A stretch of DNA of 64,000 nt, from NCBI GenBank assembly GCA_033439255.1, contig CM065884.1, positions 310,001 through 374,000 on the forward strand, given 5' to 3'. Position numbers and translations under genes: made by a program. Shown here piece after piece: positions 1 to 64,000 of the stretch. The notes below the pieces were generated by a model. That model saw nothing but the letters and a program-made list of their open reading frames with translations. It was not told where the DNA came from and did no database searches. Origin of the DNA: Hericium rajendrae. Taxonomy: Eukaryota; Basidiomycota; Agaricomycetes; Russulales; Hericiaceae. Numbering within the stretch: position 1 is the stretch's first letter; each line of letters opens with the position of its first letter.

Positions 1-610
1 CGACGAAGGCCGCGGGCGCGTACCGCCCGCCGGGCTTGCGCGGGCAGACCGTGTCGCTCGCTTACAAGCGCGAGGAGGACGGCGGTTCGCCCGCAGGCAG
101 CGGCGCCGCGACGCCGACCCGCGGCCGCGGCGGCGCGCCGCACCAGAACGGGCGACGGTATGTCCCGGGCGCGGCGCCGACGTCGCCGTCGCCTGTGCCG
201 GACGGTGATAAAAAGGCGCGCAAGCGCAAGGGTGGGAAGGAGAAGAGGGGTGGGGAGGCGCCGGCGGGGGTGAATGGGAATGGGGAGGTGGGCGAGGCGG
301 CGCCATTGCCTGCGCTGAAGGTCAATGGTAATGCGCCGGCGGCGGTGACGGCCGAGGAGCCGCAAACGCCGCTCGATGGCGTGCTGGATCCTGTGCAGAA
401 GAAGGTTAGGAACCTGAACAAAAAGGTCAGTGGAGTTTGCATTGTCAAGTATGGGTCCATTGTTGACGACGCTGTTTCGTGTAGCTCAAGGCCATCGACG
501 AGCTGAAGGAGAAGTCGCAGCGCGGCGAGCGGTTAGAGGCGACGCAGCTAAAGAAGATCGAGAGCGAGGTAGAGATCCGGAAAGAGCTCGCTTCGCTCTC
601 TGTGTCGTAG
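1..610 (+). CDS. Eukaryotic translation initiation factor 2A, C-terminal part (5' end outside window)
   Basis: The reading frame enters from the left edge and ends at TAG 608-610. It encodes the C-terminal tail of eIF2A, a ribosome-associated cytoplasmic factor that can deliver initiator tRNA independently of eIF2. The N-terminal beta-propeller is outside the window. What is visible is the family's AYRPPG-type motif near the edge, a long basic Gly/Ala-rich linker (KKARKRKGGKEKR), and a terminal helix reading VQKKVRNLNKK, then LKAIDELKEK, then LEATQLKKIESEVEIRKEL, which matches the eIF2A C-terminus. One intron, 426-484, has a GTCAGT donor and a TAG acceptor and joins LNKK to LKAIDE in frame. 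The next gene is convergent. The assignment rests on the tail only. Confidence 0.8.
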
Positions 611-974
611 TATCCCTCCCGTCTCCCAATGCACATCTTCGTTCTCCCTCTCGCTGTCGCATTGCTCATATTTAGATGTTTTGGGGTGGTTTTGCATGGA
701 GATGTTGTATGACCGGACTATCTGTGCTGTGCTCAAGTTTTACTTTATTGGGGATCCATGTACTGCAATATTGTGTTCGGATACATCGTTGGATGCATGG
801 TTGTGGATTCTGGTTGACAGCTAGCTTGTGTTCGGCACCTAAGCAGCCACCCTGAGTTGACTCTGAGTCATAAATGGGAATCAAAGCGAGCCAGCCGGGA
901 TGGTCTTGGTGCACTGCGAAAGTTTCGGTATATTCGTGCACGCCGTCCGTGGGTATAACCACTGTATAACCGTC
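611..974. other. Convergent intergenic region
   Basis: This is the 3' flank shared by the eIF2A gene and the methyltransferase on the other strand. It is more AT-rich than its neighbours, as expected for overlapping 3' untranslated regions. No coding sequence is supported. Confidence 0.5.
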
Positions 975-1818
975 CTACACCGGCTTGGTAGCCCTGGCAA
1001 AGAAGAAATCGACAGGACCGCCGTGCATCTTCCCAGGCGCCAGCTTCTCGAACGAGAAGTGACGCAGCCCCGCGCCCTCAAACGCGGCGCGCATGTCCGC
1101 CTCGCTCAGCCCAGCAGTATGCGGCACGATGTGGTGATACTCCGGCGCGACGAGCTCGCCGCCGTCGGTCATCCGCGTGATGTCCGCGACCATAAGCTGT
1201 CCGCCCGGCTTCAGGAAGAACGCAAGCACGCGCGAGATATCGCCGATCGACGCGAAGTGGTGGTACGCCATCGAACACTGCACGCTTCACATCAGCCATC
1301 GTCAACGCCGAGAACGGGAAGGAAAGCACGCACGACGACGACGTCGAACTTGGCGCCGCCGAGCTCGCCCTCTTCGCCCTTGAGCTCGGCGCGCACGGCG
1401 CGCATCTCCTCGGGCGCGATGCCCTGGGTCGCGACGCGCGCGTTGTAGATGTCGACCATCCCCTGGCTGATGTCGACCCCGACGAGCGCCTTCGTGTGCG
1501 CCGCGAGCGCGCGCGACACGGCGCCTTCTGGGGTCAGCGCGGCGCGTGCAAGGGGTGGGCAGACGCACCGGTTCCGCAGGCGAAGTCGAGCACGGTCGTG
1601 GTGTCCTCATCGAAGGGGTGCGCGGCGCGCACGGCGGCGGAGAGCTTCCTCGCGAGCTTGCGCACGGAGGGCCGGTCGTCCGTCGTGTGCGCGATGCTGT
1701 CGAAGTGCTGCTCGTTGGCGCTGGCGATGTCGCTGGGGGTGTGCCCGTGGTCATGGGGCACGGGCGCTGCGCCGGCGCTCGCGGAGTCGGCGTCGATGTC
1801 GATGATGTCGTCCGACAT
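975..1818 (-). CDS. Class I SAM-dependent methyltransferase
   Basis: A predicted 248-residue soluble protein from three exons. Introns are 1528-1568 (GTGCGTCT donor) and 1278-1333 (GTGCGTGC donor), and removing both keeps the frame (747 nt). Motif I is VLDFACGTEGAVSRAL at about residues 78-93. A second Rossmann strand, GVDISQGMVDIYN, would contact the adenosine ribose. DVVVCSMAYHHF is the motif IV region, and LKPGGQLMVADI is the usual post-motif strand. The order matches Methyltransf_11/25-type small-molecule methyltransferases. The substrate cannot be inferred. The start is the ATG of MSDDIIDID; an upstream in-frame ATG exists but would add an unconserved leader. The length is normal for the family. 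Confidence 0.82.
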
Positions 1819-2726
1819 TGTAGATCTGGATTCTAGGATTCGGGTTAGATGTGGGAAGGTCGAGGTCTGGAGAGGTTTTGAGCAGGGGTTGAGAGCAATG
1901 GCTTGGACGCTTTCTGGCAAAAGGTCCAAGCTTTATACCTTGCATCCCAAAGAGTACCTCCACAGACATGAACACTTGAGATGAGTGAATCGGTGGACAG
2001 CTACCTTGATATTTACAGGATCACAGACGCTGGGAGACGCCTGCAGATGCTGGGATACATTTACTTCAACAATAGACGCCCATGGAGGCCCGCCGTTGGA
2101 TCAGCGCAGTGACACACAGCAGGACGCCTGCACGCCCTCACAGAATGCATTACGGACGGCCAGAATGCAAAGTACATATTCAAAATTTGACAGAAATCCC
2201 ACGATAACAGTCAGTGTCTGATTCTCAACGAGCGGCACAAGCCACTTACGCCAGATACTTACAGCATGTCTCGCCTGAGTGCCCCTCACGGCATCTCCTG
2301 TCTATATTCAAAGTGCAATCCAATTCCAGAATAGATAGCATTCGAGAACAACAACAGCCGCCCAGCGCGCGCCCGCGACCTGCAGCCGGCCCACATGTGA
2401 CACCTGGTATCCTACATGCAGACCCTAAGTAACCGCCGACCGAGCAGCGGGAGAATAACCGATAATCAATATGTGAGTAACCGTACCAGCGTCAGTGAGT
2501 CGTGGTGGCGCCGCGGCGACCACTGTCAGTAATGCGTCTATCAACCCGTGAAAGCGTAAGCGTGAATATGAGACTGGGAAATGCAAGATGCGATGCAATG
2601 CGATGAGTGAGTGAAGATGCGGATAGCGGTGTGCGCGGGTGCGCGAGCGTGTGTGCAATGAATGGAGCCGAGCCCGCATGCGGGTCGGGTGGGAAGTGTC
2701 GTCGGGAGTCGGGGAGGGTGAATAGC
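1819..2726. other. Intergenic region
   Basis: This stretch lies between the 5' end of the methyltransferase and the 3' end of the lyase, both on the minus strand. Only short, codon-poor frames are present. It should contain the methyltransferase promoter, but no clear TATA element was recognised. Confidence 0.5.
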
Positions 2727-4092
2727 TCAGAGCTTCTCGGTGATGGCCACCGAGAAGTCAGTGAACCAGGTGTCCTGGTCCTTCGGCGAGGCGTAGTCAT
2801 CCGAGTGACCTGCACACTGATCAGCACGGCGCCAAAGACCAACGAACAGCAACACGCACCGCCGAAGAACGTCTGCATCTGGATGCCGCGGATGCGGCCC
2901 TGGCCATCAGGGCGCAGAATGAGGCCATCAACATTAACGACGCTCTCGCCATTGTAGAACAGCTCGAGCTCGCCATTCGCCTGCCCCGCGTCATTGAGGC
3001 GCACGCGCTGGCTGACCGTGTTCCACACGCCCGCGGCGAAGTGGAAGCTGCCGCGCCCGACAGAGTTGCCGTACTCCGGGTTGCACTCGCTCTGCGGCGC
3101 GACGGAGCACTGCTTCTTGTTCACCGCGAACTGCGCGTCCTCGAAGTCGGGCAGGTACGTGTAGAGCTCGCCCTCGCCGTCCGCGCGCCACATCAGGCGC
3201 GCGGAGAAGCATTTGGGGTCGCGGCGCCCGCCGGAGCAGGAGACGGCCTCTTCGTCGCTGTCGCCGCCGTCTGCAGGATTCGTGAGCACGCATGCGACTA
3301 ATGCACGGGAGAGAGGAACGCACAGAGGCCGGGGAGCTTGCCGCCCTTGTTCCAGTCGAAGCCCTCGGAGAACATGACCGAGTAGCCGAACGTGGCCTCC
3401 TTCGCCTGCGTCAGGTCGACGGCGCCGGGCGCGTAGAACGAGAGGCCGCCCTGCGGCTGGTGGTCGTACGTGTACGAGCCCTTCGGGTACGTCGCCTGGA
3501 TCGCTAGCTTTGCGTCGGGCCCGGGCGACGTGACGTACTTGTGCCCGAGCGACTTGATCTCCTTCGCCGGCTTGATCGTGGCGTCGTCGAGCGGGAGCGC
3601 GTCACTGGCGTCTGTTGAGGTCGTCCATGAGTCGGATCCCTGCGAGACGGGGAACAGCATGTTGAGCAGATCGCCGATCAGGCCGGTGGATGACTTGGAG
3701 GATGGCGACGCGGACGGCGAGGGCGAGGCGGACGATTTCGTCGAGGAGGATGCTTTCGACGAGGCGGATGCTTTCGACGAGGCGGAAGTCTTCGACGAGG
3801 ACTCGGCATCCTCGTTGCCAGTGACCTTGTTGTTGTTCTTTGGGGCGGCCGTAACGGACGGCACTGCCGCCTCAGTCGATGTGATCGCGACGCTGGACGC
3901 ATTGTGGCGGCATGAGCGGCGTGAACGGACCTTGGGGACGTCGCGCGGCTGAGGCTGGACATGCTGGACATTACGGATGTGGTGCAGCATGCGGTGGTCG
4001 AGGTGCGATCTGTGCCCGTGGCTCAGCGGCATCGCCGCTGCGGACGAGACCAGAGCGCAGATCAGAACAGATAGAATGTTGATGGAGTACAT
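2727..4092 (-). CDS. Secreted polysaccharide lyase, PL14-like
   Basis: A predicted 420-residue secreted protein from three exons (introns 3271-3323 and 2810-2859, both with GTGCGT donors; 1263 nt in frame). Residues 1-20 form a signal peptide (MYSINILSVLICALVSSAAA). Next comes a basic segment, then a low-complexity Ser/Lys/Pro linker of KASASS-type repeats at about residues 100-135, probably O-glycosylated. The C-terminal half has the beta-jelly-roll signature of fungal polysaccharide lyase family 14: YSVMFSEGFDWNKGGKLPGL, then YGGDSDEE, FSARLMWRADGEGELYTYLP and TFFGGHSDDY. PL14 enzymes cleave uronic-acid polymers by beta-elimination outside the cell. The substrate (alginate-like or glucuronan) is inference from the family. 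The single odd feature is the long disordered N-terminal spacer. Confidence 0.75.
3727..3801 (-). repeat. 18-nt minisatellite inside the lyase linker
   Basis: Near-identical 18-nt units (gaggatgctttcgacgag on the plus strand, with small changes) occur about four times and encode the repeated KASASS/KASSST linker. Copy number may vary between strains. Confidence 0.75.
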
Positions 4093-5163
4093 TTTGTATG
4101 GAAAGAAGGAGAGGGAAGGGAATGAGAGGAAGAAAAGGGAAGAGAATAAAGGCCAACGCTGCGAACAGGCGGCCCTTTTGTTCGATTTCTAATTGTCTCC
4201 CACATTCAAGCGCTCCTTGGCGTGCACTGCACATGTTGGCCAACAATTTGCTGTGCCTGGGCGTCGCGAACTTGATTCCAAGCAAGATCAATTCGAGACT
4301 TCTTTGATGTCTTCAACCACTACGCCTGCCTATTTTGGACATCGTTCCTCATCACACCTGTCAAAGTCTCGACAAATGGTTCATATATATATCCAAAAAT
4401 GATCTAGACAGCATCAAGACAGAGATATATTCAGAGGTCTCTGCGCTGTCGATGACGATAGCGAAATTGTGACGCGCGGGTTTGGGGTGGGAATCGTCAG
4501 GCCACCTCACTTCCGCCTGAACTTGGCCTGAACGAAGCCCCGTGGAGACTTCTGCCAGAGCCCACACCAAATGTGTCATATAATATCTATCATATCCTGC
4601 AAGTGCCAGCTCAAACCCTTGACAGAAGCCGCTCAAGTCTGTCAGACTTCTAGAACCACGCCAGGACAAACGTGGGCATCCAGCATCATCAGGGCCATAA
4701 ATGATAATCCGAAGTCGGTGCGCGAGATGTTTGATGATGGCGGCGATGACCAAGTTTCAAGGGGACTGCGGCGATAGCGCGGCCTCGTACTGGTCTCGTT
4801 CTTGTTGACCCTCGAGAGCCTCGAGTTTCAAGGAGACAACTGGATTCGAGATGCTCGAGAGGCGTTCAACGGCAATTCACGTTGAAACAAACTTGGGTCC
4901 ATCACGAAATGCGGAAAGTGTCGATAAGCTGCGACAAAAATGAAGTGATATCCTTCCAAAGCAAGTTTCGACCATCATGGTTTAGCAGAAACCTCGGACA
5001 GTACTGGGGAGAGCAATCAATTCGCCCGTGGCAGGAGGGAAATTACGAAATAAATTATTGCGACTTGAAAACACACATAGTATCTAAGAGCCCGTCGATG
5101 TCAGTAGACGACATAAGATTTCCATTCGTCATATAAAAGGTATACCCAAAGCACAGTCCCAGG
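4093..5163. other. Intergenic region
   Basis: About 1.07 kb upstream of the lyase gene. It contains no frame with gene-like composition and presumably holds the lyase promoter. Nothing else was recognised. Confidence 0.5.
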
Positions 5164-6413
5164 TCAATAATAATGCAAGAACAGCAACGACAGCGTCGCC
5201 CCAATCAAGAACAGCAATATCCACATGCGGCCGTCCCGCGCACGCCGCCTCGCCTCCCGCAGCTGCACGTTCCCCGTCTCCACGAACGTCGTCGTGGCAA
5301 TCGCGTCCTCGTACAGCTGGTCCGTGACCTCCGTCTGCCGCGAGAGCTGCGCGACGAGCTCCATCTGCAGCGCGCTGATCTCGAGCAGGCGCGTCTCGGC
5401 CTGCTGCACCGCCGCAAGCGTGTCCTCGACGCCGCGCAGGATCTGCGCGTTCTCGCTCTCGAACTGCTGGATCTGCGACTGCGTCAGCTCCACATCCTCC
5501 TCGTCCTCCTCCAACTCCAACTCCGCGAAATCCACCGGCGGCAGAGTCGACAGCGACGGGCCCGGCGCACCGAGCGTCGACGCAAGGCCGCCCAGCCAGC
5601 TCGACGCGCCGTCCTCGACGACAGCCGCGCCGAGCTGCAGCGCCTCGCGCGCCGCGCCGGACCCGAGCGTGCGCGTGCGCTCCGTCTGCCGCCGCACGCG
5701 CTCCGCCTGCAGGTCCCGCTGCGCCTGGCCCGCCTCCGCGAGCCGCCGCGTGAGGAACCACGTCACGCCCGCGTTGTGCGCCGCGACGAAGTCGGACGCG
5801 GCGCTCGCGGCGTCGTGCCGCAGGCGCGCGGGCAGCATGCGCAGGAGCGGGTTCGCGTCGCGCCGCGCGAGCTCTTCGCGCCCTATAGCGTGTGTGTGCT
5901 GTCAGCGCATGTGGATGAGGGGAGGGGAGAAGGGGGACGCACGCTTCTCGAGGGCCTCCATGTCCTGCACCCGGTCCGCGCACCGCGAGAGGATCACGCG
6001 CGCCTGCATGTCGATCTCGTCGCGCTCCTCGTTCGAGAGGTACCTGACGTCCGCCCACGACTGCTCCAAGTCCCCAAAGTCGAGCGCGCGCGCGGCCTGC
6101 CGCGCGAGCGGCGGCCGGCGCGCGTGCACGTCGAGGTACGGCCGGCGGATGGTGGCGAGCATGCGCGTGAGCGTGTGGATGTGCTTCAGCTGTGCGGCGG
6201 TTAGTGGTGCGTATGCGGGGGTAAGGGCGGGCGCACGATGTTGTATGCCTCCTGGATGTACTGCTGCATGAGCGGCGGCGCGGAATCGCTTTCTTTCTCC
6301 CCGGGCACACGTCGCGAGGGCCGGTTCAGCCGCCGCCGCTTCGTGTCGGGCAGTTCTTTGCGCTTTTCTTCCACGAGTGCGCGGAACTCCGATGTGAGGT
6401 CTACGGCACCCAT
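5164..6413 (-). CDS. UFE1: ER t-SNARE, Ufe1 / syntaxin-18 family
   Basis: A predicted 380-residue tail-anchored SNARE for Golgi-to-ER retrograde fusion. Three exons; introns 6190-6236 and 5883-5942 both have GTGCG donors and leave 1143 nt in frame. The N-terminus, LTSEFRALVEEKRKELPDTK followed by KRRRL, is the syntaxin-18 N-terminal signature. A middle helical region follows (YLSNEERDEIDMQARVILSR). The C-terminus has an acidic stretch (ELELEEDEEDVELT), a t-SNARE heptad helix beginning IQQFESENAQILRGVEDTL, and a single terminal membrane anchor (MWILLFLIGATLSLLFLHYY). The gene is head-to-head with RPA34, 211 bp apart. Identification is strong because both domains and the anchor are present in order. 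Confidence 0.87.
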
Positions 6414-6624
6414 GGTGGTAGCTGTAGAATAGGAAGAATAAAGAACAGAGGGGTAAGTGCAAGCAGACCAGCTGGCGCGGGGAAGACGATGCAATGCGTC
6501 TACTTGAAGATGCACACACGTGGAGAAGGGAGGAAAATAGCAGCACGTGACACACTTTCTCCAGAACGCCGACGCTAAGCGCCCATCTGCTCGACGTCCA
6601 TACCTCCTCCTCCACACACACACC
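6414..6624. promoter_or_regulatory. Divergent promoter region, UFE1 / RPA34
   Basis: A 211-bp spacer between two divergent ATGs must contain both core promoters. No canonical TATA box was seen, which fits two housekeeping genes. The limits are set by the start codons, not by mapped sites. Confidence 0.5.
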
Positions 6625-7499
6625 ATGTCCGCAGTCGCAGCGGCGCTGAACGCCTCCATGGCCAAAGAGCGCAAAAAGTCCGAAAAGCGCAAGCGCAAGG
6701 AAAAAGAGAAGGAAGCGGCCACAGCGCACGCAAAGGAGACACAGCCCGCGCCGCTCGCCGCCGCCGACCTCGACTTCGGCGCCTTCGACTACGACGCACT
6801 CAAAGCCGACCCCGACGCTGAGCTCTGGCTCGTCCGCGTGCCCTCCGGCGTACGCCCCCCCATCCGCTCTAGAGATTAACCCCGAACGCTCACGCGGCAC
6901 AGATCAAGCCGAAGCACCTCGAGCACCTGCGCATCGATGCGCCCTCCGCGTCGCACACGGGCCGCGTCGGGAGCCTCGTGCGCAAAGAACAGACGTACGA
7001 CGTCTGGGCGCGCGACCCCGCCGACGTCGACGCCGACGCGGCCGTCGGCGGCGACGAGCTCGGCGGGCTCGCGGTGCTGCTCCCGCGCGCGAAGAAGGGC
7101 GGCACGCTCCACCTCAGTGCGCCCCCCTTTCTGGTCTTTTGTTGTACGGTGCGAAGGCTAAGTGATGGTGCAGCGCCGAAGGCGGTCGCGCGGCATTTGG
7201 TGCTGGCGCTCCCGCCTGCGCGGGTGGAGGCGGAGGCGCCGTTGCAGACGTACGAGAACCCGCCGCGGCACGCGTATCCTGAGGAGATCCTCACGCATCG
7301 CTTCAGGCCGTTTGGGGCGCGGGAGAACGTCGATGAAGGAGGTGCGGAGGCTATGGACGTGAAAATGCACACAACGTCGCCCGTGAGAGTAAAGGATAAG
7401 GCGAAGGCGAAGGGGGCGAAGGAGAAGGGGCGCAAGCGTAAGGTCGAGGAGTCACCCACGAAGGTCAAGAAGGCGAAGAAGGCAAAGACGGATGCGTAG
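6625..7499 (+). CDS. RPA34: DNA-directed RNA polymerase I subunit RPA34 (A34.5/PAF49 family)
   Basis: A predicted 254-residue nucleolar protein, the partner of RPA49 in the Pol I heterodimer that helps initiation and elongation on rDNA. Three exons; introns 6850-6902 and 7117-7173 are in frame (765 nt). The N-terminus is basic (AKERKKSEKRKRKEKEKE). The dimerisation region starts with FGAFDYDALKADPDAELWLV, reaches RVPSGIKPKHLEHLRID, then GRVGSLVRKEQTYDVW. A family-typical HRFRPFGA motif is followed by a Lys-rich nucleolar tail (KGRKRKVEESPTKVKKAKKA). The order ELWL-R-P, KHLE-LRI, HRF-PFG with a basic tail is diagnostic for RPA34.5 even though overall conservation is low. Confidence 0.78.
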
Positions 7500-7759
7500 T
7501 GCGCTGGGCAGGCGTTCAATTGGATCTAGTGTACTAATATGGCGACGTTCAGGGTTCACGCACGCATGCAAAAGTATATACAGTCGACAAATAATTCTAT
7601 TCCATGCATCATGCCGCTAGCAAATATGGATATCAGGCAAATGCACGAAAGCGATAACTTAACAGCTGCAATCTAGATGGTAATGGTACTGACGGAACGG
7701 ATTATAGTTGAACAGGGAATCGATTGGGTACGGGTAAAGGTAGGTGTGGGTACATGGCG

Positions 7760-9679
7760 CTAGGCTTTGGCGCTTGTGCGCACTTTGAGGCCGAGCGCGG
7801 AGACGAGCTCGAAGCAGGAGACGAGCAGGAGCTGGCCGATGAGGTCCATCGATGCGGAGTGGATGGGGAGGGCGTACATGTCGGGGTCGAGCCCGCGCGA
7901 CCATAGCAGATTGGTCAAAGCGCGTGCAAGGAGGAGAGCAATGGACACCTAACAGACTGATAAGCAACGTAGGGGAGAAACGGGGAGAGTGCTTACCCCA
8001 CAGCCGAAGAAGGGGAAGACCACGGCGAGGAACACGATGGGGAGGTGCAGCCAACCGACGGCGCGCAGGAAGACGAGGTAGATGATCAGGATGGGGAGCG
8101 TCACGCAGAGGAGGGTGAGCATGACGACACGGGTACTCGGTTCGCCGCGCGGGGGCTTTTGTGTACTGGTGGAGGACAGAGATCCCGCGGCCGCCGCATG
8201 CAGGGCCGTGGAGAGGCGCGACGTGAGGATTGACCCGACGTTGCCGGGAAGGCCTGAGGTGCTAGTGTCAGGGCTGTCAGAGATTCGGGAGGGGTGAGAC
8301 GGTACCGCTGATGACGATCGCTAGGAGGGCATAGCCTTCGTAACGGTCGACGAAGGTGTCGAGAACGATACCTGTACCAGAGCTGATCACCATGGCGCCA
8401 AAGAGTGGCGACCAGCCCTGAGTCAGAAGATGTTTGACGTTGGGGTTCCGCAGAGTAACGGCGCCGCAAGCAAAGAAGGAAAGTACGACGAGAACAATGA
8501 CGACGAATGGAATAGGCGTGTTGACGACGTGTATGAGAGCTGAGGAAATGATGCTGAGAAGAAGCAAGGTGAGGAGATCGCCGAGGCAAGCTGCTATTGG
8601 CGGAGCAATGTTATCTACACGGAAGATCAGCCTTCCTCGAAGATATCCAACGTCGACCAGATTTACCAGGATCACGCCCCAATTTTCGGCATAAGATGAT
8701 CAGTCCACACATGAACGACCCAAGAAGGGCGGCCGACACGCAAGTTGCAGACATGGCTGATGCTGCGACCATTATAAACCTGAAGCAATATAGTGTGAAA
8801 TTTCAATGTCCAATGCAGATCTTGAAAATCGCACCTACTCGACAAAGCCTGATTGTGAATCCTTGGATCCTGGCCGCACCGGCCGAGGTACTCGCACATG
8901 GTGCAGCGTACTTCGTGCTAAGTGAAACAAGGCAGTGGAGTTACCAGCAGCAGGCAGCGCCTCTGACTGGGGCTCATTGGGCGAGGACACGATTAAACCC
9001 AATATGAAGGACACGATCGCGGCGACAAAAGACACCACAGTCGCCTGGACCTGCAGCAGCGCCAAGTTGCCAAGAACGATGGAGTTGCGCGTCACGGGCT
9101 TGTCGAGCTCGCCCATATTGCTCGCAGTGCTCAAACGAGCAGAGAGATTCATTTCTAGGTTGCCTTTGAGATTGAGGACCACGGGCACGATCATGATGAG
9201 CTCTTTTATGCGGGTCATGGCCTCGCGTTGCTGTAGTAGCCATCGGTGAACAACCCACATGTAGAATAACACTTTGACTTACGGAGACGCGATCCAGGAG
9301 TTCTCCTGTGAGCATGAGTCCGGTCGTTGTGAACAGCAAAGTCGGCGTTGTCTATTACGCGTCAGTAGGAGCATAACGGGTGGGGGTCTTGCAATACCTC
9401 GACGACGATGCTCTGTATGTGATACCGCACGCTCTTCTCTTCTCCAAACAGTCGGTCACGCCAGCGTGGTCCGACACCAGGGCCAAGCAGAGCAATGGCC
9501 CCATCGTCCTCGCCATCTAATGCGTTGTCCTCATCGTCATCGACATTTTCGTGGAATCGTGGGTATTGTTCGGCGCGCTGCAGACGTGCATTCGGCGTAA
9601 CGGGGACGTCCTCGAGACGGGACATCTCGATGTCGGACACGCTCTCGAGCGAGTCCGACGGCGTCGTGGAGTGCGGCAT
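7760..9679 (-). CDS. SLC41/MgtE-type divalent cation (Mg2+) transporter
   Basis: A multi-exon membrane protein with two MgtE-like halves. The cytosolic N-terminus is acidic (HENVDDDEDNALDGEDD). The first half contains LKGNLEMNLSARLSTASNMG, the Mg2+-pathway signature of SLC41 carriers, and the second part of that half contains DNIAPPIAACLGDLLTLLLL. The second half includes LPGNVGSILTSRLSTALH and ends PDMYALPIHSASMDLIGQLL, again the paired signature. Introns confirmed by frame include GTATTG...TAATAG after SIVVE, GTAAATCT...CGTGTAG before DNIAPP, and GTAAGC...TTAG before VSIALLLA. The splicing of about 8760-8940 is not resolved. These carriers move Mg2+ across the plasma or organelle membrane. 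The start is the ATG of MPHSTTPSD, 292 bp from ADA3. Confidence 0.82.
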
Positions 9680-9971
9680 CGTCGTTGACGGCGGGGGCGG
9701 GCGGCATAGGCAAGCGAGAGGCGGGGGCGCGCACTGCCCGATTAGGGCAACAATTAGGGCGCGTGGGAACGGGGTCGCGGTGGCGGGCGCAAACCTTGTC
9801 TCCTTCCTCGTCGTCGGCCTCGTCCCCGACGCTCCTCTCCTCACCGCCCGTCGCGTTATCGGCCAAGCGGCCCTGCATCGTGCGCGCCCTCTAGAGTCCG
9901 CCCGCGCCGCTTCTTGCTCTGGACTGCGTCCTTTGACAGGAGGGTCAGCCCGCCTGCCACATCCGGGCGCT
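9680..9971. promoter_or_regulatory. Divergent promoter region, SLC41-type transporter / ADA3
   Basis: A 292-bp spacer between divergent start codons, GC-rich and without a clear TATA box. It must contain both promoters; no specific sites were identified. Confidence 0.5.
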
Positions 9972-12410
9972 ATGTCGTCTTTGCTCAAGCCATACCCTCC
10001 CCCGGCGAACACCCATTCCGCCATCGTCAAGAACCCGCCCGATACCGTCCCCCCCACCGATGACCTCGAGATGCTGCACTGGGAGCTGAAGGAACTGCGG
10101 CAGCGCAGCCTCGAGCGGGCCCGGAAGGCCGGCGAGGACCTGAAGGTTATCGAGGAGTCCATGCGCCGGCTGAAGGAGAAGGAGAAGGGCAAGGCGAAGG
10201 CGGTAGAGAAGGTGAAGAGGGAGCGCGGCTGTGCGTATTTTTGTCGTCGTGATTGCGTCCGGGAGTTCTCACTTTCTCCGTGGTACTTTGCTTGTCCCCA
10301 CCCACCCTCCGGTGTACCCGGCTTGTCGCGCTTTACCTTCAATCCACGCGCGTTTTCACCTTTCTGCATCCCCAACCATACCGGCCTATGAAAAACGGCA
10401 TCCGCGACACGTCTCAATCTTGTTCACAACGATTGATGCATTGGGCGTCTATTGCTGTGTCCAATCGGTATTTGTCTGGTTTCTCGAAACCATTGTCCCA
10501 ATTGTGGTGGCTTTTCATTCCGTTCAAATGCTGCTTCATCTCGGCCCTGCGAAATCTGGACGCGCTGTATCCTGCTCGACTCTGCAACCTCCTTGATGTC
10601 GGTCGCATATGATGCAGTCACTCCCTTGCCTCTCGAGCCGGAAGTGCACCATCCACCCCCATTTGTCCAACCAGCTCCAGCTGTAGCTACTCGCCTACCT
10701 TCCATCCCTCTATCAGCCACATCCTCCCGTTCGTTTGTCGAACCTAGGAAATCGTAAGTCCGACACGTATTTGAGCCTCTTTGCCCGGTATTTCAACTTC
10801 TTTCCAGCAACATTGATGACATGAAGAAGAAGAAGAAGAAACGGAAACGTGATGAAGAATCTGAGGACGAGATTGGTAGGGGATTCAACCGCTATAAGTG
10901 CTTGAACGTTGTCTTACTTTCAACGTTAGATATTCAGCGATCACGGAAACCAACACCGCCTCCCAACCATATATCGACACCCTCAGCTCCTTACATTCCC
11001 AAGGCTGCAAAGCCAACCGGTTCGTTCGCCAACTTGCCAACCAAGGTGATACCCACAACGCCTTTAACCTCTGACGTGCCCATGCTCATTGTGCTCCACA
11101 GCTTCCATCCGGTCCTGATTTTACACTACCTCCAATATCTCAGCTTCTTCCCACTCGCCCGCCGATACCCCCACCACCCACACCAGGACCGAGCAAGCCG
11201 ACAGAAGTCATGGAAGACTTCAGCAAGGCGAAGCAGCCCTCGCAAGTCCAAGTCACCACATTCTACACGAGCATCGAGCCGTGGATACGCAACATCAAAG
11301 AGGAGGACATCGGCTTCCTCGAGTACACCGCGGACGAGGTCGAGCCGTACATCGTGCCGCGGCTCGGCAAGCACTATTCCGAGCAGTGGGAGGACGAGGA
11401 CATGCACCTGTACAACGCGCCGCTGCCGAGCACGCAGGCGATCCGTGCGAGCGCGAGCTACGCGCGCCCGGTCGCCGCGGCGCCGCACCCGAAGTGGGAC
11501 CCGGCGACGCTGAACGAGGCGGACCTGCTCGTCGAGGAGAAGGGCCACGGGCCGGTGACGGAGCGGCTCGTGAGCGCGCTGCTGCCCGTCGAGGACTCGG
11601 TCGTGTGGAAGGGCGTCAAGGCGGCGGAGGAGGCGATGGAGGGGCGGCACGGCGTCGGCGTGGGGAACGCGGCGGGGCGGCAGGTGATCGTCGAGGACCT
11701 GGAGAAGCGCATCCGGGACAGCCTCCGGTTTCATAAGCTGCTTGATCCGAATGTGCGTGCGTTTTCGCGGACGGGTGAGGCGTTGCTGACGGTGTGTGCA
11801 GCCGGATTTTTCAGATCCCGTGGACGACCCGATCGCTGCGGCGCTCCGGCAGGCGCAGCGCGAGCTCCGCACGGTCGTCGCGACGAACAAGGCGCGCAAG
11901 GCGCGGCTTGTGGACATCGCGCGTGACCGGCTCGGCTATCAGGAGTACCTGGACATGCGCGACTCGATTGACCGCAACATCACGGCGCTGTATACGAAGC
12001 TGCAGAAGAAGGACGGGTCGAAGGTGAGCAAGAAGAAGAAGAAAAGCGCGCCGGGCGGGGACGCGGCGGCTGCGGGGCCCGCGCCGCTTGGCTCGTGGCC
12101 GGCGGCGGCGGGGCTGGGCCCGGACGAGGAGAACACGCTGCGGGTGCCGGAGCAGCTCAAAGCTCTTGTGGAGACGCGGCGGAAGTGGGTCGACGTCGTC
12201 GGACGGGTGTTCGAGGAGAAGCAGGAGGAGAGCCCCGGGCGGATATGGGGCCTGCCGCCGCGGAGCGTGTACGAGGGACTGGAGGACGAGGTGCGCGCGC
12301 TGCTGGAGCGGCAGCCGCTGAGCTCTGTGCGCCCGGAGGAGCGGGCGAAGGTCGGCGGAAAGGGCAAGGAGAGGGCGCGGCCGGCGGGGGACGAGATGGA
12401 TATTGGGTAG
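9972..12410 (+). CDS. ADA3: Transcriptional adapter ADA3/NGG1 (SAGA histone-acetyltransferase module)
   Basis: ADA3 links Gcn5 and Ada2 in the nuclear SAGA/ADA acetyltransferase module. The N-terminus begins MSSLLKPYPPP and has a charged helix (LEMLHWELKELRQRSLERA). Short exons encode a Pro-rich, basic linker. The conserved central part reads VTTFYTSIEPWIRNIKEEDI, then YIVPRLGKHYSEQWEDED and GPVTERLVSALLPVED. The C-terminal Ada3 domain has LEKRIRDSLRFHKLLDPN, then DDPIAAALRQAQRELRTVVA and RLGYQEYLDMRDSIDRN, the hallmark of Ngg1 proteins. At least five introns are inferred; the one at 11753-11801 is exact in frame, and those between 10228 and 11110 are approximate. The 3' end is duplicated downstream of the next gene. 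Confidence 0.83.
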
Positions 12411-12680
12411 GGTGTTGCTGGGTTATTTCATGAGTAATGTTATTCCTCGTGTGCTGTGTCTGCTCTGTACTTGTTCTGCTCTGGTGGAATCACTCCTATC
12501 ATACCCTCTGTGGGTTCTAATGGTTTTTCTCGTTCTCTTGCTTCGGTGGACCATCACTATGAACGTTCTTACTTTCCTTTCTCATCCTGAGCGAATCTGC
12601 ACCCGAACACCTTGAAAACCGGTTACGCTGACGTCAGAATCAGACAATCAGATAAAGAAGATAACTTGTTTCACCTGTGT
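12290..12680 (+). repeat. Direct repeat copy A: ADA3 3' end plus downstream flank
   Basis: The last coding codons of ADA3 and about 270 bp of 3' flank recur at about 14630-14995, beyond the protease gene. Shared landmarks are the coding stretch for LSSV..EE, the flank word gagtaatgttattcctcgtg (copy B gagtaatattatttttcgtg), and ggttacgctgacgtcagaat (copy B ggttacgatgacgtcagaat). By eye the copies agree at roughly four-fifths of positions. Confidence 0.85.
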
Positions 12681-12725
12681 TAAAAGCAGACTAGGTTCGG
12701 CCCCGCCCGCGGCTGGCGCGCGCAG

Positions 12726-12811
12726 ACTCAGCGGATACGAGCGCGGAGGGCGGGACGAGACCCGTCGATCCGCCCCCCGAGCCGTCGTGATATATCTACT
12801 CGTATCCTGAG
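12726..12811 (+). promoter_or_regulatory. Probable protease promoter: inverted repeat with TATA-like element
   Basis: ggatacgag near 12732 is matched in inverted orientation by ctcgtatcc near 12802, enclosing a gggcgg/ccgccc pair and a TATA-like gatatatct at about 12788. The block lies about 200 bp upstream of the protease ATG and just after repeat copy A. Promoter function is inferred from position and the TATA-like word. Confidence 0.45.
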
Positions 12812-13001
12812 TGAGTCACCGTTTCTCTTTTCAATTTGCTGTCTTCCTGTGTTCAATATTTCGTCTTGTTCTTTCTTCTAGTGACCCCCCCCTACTTTTG
12901 TTTCTGCGCGTGTCGCAAAGGCTTAAGAGGAACAACAGGCATTATTCTCTGAGTCCTTTATTACCGCTTCCTCGTCCCTTAGTCTCTTTGCTTTCCCCGC
13001 T

Positions 13002-14612
13002 ATGGGAGGTAATTCCCCGCCGCAGACTTCTTCGACCACGCTTTCATCCCCTCCGTCCGAGATGGAAGCTGAGCGCTACTACCACGGCCTGCCCTCTGCG
13101 CCAAGGTTGGTTGCTCGCTCCAGTACCGCTCCGTGGAAGAAGCCTCGCGGCCCAGAGGCGTACCTGCAGAACAAGGAGCTCCGCCCCGTCGGCAACCATG
13201 CGATCGAAGAGGTGTGGGAAGACAAGCTAGCTTTCGAGCTTCATGCCCTTTTAGAATCTATGAAAGTCAAGTGGACTAGCACGGATGTTGTCCGCATGGG
13301 GATTGCCAAGGAGTCTTCAGCCCCCGTCATTCTCTGGGTCGGCGTGAAGCCCGCATCTCTCTCAGGCGATCGAGGCGTCAATGTGGCCTTTGACGTCCGC
13401 CGCCTTCTGGAAAGATACAATTTCGTCGACGTCGACGTCGAGATCCGCGAGTCGGTCGTTACCTGTTCGGCCGGTCCCCAACTCCTCGCTTCTAGCCAGT
13501 GGTACGACCCAGACGTGGATACTCGAGAACCACTTACTCCTACGCTCCCCCTCCCCATCTGTGCCAAGTCCACGCCTTGGGTTGAAGGGGCTGGCGGCAT
13601 CTTCATTGGCGAGGGAGGCAATAACGAGAGGCTCCTCCTCCTCACCCCTCGTCACGTCGTGTTGCCAGACATGGACAACAACCAGCACTTCGAGCACAGG
13701 GACCCCAGCCAACCCCGTCATGAAGTCACTCTCTTCGGACAGGCCGCTTTCAAGAAGTACCTCGAATCGATACAGGCAGAGATCGATGCGAAGGCCATTT
13801 CCTGCCAGTATCTGGACAGCCGTAATAGATTGTTTGAGGGCAAGGACGACGTCGCAGCGAACAAGGAGCGCAATCAGGACCAGCACAAGATGCAGAATCT
13901 GGAGGAGGCAATGGAAGAGCTCAGCAAGTTGCAGAAGGACGTTTTGACCCGATGGCCCACCCCGGAGAGCCGTCTTCTAGGCCATGTCGTCCTCTCTCCT
14001 CCCATCAACTTCGGCTTCGGCAGCGAGGGTTACACTCATGATTGGGCTCTCGTCGAGATCGACGCCTCTAAGGTCAACGCAAGCAACTTCGATGGCAATG
14101 CCATCGACCTCGGTACCCGCATCTCAATGATTGACTTCGTCCGAATGGTGAATCCCCGTTTGATGCGTCCCCATTTTTTTACGTATCCGGCCGACCGTCT
14201 TCTAAGGATCAACAGCACCATTCCCGACGTGGAGTTGCGTAACCTGCATGCCCTGGACCCGAACGGCGATTCCAGCCTGATCATCAAGCGTGGAAACGCC
14301 ACCGGCCTGACCGTCGGCCGTGCCAACAATCTTCGCTCCTACGTCCGTAATTACTTTGACGACAGCGCGAAGACCTCAAAAGCGTGGGCGATACTCCCGC
14401 GCAACTCCAAGTCCGGCGCCTTCTCGGAAAAGGGAGACTCAGGTTCTCTCATCGTCGACGGTCGTGGACGCGCTGGCGGCCTCCTCATTGGCGGCACTGG
14501 CACAACGCGTTCTACGGACATTACTTACGCCACGCCCATTGATGTCCTCCTCAAGCACATGCGAGAGCTGGGAGTCCATAGCCCCCATGTTGACCTGTCC
14601 CGCACTGCCTAG
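13002..14612 (+). CDS. Intronless trypsin-like serine protease-domain protein with N-terminal basidiomycete-specific region
   Basis: A single 536-residue open frame without introns, unlike nearly all neighbours. The C-terminal two-thirds has a trypsin-fold signature with a complete triad: His218 in LLTPRHVVLPD, Asp347 in YTHDWALVEID, and Ser480 in EKGDSGSLIVDG. A helical insert rich in Glu/Lys (about residues 265-320) separates the His and Asp segments. The N-terminal 160 residues, including KLAFELHALLESMKVKW and VNVAFDVRRLLERYNFVDVD, are not a known catalytic domain to me. There is no signal peptide or transmembrane segment, so it should act inside the cell. Trypsin-like domains of this kind are known as effector domains in fungal NLR-type conflict proteins; here the domain stands alone. 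The gene lies between two copies of the ADA3 3' end. Confidence 0.75.
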   Translation: MGGNSPPQTSSTTLSSPPSEMEAERYYHGLPSAPRLVARSSTAPWKKPRGPEAYLQNKELRPVGNHAIEEVWEDKLAFELHALLESMKVKWTSTDVVRMGIAKESSAPVILWVGVKPASLSGDRGVNVAFDVRRLLERYNFVDVDVEIRESVVTCSAGPQLLASSQWYDPDVDTREPLTPTLPLPICAKSTPWVEGAGGIFIGEGGNNERLLLLTPRHVVLPDMDNNQHFEHRDPSQPRHEVTLFGQAAFKKYLESIQAEIDAKAISCQYLDSRNRLFEGKDDVAANKERNQDQHKMQNLEEAMEELSKLQKDVLTRWPTPESRLLGHVVLSPPINFGFGSEGYTHDWALVEIDASKVNASNFDGNAIDLGTRISMIDFVRMVNPRLMRPHFFTYPADRLLRINSTIPDVELRNLHALDPNGDSSLIIKRGNATGLTVGRANNLRSYVRNYFDDSAKTSKAWAILPRNSKSGAFSEKGDSGSLIVDGRGRAGGLLIGGTGTTRSTDITYATPIDVLLKHMRELGVHSPHVDLSRTA

Positions 14613-14629
14613 ACGTGTTCATCAGATCG

Positions 14630-14995
14630 ATGGGGTACGCTGGCGTGCTGTTGAAGGGGCAGCCACTGAGCTCGGTGCGTGTGGAGGAGCATGTGAAGAT
14701 CGGTGGGAAGGGAAAGAAGAAGGCGCGGACGGCAGGGGGACGAGATGCATATCGTGTGGATGGATTTTTTGAGTAATATTATTTTTCGTGTGCTGTGGAC
14801 TGCTCTGTACTTTTCCTGCTCTGCTGGAATCTCTGTTATCATCCTTTCTCATCCTGAGTTAGGTTCGGAACAAGCCGCCTTCTTAACTCCGGCTTGCAGC
14901 TCAATCCTGAGTGAAGCTACAAGAACACTCTGAAAATCGGTTACGATGACGTCAGAATCAGACGATAAGATAACGAAGATAATTTGTCCCACCCG
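14630..14995 (+). pseudogene. Duplicated, decayed ADA3 3' end (direct repeat copy B)
   Basis: The fragment begins within the last ADA3 exon (in-frame peptide LLKGQPLSSVRVEEHVKIGG against LLERQPLSSVRPEERAKVGG in ADA3). It loses the ADA3 stop and continues through the homologous 3' flank to about 14995. It contains about 65 bp not present in copy A, starting near 14870. Upstream ADA3 exons are absent, so this is a remnant and not a gene. With copy A it brackets the protease gene. Confidence 0.8.
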
Positions 14996-15097
14996 GCCCT
15001 GTGTACACTGGCGGAGGTCATCTCTGGTATGTACTTAAGGACGTTCAGCTTGACGGTCATTGGAGCACTAATATCTTGCACAAAGACGTAGGCAACA

Positions 15098-17202
15098 ATG
15101 GCCTCCGATGCTAGGAAGAATATACCCGCAGTATTGACCATCGCAGGGTCAGACTCCAGCGGCGGAGCAGGTATTCAGGTGAGGCGCTCTCCATGCCATT
15201 GCTCTGCGTTCAATAACGATATCGTTATACAAGGCTGATCTCAAGACGTTCACTGCTTTTGAATGTTATGGAACGAGCGCGATCACTGCGCTGACCGCCC
15301 AAAACACGATGGGTGTGCAGGACGTCCACGGCGTTCCACCCAGCTTCGTAGACCAGCAGGTGCGTTGCGTCTTCTACCCCTCCATCACGTCTGACGCGTT
15401 TTCATGCACAGCTCCGCTCAATCGTGAACGATATCTCCATCAAAGCGATCAAAATCGGCATGCTCTTCAGCGCCGACGTCGTCCGCACCGTCGTGCAGAC
15501 CCTGCGTACCCTCTACAGCGCGACCCCGCTCCCCCCGCTCGTCTGCGACCCCGTCTGCGTCTCCACCTCCGGCCACACGCTCCTGCACCCCGACGCGATC
15601 GACGTCCTCATCGCCGAGCTCTTCCCGCTCGCAGCCCTCATCACGCCGAACAAGTCCGAGGCCGAGCTCCTCCTCGCGCGCACCGGGCGTCCGACGACGA
15701 TCACGTCCCTCGAGGACATGCTGTCCGCCGCGGACGCGCTGCGTACCCTTGGCGCACGCGCCGTGCTGCTCAAGGGCGGGCACCTCACTGCGGACTGGCG
15801 CGACGTCGCGCGCGTGTGCGCGGCCCGCCCAGCACTGCGCGTGAACCGCGACGGCATCCTCGGCGAGAACATGGAGATCCTGCTCGTGACAGAGACGGAC
15901 CCGGTCGGGATCGAGCTCGTCGTGGACGTGCTGTGCGAGGCGGGCGGCGCTGCGACGCTGTTCGTGCGCCCGCGGATCGAGTCGCAGAGCACGCATGGGA
16001 CGGGGTGTACGCTGAGCGCCGCCGTGGCGTGCGTGCTCGCGCGGGGCGTGGAGTGTGAGTGTGGGCGTGCAGCTCGGGCGTGTTCTCGGTGCTAACGGAC
16101 TCCTCGCTAGGTGCGCGCGCTGTGGAGATCGCGACAGAGTATACGCACCAGGGCATCGCGACGGCATTCCCTGTCGGCAAGGGCCACGGCCCGCTCAACC
16201 ACATGCACCCGATTCTGCACCGCAGCATTCCTTCGTGCGTGGCCTTCTGACTCTGAACATCGCAATGCTCAACCACCGGCAGGGCAACGCCGACGAACCC
16301 GCATCCCTTCGTGCGCCTGCTGATCCAGACGAACGCTGACATCTGGAAGCAGTACGTGCAGCACGACTTCGTGAAGCAGCTCGGGCGCGGCGTGCTCCCG
16401 CGCGAGAACTTCATCCACTTCATCAAGTGCGTGCTCCCTCTGACGCCGCACACACCCCGTCCTCATGCCAGCACAGACAAGACTACCTCTACCTGAAATA
16501 CTACGCTCGTGGCTATGCGTGCGTACCATCCTCCAATACTGCGTGCATAGCACCTTCTGACTTGTAGCTGCAGCCTCCTCGGCGCCAAGTCGACGGATTA
16601 TGATGGCATTGCAGCCGCAGCCAAGACGATGGCGCACGTCGTGCGGGAGAGCGGGATGCACAAGCTGTTCTGCGCCAAGTGGGGCGTCAGCGAGGCGGAG
16701 CTGGAGAGCACGCCCGAGTCGTCGGGCTGCACGGCGTACGGCGCGTACATCGTCGACATCGGCATGCGCGGTGCGTTAGCGTCGTGTCCCAGTTGCTGTA
16801 CGCGCTGACCGAGCGCTGATGCCACAGGCGATTCGTCGCGTTTGCTCATGGCACTTGCGGCGTGCCTACTTGGCTATGGCGAGGTGGGTCTCTGGCTGCG
16901 GCGCGAGGCCGGGCGGCCGAATAGCTGGGTCAAGCTGGAGGGAAACCCGTACCTCAAGTGGATCGAGGACTACTCGGGCGAGGACTATCAGGCGGCCGTC
17001 AAGGCTGGCATAAGTCAGTGCTGTCTCGTACCAATGCGAATGACTTGCCGAGCTGACGATATGGTGTGGTACAGAAAGATTAGAGGCCATGGCAGCAGCG
17101 GACCCGCCCTCGCCGGTGCGGTTCGAGGAATGGCGGCTCGTGTGGGAGAAGTGCACGCGCTTGGAGAAGGGCTTCTGGGATATGGCGATGGACGGGTCGT
17201 GA
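15098..17202 (+). CDS. THI20: Hydroxymethylpyrimidine(-phosphate) kinase fused to TenA-type thiaminase II
   Basis: A predicted 558-residue cytosolic enzyme of thiamine synthesis and salvage. Nine exons; all eight introns are consistent with frame (1677 nt): 15179-15233, 15360-15411, 16055-16110, 16235-16282, 16427-16476, 16519-16567, 16771-16827 and 17014-17074. The N-terminal ribokinase-fold half has LTIAGSDSSGGAGIQADLKT, IGMLFSADVV, ITPNKSEAELLL and the kinase active-site motif STHGTGCTLSAAVA. It phosphorylates HMP and HMP-P. The C-terminal TenA half has FIKQDYLYLKYYARGYA and NPYLKWIEDYSGEDYQAAVK, typical of pyrimidine salvage from degraded thiamine. The fusion order matches yeast Thi20. 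No conserved TPP riboswitch core was seen in the leader or introns. It is convergent with NTH1, 164 bp away. Confidence 0.9.
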
Positions 17203-17366
17203 GGGCGTCGTCTATGTATTCAATCCCGCATTATTGATAAGTAAGGGGTGCATGTATGAGCAGTATGGGAAAGCAGGAGCAGAGCAAAGTCGAATCTGTG
17301 TGTAGAGCATAGATATAGCGGGAATAGATTATAGAAGATCAACTTGCACCAATTTAGGATCGAGCG

Positions 17367-18736
17367 TTAAGAATCGTCTGCGAAGTCTGATAGAGAGCTG
17401 AGGGGAGATGAGTCGCGTTCAGCTTTGATTGGGGTATTGAGAGTCGTAGATTCTTCAATTTCGATTTCAAGTTTCGGTCCAGACGAAGATGCAGCAACAA
17501 CGGTCTTTTTGGATCTGGCTTTGGTGACCTTTTGAGCGCTGGGACAAAGGCCTGAGGTATTAAGGGTGCATTGATCGCAACGCGGTCCGACAGGCAAACA
17601 AATAGTCTGGATGAAACCGTCAGTACACTAATGTCTAGACGAAATGAAAGACAGACTTGACCGAATCCAACAAGCAGATGGTTGATCTCTCCGTGCAGCT
17701 CTTTGGGAAGCCACGATTGCAAGTTCAAACGCGTTTCCTCTGGATTCTTGGTCGGTGGCTTATGCCATTTCAACCTATTCGTTATGCGATGAACGTGCAC
17801 GTCGACACCGATTCCGTGATTCCTGGAAATATATAGAGTTTTAAACGCGTCGCGACATCAGGATAAAAAACCGTGCGTACAGATTCCACGCGACTTGTAG
17901 GGCCAGAAAGGCCATTTTCGGCCCCACCCCGGGCAGGGAGCAGAGCTCATCGACCGTCTTTGGCACGTCGGAATCGAATTCGTCATGCAGACGCTGGGTT
18001 GCCTGCTTCAGATATCTGCAACCCAAACGTCAGACGACAGTGCGTAGACTCTAAAGATAATCATGATTCACTGAGTTTTGCGTCGCCAGAAGCCGACTTT
18101 ATTGATGGCCTCAGAGATGGCACTCTCGTCTGTGGCCAGGAGCGCGTCGACGCTCAAGCTCCCGCCTACGGCTTCCCTGAGCTTGGACACAGCGGCGTCC
18201 GTGACTTCGTCTTTTGTCTGGGAGGACAGCATGAGCGAAACCAAAGTAGCGTAGCGCCGATTCTGTGATGGTTCTCGTGTAAGTGCATGGCGCGAGAAAT
18301 GTTGCGTTGCTCGACGCGCCTTTGGATCCTGCTCCTTGTCCTGAGCGCGATGGCACCCCATAGTATCGACCGGCGCGACAGTCTTCGCGCGCATCTCTTT
18401 TATGGCATCGTAGACCTCTTTCCAATGTAGTGGCGCGGGGTGTGGATTTTCCAGTGACTGTGGGATAGTCTTGGGCTTCCGTGGTGACTCCTTCGCTTTG
18501 CGAGTCGTGCGGGCTTTCTTCTTTCCTCGCTCCTCGATCAAAACTTCCTTTGTCTCGGCCTTCAGAAGCACCTCGTCATCCGCCGAGAGTTTGACGCGTT
18601 TAGAGCGGCGCAGGATGGGGCTGTCCTCTAATGGTCCTGCGTCGGGCTCCTCGAGCTTAAAAAGCGTTACTGACGCGTTGAGCGTGCTCGTGCTCGACGT
18701 CAGCCGGGGACTTAGAGATGAGGCTGACCGTTTCAT
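17367..18736 (-). CDS. NTH1: Endonuclease III-like DNA glycosylase/AP lyase NTH1/NTG
   Basis: A predicted 382-residue base-excision-repair enzyme that removes oxidised pyrimidines. Five exons give 1149 nt in frame. The N-terminus is basic and probably nuclear-targeting. The glycosylase core starts [19 protein letters not shown]. The helix-hairpin-helix [17 protein letters not shown] contains the catalytic Lys, and [12 protein letters not shown] contains the catalytic Asp. The iron-sulfur loop [20 protein letters not shown] has all four Cys. The first intron, 18263-18319, only restores frame if it uses a GC donor (AAG|GCGCGT) with a CAG acceptor. The others are 18016-18071, 17823-17880 and 17607-17656. 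The start is the ATG of [10 protein letters not shown]; there is no ATG further upstream in frame. A Ser/Asp-rich tail follows the cluster. Confidence 0.9.
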
Positions 18737-19784
18737 GATTTCCAAGGCGTGTTTTGTGAAGATAGAACGCGTCAATACCGTCAATGGAATAGCCAGTGCT
18801 CCTGCAGGTGGTGGTCGAGTTCAACGCAGCTCGGCTTTCTCCGAACGTCGGCCAACGACCGTCTGATTTCGAGTCTTTCCTAAACCGAGTCTTTCCTAAC
18901 CTCCATTTGTTAGCTCCTCTCAACCAGCGGGACATACAACTCTGCTGACTAGTTACCGATAACGTATCTATGAAGGTAATCGGTAGGTGATTTTCTCTCC
19001 AGCTAACAAATTTTCGGGAGGACAGCTAGCTTTGATGTACTGCGCCGCAAGTGCCAGCGCCGTCCTTTGAAAATACATACTTACTTGTGAGTGTTCCGTT
19101 CTTCACCAGATAGCTGCCGTCTGACAGCTGATTGAGTACTCCGCATTATGCAAGGTAAGCTTGACACCCGAAACGTGCGTTCGAGTTGATAGAGAATGTC
19201 TATTCTGCACCTATATTGGAGTGTCCAAGCGGTCGTTACCAATGCCTCGCTACAAAGACCTGGTCCAACAAACTGCTGTGAGGGCGCGATCATTACTTTA
19301 CGATTATCAATTCGCCATATATCGATGCTCTGTGCGTCCCGAAAACACCCAAGAGCTCACAACATGAATCGCTAGCAAATTGGGTTCACGGAGAGTATCG
19401 AAGTTCCCCATTGAAGGGCTCATCAAGGGCCCATCTCAAAATCCTGCTCTGTATACATTGTTGTCCATCGTCCGCAAACTATGTACTCGGTACGTCAGAC
19501 TCACTCCTTGTATCTTCTGACCTTGGGCAAGTCCTGGCGTGATTTCCATCACCGGAGAACCAATTGTTACAGGTGATGAACCACATATCTCAGGGATGAG
19601 CGCGACCTGACTTTGCTGCACCCTATTGCTCCAGGAGTTCATAACGCCTTATCGATATACGTTTCAGCTCGCAATCGCGACGGGATATTCAATTTCGAAT
19701 TCGAAGCTAATCTCCCAGTGATCAGGTGGTCGTGGGCCCTGCAATCGGAATGCACAGCGACCCTTTCGTCCTTCCGCGATACGG
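18737..19784. other. Intergenic region
   Basis: About 1.05 kb between NTH1 and the hydrolase. A short direct repeat, gagtctttcctaa, occurs twice near 18869-18900. A palindromic word around taccgataacgtatc (near 18955) was noted. No gene is supported. Confidence 0.5.
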
Positions 19785-19792
19785 TATAAATA
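19785..19792 (+). promoter_or_regulatory. TATA box of the hydrolase gene
   Basis: tataaata lies about 50 bp upstream of the ATG at 19841, a normal fungal spacing for a short 5' leader. Confidence 0.65.
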
Positions 19793-19840
19793 CAACCAGC
19801 TCATCCTTTCCACAACTGACCACTCTTCTCCCACCATACG

Positions 19841-20790
19841 ATGGCAGAAACCACGGCCACCATCGACTTCACCTATAACGGCGAGACGTTCCAGACGTGG
19901 TACAAAGTCGTCGGTGACCTCAAGTCCGCCCGCCCGCTCGTCACGCTGCATGGCAGGCCCGGCATCCCGCACGACTACCTGCTCCCCCACGCCGAACTTG
20001 CTACCGCGCGCGGCATCCCCGTGCTCTTCTACGACCAGATCGGAACCGGGCGCTCGACGCACCTCCGGGACAAGCCTGCATCGTTCTGGACAGTCGAGCT
20101 GTTCGTCGCGGAGCTGCAGAACGTGCTCGCGCACTTCGGCATTGGGGGAGATTTCGACCTCCTCGGGCACTCGTGGGGAGGCATGCTCGCGGCAGAGTAC
20201 GCGATCCGTGTGCAGCCGGCGGGGATGCGGCACCTCATTTTGACGGATAGCTTGGCGTCGATGGAGCTGTGGGAGGTGAGCGTGAACAAGCTTTTCAAGC
20301 AGCTTCCGGAGGATCTGCAGGAGACCCTGAGAAATCACGAGGAGGAGGGGACGACGGAGTCGAAGGAGTATCAGGAGGGCATGATGGTCTTTTACGGGAA
20401 ACATGTGTGCAGGGTCCAACCGTGGCCTCAGGTACTGCAGGATGCGTTCGAGAGCATGGCTAAGGATCCAACGGTCTATTATACCATGTGCGTTCTACTG
20501 TCGGATTAAGGCAATGCACTGCTAACAGGTCTCATAGGCTGGGACCGTCTGAATTCAACATCACCGGCACCCTGAAGACATGGAGTGTCCTGGACAAGTT
20601 GCATACCGTCAAATATTCGACGCTCGTGATAAACGGCGTATCCGACGAGGCGCAGGATGAATGCGTCCGACCTCTCTTCGAGCGCATCCCAAAGGTGAAG
20701 TGGGTCCAGTTCGCGGAAAGCAGCCATATGCCATTCTTCGAAGAGAAGGAGAGGTATCTGAGCGTTGTAGAGGACTTCTTGAAACTATAG
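19841..20790 (+). CDS. Proline iminopeptidase-like alpha/beta hydrolase (peptidase S33 type), paralogue A
   Basis: A predicted 299-residue cytosolic alpha/beta hydrolase. Two exons; intron 20488-20537 (GTGCGT donor) leaves 900 nt in frame. The nucleophile elbow GHSWGGMLAAEY carries the catalytic Ser. LVINGVSDEAQD should hold the acid residue, and ESSHMPFFEEKERY the catalytic His. The family's oxyanion motif HGGPG reads HGRPG here (LVTLHGRPGIPHDYLLPHA), while the decayed paralogue at 55.1-55.7 kb keeps HGGPG. Fungal members release N-terminal proline or act as amino-acid amidases; the substrate is unknown. It is next to a DUF6593 gene and a pRiA4b-ORF3/MYND gene, a grouping that recurs at 50-56 kb. 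The start is supported by the TATA box. Confidence 0.85.
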
Positions 20791-21053
20791 GTGCTGTCAT
20801 GGGCGCATCTGATGTGACTGGTAAACGAGTTCGATTTCGACTGTGTCCTCCTAGTTCCATGGTGCGATATCAGCCATCGGTGCAGGCCTCGTTTCGAAGT
20901 GGCCATCGACTTTGGAGCTCATCAGACTAACGCATCAATTGCTAGAGAATATAAAGCAGGTCATACATGCACAGGTAACAGCCATGCGACAAGGAAACCT
21001 AGTTCGAGCGGTATACAGTCACTTCGCACAGTTCCATTCGCTGCTCCCTACAA

Positions 21054-21707
21054 TCAAGACGCGCCCTGTCCACCGGCTCTGTATGTAGCCGACTTGATCA
21101 CACCCTGCCGCGACTGCCTCTGTTTCTCCACGTACACGAACGAGGTCACGATGTCGTCGAGGATCGGCAGACCCCCGTCCGCGATCTCGATGTACCCGGG
21201 ATGTTTCTTACTGAGAATGCCCAGGGAGCGCACGTGGTATTCGGCGATGCGGAGGCCAGTGCTCCTGGAGGGGTCAAGCTGCATGCGTCCGGAACGGGTG
21301 AGCAGCGGACAGGGCGGCACGCGGCACGACGTACCTTCAGGCCGTTGCGTCCCTCTTTCCACACGTAGAACTCGCCGTTGGACGCGAAAAACTCGCGCTT
21401 TCTCAGTCTGCTGGCGATCAGTGGGCCGTCGCGTCGCAGGAGCAGAAGGCACGTACAGGGAGAAGATGCCTGTGCGGTGCAGATGTACTTTGGCGTCCAC
21501 CGTCTCGCCCTGCTGCTGGAGCCCGTCCGCCGAAAACGTGTTCCAGTCGAACTGGGCGATGTCCTGACGTGTCTCGTCCTCCAGCCGCGAGATGGTGGTC
21601 CGTCCGCCGAATACAGTGGACGGTGTGTCGATCTGATAGAGTACGCGGCCTTCATCGTCCTTCAAGAGGGTATTGAGATAGTCGTTCTCAGTGAGCGTGA
21701 GGATCAT
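21054..21707 (-). CDS. DUF6593 family protein, paralogue A
   Basis: A predicted 182-residue protein of the Agaricomycete DUF6593 family, function unknown. Three exons; introns 21408-21456 (GTACGT donor) and 21279-21334 (GTACGT donor) give exactly 549 nt. Family signatures in order are MILTLTENDYLNTLLKDDEG, YQIDTP, RTTISRLE, AQFDWNTF, REFFASNGEFYVWKEG and GLPILDDIVTSFVYVEKQR. There is no signal peptide or membrane segment. The ATG of MILTL was chosen because an upstream in-frame ATG at 21761 lies only about 10 bp downstream of the TATA box and because the paralogue at 53.2-53.9 kb starts at the matching Met. It has two relatives in this window, each close to a pRiA4b-ORF3/MYND gene or remnant. 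Confidence 0.82.
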   Translation of the reverse strand: MILTLTENDYLNTLLKDDEGRVLYQIDTPSTVFGGRTTISRLEDETRQDIAQFDWNTFSADGLQQQGETVDAKVHLHRTGIFSLYVPSAPATRRPTDRQQTEKARVFRVQRRVLRVERGTQRPEGTSCRVPPCPLLTRSGRMQLDPSRSTGLRIAEYHVRSLGILSKKHPGYIEIADGGLPILDDIVTSFVYVEKQRQSRQGVIKSATYRAGGQGAS

Positions 21708-21767
21708 GGTGGGTGGCTGCGATGGGTGGAGTAGGGATGTTCTGGTCGACGGTGGTTTCATAGCCAG

Positions 21768-21793
21768 TTATATATGATGTCTGGCGCCCATAT
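21768..21793 (-). promoter_or_regulatory. Conserved TATA-containing promoter block of DUF6593 paralogue A
   Basis: Read on the minus strand, the block is ATATGGGCGCCAGA followed by CATCATATATAA. It recurs upstream of DUF6593 paralogue B as ATATGGGCGCTAGA followed by TGCCATATATAA. The TATA element lies 61 bp from the ATG here and 60 bp in paralogue B. Confidence 0.7.
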
Positions 21794-22649
21794 TCGAAAT
21801 GGGACCAACGAGGCAGCCACGATAGTGAGACATATGGAGTGGAGTCAATTCTTGATTTTCAAACCACCGACGCACAGCGGAAGCCATCACCTGCAGACTG
21901 CGCAGCAGTGCGCGAGGAGTGCCCGAGAGCACGTTGTGGTCCGTGGCGCATGGAAGGAAGAAAGGAAGTTTTATTCCGCAGCAGTACGATCCCGGGCCGC
22001 CAATTCAAGGTTGAGTCGAGGATCACAGTATTCTGCGTCTGGCGGAAACATGGAGCATAATATATGAGCGAATAGCTCGTGCTGTCTTTAGTTACTGGTT
22101 GTCATCTAAGCCTGTAGTGACAACCCCGACACAATCGATGAGGAGCGCATCATGGCGTGGTATGATACCCATCGACAGGCTTTCCTAAACCAGCTACAAG
22201 AACAACAGAACCGCTGCCGTGGGTGCCAGTGCATCAGCTGAAGCCACACATCGGCTATAGCGGGCACAGCGAACGGCATTGGTGTGATGGCTGCAGCGAG
22301 TGCCGGGTAGACTAATTAGTTGGGATTGTTGACCGTGCAAAGCGGGATGTTGATCACTGAGAACACCGCTCCGAACGTATGTTGCGTTGGCATGGGTTTC
22401 TAACCATCCAAGTCGTACTCAGGAAATCTTGTTCAATAATTCATGCATTAATCAACTTTGATACGGAAACCTGATAGAAAGAATATTCGTGCATTATTTG
22501 ATATTTTGAGTATCCTGCAGAGTTAAATGCTTTGCTCAGCGTTGAGTTTTCATACTCCATTACTTTGAAGATCCTGCCGCGCCCTTATTGACAATGACAG
22601 TGTCCGTTGGATTCGCTTTGCGGACCCAAGAGACAGGGAACGCTTTTGA
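21794..22649. other. Intergenic region
   Basis: About 0.86 kb between the DUF6593 promoter and the 3' end of the pRiA4b-ORF3/MYND gene. The right half is AT-rich. No gene, repeat or element was recognised. Confidence 0.5.
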
Positions 22650-24835
22650 CTACCGCTTCGATGCCTTACATTGCCCGCGGTGTCCGCGAGTCCAGTGTTC
22701 CTGTGAAACAAATCAGCATTCAGCCGCCGATAGAACGAGCATATCACCTTCTGGCACTCCTTCCCGCAGTACAAAGGCTTATGGCACCGCGAGCACCTGC
22801 ATCTCCCAAACTCAGCAGCAGACCATACATACACAACATAAAAAGCACCCACCCCGCCAAATTATGCGGCGACCCGCAATTCCAGCAGCACCCGCTCGTC
22901 TTCTTGTCCCGCTTCGTCGTCGTCACCTCCTCCATGTAGCGGCGCGGCGGCGCCTCTGCGCCCTCCTCCGCATCCCACGTGCGCTCCAGCACCTGGCCCT
23001 TCTTCAACTTGCCCGGCGGCCGCGCGCCGTCCCGCTCATCAGGGTCTATGACATGCACGATCGACTTCGCGCCCGCCGTCACGGAGTCGGGGCTCGCCAG
23101 CGCGGTGCGGACACGCGCACGGGCCGCCGCGAGGTCGAAGTCGTCCGGGTCGAAGGCGGCGCCGATGCTCACGTCCTTGTAATTCATGGCCTTGCGGATC
23201 TCCGCGAGCACCTCGGCGCGCTTGCGCGGCGGGCCGGACGCGAGGGCTGCGATGTCTTCGGCCCAGACGTTGTTGCCGCTGCCGTCTTCGCGCGGGCAGG
23301 CGCCGGCGCCGTCGAGGATGGTGACTTTGTGGGTACTCTCAGAGGGTGAGGCAATTTCTTCTACCTGGACAATACATGAGTCGTCAGATTAACGGCGCTG
23401 ACAATGGCACTCACCGTGATTATGTGGGTCCAGTTGTCGCCGTCTAGAAGCGTCGTGATGCAGTCAGCCACTGACCAGGTAAAGCATGGTAGAACTCACA
23501 ATCGTAAAGCCAGATCATTTCCTCCCCTTCAGCTTGAAGGAGGTGAGCCAGCGTCCAAACACCGTCCTCGCCTTTCTCGGGAACGGCACCATAACCAATC
23601 TGATTAGAAATATGATCCATCAGGTATCATTCAAAAAACGTGCGCGCATAAGCTTACCGATTGTTTGTGTGTCATATCGACAGATTTACACTCCTGCGTA
23701 ATGGCTTGAGTACGGTGACAAAAATTAAACAATGTGAACGGACTGTGTCTGCATAGACGGCGCCATCTTTGTACACTGTGAACGCGTGTGCATGATAGTT
23801 CCTTGTCCTAGACAATACGCCTTCAAGATCCATTAATAAAAATCATAACGGCAATTCAACTGACCATCCCATCAGCGGTGTCAGTACTTTATCGGACAGA
23901 GCTGCGATTGACAGCCCACCGGAGACGCGAAACTGCCTCCAGATCTGGGCGGGAAAGTCAATAGGTCATACAGTGTAACAGGTATGAGAGATTTACCCTG
24001 TCATTGCCTGCGTTATCTTTGATTTGGCTGCATCGTTCTGTGGTCAACATGGCGCGACGGGGCTGGATGGTATCAAATGAAAAGAGAACTCACTCGAGCC
24101 TGATTTTGAGCGTATAGTCCCTTTGCTGCAGATCTCCGAGATCCATGCTCCACAACTTCTCGATCTGCAGGATATTGTCGCTATGAATTCATGGAAAGTG
24201 GAAAGGCAAAAATTCGCCGCACCTGCAACTCCACCAGGCGGTTGACGAACTGTTCTTCGGGACTACCGCCGTACATATCATAACCGCCATTCGCGTAAGG
24301 GAGATACATATTTCCTGCCATCTGCGCAAGAGCACCCGCAGAGATGCAGACTTAGTACGTATTATATGATTCCTGACCTGCTCATGGAGGACGCACCTTA
24401 CGCTGCATCATTTGGTCCATGTCTCCGTAGTCCACATAGCCCGCGTAAGGAGAATCCTCAGGGTAGTTCTGCGCCAATAAGACATAAGATAAAACCCGGT
24501 AGTACAGCTAGATACGTACGGGTTGGACGCCCCACCAGATTGTCCTGCCTAACCAGTCCTTGTGCGGCTGGAACGTATCCGGATCTGCGTTGGCTCAGTC
24601 CGCGAGAAATTTACCGAAATTGTAAAACAAAAACCATACGCGTCAAAAAGGCTTCCGGATATATGTCGTCGTCGTCGTCGGGATGGAAGCGAACATATGC
24701 GGCCCTTGTAGAAGCTCTCATGTGTAGACCACGACCTGAGGAACTTTGGTTCTCCTGCCCGCCGATCCCGTTTCGCAATCCGCCGCGCAAGCCTGTTAGA
24801 AGCTGCATAAAATCGTCCGCAGGCGACGCCGACAT
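22650..24835 (-). CDS. pRiA4b ORF-3-like domain protein with C-terminal MYND zinc finger, paralogue A
   Basis: A many-exon gene that reads intact. The start ATG (MSASPADDFMQLL) is followed by AAYVRFHPDDDDDIYPEAFL, then PDTFQPHKDWLGRTIWWGVQ, YPEDSPYAGYVDYGDMDQMM and SPEEQFVNRLVELQ. The plasmid pRiA4b ORF-3-like domain follows: DLGDLQQRDYTLKIRLE, IWRQFRVSGGLSIAALSDKV, NYHAHAFTVYKDGAVYADTV and the hallmark LDGAGACPRED. After SMNYKD-type and LERTWDA motifs comes a MYND finger, TSGCCWNCGSPHNLAG / CSRCHKPLYCGKECQK / EHWTRGHRGQCK, split by two introns. The stop is at 22650-22652. pRiA4b ORF-3 domains come from bacterial and plasmid proteins of unknown function, and MYND fingers bind proteins. Two relatives lie at 50.9-52.9 and 62-64 kb. 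Confidence 0.82.
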
Positions 24836-26114
24836 GATAGCCAGTTGAGAGCGGCTCGATGGATATGAAAGCTTTTCGATGCCCAGTCGCGTCCTGAATG
24901 AAAGGAAGAAAGGAGGAGCGATGGCAATTGACGGAATGTCGAGTTGAGGACTTCGCAACCGGCCGCTGCCGGCCGCTTGCCATTACAGCCTACGTTTGGC
25001 GCCACCACACGCATGCCTTGAACGTCAACCACCGCCGGTCACCTGCCTGACCTCGCTGTCTTGTTTCTGCTTTCTCAAGCGACAATTCTGGACTCGATCT
25101 TGCTCTGGGTGGACGCGAAGCCCTCTAGATCGAGATATTGAAGCCTGCCGAGGGTTTGCGCTGTGCTGGCCGGTCATCTCAACCCGCGGAATGAACTTGC
25201 TACACTTTGTCGCCTGGTTCTCGGGGATAGCTGAAAACTTTCCGGGGCGCCCTACTGCAGTCTTCGACGGCTGGTCCTGTTCTGCGCGCTAGGGGATGTG
25301 TACTATAACGTGTGTAATCCATGTATTTTCACTCAGTTTCTTTCAAAGCTCGACGGACGAATTGTTTCTGTTTACGATCCATTACCTCGTCATTGAAGCT
25401 ATGCCAATAGGTCTACGCGAGCGTCTAGCTCGTTGCTGTCTGCATGCAAACGTACATGCTGACAGGCGGCTGGACAATAAGAAGAAACTGTAGCAGTTAC
25501 GGAATCAGCCGTCGGTTGAGCCGTACGTGAGCTGTGTTTCGATTCGGCCGGATGGTCCACGTCTCCGACGCGGTAGGTTCGACACAACATGCATGTGAAT
25601 CAGACATGTTACGACCGATACTGAAGGTCTGGACTGTAACGACCAACCTTTGTTCACAACTCCATTGCCAATGACCAGTCGTCTGCACCCCATCAACGCA
25701 CCTCCTCCTCGTCCACGCTCCACTATAAAGAATACAGGGTCGAAAAGTCAAAACGCGGCATTGATCGCCGCTGTGTCCTGATTACCTACAAGCGAGGTGC
25801 GTCTCTACGTCATCTTAGATGTGAAGGTTTTCAGGCCAGCCGCATGGCCGCCTCTGCCACCGTTTCTGTCTTTTGCCAACTCCTTTCGCATTCGCAGCTC
25901 GCAGCCTTTCTATCTCCGGATCCCACATCAAGACGCGCAGGGATCGCAGGGATCACCGGGGTTATCTACGCCGGATAGTCGACTCACCGTATATAACCTT
26001 CGTCTTTCTGTCAGGCAGATCCAGTGAGTCCCGGAGCTCATTTTCTCTACTGCTTCTTACCCCGCCTATTGGCCCACATCATTCTTTAATATCCACCGGT
26101 CTTTACCAGGCAAC
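24836..26114. other. Intergenic region
   Basis: About 1.28 kb between two divergent genes. Short frames near 25.0 and 25.5 kb lack gene-like features. No clear promoter element or repeat was recognised. Confidence 0.5.
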
Positions 26115-26767
26115 ATGCGCTTCTCGACCACTTTCATTTCCTGCCTCCTCGCTCTTGCCCTTCCGTACGCTGCCGCCGTCGAGCATGGCCCGAAGCGCCA
26201 CCACCGTGGCATGTCGCGTCAAGTCAGCGACGCGCTCGAGCAGACCAATATCAAGCGGGTCAGCGGTGGAAAAATGACGTTCTATGACGTCGGGCAGTCA
26301 GTGTCGAGTCAATTTGGCGGGAATGGAGGCTGACAAGGAATTTGCAGGGGTGCTTGTGGAGCCACGAGCAAGAATTCGGACTTCGTACGTCGCAGTTTGC
26401 TCATCGCATATCTCGACGCAGCTAATCTTTCGTTTGTTATAGGTTGCAGCGCTGAACAAGGAGGTGAGCAGGTTTGTGGTTTGCGTTGGGTACGAGATAT
26501 TGACGCGCGTCGGGACTAGCAATACGGCGACGGGTATCCCGGACCCAACTGCTGGAAGAAGATCACCATCACCTACCAAGGCAAATCCGCGCAGGCCACC
26601 ATTGTCGATGAGGTTCGTCTGCCGGATCCTGATACCATGTTCTGTAGCTCATCGTCGAACAGTGTCCTGACTGCGCGTACGGTGCCCTCGATCTCTCGCG
26701 CGGCCTCTTCGACTACTTCGCGCCCGAGTCCACCGGCGTCATCTATGCTGACTGGGAATTCAGCTAG
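26115..26767 (+). CDS. Small secreted double-psi beta-barrel (RlpA/barwin-like, expansin-related) protein
   Basis: A predicted 145-residue secreted protein. Five exons give 438 nt in frame: introns 26297-26347, 26385-26442, 26464-26519 and 26613-26662. Residues 1-21 are a signal peptide (MRFSTTFISCLLALALPYAA). The mature part has the DPBB order: GKMTFYDVGQGACGATSKNS, DFVAALNKEQYGDG, CWKKITITYQGKSAQATIVD, then ECPDCAYGALDLSRGLFDYF and TGVIYADWEFS. The paired Cys and the terminal DW are typical of the fungal riboflavin-aldehyde-forming-enzyme-like/expansin-like family that acts at the cell wall. There is no catalytic claim: many members only bind polysaccharide. Confidence 0.82.
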
Positions 26768-27126
26768 GCCTTCAAATCACTCGACCATACCACTGGACTG
26801 GTTCCCTCTCGTCTTTCCCCTGGCATATACATACTCGGGCCTAATGCTCACCTGGGTCATCGTCCTTCTGTATCCTCGCAGCTTTGGTTTTAGGATATCC
26901 TATTTGTTTTGTTGGTCATACCCCTGTGCTCTCGTGTCGCGCAGTCTCTCCGTCATTTGATACTGTTTTGTAGTCTCGTTGAGCATATATTGTGTGTGCA
27001 CTAGCTAATACCAACATTCCTTTGCTGTCTTTCAGAAGTATACACGCTATCTCGCTATCGACCATTGTCATTTGTCACGAATAACATACCCTACCATACA
27101 TCCATTACCCAATCCACTATAATCTG
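26768..27126. other. Convergent intergenic region
   Basis: A 359-bp AT-rich spacer between the 3' ends of the DPBB and GH31 genes, consistent with two 3' untranslated regions. Nothing else was seen. Confidence 0.5.
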
Positions 27127-30100
27127 CTAGGAGAACGCGACTTCGAATGCACCGTCCAACGGGCGGCCCACTTCGATTGACAGGACCTTGCTGCTCCCAT
27201 CATACGAAAATGCCGCAGCGCGACTCCCTCCGTCCTTCACGCTCGCCTTCTCCGGACGCTTCTCCACCCCAAGCACGAGCACCCTTGCGACCTTCACGCC
27301 CACATCGTACCCGAACTTCCCACTCACCCGCAACGTGCCGTCCGCATACGCAAACTCCACCTCCGTCGTCGCCTTCTGCACGATGCTCACCCCATCATCG
27401 ACGTACAGCGTCCCCGCCGCACGCCCATCCATCCCAGGCGCCACCACGACCTCAAAGTCCGTCTTCCGCAGTGCGGCCGTCGTCATCGCGCCCTCCGCGC
27501 GCAGCGGCAACACACTGCCCCCACGAACATACAGCGGAATACTCGTAAAGCCCACACCCTCGAGCAGCACCGCCGTGCCATTGCCCTCGACCGGCGCGAG
27601 CGTCGCAAAGTCGTAGAACCGGTCGCGCGGGAGGTACACCCGCACGGCGGTCGCGTTCTCCTGCGTGACGGGCGCCACGAGCAGCGCGCGCCCGAAGAGG
27701 AACTGCAGGTCGAGCGCCCACGTGTGCGCGTCGGCGGGGTACGCGAACCAGAGCGGCGCGAGCACGGGCGTGCCGTCCGTGCTCGCGGCGTGGAACGCCG
27801 TGTAGAGGTAGTCGAGCAGGCGGTAGCTGGAGCGGAGCCGAGGGTCAGATCTCAGTATGATGGAGCGGCGGAGGGGGGCGTACGTACCGGATGCGCAGGG
27901 CGTTCCGAGCGGCCTCTGCGACGGTTGGCCAGCGGTAGAATTCCTGGCTGATCGACGTGTCTGCGTTGTGCTGTCGCGGAGCTAATATCAGCTTCCATTC
28001 CTGAGCGCTGAGCGGCGGATATACGCCTACATTTCTCATGAACGGGTAGAATGCGCCGAGCATTGCCCAGCGGGCACACAGCGTCTCGGTTGTATTCTCC
28101 GCTATGAGCGCAACATAAATTAGTTCTGCCGGACATACCAAACCGCGTTGCACGCACCGTAGCCGCAGATGTCGCTCCCGACCATAGGCACCTGGTAGAT
28201 GCTCGCCATGCCGAGCATGCCCGCGATCGAGTTGCGGTAGTGGTCCCAGTCGCTGAAGTTGTCGCCAAGCCACTTGCCGACCTTCGTGCCCGCGCCGGCG
28301 AAGGTCGAGCGGGTGATGACGAGGGTGCGCTGCCCTGGCCGGCGCGCGAGCATCGCGTTGTGCGTGGCGGTGGACATCATGGTGCCGTAGATGTTGTCTG
28401 TGGTAGATGATGTTAGTAGTTGTAGCTCAGCTAGACAACAGGTGAAAAAACGGACGTGTATCGTACTCGATTAGCCCGTTGGCGTGCACCGAGTTTGTCT
28501 ACCAAACAATTAAAAACAAAATAATCCCCGACGAAAAACGGCGGGCCTACATATGCTGTCTTATTCGACAAGCCGCCGGCCGCATTGTCAATATCGTACG
28601 GCGGCTGGAGAAAATTCTCGCCCTTATGGCTCGGCGCTGCCCTCTTCACGACGCCAGTCGTGTCATTCCCAAAGATAGGGGCCTGAGGGTCCGGTGGAGA
28701 CGATGTCCGAGCGGGGGGCAGGTCCTGCTGGGCGACTTGCGTGAACGGATCATCGCACGGCTCAGAGCAGAACTGAAAGTCGCGATCAGTCCATGCCTAT
28801 CGTGCATGTGATGCGTATTTGCTTACGCTGGACGGTTCATTCATGTCGATCCAAGCCCCGTCGATATCGAGCCCCGTGTCCGGGCTGTAGAAATTCTGGA
28901 ACTCGTTAGTCCAATACCTATATGTAGCATGTGAGTAGTAAACCCAAAGAGCGACGAACGTAGGACTCACTCTCCAGCCTTCGGATGGAACCAATCTGGA
29001 CATGCAAAACGATCTGAGTCGCTGCGAAGACGCTATCCCCGCCTGAACGCACCTGGGAATACAGTGACGCCTATTAAATAATTTAGCATGATGCACAGAG
29101 GCTGGACAAGGCACTTACCCGGCCAGACGAGACCGAGGCTGGCACTGCCGTTTGGAGCCTTGAGCCATATGTCCATGTCCGTGCCGCGGTCGTAAGGGCC
29201 GTAACCCTGTCCGGGGAGGTACGCGACTGCGGGGTCCGTCATCAGGACTACCAGCAGATGTCAAAGAGTGCCCAGACTGCATGATAGCGTGAATACTGGG
29301 TACCAAATTTCTGGTCATGCTCGTGGAGATAGTCCACGATCTCCCGCATTCGTGAGACAGGGAAGTAGTCGGGGTCCGTGGTGAAGATGCGTCGTTTGTA
29401 CATGTAATCTAAGGTTGGGGATGATGATGGATCCTTTCAGTAAAAGGAGAAAGCCCGTACCGATGTCTGTCCACATAGTCTCCAGCGGTATATTGGCAGC
29501 AGAGTAATTGGTGATTACATTTGCTACATCGACAAAGTCTGGAAAGTTCAGCGCACTATACAAAATGAAACGAAATGAAAGCATACTCTGATATCCGAAG
29601 CGACACTGATGCAAGCCAAAAGACCAATAAGGAACCTCAGCCGGCGTGCCCACGACTTGCGCATACTGCCTCGCCACCTCATTCGGGTCGCTCTCGCTTC
29701 CCGCAAGGAAGTAAAAGTCCAGCACCCCGCCAATGACGTTGTACTCCAGCGTCGTCCGGCCGTCCTGCGTCTCGTTGTTCCTGATCTTGATGTCCATCCC
29801 GTTCGAGCTCAGAAGGAACACGCCGTGCGTGCCCGTGGCGCGATGCTCGAAGTAGACCGGGTGGTTCCCGTAGAGGTTGGAGCCCTCCGGGACGCCGTAG
29901 GCATCGCGCGACCAGAGGGTGCGTGTGGTGTTGGATGGGTCCAGTCTGAAGGGGTCCGTGTGCTCGCCCAGGCCGTAGATGTTCGCGTTGGCGGGAAGGT
30001 TCGTCTTGACGCGGAGGTACTGAGGCTCGAAGATGATGGGGTGGGACGCGGTAGAAAATAGGATTTCCTTTGTATGTGAGCGGAAGACGCTGAACGAGAA

Positions 30101-30529
30101 GGGGTTGGCCGTGTAGTTGAACTGGATCAGTGCGTCGGAGGATGAGACTCGCGGATCGGCAGACGGGCGAGGCAAGACGGACTCGGGAACTTCGTAGCGG
30201 TTCGAAGAAGGATCGCTGATTTTCAAATGAATCCGCGCATCTTCGCGAAGAAAATTTGTGAGACGCGTGTCTGGTCTGCAGGAACGCGACTTGCCTGTCT
30301 CGTAAGTCACGGCTAGACTCAGCTTCTCGACATCATCGCCGAAGACGTTGCAGGCCTTCCCTGCGAGAACAAGATCAGCAGTCAACGTCCGCGATGTGGT
30401 CTTCACGTTGACTGCATTGTAGCCTGGGTAACTGTCAAGAACCTGAGAGTCCACCCACTCCGCAAGAGTTAAGCTGGCGCAAACGAGCAGGAGCGCAGGG
30501 ACGCGATGCAAGCTCGCTCGCAAACCCAT
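27127..30529 (-). CDS. Secreted glycoside hydrolase family 31 alpha-glucosidase
   Basis: A multi-exon gene for a large secreted GH31 enzyme that releases glucose from alpha-glucans outside the cell. A signal peptide starts at the ATG ([20 protein letters not shown]). The N-terminal beta-sandwich contains [19 protein letters not shown]. The barrel has [20 protein letters not shown] and LETMWTDID. The catalytic nucleophile lies in [12 protein letters not shown]. The acid/base region is [15 protein letters not shown], followed by [13 protein letters not shown]. The C-terminal beta domains end AFEVAFS. Introns fitted by frame include 29539-29586; others lie near 29.40-29.46, 29.05-29.12, 28.92-28.97, 28.40-28.47, 28.10-28.13 and 27.84-27.89 kb. 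The exact acid/base residue and linkage preference are family inference. Confidence 0.87.
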
Positions 30530-31566
30530 GCTAAGAAGCGCAGCTAGAGGGAAACAACAGCTTGCTTCAGGCGAAAGCCCGGAGACGTTGGGCTTCTTAT
30601 AACACGGGCACGTTGCCGACTCGAGAAATAATTGAAGATAGTTGACGCCCGTGACCGCCCAAAAACCTTATGTTCAGAGTTACGACATCATCATGGGACG
30701 GTGTCATGAGGTACGATATAGGGACAAACTCACCGGCGTCACACACGACAGTCCCACATGATTGCGTTCAAGCTAGGGGGCGTCAAGTCTGTCGAAGACG
30801 CAAGGGAGAACACAGCATGTGGGACGGACGGTCGTACAGTGATTGCGCTGATTCTTTGGCCGCGACAGCGAGCCTCGTGACGAAAGCTTGACTTAATAAC
30901 TTGACATATATTCTTGCCGTGCAGGCCTGAAGGCTGTGTCGCGAAGCGTAAATGCGCAAATGACGAACCTGGTCATCTCAGGACAAATCGCTTATGTTTG
31001 AGGGCTGCGCATGTTCCGAATGAAATTTTGAAAAACCAGAAGGCCAGAACCATTCCTATCCTGAAATCTCGATTTTTTTTTTCGTGTGGGCCCGAGGTTA
31101 TCGACTCCCCTTTTGCACTGTAGTAGAATCTGCGCTGTTCGGCTGGCACTTTTTGATCGATGACAGCAGACACCTTCAGAGTCCATACTCATGAAACGAA
31201 CCACACACCTATGCTCGGGATTTCGGTTGGCAGCGCAGCTTTCACTTTCCCTTTGCAGCCGTAACAAACGCAACAGCGATGGAGGAGCAACATAAGGCAT
31301 GTGAAGATAGAATCAAAGAAACATTGACAACAACTTGGTTGTCGCCGTCGGCACTGGCAATATGAGGATGACGGTGCCGCGGAGCTGGAAATGACCGTGC
31401 CGAACGGACAAGGGCTGCCGTGTCAGGCCGCACCGCGACTTCACTGCAGCGAGCTCCATGTTCACCACCACCACTATAGACACGCCCCCGTCACCGTAAT
31501 CTTTCTTCATAACGTGTATTCTGAGCGACCTTCAATCGAGCTACCCTTTACCTTGACTCGCGAACC
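30530..31566. other. Divergent intergenic region
   Basis: About 1.04 kb between the GH31 and OPA3 start codons. It should hold both promoters. No gene or mobile element is supported. Confidence 0.5.
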
Positions 31567-32307
31567 ATGGCGAGCGTTAAGATCGGCACCCTAGTCATCC
31601 GCGTGCGTACCTCCCGCACCTTCACCTCCACCTCCCGAATCTGAGCCGCAAGCCCCACACAGACCCTCGCAAAGCCAATAAGCAACCGCATCAAGATGCA
31701 AGCCAAAGAGTGCGCTCTTCTCCCCACGCTCCCGTCCTTCCACTAACACGGCCGCGGCCGCACAGACACCCGCGCTTCCGCAACCTCTGCATCTCGCTCG
31801 CGCAGGGGATGTACCGCACCGAGCTCCGCCTGCGCACGAACCTTCTCGGCGAGCCCGCGAAGCACATCCGGCCCCTCTCCGAGGCGCGCGCGATCGAGAA
31901 CGGCGCGAACTTCCTCGCGGAGGGCTTCCTCTTCAGCGTCGCCGCCGGCCTCATCCTCGGCGAGTCCTGGCGCGCCGCGCGCAGCGCGAGCAAGCGGCGC
32001 GACGACGTCGACGAGCGGCTCGAGGCGCTGCAGGCGCGCCTCGGCGAGCTCGACGCGCGCGAGCGCGAGGCCGACGTGCGCTGGCGCGAGGAGAGGGAGC
32101 GGTGCGTCTCGCTTCTTCACATGATTTTGGGCAGTGCTGATGGTGTGCGGCAGGAATGACGAGCTGACGCGGATTCTGGAGCGCGTGGTTGAGATCGGGG
32201 TGAAGGGCGGCTGGGCGGAGCTGCAGGACACGCCGTTGCAGCTTCCGCGCGTCCAGTTTAAGCCGCCAGATGCGCCCGGAGCGCCGCCGTCGATATCCCC
32301 TTCATAG
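31567..32307 (+). CDS. OPA3: OPA3-like mitochondrial protein
   Basis: A predicted 190-residue protein. Four exons; introns 31603-31662, 31710-31765 and 32102-32153 (donors GTGCGT, GTGCGC, GTGCGT) leave 573 nt. The family N-terminus is MASVKIGTLVIRTLAKPISN then RIKMQAKEHPRFR, typical of OPA3. A hydrophobic segment (FLAEGFLFSVAAGLILGESW) and a charged coiled coil (ALQARLGELDAREREADVRW) follow, as in the optic-atrophy-3 family of mitochondrial outer/inner-membrane proteins. The terminal Pro-rich tail is variable in the family. The gene is convergent with the GH5 gene, 281 bp away. Confidence 0.87.
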
Positions 32308-32588
32308 ATCCATGTACTCTAGACCTTGTTTGCATCATCTCATCGGAACACAATACTCACCAGATACCGCTTTCATCCCCATCTCAGCATTATACGTTTA
32401 ATCCGAGACCAATCCAATGCAAGATGAATAATATGTACGCGTGCGAGTGATGGTATGGGTACAACTGGAATCCTACAGTGTTCAATAAGAAATCAAGACA
32501 GAACGGGAACGAGCTCTAGATAAGAATTATAATGTACAGAAAGAGTACGACAGCGAAACAGCATCCACATCGAAAACAAGAAAAGGGC

Positions 32589-35500
32589 TCACTGCAGCCC
32601 ACAACACGCCTTCACCTTCAACCACACCTTCTCGAACACGCTCAGCCGCGCGTGCTCCTCTGCGGTCCATATCCGCCCGCCCTGCCGCCGCACCGCCAGC
32701 GTGTACTCGCGATCAGGCTCGCCCGGCGCCGGCACGGGGTACCACCACTTGAGCACACTCCCTTCAAGCTCCCAGCGCCCCTCCGAGACATGCACGTCCA
32801 CCGCGAGCCCGCGCGGCGGGAGCACGGTGTTGGCGATCCCAGGCGGATACCCTACAGCGAGCGTGTCGCTCGAGCGGCGCGCGTGCGCCGCCGCCTCCTC
32901 CTTCTCCTGCTCCGCCGGCGGCGCCGCGAGCAGCGCGCCGACCGTCGCGTCCGACGCATAGTGCACGACGGGCAGGAACACCTCCGTCGCGGGGAACGCG
33001 TCCTTCCCATGCGTCGTCTCGGAGCCCGCACTCTCCGGCGTCCGGGTCCGCGGCGCCACTGGCGCGTCCTGCGCGCGCACGCGCACCTTGAGCTTGAACT
33101 CGGCGCTGTCCGCGTCGAACTGGATGTCCGCCGCGCGCCCGACGACCGCGGCGGGGTACGGCCGGCTGAACGCCCGCGCGGCGCGCGCGCCGTCCGTGAG
33201 GAAGTCGTATGCGCTCTCCCAGCGCTCCGCGTCCGTGATCTCAGGGCGGGGCGCGTCGTCGGCCGTGGGCGACAGCGACGCGACCGAGACCGAGACCGCC
33301 GATGGCGCGCGCCGCGCGTCCTTGTTGTTGTGCGCGCGCAGCAGCGCCGCGGACGACTTGTCCGCGAGGGGGTGGCCTGCGTAGACCTCCGCGCCGCGCG
33401 GGCGCAGGTCGTCCGGGCTCCACACGCTCAGGTCCTCCATGTTCCACCCATCGCCCCACGGATGCGTGTGGTCGGGGCAGTACGTCCAGATCGCGTAGTT
33501 GAGCGCGTTCGGCCCGTCCGCGGCGTTGAGCGACGCGTCGAGCGCACGCTGCTGCCGGCTGTAGTCGCCCTTGTGCTTCCCGCCGTGCGTCCACCCGTAC
33601 GCGCGCCGCTGGTCCATGTCGTACGGGACGCCGATCTCGCCGATGATCGTCGGGTACGCGCCGAGGATCTCCGCATCCGCCTTGAGCTCGCCGAGCTGCT
33701 CGCGCAGCGACTTGCGGATCGCCCGCTCGCCGATCTTCACCGCCTGCAGCTGCGAGCGGTACTTGCCCCGCAGCAGCCCCAGCGCGTCCGCGTTGAACCA
33801 GTTCCAGTGCCGCGTCACGAGCGTCAGCCCGTCATAGTAGTGCGTCGAGTAGCAGCACCGCCCGCGCAGGTCCGCCTCCTCCAGTGGCGGCGGCTGCGCG
33901 AACACCGGCGGCGCGACGAACAGGATCGCCTCGGGGTGCGCCGCCCGCACGCGTGCCGCGTACGCCTGCCAGTGCGGGCGCCAGAAGTCCGCGATGAACG
34001 CCACGTCGCGCGGCTCCTCGTCGCACCCGTCCTCCAGCGGCAGCATCTTGAAGTAGTCCGGCCGCATCACGTACCCCGTCTCGACGTCCCACACGCCGTG
34101 CTGCGCCCAGATGCACTCGCCCAGCGCCCACCCGGGATCGCGCCGCCAGCCGTAACGCGGGTGCACCCCGCCCGGCTCCCCCACCGCGTCCGCCCACATC
34201 TTGCGGCCCTTCGGGTCGACCGTCACCGACCCCGCGCGCCTCGGCCCGAACTGCCCAAACGCCCAGTTCTCCACCGTCTGCGCCTGGCCCATCCCCAGCC
34301 GCAGCGACTGCGCCGGCGTCGGCGCCGTCCCCTTCTTCAGCGTCGAGCCCTGCTCCGTCGGCAGCACGTTCAGGTCCGCGCACCCGATCAGGCCCTCCGC
34401 CGGCTCGTTCATGCTGTCCCACCCGACCACGCACGCGTCCAGCAGCCCGCCCGCCGCGCGCAGCCGGTCCGCGAGCTGCCCGAACGCCTCGACGAAGTGC
34501 GACTGCAGGTAGTCCTGGATGTTCTGCCCGTCGAGGATGCATTTCGGCGCGTACGCGCGCCCGGCGAAGAAGAACGTCAGCAGCGTCTGCGACGCGAGCC
34601 GCCCGTAGTTCGTCGACCACTGCATCGCCGGCAGCGACGCCGGGTCCGGCTGCGCCGTCGACGGGTACTCGCAGTGCAGGATCGCCGTTTGCGTGGCCGT
34701 GAAGTTGCGCGGGTTGATTCCGCACGCGGGCAGCGTCCAGTACGGCGCGCCCGACCCGCCCGAGAAGCGCGACCACTGAGGCTATCAGCACGGGTGACTT
34801 GAAAGTTGCGAGAGACTCACGATGTCCTGGTGGGGGTCAATAAACACTTTAAACCCGTATTCTTTGCATTTCCGAAGCATGCGGATGGTGTAGTCCATGA
34901 ATTCGTAGTCGTACTTTCCCCTGCAGACACATGAGCACCGACTCGCACAGCACTTGGGGCATTAGTCAATAGAGAGATTTCGCAACGGCCAGAATGGAAT
35001 GCTCCCATTCAAACCCCATGCTCCAATGGTCGCTTTTATGCGGGGGAGCCTAGGGTTAGATGGCTCCACCATTCCATTCAAGATTCCATTCCGGCGAGTG
35101 CGAAAACTCTCTAATTTCAGCCTTGCTATTAGAGAGTTTTCGCAAGAGCCGGAATGGAATGAGCCCATTCAAACCCTATGCTCCAACAGTCGCTTTTACG
35201 CGGGGCATCCTAGGGTAACACGGGTCCAAGATTCCATTCAAGATTCCATTCCGGAGAATGCAAAAACTCTCTAATGCAAAAACTCTCTATTACGTCGCCA
35301 AAGTAAGTTTGCGCCAACAAATATCAGCCAACCCTTTGTCCGCAGACAAAGAGTTGGCTGAAATTGATTGGCACAAACTGACTTCGGTGACATAACAGCC
35401 AGGCCAAGATCCATCAATGCAAACACTCACGGGCCAGCGTGCTCCAGCGACTCCCACGTAATCGGATACCGCAAGACGTTGAACCCCCATCCACGCAGCC

Positions 35501-35876
35501 TCGCGAGATGCAGATCGGCCGACCCATCGTCAAGATTCAGCGGCCGCCCCAAGAACGTCTTGCCCTCGCCCTCTGCATCTTCCCAGAAGCCATCGAGGAT
35601 GTACGACGGCTCGCCCACAGGGGCTTTCGCGGATCCGGCGAGGTTGATGCCTCTCAGCAGCAGCGTGCGTCCGCTGGTGTCCACAAAGTTGCCGTCGATC
35701 GTGTGTATGAAATCTGGGGGCGTGGGGTTCCCGGTCGCGGGGGAGACGGATGGTACCCGCGGCATGGTGTGCGGGGATGTGTTTTGTGGTGGTGGTATGA
35801 AAGAAAGCGGGGTTGTATGGGGGGAGGAAGCGCGTCGTACGACTCTTGGGTTGACATCACAATATTGGCGCGTCAT
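32589..35876 (-). CDS. Glycoside hydrolase family 5 subfamily 12-like beta-glucosidase (steryl/ceramide glucosidase type), full-length copy
   Basis: A predicted 910-residue enzyme. Three exons, 35431-35876, 34821-34920 and 32589-34775, give 2733 nt. It resembles fungal GH5_12 (EGCrP2-like) enzymes that remove glucose from steryl glucosides or glucosylceramide. Motifs in order: LLLRGINLAGSAKAP, WGFNVLRYPITWESLEHAGP, FKVFIDPHQDIWSRFSGGSG, the acid/base motif VVGWDSMNEPAEG, YYDGLTLVTRHWNWFN, and the nucleophile motif YPTIIGEIGVPYD. A late barrel strand, NYAIWTYCPDHTHPWGDGWN, and a C-terminal beta domain (residues about 700-910) follow. There is no signal peptide. The start at 35876 is the first ATG after the TATA box, and its extension is in frame in both copies. 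Intron 1 is 510 bp because of inserted elements, against 47 bp in the copy at 47.7-49.9 kb. Confidence 0.83.
34970..35113. mobile_element. 144-bp MITE-like element, unit 1, in GH5 intron 1
   Basis: Terminal inverted repeats of about 30 bp: left TAGAGAGATTTCGCA, right end TGCGAAAACTCTCTA, each followed inwards by an inverted GGAATGGAAT/ATTCCATTCC. It has no coding capacity. It is absent from the 47-bp intron of the duplicated gene, so it inserted after duplication or was excluded from the copy. A TA target duplication is possible but ambiguous. Confidence 0.78.
35130..35273. mobile_element. 144-bp MITE-like element, unit 2, in GH5 intron 1
   Basis: Same length and ends as unit 1 (TAGAGAGTTTTCGCA ... 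TGCAAAAACTCTCTA) in the same orientation, with about 16 bp between the units. A solo terminal fragment, tgcaaaaactctcta, follows at once. The internal region aligns along its length with unit 1. Confidence 0.78.
35290..35395. mobile_element. 106-bp foldback (hairpin) element in GH5 intron 1
   Basis: Two arms of about 51 nt, with only some nine mismatches, close on a CGCA loop. The outer arm is ttacgtcgccaaagtaag against cttcggtgacataa; the inner arm is cagccaaccctttgtc against gacaaagagttggctg. It is absent from the duplicated gene. Being inside an intron, it would form a strong RNA hairpin in the pre-mRNA. Confidence 0.75.
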
Positions 35877-35956
35877 CGCAATAGACTCCGTTAGCGCCTG
35901 CTATCCCCGGGGCAGATCGACAGTACAGGAATGCAAGGTGTTCTGCCCTCGACGCT

Positions 35957-35964
35957 CTATATAG
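35957..35964 (-). promoter_or_regulatory. TATA-like element of the GH5_12 gene (left copy)
   Basis: ctatatag lies 81 bp upstream of the chosen ATG. The same word is present upstream of the duplicated gene at about 49960-49967. Confidence 0.55.
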
Positions 35965-36399
35965 CACGATGAACGTCGTCGTCATCTGTTCTCGTCTCAA
36001 GGTCCAGGTGTGGACCGGCCGTGCCGAGCGCTTTCCTACAGGATTGCCTCGCGGATCTCTCGGAATGAAGTTGAACACACAACGGCCGTTACACAGCGGA
36101 GGGCTGTAGTTCACTCCTACATGAGAATCGATAACGAAAGGGAATGCAGCTTCCCCGAGTTCTCTAGTGGACAGTAAACAGGCCCTCCTTACGACTTTCC
36201 CGCGGCCCGTTTCCTTCGATGGCTGACACCATGTCTGCTGCGCCGATCCAGCGCTCGGACTCGTCGTTTCAATGTCATTCCAGCGCCCACTCCATTCTCT
36301 CCGAGCCCGATCTCTCACTCCGCTCTCTCATCTCGACACTACCTCAAGCCATTCGCGTTCGTTCTTCGACCACTATCGATACCATCGCCGCCCTACTTC

Positions 36400-37430
36400 C
36401 GTCGCAACGCGGACGACCCGAGGAGCACGCCTGTGGCGCGTCGGCTGGGCGTGTCGGACGGCGATCTAAGCGACGACGTGCTGAAGATCGCGCAGAAGGA
36501 TAGGAAATGGGACGGCGCGGGCAAGGGTCCCTCATCGGGTGCGGGTCGGAGGAGGCGGTCGAGCGCAAACGGCAAACGGATCCTCCGCGAGCAGAAGAAG
36601 GTGCGTGCGCGACCTCCTCATTCGCATTCCATCCATTCCCTGGTCTCAAACAGTCGCAGATCTCAAAGCCGAACTCCAAGAGCATCCGACGCCCACGAGG
36701 CATACAGTCAAGACATCCTCGCGCACCGATCACTGCAGGAAGAGCTCGCTCAGCACATCGAGCGCCTCGTCGAGGATGTCCGCAAGGAACGGGAGGTGCG
36801 CGAACGCGCACAGGTCGCCGCCGACAAGCTCGAGCAGCAGCCTGACGCGGACATCCGACGCGACCGGCGCACGCTCGAAGCGAAGAAGTCCGCGCTGCAG
36901 AGCACGCACGCAAGCCCTGCTTGCCCAGCGCGAGTCCGACCTCATCGCCCTGCATAGCGTGCGCTGCAGGCACAAGGCGCGGAGTCGAAGAAACCGGCGA
37001 GAGCCACACGACCGCGCGCTTCTCGCCGCAGCTCGAGGACGACCGGCTGAAGCGCGATCTCGAGCGGCTCGAGGACGAGCTTCGCACGCGCACAAGGCGC
37101 TCGACGAGCGCGAGACGGCGAGCCGCGAGCGCGACGGCGTCGTCGACCGGCTGCATGCGGAGAACCGCGCGCTCGCGTCGCCGCTGGCCGCAGACGCAGG
37201 CGCGGTTAAACGTGTCGGAGAAGCTGGATACGGCGCAGACGGGGCTGAGTGCGGCGGCGGCGGAGATCGCGACGTTCCGCACGCGCGTACAGGAGCAGCG
37301 ATCATTGCTGGCGGCAGAGAACCACGACGAGCACCCAACGGATACCGAGGAGCTCAAAACCCCACCGCGACCGGTGTCCATGGCAAAGCGTCCCCGCCCA
37401 TCTCGTCTCCCTCCTCGAAAGACACGAGCC
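36400..37430 (+). pseudogene. Decayed centrosomin-N-motif (Mto1-like) coiled-coil gene fragment
   Basis: The peptide DDPRSTPVARRLGVSDGDLS, then LKIAQKDRKWDGAGKG and GKRILREQKK, matches the N-terminal region of fungal microtubule-organiser proteins with a centrosomin motif (Cnn_1N, LREQEKHID type). Coiled-coil peptides follow in different frames: SLQEELAQHIERLVEDVRKE, then LKRDLERLEDELRTR, then LNVSEKLDTAQTGLSAAAAE. The need to change frame between segments, and the absence of a common downstream reading frame, mark this as a relic. It lies just outside the right end of the left GH5 duplication. Confidence 0.6.
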
Positions 37431-38753
37431 TGACGCCGCAGCGCACGGCGTTCGTCGTCCTGCCGCCTCTCGGAACCGCGCAGGCCATCATTAACATGTC
37501 CCGCAAGAAGGGCGGCGAGCACACACACAAAGAAAGTCGCCGACGCCGGCACGGACGCCGACGAGGGAGCGGCCGCGTCCTCGCGCAAGCCTGGACGGCG
37601 ACGGCAGGCGGTTCGAATTCATCCCCAGCGACACGCTCATGCGCAGCCTCAAGTGATCTCGGCCGCATACAGACCGACTGCAGCCAGCCAGAAGCCCCCG
37701 TTGCGTTCTGCGCGGTGCCCTGCAGGAACAGCCCCGACATGCACTGGCGCCCAGTCTTCCGCAGACTCTTCCACGCCGTGCAGAACGCCCTCACGCCTGC
37801 GCGCTACGCGCTCACGCTGCTGTCCGGCATTGGCTTCGTCATTCACCCTTCCCTGGCCTCTCCTCCCGCGCGACGGTCCCCGCTGGCGCTGATCTCGTTG
37901 CGGGATGCATTCAGCAAGTCCGCCATAGAATACAGCCGCGGGGCGCGCATGTACACCGCGGCGACGGCCAGCCCCGACATGCGCAATCTCTCACTTTCTC
38001 GCGGAGTCCTCTACGCCGTGCGGAGCGTCCTCGTGCGCGCAAACGCGACTCGCACACACTGCCGCCCGCCGTCAGCACCACCATTCGCCCCTCCACGGAC
38101 TCAATCCTCAAGAGCGACCCCCAAGGGCCAGCAGGTTCGACGCAGCGTACGGCCGCGCGGCGTGCATGTACATCGCGCCGACGTCGTGCGTCGATCTCAG
38201 CGCGCTGGTCCATGCGCCGCACGTCGAGCCCCGGGTGCCCGATTGATGGACCGATGGTGCCGGGGCCGTTGGGCATCGTCGTCGGTGAGCGTGACGAGCG
38301 CGACGGTTAGCATGCTCGCGAAGGCATTGTGCTCGACCTACCCGCCACCCGCAGTCTTCCAGCGCGCTGCAGCGAGGATCGCGACGAACGCGCCCCGTGC
38401 CGGATGGTGCCCGCAATGTATCGACCACCGCGCACCGCCGACGCCCGTCTTCGCCGTCCTCAAGCAACGCTCAGAACACGGCGAGCATGGAGCGAGGTGG
38501 ATCCCATGCCCCGCCTTTATACTCACGCGGCAGAGACAGAGACACGGAGAAGTGCCGTGTGAACACGCCTGCGAACGGGAGATGCCAGAGCCGATGCCGC
38601 GCGGAGGACAGAATGGCGATCGCGTCGGACAATTTTTACAGCAGGTACGTACATGTCCGTCGGCTGGTTCCCGTCCCCTCGTTTCCACCCGCGTACGGTT
38701 CGTTGTAGCGCGCTCTTAGTGCGGCGGAGGCGGCCGTGCTGAAGGGAGCGCAG
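37431..38753. other. GC-rich degenerate region with weak internal repeats
   Basis: A long plus-strand open frame crosses this stretch but has no recognisable domain. Two segments resemble each other: near 37731 (agccccgacatgcactggcg ... ccacgccgtgcagaacg) and near 37971 (agccccgacatgcgcaatct ... ctacgccgtgcggagcg). This suggests old tandem duplication of a coding piece. No function can be assigned. Confidence 0.4.
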
Positions 38754-38979
38754 GACCGAGCGCGCGGGTTGACGGGATGCGAGAAAATAAAGAACCCGAG
38801 GGGACATGGGAAAAGCGACGGAGTGGACGTCGTGAACGTCGATACGTCCAAGCCAGTTCGACTTACAGGGCCGAGCGCGTGGGTTGACAGGACGCGACAA
38901 AACAAAGAACCCGAGGGGACATGGGAAAAGCGACCCAGCGGACATCGAGAACGCCGGTACGTCCAAGCCAGTTCGACTT
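38754..38979 (+). repeat. Tandem direct repeat, two units of about 115 bp
   Basis: Unit 1 (38754-38868) and unit 2 (38869-38979) share gggttgac, then aaagaacccgaggggacatg and ggaaaagcga, and both end acgtccaagccagttcgact. Differences are scattered single bases. There is no coding signal. It lies at the start of the next degenerate segment. Confidence 0.85.
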
Positions 38980-39289
38980 TGGTTCCTTGCGCCGCCCCCG
39001 TTCCCGTCGCTGTCTCCGCGCATGCGGCGCTGTGTATCGCGGTGCGTACGTTGGCGCCAGTCTTTATCGAGCATGTGAGACAGGCGCGTTGTGTGTGTAA
39101 TTACGGAGAAGGCTGCCCAGGCTGCGGCACGCATCGAACGGCGCCAGCACCAGAACCCGCCGGCGCGCCCGCCAATTATTGCGGTGCGAATGGTGCCAAT
39201 CCCGCATCAACTTCGCAGGCGCACTATCCGGCAGCGCTGGCGGGGGGGAGGGTCATTCTTAGGCAGACGTACTCTGCGGCGGCGATTCC

Positions 39290-40060
39290 CCGTTGGGATG
39301 GGTGGAACATGCGCGCTCCGGGCAAGAGCGGACTGACATTCGATCACATCCAGAATCGTCTGCAGTTGGTCTGCAGGGTGAACTGCAGAAGCGTCAAGAG
39401 ACGGGGACCGAGACGGACACCGAGCTGCACTTGCCGACGGGCACGACGAACGAGATCCAGGACACCCTGCGCGGTAAATTTTTACCGTGTGCTAACCGTC
39501 TAGATACCTCCATTCCCGCATTCAATTGCCCCAGTGCGGGAACCTCCTCCACCGGTGCCCGCCAATGCCGTTGCGCCCCCGTGAGCGGCGCTCGCAGATC
39601 TCCAGGCGAGAACGGACTGACATTCGATCACATCTTGAAGCATCTGCAGGGTGAACTGCAGAAGCGTCGAGAGACGGGGGCCGAGCTGCACTCGCCGACG
39701 GGTGCGATGAACGAGATCCAGGACAACGTCGGTAACATGGGAAATTTTACCGAGTACTAGCTGTCTAGCTACCTCCGTTCCTGCATTCAATTCCCCCAGT
39801 GTGCGAACCTCCTCCACCGGTGCCCGCCGATGCCGTTGCGCCCCCGTGAGCGGCGCTCGCAGATCTCCAGGCTGAACTGCGGGCGACACGGGCGTCGCTC
39901 GCAACCCGTGTCGAGAAGACCTGTGCAAGGCTTCGGTGAAGACGAGACGGAGGATATTCTGCATGCGTACCTAGTGATTGAGTGCGATTTCCTGCAGACG
40001 AAAACAAGGGACGGGATATTCTGCTCGAATGCGAGCTCAACAAGAGCTTCCCCTTTGTAG
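39290..40060 (+). pseudogene. Decayed coiled-coil protein gene with internally duplicated exon
   Basis: The peptide GLTFDHIQNRLQGELQKRQE, then LHLPTGTTNEIQDTL, recurs about 284 bp later as GLTFDHILKHLQGELQKRRE, then LHSPTGAMNEIQDNV. Each copy is followed by a Pro-rich stretch (PPVREPPPPVPANAVAPP type) whose DNA, cctcctccaccggtgcccgc, is present twice. A further coiled-coil piece, LRATRASLATRVEKT, follows. I recognise the sequence as an Agaricomycete coiled-coil family of unknown function. Frame changes and missing ends make it a relic. Confidence 0.55.
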
Positions 40061-41170
40061 ATAATTTATCTTACCATTGTAGGTTAGAGTAGGGAATGCG
40101 AGGATGATATTTTGTCTGCGACCATGGATACATGAGGGCGGCCGAACTTGAAGCTAGTGCTGGCGCTGAAGCACTGAAGCGCGAAAGCTTGACGCGCTGC
40201 CACATTCAGTGAATCGTGATCGCCGCGACTCAGGCTCGCTCACTGTCGACTCTCGCCTCGACATGATATCCACGGGCTGTATCAGCTACGAAGAACTTGC
40301 ATATGTCAGTATCGTATCTCATGAAAACTCGGTCAGTATCTTCTCAAGCTCTATAACTTTGCACTTGCCGACCGTCTCGTAGTCTAATACAACGGCGCTG
40401 AGATCGGCGGTGCATCACTCATCGACTCGCCACCAACCGTGACATCCGTTAAGAGTCTCGTTTCTTGATGGAGTTCCTCCGATCCCTGCACGATGCCATA
40501 TTCTGGCTCGGAGGAAGGACCCCATCTTCACATTTTGTACCGTCTCGAGCAATGGTAAGCAAATTCTCAATTCTGGCCCTGTTTTGATTTCTGCGAGACT
40601 CGGACTCAATCGGCGCAGCGCGATAGGCAACAAGAACACGCCAAGATCAGGGTGAAACAGAGAATGTGAGATGACTCGAAGATGGACTGGACAATGGCAA
40701 GGACATCGCGCGGACATCGGTGTGTCGAAGCTGAATATTTTGACGTACTCGATCTCACCTGGCTGCGGCGACAGCGCACTGACCACCTCGCTACACCAAA
40801 AATAGGGCCCTCGGTCCCCGCACCCCATGGTATGTCTCATCTTTGTTCTCACATATTGATGCGTACTTCGATGTGGGTCTCAGGGATCCACCGGTGCTAA
40901 CCATCCCCTGGATTCCCCTTCCATGCACTCCGATACAGGGCATGCCCCGCTTTGGTTACTGTCGCGAATGCATTCAGATATGTACTAAGGCTGGATCTGC
41001 TGAGTGAGATTTATCTCCGATTTGCTGAGACCAGGACATGCAAGCGACAGCTTCCATTTCAGATGACGGAGATTATTGTGTGAATTGTTTCGAGTCAGAC
41101 TTACAGCAACCCATTGAGTCCATCTCGGCGTGATCGAGACCATGTACTTAGCGAACTCTGAGCAAAGACC
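40061..41170. other. Intergenic region
   Basis: Just over 1 kb without a supported gene. Its composition is closer to intergenic than to the GC-rich repeats on either side. No repeat or element was recognised. Confidence 0.45.
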
Positions 41171-41391
41171 ATGCATCTAATGGGGTTTCTCACACACAAT
41201 TCAGACATCTTAAAAAGGCTGTTGATGAACGAACAGAAATGTCAGTTAGTCATCCATTATTCAAGGATGCTTCGGGAGACATCCAATGCGCTTCAAGCTC
41301 AAGATGGTTGCCATGGCTTCGAAAGTGCCAAGTCAGAACATCGCCGTAAGTCCCGGTGTCCTGTCAGCCGTAAATCAGTACCCTCGACTAA

Positions 41392-41936
41392 CTGTCAGAT
41401 TGTAATGGTTCTTAGCGGTGAAGCGGGGTCCGCGCACGGTAAACCTCCTCCGATCAGAACTTCGCACATTGATGCGGACCTCATTAGGTGTGAAACACAC
41501 CCCCATCTTTTTCCTGTCCGACATTGCCAATTTTGCTTACCATTCTTCTCTAGTGCAGGTGACGGGGGATCCCGAGGCAGAAATGTGCTGGGCCAAGTAC
41601 GAGCAGAAGATTGTGGTAGGCTACCATGTTGCCATTGAGGGATGGCCGGATGACGTGCTGTTCAAGGACCTGAGCAAGCAGACACTCCGTCTGAAACCGC
41701 TCAAGAACCTTGTTCGACGTTGGAAGCTGGGTCTCACGGGGTTCCGGCAGCTCACCGAGGCTGAGGTTCTCGAGCGACAGCAAAATCAAGCTGGTCCGCT
41801 TATGAAAGCGCCGCGTGTGGACAAAGGCGAGAAGCGGCCACAGTACCAGAAAGGGCAGGCGGGGCTGCGTAAGAAACGGATCCGTTATACGAAGTCGGAG
41901 CGGTTTGTTCACTCGGAGGATGACATGGAGTAATTA
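41392..41936 (+). CDS. Uncharacterised Agaricomycete family protein, C-terminal exons
   Basis: The C-terminal exons of a family seen in many Agaricomycete genomes but of unknown function, recognised by VTGDPEAEMCWAKYEQKIVV then GYHVAIEGWPDDVLFKDLSK. A preceding exon encodes RGPRTVNLLRSELRTLMRTS. An intron at about 41489-41551 (GTGTGA donor, TCTAG acceptor) joins them in frame as SLVQVTGDP. The tail is Lys/Arg-rich (DKGEKRPQYQKGQAGLRKKR), suggesting a nuclear protein, and ends at TAA 41934-41936. Upstream sequence to 41170 gives only a possible partial exon, so the N-terminus is unresolved. It may be a partial gene in a degenerate region. Confidence 0.5.
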
Positions 41937-42523
41937 CATACATAAATTCTGGTGCAGTCAAAACAAAATGGATGCCGTGTGATCGGGGATGCATCATAGC
42001 AGACGTAAGGGAGAGTACGAGGATAAACCCGCTGAGCGCCGGAAGATCGCGAAAACAGGAATACGGAGGAAGAGGTGTTCGCCCGTTCCCGCGCACCTTG
42101 CTTCATATCCGCTGGTGTCTATACCAGCACGCTTCTTCCCCAATCCTCCATCCCCCCCTCACAATGCTGCTCTTTGATCGTATGCTCAACGCCAAAGTTC
42201 CCTGATAGGATGTGAGCCATATCTGTTATTTTTCACGCCTTTATTCTGGTACTCACATTGTCTTAGGTCTTAGTCTCTTCGCTGCTGCCAATCCGCCGTC
42301 AACGATGCCATCGCGAGCGACAAATATGAGTTCGGGGCACGTGTCCGCAGATAGCGTCGAGAGAGAATGTCGACGCTTGCATTGGGCCCGCAGTTGTGAT
42401 TTGGCTGCATCTGGTGCACCTGCCGTCTGCAGTTCCCCGATTAAAAGGAATAGTAAGTTTTCCTACTGTTCATGGAGCAGAACACCGTACTCACCTACGT
42501 GCCCAGATAATTCGATTCTCGTC
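41937..42523. other. Intergenic region
   Basis: About 590 bp with only short frames. It leads into the 42.5-43.2 kb tandem repeat. No gene is supported. Confidence 0.45.
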
Positions 42524-43190
42524 GCAAAATTTTCAAGACCCAGTGCCCAGCGGCCAGCTGCCTACTGGTCCATAGCTGGATCTGCGGAGTGAGCATCAAA
42601 TCGACGTTCACGTCGCGCTCAGTGCGGTCTGCGGACGGCGGGCGCAGCCCGACGCTCGCATTTGCATGTGCATGCGCGAAGCGGATTCTCTGGGTCTGCA
42701 TAATGTCTTTCTATGTCTATGTACGTCGTTTTCCCTTTTAAGTAGCCGAGATATTTGGGGGTTCACCTATACTCGCAGGAAACCAGTTTTCTGCCATAAA
42801 ATTCTGGGATTCAATGGCCCGCGCCGAGCGGCCTACAGGTCACTAGGCTAAGTCTACGAAGTGAGCGTCGGATTGACGCTCACGTTGCTCTCGGTGCAAG
42901 GCGGGCGCAGCCCGCCGAACGCCTTCGCGCGTGCATGCTGCGAGTTCTCTAGGGCTGCGTGACCGCCTCGGTGTCGTGGTACGCTGTCTCTATTTATGGT
43001 TAGATGAGTCCTTTTCGTGCTCAACTGGAGGCGTAGAACGTCGCCTTTTTGTCTGGAAATTTTGAGGATCCAGAGGCCCGTGCCGAGCGGCAAGCAGGCC
43101 CTAGGATAAGTCTTTGGAGCCTGCATGGAAGGTGCTGGCGTGCATGCTGGGCGCAGCCCAGCTTGCGCGTCACGTCGCTGTCCTTCCCTA
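42524..43190 (+). repeat. Three degenerate direct repeats with a 255-271 bp period
   Basis: Each unit starts with an aaattt-type word (caaaattttcaagaccca near 42526, taaaattctgggattcaa near 42797, ggaaattttgaggatcca near 43056). It continues with a ggcccg.gccgagcggc core and ends with a gggcgcagccc word (42636, 42903 and 43148). The units have diverged strongly but their order is kept. No conserved reading frame was found. Confidence 0.7.
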
Positions 43191-43940
43191 CGTATATGTG
43201 AGTCTCGTTCGCTTTCTCGGAGGGAAACCCGTCGCTTACTTTCTTTCGCCCTTCAGGACCCATTCGCCTGGCAGTGCCCGGTCCTCCGCAGTGAGCAATG
43301 ACCTGGGCTGACCGTCGTTCTGCGAATTCGCGGGTGGCGATCATGCGCTGGTGCGCGCGTAGCGCTTGCGTGATATGCTGCCCATGGCACTCGCTCACGC
43401 GGTGCCCTGTCCCATGCTTCGGACAATGTCCCGCGCTTCACGCGACGACTTGCTCCGACATTCGAAAGAATCTGCCTCGGACTCGCTGGTGATGTCCTAA
43501 TGACGACACTGCCGGTGTTCATTCGGACTGGGCTGGATGGGTAAGTAACGCTGTTCCTCATGTAATGGCCATGTTGCTTACTGCAGCGCCCTTCCGTCGC
43601 CAGCATGATGGCCGTCGCATCTACCATTCCATCCCACAACAATGCGTTCAGCTGTTCGTGAGTTCCTCGTGGCCTGCAGCTCACGGAATATCATTCAAAG
43701 GGATCTAGACAGAATGTCATTAGTAAGTCGTGCCCAGCGTAGACTGTGAGTCATGGTGCTTACCTTCACAAGAAACAGACTCTGGGCGACGGCGTTCCCG
43801 CCGTCCGCGTTGGCGCCAAGCTGACGCCCCGTCTGAGGTACCTGTCGCCCGCAAGCGCCATCCTCGTCGCATCCACCGGTTCTCCCTTATACTAGCCCGA
43901 ACTCGGGCGTGATCTCCTTATCTCGCCAAGTCTTCCATCA

Positions 43941-46900
43941 CGACGCAAGGGCGTCATCGTCAAGTAAACGGACAGCCCTGCCATCCTGTCGCATTCACGC
44001 GATCTTCCGTCGACTTTCCTGTGACCTGCTGGAGGCCGCGATGGGAGGCGTGTCTTGTCGAGCGCGGTCAATCTGGCGGCCCGTCTCTAACACGTATCGC
44101 GAGCACGCGCCATCCCGTCGCCTCCAACAGTTCTCCGGTGGCGACGTCGTGCATCGCGTCTTCGTCTCGCCCACACTTCAATCACGACCCAAGGGCGTCA
44201 TCGTCAAGTAGATCACATAGACGCCTGTCCCGCGATGCGCTGTCTCTCGCCCCTCACGCGGAGACCTGTTCTATAGAGCAGAGCGACGCGCGTGTCGTCG
44301 GGCGGGGTCTAACTTGACGATGACGCTCGATATCGTAGCAAGGCATGGGGTATGCTGATCGGCGTCGTTGCTCTGAGCAATCGCGCACATATCGTCGCCG
44401 AAGCCGAGCGCCGCATCGATATCGACCGACTCGACGTCTCTGCCTCCTCATCGCAGTCGGCATTGTTCAGTCGTCTCGGCAGTGGGTCTGTCGCGACGCA
44501 AGGGCGTCATCGTCAAGTAGATGGACTACCCCGCAATCTACCCGCTGGAGGCTGGGATCGCAGTCTAACTTGACGATGATGCCCGCAGTCGAGCGGGTAG
44601 CTGATCTGGTCGGGGTTATTGTGTCGTCCCGTTCAGTTGATGCCGGATTGCGCAGGATGGCAACTGCAGTGCACAGCGCGTGAGTAGTATTGCTATCTTG
44701 AAGGACACAGCGACTGACAGGACGCCAAGCGCCCCGTCGATTCTTCGGCAACTCGTTGCCCACGCCCCTCCCGGTTGCAATCGACATCGACTCGTTCGCG
44801 CGGGTGGCCCCCTTCTTTTACGGTGCGCCGGCACCCCGTCGATGTCGGACGACGCCTCCAGAAAATGCCTCGCCGCATTCGACATGGATGGCCTTGTGCT
44901 TGACACCATGGGCTGTCGGTCGTCGTGCGCCCGTCTGTTGTGTCGCATGACTCCCGCGGATGCTTCTTGCCTGTCGCGCCCGCAATCGACATCGGCCGCA
45001 TGGACGACGTCGCCCTCATTCAGCTCAAAGAGCGGGCGCACGGTGCATTCTGGTGTGGAGGCAGTGGCAGTCTGCGACGGGAAATGGGGACAGAGCGATG
45101 TAGAGGACAGATTGAAAGGTACGATATCAGTCTCACTACGAGCGCTGAAAATAAGGTCACTCACGTTGCTGTCAGGACATCAGCGCTGCGCGCAAGCCCT
45201 CCGTGGCCTCCATGTCCTTCATAATTGCCTGGAACCCTGCCACGCCCCCCTTCACGCTCGTATGGACATGATGCCCATCTGCAACACCTCTCACGCGCCG
45301 CGCTGCTCCACCCATTCCCGGCGGAAAGTATGATGTCGCGCGGGCTTGCGAACGGCGTGATTGCGCGTCTCGACGACTGCATTCTGTGGCCTGAAATCGC
45401 AGTCGGGGACACATCCATCATGCGCCAAGGACATCATCGTCAAGTTCCTGGACGTGCCGTGCATTCTGCGTCAGCTTGGCGGGGCGCGCGCCCGACTAAC
45501 GAAGGGCCCACCACCACGCATGCTGTTTCTGTCACCTCTGGCGCGCCGCGTTCCGCCATCTGTAAAGGGATGGTGTCGCGAGGCTTGCATATGGCGCATC
45601 CCCCCACGAACGCATTCCGACATCGAGAACACATCGGCGCGCCAAGGGCGTCATCGTCAAGTTCGACGGGGGTTGCGTTCGTTCGGCGGGGGGTTGCGTT
45701 CGTTCGGCGAGCAGACTTGCGACGCGCCTGGCGATTCGCAGGGCAGACGGCGAGCGACGCCATTGCGCACGTCTCCCGTCGGCGGTGCGACACGCGGGGT
45801 ACGATTGCGAGAACTCGTCGTGCATCCTACGTTCTCCTTGAGCGGACGGCGGCGCGGGAGGCGCGCTTGCGGGTGGGGCGACGCGTTGGCGCGTCATGTT
45901 TGCTTAAATGCGAATGCACGCAGGCTGCGTCTCGGTGCGCGCGATGGAGGGACGCAGCGTTGCGCGCGCGCCCTCCATTGGTTCCCATTCCCATTCCGAG
46001 TCCGCGCCGTGCTTCATGATCGCCTGCAACTTCGCTATGCCCCCCTTCACATTCGTACGGACATGGCGCCCGTCTGCGACACCTCTCGCATGCCGTTCTC
46101 CACTACCTGTTCCTGGTGGAAGGAGACAGAGTCGCGGGACTTGCGAAGCGGGGTCTCGCATCTCCACGGCCGCATCCCGTCTTTGGGGAAAGCGTCGACA
46201 GCGCGCCAAGGGCGCCATCGTCAAGTTCGAGGGGAGCGCGTTCGGCGAGCGGACTTGCGGCGCGCCTGGCAATTCGCAGGGCCGACCGCGTGCGGAGCCA
46301 TTTGGCACATCCCCCGTCGCGGGTGCTACATACGGCACGCAATTGCGGGGACCCACCGCGCGACATGCATCCCATGTCGTCTCTGTGCAGACGGCAGCTC
46401 GGAGGCGCGTTCAGCGCATCGCACTCGCTTGACTCCGAACGCATCCGGGCCGCCTCTCGATGCGCGCGGCGGAGAGGACGGGGGCGTCATCGTCAAGAAC
46501 GACGGATCGGGGATGGGTCTCGTCGAGGGTCCAGTCCTGTGCTTGCAGACGGACGGCCGTCGGGATTGGTGACAGGGAGGGGAGCGACAGGTGAGTACTG
46601 TGAGGTCCGATGTCAGTATTGCTGCTGACGTTGAGGAGAAGGCCACTCACGTTACCGTTAGGACATCAGTGCTGCGTCGCGCGCCACGCTGCTTCCCGTT
46701 CCGATTCTGCCCCGCCATTTAAGTTCGCCTGCGGCTCCATCCCGTCGCCCGTCCCATTCGTATGGACAGACACGGCGGCCCGTTTCCGACAGCCTTCGCC
46801 CTCTCGACTCCGTGGTTTCGCGGGGCTTGGCGAACGGCGCGGCCTCGCATCCTAACGACCGCATTCGGTGACTGAACTCGCGGACATGCCGCGCGCCCGA

Positions 46901-47126
46901 CCAACGGAGGGCGCGCCATTTCCGACGCCGTTGCCCACATTGTCCATGGCTGATATTCCGGATGGTACGTATTGCGACTGTGGGGACTTGCCACGCATTC
47001 CACGTCATCTTCCTATGGACAGCGGCATCGAGGCGCATTCGGCGCGTCGTAGTCGCTTGGATCCGAACGCAGGCGGGTTGTTTCTCGGAACGCGCGACGG
47101 AGGGACGGGGGCGTCATCGTCAAGTA
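43941..47126 (+). repeat. Nested GC-rich repeat array with a core motif present about ten times
   Basis: The core gcgtcatcgtcaag, often preceded by cgacgcaagg or cgcgccaagg, occurs at about 43941, 44184, 44494, 45422, 45637, 46201, 46480 and 47104 on the plus strand and inverted at 44312 and 44567. Larger units repeat around it: the stretch after 45663 (ttcggcgagcagacttgcga) recurs after 46226 (ttcggcgagcggacttgcgg), a 565-bp step. The block starting ggacatcag near 45175 recurs near 46660, about 1.49 kb on. On the minus strand, peptides such as VHTSVKGGVAGFQAIMK and VRTNVKGGIAKLQAIMK are kept, hinting at a decayed multicopy gene. Confidence 0.72.
45668..45709 (+). repeat. Short tandem duplication inside the array
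   Basis: gggttgcgttcgttcggcg occurs twice back-to-back with a 2-3 nt spacer. It is a recent local duplication within the larger unit. Confidence 0.8.
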
Positions 47127-47705
47127 CCGCGAGTCGGGGATACGGTCTCGCCGCGTGCCTTGCAGCTATGAGGCGTCCAGCACCGTGGGCGGGTGCAGGT
47201 GCGGAGTTGAGCGGCAGGCGTACGGGAAGGGAGCGACAGATGAGCACGGAGGCCTTTTTTCGGTGAGTATGACTGCTGTTGCGGAATACAGCGACGACTC
47301 ACGATTTGCAGAGCGCCTCATGCTTCCCGTCGGCGTCGCGAGCACCTGCGAGTCCTCATCACAGCGCGAATCGCATAATCGCGGTGCGCGCTCGATCGCC
47401 CGTGAGTCGTGTTGGTTTCCTTGCGAGAGCGGGCCATCGCCGTTTTGTTCTGGACGGCGACTCGACCGGTGGGAGGGGCGACGGCGCACGAGTCGAAATG
47501 GCCAGAAGGAGAAAGGAGGGAGCGAGGAGCACGTGCGACTGCGGCAGAAGTGAGGCAGTCGGGCGAGGAACTCACCTTGGGAGAGCCCCTCCGAAGCGAG
47601 TCGCTCTCGCTCTGAGCGTCGGGTGGTGGGCGGCAGCTCAGTGTGGAGTGGTCGAGACAAACACGGCAGGCGGAAGGCGGGGGTCACACAAAGTACAATC
47701 CGGAC

Positions 47706-49851
47706 TCACCTTGGGACTGTAGAGTTGAAAACAACCAAGTCGCACTCCCTTGCGGCTGTAGAGTAAAAAACGACCAAGTCGTACTTACGAAGGAGCCCTC
47801 TGTGTGCTGTAGATACTAAGAAAACGACTAAGTTAAACAGTTGCCCTCGGTGCCAAATGCTGTTAAGATGCAATGATGATGGAAAGACTCGCGAGCATAC
47901 AAGGGCATCGAAGCGATCTACGCGATCTACAAACGCGTCCTCAATTCGAAGCCCGTTGTCCCCGCCCTCCTCGAACGCGCGCTGCTGCCGGCTGTAGTCG
48001 CCCTTGTGTTTCCCGCCGTGCGTCCACCCGTACGCGCGCCGCTGGTCCATGTCGTACGGCACGCCGATCTCGCCGATAATCGTCGGGTATGCGCCGAGGA
48101 TCTCCGCGTCCGCCTTGAGCTCGCCCAGCTGCTCCCGCAGCGACTTGCGGATCGCCCGCTCCCCGATCTTCACCGCCTGCAGCTGCGAGCGGTACTTCCC
48201 GCGCAGCAGCCCCAGCGCGTCCGCGTTGAACCAGTTCCAGTGCCGTGTCACGAGCGTCAGCCCGTCGTAGTAGTGCGTCGAGTAGCAGCACCGCCCGCGC
48301 AGGTCCGCCTCCTCCAGCGGCGGCGGCTGCGCGAACACGGGCGGCGCGACGAACAGGATCGCCTCGGGGTGCGCCGCCCGCACGCGCGCCGCGTACGCTT
48401 GCCAGTGCGGGCGCCAGAAGTCCGCGATGAACGCCACGTCGCGCGGCTCCTCGTCGCACCCGTCCTCCAGCGGCAGCATCTTGAAGTAGTCCGGCCGCAT
48501 CACGTACCCCGTCTCGACGTCCCACACGCCGTGCTGCGCCCAGATGCACTCGCCCAGCGCCCACCCGGGATCGCGCCGCCAGCCGTAACGCGGGTGCACC
48601 CCGCCCGGCTCCCCCACCGCGTCCGCCCACATCTTGCGGCCCTTCGGGTCGACCGTCACCGACCCCGCGCGCCTCGGCCCGAACTGCCCAAACGCCCAGT
48701 TCTCCACCGTCTGCGCCTGGCCCATCCCCAGCCGCAGCGACTGCGCCGGCGTCGGCGCCGTGCCCTTCTTCAGCGTCGAGCCCTGCTCCGTCGGCAGCAC
48801 CCTCAGGTCCGCGCACCCGATCAGGCCCTCCGCCGGCTCGTTCATGCTGTCCCACCCGACCACGCACGCGTCCAGCAGCCCGCCCGCCGCGCGCAGCCGG
48901 TCCGCGAGCTGCCCGAACGCCTCGACGAAGTGCGACTGCAGGTAGTCCTGGATGTTCTGCCCGTCGAGGATGCATTTCGGCGCGTACGCGCGCCCGGCGA
49001 AGAAGAACGTCAGCAGCGTCTGCGACGCGAGCCGCCCGTAGTTCGTCGACCACTGCATCGCCGGCAGCGACGCCGGGTCCGGCTGCGCCGTCGACGGGTA
49101 CTCGCAGTGCAGGATCGCCGTTTGCGTGGCCGTGAAGTTGCGCGGGTTGATCCCGCACGCGGGCAGCGTCCAGTACGGCGCGCCCGAGCCGCCCGAAAAG
49201 CGCGACCACTGAAGACGTGAACACGCGTGCATTGAAATGATGGGGACGCGACACTCACGATGTCCTGATGCGGGTCAATAAAGACTTTAAAGCCGTACTC
49301 TTTGCATTTTCGAAGCACGCGGATGGTGTAGTCCATGAATTCGTAGTCGTACTTCCCCCTGCAGACATATGAGCACCGACTTGCACGGACGACGCAAACA
49401 CTCACGGGCCAGCGTGCTCCAGCGACTCCCACGTAATCGGATACCGCAAGACGTTGAAGCCCCATCCACGCAGCCTCGCGAGATGCAGATCGGCCGACCC
49501 GTCGTCCAGATTCAGCGGCCGCCCCAAGAACGTCTTGCCCTCGCCCTCTGCATCTTCCCAGAAGCCATCGAGGATGTACGACGGCTCGCCCACAGGGGCT
49601 TTCGCGGATCCGGCGAGGTTGATGCCTCTCAGCAGCAGCGTGCGTCCGCTGGTGTCCACAAAATTGCCGTCGATCGTGTGTATGAAATCTGGCGGCGTGG
49701 GGTTCCCCGTTGCGGGGGAAACGGAGGGTACCCGCGGCATCGTGTGCGGGGGTTTGTTTTGTGGTGGTGGTGGTATGAAAGAAAGCGGGGTTGTGTGGGG
49801 GGAAGCGCGTCGTACGACTCTTGGGTTGACATCACAATATTGGCGCGTCAT
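47706..49851 (-). CDS. Chimeric, 3'-truncated GH5_12 copy with a new C-terminus
   Basis: The duplicate of the 32.6-35.9 kb gene. Three exons (49406-49851, 49259-49358, 47706-49208) give an open 2049 nt, 682 residues. Introns are 47 and 50 bp. All catalytic motifs (DSMNEPAEG, IIGEIGVPYD) are kept and nearly identical to the full copy. After SRQQRA the sequence leaves homology and continues for 89 unrelated residues (FEEGGDNGLRIEDAF ...) containing three DLVVFxSTA-like repeats. The last barrel strands (NYAIWTYCPDHTHPWG) and the whole C-terminal beta domain are lost, so the protein is probably misfolded or inactive. The open frame, promoter and TATA-like word are retained, so expression is possible. 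Confidence 0.75.
47715..47840 (-). repeat. Three short tandem repeats encoding the new C-terminus
   Basis: The plus-strand word ctgtagag...aaacgaccaagtcg occurs three times with variation at about 47718, 47754 and 47809. On the minus strand it encodes NLVVFLVSTA, DLVVFYSTA and DLVVFNST at the end of the chimeric GH5 frame. Confidence 0.75.
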
Positions 49852-50230
49852 CGCAATAGACTCCGTTAGCGCCTGCTATCCCCGAGGCAGAGATAAAGGA
49901 ACGGGTGACAAGGTAGAGTATTACAGAAGTCCGGGGCAGGATTTTCTGTCATCGACGCTCTATATAGCACGATGAACATCGCCGTCATCTCAGTCTGTTC
50001 TCGTCTCATAGGTCCAGGTTGGACCGGCCGAGCCAAGTACTTTCAACAGGATCGCATCGCCGGATCTCTCGGAATGAAGTTGAACACACAACGGCCATTA
50101 CACAACGGAGGGCTATAGTTCAGGCCTAAATGAGAATCGATGGCGAAAGGGGAACGCGACTTCCGCGAGTTCTTTATAGTGGACAATAAGTAACTTAGCA
50201 CTGCGTCCGTACGACTTTCCCGCGGCCCTG
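47970..50230 (-). repeat. Segmental duplication, right copy (GH5_12 locus)
   Basis: A direct copy of about 33540-36212. The left break is at the SRQQRA codons (cgcgctgctgccggctgtag) and the right break just after gactttcccgcggccc. Small indels in the leader before MPRVPSV are whole codons. Confidence 0.88.
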
Positions 50231-50403
50231 AAAGTTGAACAATGGCGTGAACTTCGATGGTTGCCAACTGACCAAAATAGCCCTGAGATCATGGGGCCCA
50301 GAAACGCGATACTAGTACATCCTTGTCAATGCAGGTGGATATGCTCGCCCACAAGCAGACGTTCGATTCTCTGATGAACATGATGCATGAAGTGACCGTC
50401 CAG

Positions 50404-50661
50404 ACAGGACCCCTGAATACTCGAAGATATGTTCCATCCGTAATGCTGACGGAAAAGGGGTCATCTGGGAGGGCAAAAACGACTTTCCCGGCGGATTTTG
50501 GGGATTTTGGCTGCGGAAGTCAACAGAAGGAGTGAATATGTCCTGATCCACCACCTCATCCGGCAAATTGTGCCTAGGATTTTCCCTCTGTGTGGCGAAC
50601 AAAACCAAAAAACACGTCCGCATTAGGATGGAACCTCTAAGTGGATATTCGGGGGTCCTGT
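50404..50661. mobile_element. 258-bp MITE-like element
   Basis: The ends are inverted: left acaggacccctgaatactc, right end (read inwards) ACAGGACCCCCGAATATCC. Inverted similarity continues for about 50 bp (gttccatccgtaatgc against GTTCCATCCTAATGC). It has no coding capacity. A ccag word flanks both sides and may be a short target duplication. Confidence 0.7.
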
Positions 50662-50929
50662 CCAGACATCGAGGTCGAGCATCCCGGCGCCAAACCGGGT
50701 CGGCCAACTCTTCAATTCAACATCCTCTCACTCGCTCTAGTCTTGCACTTGAAGTTCTTTCGAACCTTATGTAGTGCGGTTCACTTACAACAGTAACTTG
50801 CAGAGCTTTCTCGCTGTTGTAACAGTGGTCAACTGGCTATCATTCCAGCCTGGCGCCCAACGAGGAATTCATGTCCGAATTCTCTTCTGCCCTGCACGTC
50901 AGTTATGCCAGACTTTTTGTCGCCGAGTC

Positions 50930-52860
50930 GAAAAGCAGATCCGGACGTGTTCCAGCTGCCAGGATTGGTTAGGATGGGCCGTGCGTGCGTGTCTACATAA
51001 ACCACGGCTTGTCGCTTAGGCGGAGCCTTACGTCTGACATGGACACCTCGTGAACTCACCTTAAAGTGCCCGCTACGTAGATAGCGGTCAGGCGGGCGAT
51101 TCTGATGGACCAAGGCTGCGATCTGTCTATTTTATCATTAGGAAAAGACGTTGAAGAGATAGTACAGCATAAGGTATGTCCCCGAATTATTAGCGACCGT
51201 AACCTCATTCTGAATCCCCGCCGCTCTGTCATGTCTTGCCCAGATCTCGGGAAACATGTATCCTCCTTTCATGTTGAATGGCATGCCAATTTACATCGAA
51301 CAGCAGCCCCTCAGCCATGCAGTGGAGTTGCAGATGCGATTTATCTTGACTTTCTAACGACGATTGAGGGACGCCGTCCCGCAGATCGAGAAGTTGTCGA
51401 AGACGGATCTTGGAGACCTGCAGCAGAGAGACTATACGCTCAGGATCGGCCTGGAGTGAGCCCTCTCATTCATTAAACCGCGTGTTTGCATGGCGTCGTA
51501 TTAATGATAGAACCGTCCAGCCATATGAAAGACACCGCAGGCAATGACAGGGTGATATGCTCACCTACATGGTGTCGTTGAACTTATTAATCTTTCTCGT
51601 AGATCTGGAAACAATTCCGCATCTCAGGCAGGCTGTCAATCGCAGCTCTGTCCGATAAAGTATTGACGCTGCTCATGGGATGGTCAGTGTGATTGGCGGC
51701 AGCACCTTGATGGCTTGACCTTTGATGCACATAGACCAGGACGAGGAACTATCATGCGCACACATTCACGGTGCACAAAGACGGCGCCGTCTATGCAGAC
51801 ACAGTCCGTCCTTCCTTTCATCTGGCTTCAATGAGCGCTCAGGCCACATTTCAGGAGTCTCAATCTGTCGACCACATGACGTTCGGATGCTTGGTCGGTG
51901 CATGCATGCTTGTCTCAAGGCTTGTCTCCATTATAATAATGGTTCCTGACGAAAGACGTATCCAGTCAGACGTTGTGCGATTGTGCGGTTCCCGAGAAAA
52001 GCGATCACGGTGTCCGGACACTGGCCCATCTCCTGCAAACAGAAGGAGAGGCAATCCGCTGGCTCTACGATCGTAAGGCTGACCCTGGCACATCAGACCG
52101 TCCGTTTCGGCTGACCACATCCCGATGCTCGTAGTGTGTGACAACTGGAGCCACACCATCACGGTAAGTCTTATTCACCTTACCATCCATCAATGGCCTC
52201 ATCCACCTTCAGGTCGAACAAATCGCCCCAGCCGCCTCGAGCACGCACCAAGTCGCCGTCCTCGACGGCGCCGGCGCCTGCCCGCGCGAAGACAGCAGCG
52301 GCCCCTGCATGTGGGCCCACGACATGCGGCATGCCAGCCGTGCGCGCCGCGGTACTCGCGCTCATCCGTGGCGCAATGAACTACCGGGACCAACTCGTCA
52401 TAGACTTCGACACGGACGCGTTTGACTTCAGCGCGGCCCGCGGACGCGTGCACGCCGCGTTTGCGAGTTCGGACTCCGTGTCCGCTGGCGCCAAGTCGAT
52501 GCTGTACGCGCTGCACCCCGACGTGCTGGATGGCCTGCATCCGCGCGGCTTTCCGGACGTGCTGAAGAGGGGGCAAGTGCTGCAGGGGACGTAGGACGGG
52601 GACAGGGCTGCGGCGCCGAGCAGGTTTATGGAGGAGATCACGACGACCAGGCGCGACAAGAAGGCTGGAGGGTGCTGCTGGAAGTGCGGGTCGCTGCATA
52701 ACTTGGCTGGGTAGGTTCTTGTGCTTTTCGCTGGTGCTGTTATGCTTAGAGGCGTGGTGTGCAGGTGTGCCCGACGCCGCAAGTCTTTGTATTGCGGGAA
52801 GGCGTGTCAGCGAGTATGCGCTCTCGGTTCTGCCGCATGCTAACGCTGACATTCAATATA
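50930..52860 (+). pseudogene. Decayed pRiA4b ORF-3/MYND gene, paralogue B
   Basis: Recognisable exon remnants occur in order: DPDVFQLPG near 50940, IEKLSKTDLGDLQQRDYTL near 51390, IWKQFRISGRLSIAALSDKV near 51605, RNYHAHTFTVHKDGAVYADT near 51745, TLAHLLQTEGEAIRWLYD near 52020, AVLDGAGACPRED near 52260 and ITTTRRDKKAGGCCWKCGS near 52640. An in-frame stop (TAG 52592-52594) replaces the Trp of the family's RTWDG motif. No initiator ATG matching the other copies was found. The second half of the MYND finger has lost Cys residues. It is a non-viral host gene relic next to an intact DUF6593 gene. Confidence 0.8.
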
Positions 52861-53182
52861 GCCGCATTGAAAGAATGGACATCGCCAGCAATGCAAGGCA
52901 GCCAAGCAGTAGTCGGAGGTGTATTTTCGGTCCTCTGATCCCACATGGCAATTTATCAAGCGCTGTTGCTGTCGATTTGGGCGCGTCAGGGCCTTCAAAG
53001 TTACTAGTGCACGAATAGATGTCAGTTTCAATGATGAAGAGTCCGTTTCAAGATGAATTGCGTTACTATCGTCAAACAAGGTCAAGTAGGTGTTTCTCGG
53101 ACAGGTAAGGGTCCATGGCAATATGAAACGTACGTCCAGAACACAGTATACCGATAGCTGGTCTACACTGGATCTCACGCGC

Positions 53183-53855
53183 TCAACAGGTAGCCCCAGC
53201 TGACGCACTGGCATTGGCAGCAGCTGATGCGTTACTGCGCTTCCGTTGTTGCCTCTTCTTCTCCATGTACACGAACGAGGCCACGATGTCGTCCAGGATC
53301 GGCACGCCGTCGGCCGCGACCTCGAGGTACGCGGGGTGGCCCTTGCTGAAGAAGCCCAGCGAGCGCGTGTGGTACTCGGCGACGCGGGAGCGTGCGGCGT
53401 CTTGGCAGTCGAGCTGCCATTGATGCAAGCGACAGGTAAGCAGGACAGGTTGTAGCGGGACAAGGTGGGTCCGCGGTCCGACTTGCCTTCACGCCGTGAC
53501 TTCCGTCCTTCCACACGTAGGATTGGCCGTCAGATGCGAGCAGCACGCGCTTCCTACTCTCGGTGAGCACAACATGGTGTCGCGGAAGTGAAGGCACGCA
53601 CGTCCCGAAGAAGCCCTTGTGGGGCAGATGCTGGCTCGCCTCCACCGTTCTACCGTCCTGGTGGAACTCGTCCGGCGAAAACCTGTTCCACTCTATCCAC
53701 GCAATGTCGTGGTCTGTCTGCCCCGTCAGGCGTGTGATAGTCGTCCGTCCGCTGCCGAAGAGGCGGTACGGCGTGTCGATGCGGTAGAGCGCGTGGCCAC
53801 GCTCGTCTTTGAGGACGGTGTTGAGGTAGTTTTCTCCAAAGAGCGTGAGGATCAT
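53183..53855 (-). CDS. DUF6593 family protein, paralogue B
   Basis: A predicted 183-residue protein with the same three-exon structure and phases as paralogue A (552 nt). Introns are 53554-53601 (GTGCGT donor, TAG acceptor) and 53414-53486, the latter with a GC donor (AAG|GCAAGT), whereas paralogue A has GT at the same place. Motifs: MILTLFGENYLNTVLKDERG, YRIDTP, RTTITRL, AWIEWNRF, KRVLLASDGQSYVWKDG and GVPILDDIVASFVYMEKKR. The tail is Ala/Ser-rich. The Met of MILTLF was chosen because the in-frame ATG at 53927 lies upstream of the TATA box. It appears intact although both neighbours, the pRiA4b-ORF3/MYND and hydrolase copies, are dead. Function unknown. Confidence 0.82.
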
Positions 53856-53914
53856 TGCGGTGGTCGCACTGCGTGCGGGTGGGTCATCCGGGTCGGAAAG
53901 TATCAACTTGGTTA

Positions 53915-53940
53915 TTATATATGGCATCTAGCGCCCATAT
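53915..53940 (-). promoter_or_regulatory. Conserved TATA-containing promoter block of DUF6593 paralogue B
   Basis: On the minus strand the block is ATATGGGCGCTAGA then TGCCATATATAA. It aligns without gaps to the block upstream of paralogue A, with the same distance to the ATG. Confidence 0.7.
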
Positions 53941-54428
53941 ACGAGTTGGAGCTAAGTAGGAAAGCTGTTAAGCAAATGGGCAGACATCGAGGCTTGAAGG
54001 CATCACCTGAAAGCACGGAAGGCGCTGCGATGGGGAGGCTTAGCGTGCATGATATGATGCGACATAGCCCTGCCTCCAGCTCGTGGTATTCCGACATCCA
54101 TATCGTTGAATTCTCTAAACCAATGAAGAAATGCAGTCATGATACCGGTATCTGGACGCAGCACTGCCAAGATAGTTGTGATTTATTACTATGGTCTGAT
54201 GAGCTCCACATTGGGCGGCTACTCTTCGAGGTCTACACCGCCCATTGATGTCGCTACACAGGGGAGCTGCCAGAAGGAAAATTACGTGGACAAGGCGAGC
54301 GGGAGTGTCAGCGTCAGCGGCGTGGTGGTCAGCAGCGTCAATGGGGCTATCGAGATCAAGTTTGTTTGCCTGAATATACACCATGTCAGGCGTGCTCGTG
54401 AGATGTCGTCGATGGGCCTACTATAGTT

Positions 54429-55666
54429 TCATATAGTCTCCAAGAACGCTGAAGTACCTGTCCTTCCCTTCGAAAAGGGCGTGTGGCTGCTTGTTGTCAA
54501 CTGAACCCATATAACCTTCGAGACGTTTTCGAGGGACGGGTGCACGCATTCATCTTGTGCTTCGTTGTATGCGCTGCCCATCACGAGGGTCGGACACTTG
54601 ATTGTGTCCACGACGTTCCACGTCTTGAGCACCCTGGTGATGCTGAAATCGGATGGCCCTTTTTTATAGCGAAGTCAACCGGGCACGGGCTGGATAAAAT
54701 AGAAATGTACATGGTAGTAAGGCAGGCGAAATGCAAAAGCGACCATCATCACATGATCCGTGACACAGTGTGACCTCCCCTACAACGCTGTCGCTGCCGC
54801 GACAAGGCTGCGCGGATTTCCGCCTTGCTCGACATCGTTTTTCTTATTCCTCAGGCTATAATCAACTTCTGCTTATTCTAAGAACATCAAAATGTATATA
54901 AAATCATGTACTCTAAATTGATGTTTTCGAATTTTCATCGTAAGATCTGTAAATGACAGAATACCAGCTACACTACGAAAGTAACGCTTTACCGCAAAGC
55001 TTCATGTTTTGCTCACGTGATGATGGTCGCTTTTGCATTTCGCCTGCCTTATAGACCGTCGGTCCTCGGTCATGAGTGCAAAAGCATCCTGCAGATCTTG
55101 CGGCCATGGGTCAAGCCTGCAGACATGCTTCCGGTAGGAAACCAGTAGGAAACCGCCATGCGTCCTGATACTCCTTGGAGTCCATCGTTCCGTCCTCCTC
55201 GCGCTTCCGCAGCGTCTCCTGCCGATCTACCGGAAGCTATTTGAACAGCTTGTGCACGTTCACCTCCCACAGTTCCATCGATGCTAGGCTGTCTGTCACG
55301 ATGAGGTGCTTCAGTCCCTTCGGCCGCACGCGGATCGTGCCCAAGCAGGTCAAAATCGCGCTCGATGCCGAAGTGCGTGAGCAGATTCTCGAGCTCCGCG
55401 ACGAAGAGCTCGACGGTCCAGAATGTAGCAGACTTGTCGCGGAGGTGCATCGAGTGACCGATGCCGACCTGGTCGTAGAAGATGACAGGGATGCCGCGCA
55501 CAGTAGCAAGCTCTGCGTGTGGAAGCACGTAGTTGTGTGGGATGCCCGGTCCACCATGCAGCGTAACGAGGGGACACGCGGACATGAGATCGCCGACGAC
55601 TTTGTACCAAGTCTTGAATGTCTCGCCGTTGTACGTGAAGTCGATGCTTCCTGAGGTTTCCGTCAT
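54429..55666 (-). pseudogene. Decayed proline iminopeptidase-like hydrolase, paralogue B
   Basis: Homologous to the intact gene at 19.8-20.8 kb. The first exon starts MTETSGSIDFTYNGETFKTW and keeps LVTLHGGPGIPHNYVLPHA and IPVIFYDQVGIGHSMHLRD. The nucleophile elbow is lost: LLGHSWGGMLAAEYAIR in the intact gene is LLGH followed directly by DP, through a deletion of about 30 nt and a frame change. A 330-bp MITE (54720-55049) interrupts the end of exon 1. The second exon (54429-54632) survives as TWNVVDTIKCPTLVMGSAYN, then EAQDECVHPSLENVSKVIWV. It cannot encode an active enzyme. Confidence 0.85.
54720..55049. mobile_element. 330-bp MITE with 38-bp terminal inverted repeats and TA target site
   Basis: Left end AGGCAGGCGAAATGCAAAAG continues CGACCATCATCACATGA. 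The right end is the exact inverse except for one base (CACGTGA). TA lies directly outside both ends, as in Tc1/mariner-type elements. The interior is AT-rich and non-coding. The nearly perfect ends suggest recent insertion. It sits in the hydrolase pseudogene. Confidence 0.85.
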
Positions 55667-56247
55667 GGTGGAGTTGGAAGAAATTGTCAGCTATGACAGC
55701 GATGGCAGAAGGTAGAGAGGGTCGCTGGTCAACCTGATGTTAATAGTTGAATCTACGAGTACTTTCTGGGTTAGCTTCGATCCAGCCTGTATAGTCCGAT
55801 CCAGCCGGTATGCGTGCGTAGTCTTGGTACGGAGACGAGCGTCCTTATTTCCTAGGAGATTAGTTGCTGCCCAGAATGTCGCCACACCGAGATACAGAAG
55901 TTACCGAGAATAACTGCATAGACAAGGCTGGCCAGCCAGCACCGGTATAAGTCCTTTATGAGCAGAGGAGAGCAAATGTAAGTTACAATTTTCGAGGAGG
56001 TTGGGAGGAGGACGCAGGCGCCTAACTATAACCCGAATATGGAGATAACAGGGTCACATGACGGAGTGTGACACTAAGCGCGTCGCGTCTGTCACGTTGA
56101 GCATCACTCCTCTTCTCCCACTCCTCCGAGCTTCAAGAGCACCAGTGCAGACCACGACGTACTCAAGGTGTGGCCCACGTTTTTTCACTGTGATGTGCTT
56201 CTGAGCTGATGTCTCTTTCAATATAGGATAAGGTATACCGTGTTTAG
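55667..56247. other. Intergenic region, possibly holding the first RAP1 exons
   Basis: About 580 bp between the hydrolase relic and the first exon I can fit for the Rap1-like gene. Its 5' exon(s) and promoter should lie here. A candidate ATG frame (MTECDTKRVASVTLS) begins near 56058 but was not confirmed by any domain. Confidence 0.35.
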
Positions 56248-59200
56248 GGTGCCCGCCATTGGTCGATAGCACCTGGACGCGATTCCAGCAGTCGACAAGC
56301 CAAGATCCGCCGCATTACGCATCTTACCATGTAACGCATCATCATGATCAGGAAATTTGGTCTCACTGACTTGAGTACAGGTTGAATGCATATACGAAAG
56401 AAGACGATGAACGCCTTCTCAGATACATCGCGACGTACAATCCCGAACGAACTGGCAGATCAGGCAACAAGTTGTACCAGGACCTCGTGGCACAGGTGCG
56501 TACTCTGCAGTCTCTTTGGATTTGAGTTGCAAACTAATCACGTCCTTACGCATAGCACAAGCGATGGCCATGGTCTAAACGACACCCGTGGAGCTCCTGG
56601 CGCGAGCGATATGTGAAGCATAACAAGGAGTTCGACAAGAAGATTAGTGACTGGCAAAAGGCACATGCGGATAGGCCGGGAACACTCACTAATTTGAAAA
56701 AGTCCAGCCAACGTGAGAAGCCATCGATGACTGCTTGTCCTCCGGCAGCGAAGACATCGAAGGGCACATCAAGTACAGGTGGCCCTCGGCCTGTTAAAGC
56801 GACAATCAACGATAACGGAAAGCGAGGACGATCGTCTATCGGGCAAAGCACTTCTCAGAGTCTCAAGCGACCTCGACTGCAAACCACGGCGTCCGAACAG
56901 AATGAGGAGAGCGCTATTCGTCCAGCTGTCGTAAAGAAGAAGCCCTCTCCAACCACGACGGCGAGTAAAGGCAAGGGAAAGGCTCGGCCAGTGCCTGACA
57001 GCGAGACGGAACCGGAATCCGAAGGTCCCGCGGGCCCGGATGACTATAATTATAAGGGCCAGGTGTTCGAAAAGGAGGAGGAAGAGGAGGAAGAGAATCC
57101 CCCACAAGAGATGGAGACAGACGGGGAGGCAGCTGAAACTCCCGCGAGAAGTCAGTCTATCTGGAATGATGTTCCCCGCGGGTGAGTTTATCATGATCAG
57201 CTTCTGGAAGAATCATAAGGCTGACGGTTTACTCTTATACAATAAGCTCTAAATCTCCAGAACCTATCGCGGATTCTCGTCCAGTATCCCCGACAATAGC
57301 AGCTCCCCTTGCGGCAGTATCGGAAATCCCAGTAATAGCCGCAACTCCGCTGCGAGCCCACGTATCAACTGCACAGGCGAATCGTCCCATAACTCCTAAA
57401 CCAGACGGCGATCAAGAACTCCACATTTCACAGGAGCCAACACCGCCCAGATCTGGCGTAAGCGAGACCCCTCAAGGCTCCTCTGCAAGCTCACCCAACG
57501 GTCGACTAGAACCGAATACGTCCTATTCACAGCACAGTGTCGAACGATTGCGGATCACTGAGCTAACGAGCGTGGGCCTCGAGCATCTTCATACCATATC
57601 TGTTCATGGCTCCTCTTCTCCTGTTACCGAGAGGCCGACTATACCCGCCCCCCGCCGTCGTACATTTTTCAAGGTGAGACAGATTGAGCCGGAGGATATC
57701 TTCGAGACGGCCTCGTCGAATGGGAGTCCCGCTGCCGCCCCGCCACGAAAACAGCGCGAGCCTCCGCGACTTATTGAAGGACCATATGTTAGTTCCTTTG
57801 CAGACAGCTCAGGAGCTTCGCGCCTTACGTCTGGAGGGCGGCGAACAAACGGTGCAGTTGATCAATCGGACGAGAGCGAATCTGAGGCGGACGAACGCCC
57901 GCCAGATCCGAACTGGCCTCCGCGACGCGGATCCATGAAGGGTGCCACTCATGCTAAGCCGGCTATCACGGAGACCAGTCCGAAGACGATAATAGCAGCA
58001 GATTCAACAGCAGTATCTCGCGTGTCAAGCCGCTCGAAAGACGGGACATCTGTTCAACGAGTTCCTGCCGTGCCAGCTATGAAACATGTTTTGGAGAAGC
58101 GCCCTGCGCGCGCCATCTTTCCTCGCCCTCCTCAGGTCAATGCAGAGGCGTCATCTTCCAAAGTCAAGCTCCCGGGGCTAAATAAACCTGCTACACGCGC
58201 CAGTCCAACGAGTACTGCGTATGGCACAGGCGAACCTGTGAAGCTCCCTCGGACTGCCGCCTCCAAGCCCTCCGCCGCCGCACGCGTCCCCCGCGCGTCC
58301 AGCCTAGCCCGAACAAAAGACCCCTTCTCCAAGGACTTCATCCGCACGGATACCGAATCAGACGGCTCGGCGAAAGCGGCCGTCGAGAAGGGCAAGACTA
58401 AAGCCAAGCTGATGATTGACCGCCGGCAGACCTTCTCCGGCGTACCCCCGCATGCCGCCGTCCCGCACCTTGACCTCGCGAATGAAGTGCGCAAGCGCGA
58501 GCATCAGCGCTCCAATGGCCGCCAGTCTGCACCGCTGATCGATCTGCGTGCGCGACGCGCGTCGTCGGCTACGTCCCGGTCCAGCACCAGCGCGTCCGAC
58601 GAAGCCCGCAGGCCCCGCCGCAACTCGACTCCATCCGCATTCTCCCTCGACCAGGGTTCGCGACGAGCATCATCCACCGCGTCCGTTGCACCTACCACCG
58701 CGTCCGTTGCATCTACCGCAGACGCGGACATGCGCCGCCTCTCCGCAGCGCCGCACGACATGCAGCTCGCAGTGCAGGAGAGCCTCGAGGGCGTGCTGCA
58801 GCGCCTCGCGCAGAACCACGGGTTCAGCGAGGCGGTCGCGCGGCGGATCTGGGAGCGTGTGGGTGACTTCCGGAGGACGGACGAGACGCTGCGGATGATG
58901 CGAGAGCGGGCGCAGGAGGCGCTCGATCAGTTATTGGGCGGTGAGCTTGAAGATGAGGAGGATGAAGCTGAGGAGGATGAGGCTGAGGAGGACGAGGACG
59001 AGGAGGATCAAGAAGAGGACGACCAGGAGCAGGAAGAAGAGCAGGACGCCGAGGCCGAGGAGGAAGCGGATGTCGCGATGCTCGTGAACCCAAGCCGCTC
59101 CGCCTCCGACCGCTCCGCCTCCCCTGCGCCTCGCGCACCCGCCCTGCACGTATCAATCCCACGCGCCTCCGTCTCGCCCGTGCGCGCTTCGAATGGCTTC

Positions 59201-60367
59201 GAATACACACCCTTCCTGGAGCCCGAGCCACGCCCCGCGCACTACTCGCCGGCGTCGCCGACGCGCGCAAGGCAGTATACCCGGCTCGTCAAAGCGGGGC
59301 GCGCGGAGGAGGCGCGGCTGCGCGAGATAAGGCGGGCGAGTCGGGGGTATATTATGGGGACTACAGAGGCGGGTGCACAGGGTGGTGACCATACGGAGGA
59401 GGTGGAGGGCGCTCTGGAGGATGGGGATGTCGAGATGTATGAAGATGAGGCGGAGGGGGATGGATGGGATGCAGAGAATGCCGCACTTGTGCTCGAGGAG
59501 CAGGAGCGGGAGGAGCGAGAACGAGAGGAGAGGGAGGAGCGGGAGCGGGCTGCTGCCGAGCAAGAGAGACTGCGGCGAGAGATGGAAAAGGCGGCGGAGC
59601 GGAGGGCCGAGAAGGCGCGGAGAGCGCAGGAACGCAGGGCCGCGGCTGAAGAGCGGCGACTTCGGGAGGAGGCAGAGCAGAGGGAGAGGGCGGAAAGCGA
59701 GCAGAGGCAGCGGTTGGAGAGGGGGCGATTGGAGAGAGCGCAAATGGAGCAGGAGCGATTGGAACGCGCGCGAGTGGAGCGGGAGCGGATGGAACGAGAG
59801 CGGGTGGAGAGGGCACAAAGGGAGAGGGAGCAGAAAGAGCGGATGGAACGAGAACGATTGGAGCAGGAACACAGAGAGCGGGTGGAACAGGAGCGGGCGG
59901 AGATGGAGCAGAGAGAACGAATCCAAAGGGCTCAGCAGGAGCGGGAGGAAGCCCAACGACGAGAAAGAGAAGAAGAGCAAGAGGTCGCAGAGTCAACGGC
60001 CAATGTCGAACCCTCATACGAGGAGATGGACCTGTATCCTGAAGCCGACATCCACGAAGCTGGGGTACAGTCGCCGACTCACGAGCAGTACTTTGGCGAC
60101 GAAGACTCTGACGGCGACGCCGGGGAGAAGGAAGACTATCTGCCCGGCCCTCTGCGCCCTTCGTCTCCGTTGGTCCAGGAAAGCCAGCGATCAGGAGGGC
60201 CACAACAAGGTCACGATGGGACGCCTGAGCCCCGGTGGACGGAGGAAGACTATTTCACGCTCTTTAATGGCGATGCAACGGAGCTTCGCGCCCTGGCGGA
60301 GAGAGTAGGGCCGCGTTCCATTAAGTGGCAGATCGCGGATGCTTATGCTGAGCTGGTGGGGAATTGA
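56248..60367 (+). CDS. RAP1: Rap1-like telomere protein (BRCT remnant, Myb domain, long coiled coil)
   Basis: A shelterin/telomere-capping type protein. A Myb domain typical of Rap1 starts YTKEDDERLLRYIATYNPER and continues TGRSGNKLYQDLVAQ, HKRWPWSKRHPWSSWRERYV. Upstream, an exon near 56248-56330 may encode the end of a BRCT domain (PPLVDSTWTRFQQS). Introns 56496-56555 and 57182-57246 are in frame. The 3.1-kb last exon encodes a disordered Ser/Pro/Arg region, an acidic block (EEDEAEEDEAEEDEDEEDQE), a long Glu/Arg coiled coil (RERAAAEQERLRREMEKAAE type) and a C-terminal RWTEEDYFTLFNGDATELRA motif ending AYAELVGN, probably the Rap1 C-terminal domain. The N-terminus and first exons are unresolved. 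The coiled coil is unusually long. Confidence 0.75.
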
Positions 60368-60544
60368 GCCCTGTTGACTTATCCGTAGTTCGAGTCCTAT
60401 GGGTCGTTTATATGTATCGTGCGTACTCCGTCTTTATGGACTATGTCTGCCTAAACACAATTCGTAACGTATTATTTCGTCAGATATTTGAGCAGTCCAC
60501 TTGCTCCGTCAAATAGATATATGTCCGAGACCAAGAGAAGGGTA

Positions 60545-61286
60545 TTACACTGTAAGTCCATGTCTTGCAGGAGGTATCTCGAAATACGGCTCCTCTACAC
60601 GGCCAGCCCAACTCGCCGCCGCAACTGCCGCTTCAGTCTCGTTCTGCTTCTGCCTCCTCTCCATGCACACGAACGTAACGACAATCTCGTCCAGGATCGC
60701 CAGACCGTGCGATGAGACTTCGAGATGTGGGGCCGTCTTTTGGAGAACACGCCCGAGTGGGGGTGATGCTGTGCAACATGAGTCTTCGAACGGTCGTCAC
60801 GCTTGAGCTGGGCCATTACATCTTAGGTGAGTAGGGAAAGAGTGGAATGAGAAATCTTATTTACCTTGAGACCGCGCCATCCCGTCCGCCATACGTACGA
60901 ACGACCATCTGTCGCGACGAACGCGCGTTTCCTATCAAGAGACATGAGCCACAAGGTCCGCCGAACAGGATATTCATGCCTACGTGCGACCTCATGCAGC
61001 CCTTTCTAGGCATGTATCTGCCGAGTTTGACCGTCTGCCCTCTGAGATGGAACTTGATGGACCCGTAATAATGCCATTCGATCTGGGCGGCATCTTGCGC
61101 TCCCCAGCCCGAGATCCTCGAAATGATGGTCCGCCCTCGGCTCAATAGATGGGATGGGGTGCGTATCTCGTACATTGCTCGGCCGTCGTCATCCTTGAGA
61201 ATGGTGTTGAGCAGGCCAGGCCACCGTGCGAGAGCGAGAGATTCATTGCGTGTGGATGTCGGGATGTGGAACGTTATGGGATGCAA
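60545..61286 (-). pseudogene. DUF6593 family gene, paralogue C, with a frame change in the last exon
   Basis: It keeps the three-exon structure and phases of paralogues A and B: exon 1 60991-61286, exon 2 60865-60931, exon 3 from 60807. Motifs are PGLLNTILKDDDGRAMYEIR, RTIISRISGW, AQIEWHYY, KRAFVATDGRSYVWRTG and VAQHHPHSGVFSKRRPH. In the last exon, after SKRRP, the conserved end (LEVSSHGLAILDEIVVTFVC, then MERRQKQNE) lies in another frame. The frame in use instead runs to a stop at about 60595, giving 191 residues with an unrelated tail. It is either a young pseudogene or a variant lacking the final beta strands. It is divergent from the neighbouring pRiA4b-ORF3/MYND gene. Confidence 0.7.
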
Positions 61287-61992
61287 TTACTGAGCGGTGA
61301 TTCACGACCTTTTATGCGTCCAGCTTCAGCGCTTTTAATTGCGCTCATGCGAGAAATGAATCGCGAGAAAGAAAGCTGTGGAGCGGGTAGGTCGACATCA
61401 TGGCTTGGGTCACAGCGTAAATGAGCCCATCAGCTGCGCAAGACGCGTCGCGACGCGCCCGACGCGGTCACGTGGGGATATTGGCCCTGCGGTGCTGCTG
61501 TGTTCTGGGGTACAGCACACTCAGTAAGCTGTAAACATGGTTCTGTTCAAATTCGATGATGGACATACGAAGAAAGACATGCTACAACGCGTTTTACTTA
61601 CCTCACGCGCAGTCTAATTTTCTGTCAGTCTTGTAAATCTTACAAAACTAACGGAGCGATGCTGTCAGTGTATGATCGTTCGTGATCACAAACGTCGCGA
61701 CGTCACTCGAGACAACTCAAGTTCTAATATGCTTCAGCTCTAGCTCTGAGATGCTGCGAGCGTTGAATAGATATGGAGTGGCCGTGGACAAATCGGGCTC
61801 GACTTCGCCTACCTGGACGCGCCGCCACTAGCGCCACCGTCGCGACGGCCATTGTCCATAACGTTCAACTCATTCAACCCTGGTATACTTGTCCTTACGC
61901 GTTTCGAACCGCTTTTATTCTACCCCGTCTTGCCTCTCCCTGACCGACAGTGCGCAACCTAGAAAAGTTTCTACTTCGAGGAACCTGCGGCC
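61287..61992. other. Divergent intergenic region
   Basis: About 0.7 kb between DUF6593 paralogue C and the pRiA4b-ORF3/MYND paralogue C, presumably with both promoters. No element matching the paralogue A/B promoter block was seen. Confidence 0.45.
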
Positions 61993-64000
61993 ATGTCGGA
62001 CTCGTCTGACGATTTTTTGTCCGGATTGCGCGGCAAACTACGCAAGGGAATGGAACTCTCGGAACCTGAAACAGGTTATGGGACGAGCGCGAGGGGAGCT
62101 TCGTCGAGTAAAGCCGCATATGTTCGATTCCATCCTGAAGACGACCGGGATTTATATCCGAAAGCCTTTTTCTCTCGTATGTCTTTCACGATCTCGGAAT
62201 TGTCTTGCATCTGAATTGTAGCAGATCCGGACATGTTCGAGCCACACAAGAACTGGTTGGGCAGTACAATTTGGTGGGGGGTTGAACCAGTGCGTGTCTG
62301 CTCTCTGGGTCTATGATCCTGGACGAGGTAGACGAAGACTTACTCGAGCAGGTTTGGCCAAAAGACTCGCCGTACGCAGGAGACGTGGACCATGGAGACA
62401 CTGAAAAGCTTATGAAGCGCAAGGTTCGTCCTGACAAGCAAGTCCACGATCTCAACATACTGACGGCCACATTATCACTTACGTACGGGTGGTCTTCTTG
62501 CGCAGATGGCAGGGAATTTGTATCATCCTTTACTGAACAAAACCTATGCAGACTATGGCGGTACTCCTGAACAACAGTTCGTCAAACGTCTGGTCGACTT
62601 ACAGGTGTGTTTCGATTTCGGGGGGTTTTATTTTTGGATATAAGCATATCCGTCCTGCAGATCGAGAAGCTGTCGCAGATGGACGTCGGCGATCTGCAAC
62701 AAAGAGACTTTACGCTCAAAATCGGGATGGAGTAAGTGTTCTGATCCGCGAACAACAGATGACCCCAGTAAATCTCATTGACTGCGTGACACTCTAGCAA
62801 TATCCCAGACAAAACTTACAATGACAGAGTACCATCATTTCTCCGTATGTCCTTGTTTGACTTCCTGACCTTTTCTCGTAGATTTGGAGACGGTTCCGCG
62901 TTTCCGGCGGTCTGTCAATCGCAGCCTTGTCCGACAAAGTGATAACGCCACTCATGGGGTGGTCAGTCCGATTGATATAAATACTCCAACCCCTTGCGTT
63001 TGACGAAGCGTCAACTAGGACTAGAAATTACCATGCGCATGCATTCACAGTTTACAAGGACGGAGCTGTCTATGGAGATTCAGTCTGTCCTCTATTTTTT
63101 TCTTGGTTTCTTCCTGAGGCTCAGATCACTTTTCAGGAGTCTACATCGATAGATGCGATGCACTTACACCGGGTAAGATACAGATTATCTTACGTTTTTC
63201 GGTTGCTCGGCTAAATGTATCGATAGTTCGGTTATGCCTTCGTTCCGGAGAAAAGTAATCGTGGTGTTTGGACGGTGGCTCACTTGCTACAAACCGAAGG
63301 CGAGGAGATGATGTGGCGCTACGACTGTAGGTTTCATCCAGTTTTTCGAAATTTCATGGGCTGTGACATGGCCTGAGCAGTTGGTGACGTCTGGGACCAT
63401 ATAATTACGGTAGCTCACCTTTTTTACTGTTGACTCCTTGAATTCACATACCCTTCAGCTAGAAGAAATTGCCCCGCTTTCCGAGAGCACAGGCAAGATC
63501 GTAGTCCTTGATGGCGCCGGTGCCTGCCCGCCCGAAGACCGCAAAGGGAATTTCCAGTGGTCCATCGACATCCTGAAGCTGCAGTCCAACAAACCGGCCT
63601 ACCGCGGCGAGGTGATCAGCCAGATCAACGGCTCCATGAACTACAAGGACAAGCCCGTCCCCGCCGACTTCGATCCGGATCAGTTCGACATCGCGGAGGC
63701 GCGGGAGCGCGTGCACGCCGCGCTCGCGAGTCCCGACTCGGCGACGACGGGCGCAAAGCAGTTCATGTATCCCCTGCATCCCACCGTGCTCGACAAGCCT
63801 GCGCCGGGGACCCCTTTTGCTCCCAAGAAGGGCCAGAAGCTGGAGCGGACGTGGGACGGGGGGCAGGGCGATGGGATGGTCGACGGCCCGCGGTTCCTGC
63901 AGGAGATGACCACTACGAAGCGAGACAAGAAGATTAGCGGCTGCTGCTGGAGCTGCGGGTGCCCACATAACTTATCTGCGTGAGTGTCTCCTGCCGTTGG
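61993..64000 (+). CDS. pRiA4b ORF-3-like domain protein with MYND finger, paralogue C (3' end outside window)
   Basis: Starts MSDSSDDFLSGLRGKLRKGM, then KAAYVRFHPEDDRDLYPKAF, PDMFEPHKNWLGSTIWWGVE, WPKDSPYAGDVDHGDTEKLM and TPEQQFVKRLVDLQ, aligning exon by exon with paralogue A. The pRiA4b ORF-3-like domain has DVGDLQQRDFTLKIGMDNIP, IWRRFRVSGGLSIAALSDKV, RNYHAHAFTVYKDGAVYGDS, FVPEKSNRGVWTVAHLLQTE and VVLDGAGACPPEDRKGNFQW. The first MYND half, ISGCCWSCGCPHNLS, is present at 63.93-63.98 kb; the rest of the finger lies past the right edge. Every exon fits GT-AG borders in frame, so the copy looks functional, in contrast to the relic at 50.9-52.9 kb. Confidence 0.82.

Follow-up and report, generated by a model that had tools for sequence, protein, structure and literature searches.

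When two gene families recur side by side several times within one stretch of DNA, do they stay together because they function together, or because a single neighborhood has been copied? This question is raised by a 64-kb window (C7:310001-374000, the whole stretch of DNA analyzed here) of a 46.8-Mb fungal genome comprising 19 contigs; the presence of DUF6593 suggests an Agaricomycete. The families concerned are a pRiA4b-ORF3/MYND gene (M), a DUF6593 gene (D), and a proline-iminopeptidase–family hydrolase (H), numbered 1 to 4 by copy. The initial annotation had offered joint function and duplication as a block as alternatives. We find that the module very probably derives from one ancestral M-D-H neighborhood, copied through local segmental and tandem duplications along contig C7.

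Layout of the locus

Copies were aligned and then spliced by hand, using GT-AG introns everywhere except for one GC-AG intron in D2. Positions are counted in window-equivalent coordinates (Table 1). From left to right, copy 1 reads H1+ D1- M1- (19.8-24.8 kb), copy 2 reads M2+ D2- H2- (50.9-55.7 kb), and a right-hand array reads D3- M3+ D4- M4+ H4- (60.6-70.9 kb).

Table 1. Copies of the M, D, and H genes and the tandem duplication, in window-equivalent coordinates.
Feature	Position	Strand	Description
H1	19841..20790 (exons 19841-20487, 20538-20790)	+	alpha/beta hydrolase, 299 aa, intact
D1	21054..21707	-	DUF6593, 180 aa, 3 exons, intact
M1	22650..24835	-	pRiA4b-ORF3 domain and C-terminal MYND finger; 484 aa, 14 exons, intact
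M2	50940..52912 (left end approximate)	+	decayed pRiA4b-ORF3/MYND copy
D2	53190..53855	-	DUF6593; frame open given a GC-AG intron 2
H2	54421..55669	-	decayed hydrolase
D3	60638..61246 (limits approximate)	-	DUF6593 pseudogene, frameshifted
M3	61993..64184 (window holds 61993..64000)	+	pRiA4b-ORF3/MYND; 483 aa, 14 exons, intact
D4	64988-64380, outside window	-	DUF6593, open
M4	65810-67997, outside window	+	pRiA4b-ORF3/MYND, open; 14 exons
H4	70901-69953, outside window	-	hydrolase, open, two exons, 299 aa
Left copy of direct tandem duplication	60657..64000 in window (full 60657-64201)	+	vs 64408-68014, 75% DNA identity

The three M/D loci described by the initial annotation are present at the positions it gave, and the spliced M1, M3, D1, and D2 pass Pfam cut-offs. 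The same hydrolase does stand beside DUF6593 at two of them (H1 by D1, and H2 by D2). The third locus, placed at 60.5-64 kb, is real but cut by the window: the last two exons of M3 (64037-64085 and 64134-64184) fall outside it, and a fourth set (D4, M4, and H4, all open) lies past base 64,000, at window-equivalent 64.0-70.9 kb. The description of one intact, one mostly dead, and one mixed copy agrees with our models: copy 1 is intact, M2 and H2 are dead beside an open D2, and M3 is intact beside a frameshifted D3.

Throughout 50.9-70.9 kb, all M genes lie on the plus strand and all D and H genes on the minus strand. The “convergent” M2/D2 and the “divergent” D3/M3 represent both types of junction that one head-to-tail array should contain; M3/D4 is likewise convergent, as is M2/D2. 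The orientations had been read correctly (M1/D1 on the same strand, M2/D2 convergent, and D3/M3 divergent), but the differences among copies 2-4 reflect how the array is parsed, and we dropped them as proof that linkage survives rearrangement. That broader claim was overstated, as D1 is the sole member inverted relative to its own M and H. Gene order, described as kept, is H-D-M in copy 1 and its mirror image in copy 2, whereas the array runs D-M-D-M-H.

The three gene families

M1, M3, and M4 share a common 14-exon plan and encode proteins of 483-484 aa. In a Pfam scan of spliced M1 and M3 (M4 is 85% identical to M3), the PF07929 scores were 99.1 and 91.9 bits, respectively (gathering cut-off 26.6), covering profile positions 3-172 and 12-172 of 173, while the PF01753 scores were 33.5 and 30.2 bits (cut-off 22.7), with all 39 of 39 profile positions covered. 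Single M exons alone fall under the PF07929 cut-off (24.3 and 25.5 bits vs 26.6). PF07929 and MYND were the sole Pfam families above cut-off, with no SET domain. M3 additionally has a sub-cut-off match to Hepcidin (E 0.016). In the decayed M2, the first ~130 residues have no protein match, and the exon bearing the end of the pRiA4b domain carries a frameshift and an in-frame stop.

M3 can be aligned over ~150 residues with 2i1s, a solved PF07929 member. What sets M apart from 2i1s and PF07929 is the setting of the domain: a eukaryotic gene of 14 exons encoding 484 aa, in which ~160 additional residues stand at the N terminus and a MYND finger at the C terminus. The finger has the zf-MYND spacing (CxxC, CxxC, CxxxC, HxxxC, as read from the sequence), and its PDB matches are the fingers of SMYD2, DEAF1, and ETO. 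Since MYND fingers bind their partners through short proline-rich motifs, M would most simply be an adaptor, likely coupling a pRiA4b-ORF3 fold to partner proteins, judging from its domains. A search for bacterial relatives of M with two peptide patterns, a weak test, returned 45 stretches, none of which was confirmed.

The D1, D2, and D4 proteins are 164-181 aa long and match PF20236 at 94.4, 107.6, and 113.1 bits, respectively (cut-off 27), along almost all of the profile. For D2, the 3' limit of the model was placed by hand, and the frame continues a few codons beyond. In D3, the domain frame has no ATG upstream of the domain, and the last exon gives matches in two overlapping frames, a further frameshift. 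Relative to DUF6593 at large, the cluster genes form a local subfamily, as a profile built from them picks up the genome's remaining DUF6593 loci only marginally (best E 0.0023). Of two PDB sequence searches, one returned no relative of D and the other only BCS1 at E 0.13, which is not convincing. A Tubby/LURP-one-like barrel was considered, and a genome-wide PF04525 search at E ≤ 1 gave no match. AlphaFold, run on a partial D2 frame with a three-row alignment, gave a mostly beta model whose mean pLDDT of 42.6 is too poor for a structure search. D is small and fast-diverging and, from its domain assignment, probably all-beta.

H1, the copy covered by the scan, scores 247.1 bits against TIGR01250 (NCBIfam; cut-off 167.65) and matches the proline iminopeptidase 7a6g at E 1.3e-84; 3wmr is also a close solved relative. 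It keeps the GHSWGG motif of the TIGR01250 family and reads HGRPG where the other 6/6 aligned sequences read HGGPG. On these family resemblances, H is likely to act as a serine aminopeptidase or amidase. H2 has in-frame stops, insertions, and a deletion across the GHSWGG region. The literature listings that we searched held nothing on DUF6593 and nothing pairing pRiA4b with MYND; judged by titles, their pRiA4b entries included no fungal one.

Origin of the copies

Comparing C7:260001-434000 with itself revealed the direct tandem duplication of Table 1, spanning 3.7 alignment kb, whose right copy carries D4 and M4, with H4 next to it. In 150-column steps over ungapped columns, identity is 63-90% across 60.58-64.18 kb, including exons, introns, and the D-M spacer, and drops to ~50% at either end of the repeat. 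Four-taxon DNA trees of M and D, which are small and in the case of D involve a fast-evolving gene, both give the split (1,2)|(3,4) with support 100. A tblastn search (E ≤ 0.05; M1, M3, D1, D2, D4, and H1) over the same 174 kb gave 70 matches, 0 of them outside the known spans. Two further explanations were dropped on these grounds: chance linkage, because the copies are homologous, paralogous DNA, and independent assemblies of the module, because M and D divide identically in their trees and close relatives outside the cluster were absent from the genome-wide matches listed.

Non-coding similarity of block 1 to the other blocks was not detected, so the joint duplication of block 1 with blocks 2-4 is argued from gene trees and gene order rather than from a continuous alignment. 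The dS values of D1/D2 (0.57) and M3/M4 (0.59) are alike and do not order the duplication steps. Nor do we claim that the H1/H4 split is younger than that of M1/M4 (dS 0.82 vs 1.51), since the dS of M1/M3 (0.96) overlaps. The H tree weakly places the decayed H2 with H4 rather than H1 (ultrafast bootstrap 65, FastTree 0.777); this tree, and the order of H in the array, depart from the M and D pattern and count against the duplication of one neighborhood.

Under local duplication, an ancestral neighborhood of M, D, and H on C7 would have been multiplied in place. One step, head-to-tail duplication of a 3.6-kb D-M unit, is directly seen, and some members have decayed while their neighbors stayed open. 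Unequal crossing-over may have generated the copies, and a single small inversion would have turned D1 round. Functional dependence is not needed for the linkage, because shared descent of the block suffices.

A mobile element could also have captured M, D, and H and carried or multiplied the cluster. A 96%-identical, 1.4-kb direct repeat (33.5-34.9 and 48.0-49.4 kb), together with other repeats, does point to recent rearrangement near copy 2. Nevertheless, a Pfam scan of 40 of the window's 245 ORFs of ≥105 aa, which addresses protein families only, found no match to a transposase, integrase, or reverse-transcriptase family; the neighboring genes with Pfam matches are of ordinary cellular kinds (Ada3, OPA3, GH31, and PL14); and the matches listed include no copy of M or D beyond the array. 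We thus regard a mobile origin as highly improbable. At a looser threshold (E ≤ 0.1), sub-cut-off matches to GpA_ATPase (0.091, in H1) and TraI_2_C (0.073, in D1) were taken as chance.

Linkage elsewhere in the genome

Genome-wide searches scored the best candidates only, and their counts are therefore lower bounds. PF20236 gave at least 14 matches, of which 8 belong to the four cluster genes and 6 lie elsewhere. PF07929, at E ≤ 1, gave at least 7: the cluster accounts for 4, and the other 3, at C7:1.07 Mb, were taken to represent two genes, with no MYND or DUF6593 match nearby among the matches listed. The H1 first-exon frame gave at least 8 at E ≤ 1e-5, split evenly between three genes of the cluster (4) and contigs C13, C4, C9, and C5 (4). 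In protein searches at E ≤ 1, 29/32 matches to M3 and 11/11 to D4 fall in the cluster among the matches listed; also among these, the three other M3 matches are two MYND-only stretches (C5 and C8) and one at E 0.127 (C4). Close relatives of M or D outside the cluster were not found in the 46.8-Mb genome among the matches listed.

None of the six non-cluster DUF6593 matches has a pRiA4b-ORF3, hydrolase, or MYND partner less than 5 kb away among the matches listed (0/6, a count of low power); the nearest such partner among them is a MYND match 34.7 kb away. Distances were counted from one start per gene (10/14 DUF6593, 5/7 PF07929, 7/8 hydrolase, and 40/40 MYND at E ≤ 0.01), the omitted rows being additional fragments of genes already counted. 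The MYND fingers of the cluster itself are interrupted by introns and do not appear in the MYND list. Since about 0.06 such neighbors are expected by chance (hand arithmetic), finding none rules out a strong association and leaves room for a weak one. Within this genome, the linkage expected of a conserved module in independent contexts is therefore not seen (0/6, at the same low power). Among the matches listed, adjacency is confined to the local duplications, which explain the recurrence; for this genome, that is the pattern the initial annotation had named as refuting its module.

Selection and decay

Using the Nei-Gojobori method with 1000 codon bootstraps (intervals in brackets), ω for M is 0.14 [0.09-0.18] for M3/M4, 0.19 [0.12-0.27] for M1/M4, and 0.29 [0.21-0.38] for M1/M3, and ω for H1/H4 is 0.11 [0.07-0.16]. 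The values for D are 0.55 [0.35-0.80] for D1/D4, 0.63 [0.44-0.91] for D1/D2, and 0.39 [0.22-0.59] for D2/D4. M and H are constrained, and at comparable synonymous distances D accumulates changes more quickly, a pattern that fits relaxed constraint or diversification alike.

These rates bear on the possibility that M and D, perhaps with H, form a functional module, such as a recognition or conflict interaction pair, in which selection keeps the linkage while D diversifies. Between blocks 1 and 4, D does outpace its linked partners (ω of 0.55, against 0.19 for M and 0.11 for H). Every intact M (3/3) also has an open D neighbor, D4 being common to M3 and M4, a pattern that could reflect selection and that counts against duplication alone. 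Yet ω for D is below 1 in 3/3 pairs, which relaxed constraint fits as well, and co-occurrence beyond the cluster is absent among the matches listed, at the low power given above. Moreover, D2 is open beside the dead M2; provided that the GC-AG intron of D2 is real, a D gene can therefore survive the loss of its M. The intact M3 beside the dead D3 says little, because M3 also borders the open D4. Overall, we consider a functional module unlikely. Slightly less likely again is a version with just two genes, where M would serve as a conserved adaptor with pRiA4b and MYND parts, D would be its fast-diversifying partner in recognition or conflict, and selection would keep them linked during array turnover. 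Between the two alternatives of the initial annotation, duplication is borne out by the 3.6-kb tandem repeat, the congruent M and D trees, and the lack of close paralogs found elsewhere, while joint function gains nothing from the DUF6593 loci outside the cluster or from the pairing of D2 with M2.

Implications

The cluster is best seen as a three-gene block that was duplicated locally and then partly decayed, an ordinary case of gene turnover; nothing so far indicates that the genes have to act jointly. As in tandem, locally expanded fungal gene families, birth and death have left intact and dead copies intermixed. Unlike such families, in which one gene expands, three unrelated genes have expanded together here. 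The locus provides a clear case of birth and death for a three-gene block in a fungal genome. It also shows that repeated gene pairing within one window is weak evidence for joint function until paralogy has been removed. If the linkage of D and M holds across Agaricomycetes, two uncharacterized families would gain a shared context.

Repeats and Variant Gene Copies

The two copies of the direct repeat near copy 2 are more alike than every pair of pRiA4b-ORF3/MYND or DUF6593 genes, and they are spaced ~14.4 kb apart. The first of these copies overlaps an open reading frame (32592-34781, -), the later part of which carries a Glyco_hydro_5_C match (Pfam scan) that lies outside the repeat. Internal repeats are dense in the duplicated stretch left of the window, where long pairs share 84-90% identity.

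Coordinates of repeats, open frame, and related genes (plain positions count from the window start; G000:C5 and G000:C7, Hericium rajendrae contigs)
Feature	Position	Strand	Details
Direct repeat, first segment	33538-34948 / 47971-49386		96.4% identity; self-comparison
Direct repeat, second segment	35419-36208 / 49394-50228		87.5% identity; self-comparison
Duplicated stretch	G000:C7:266607-277540 (window-equivalent -43393 to -32460)		Self-comparison
Single open frame	57197-60364	+	1056 aa; between copies 2 and 3
Two adjoining pRiA4b-ORF3 genes (L027, L028)	G000:C7:1071533-1073576		PF07929 matches
Two DUF6593 matches (L029)	G000:C5:2841159-2842582		0.6 kb apart

A Pfam scan of the 1056-aa frame returned 0 matches. 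AT skew at 58-60 kb, within this region, is 0.292.

The first exon (19841-20487) of H1, the proline-iminopeptidase-family hydrolase of copy 1, encodes HGRPG, where the other aligned sequences (6/6) have HGGPG, the oxyanion-hole motif. This motif may be changed in H1. In D2, the DUF6593 gene of copy 2, alignment and hand splicing show that intron 2 (53413-53487) requires a GC donor (GCAAGT) for the frame to stay open.

Elsewhere in the genome, the adjoining pRiA4b-ORF3 genes are apparently stand-alone, separate from the MYND fusions, and the paired DUF6593 matches possibly represent another local duplication.
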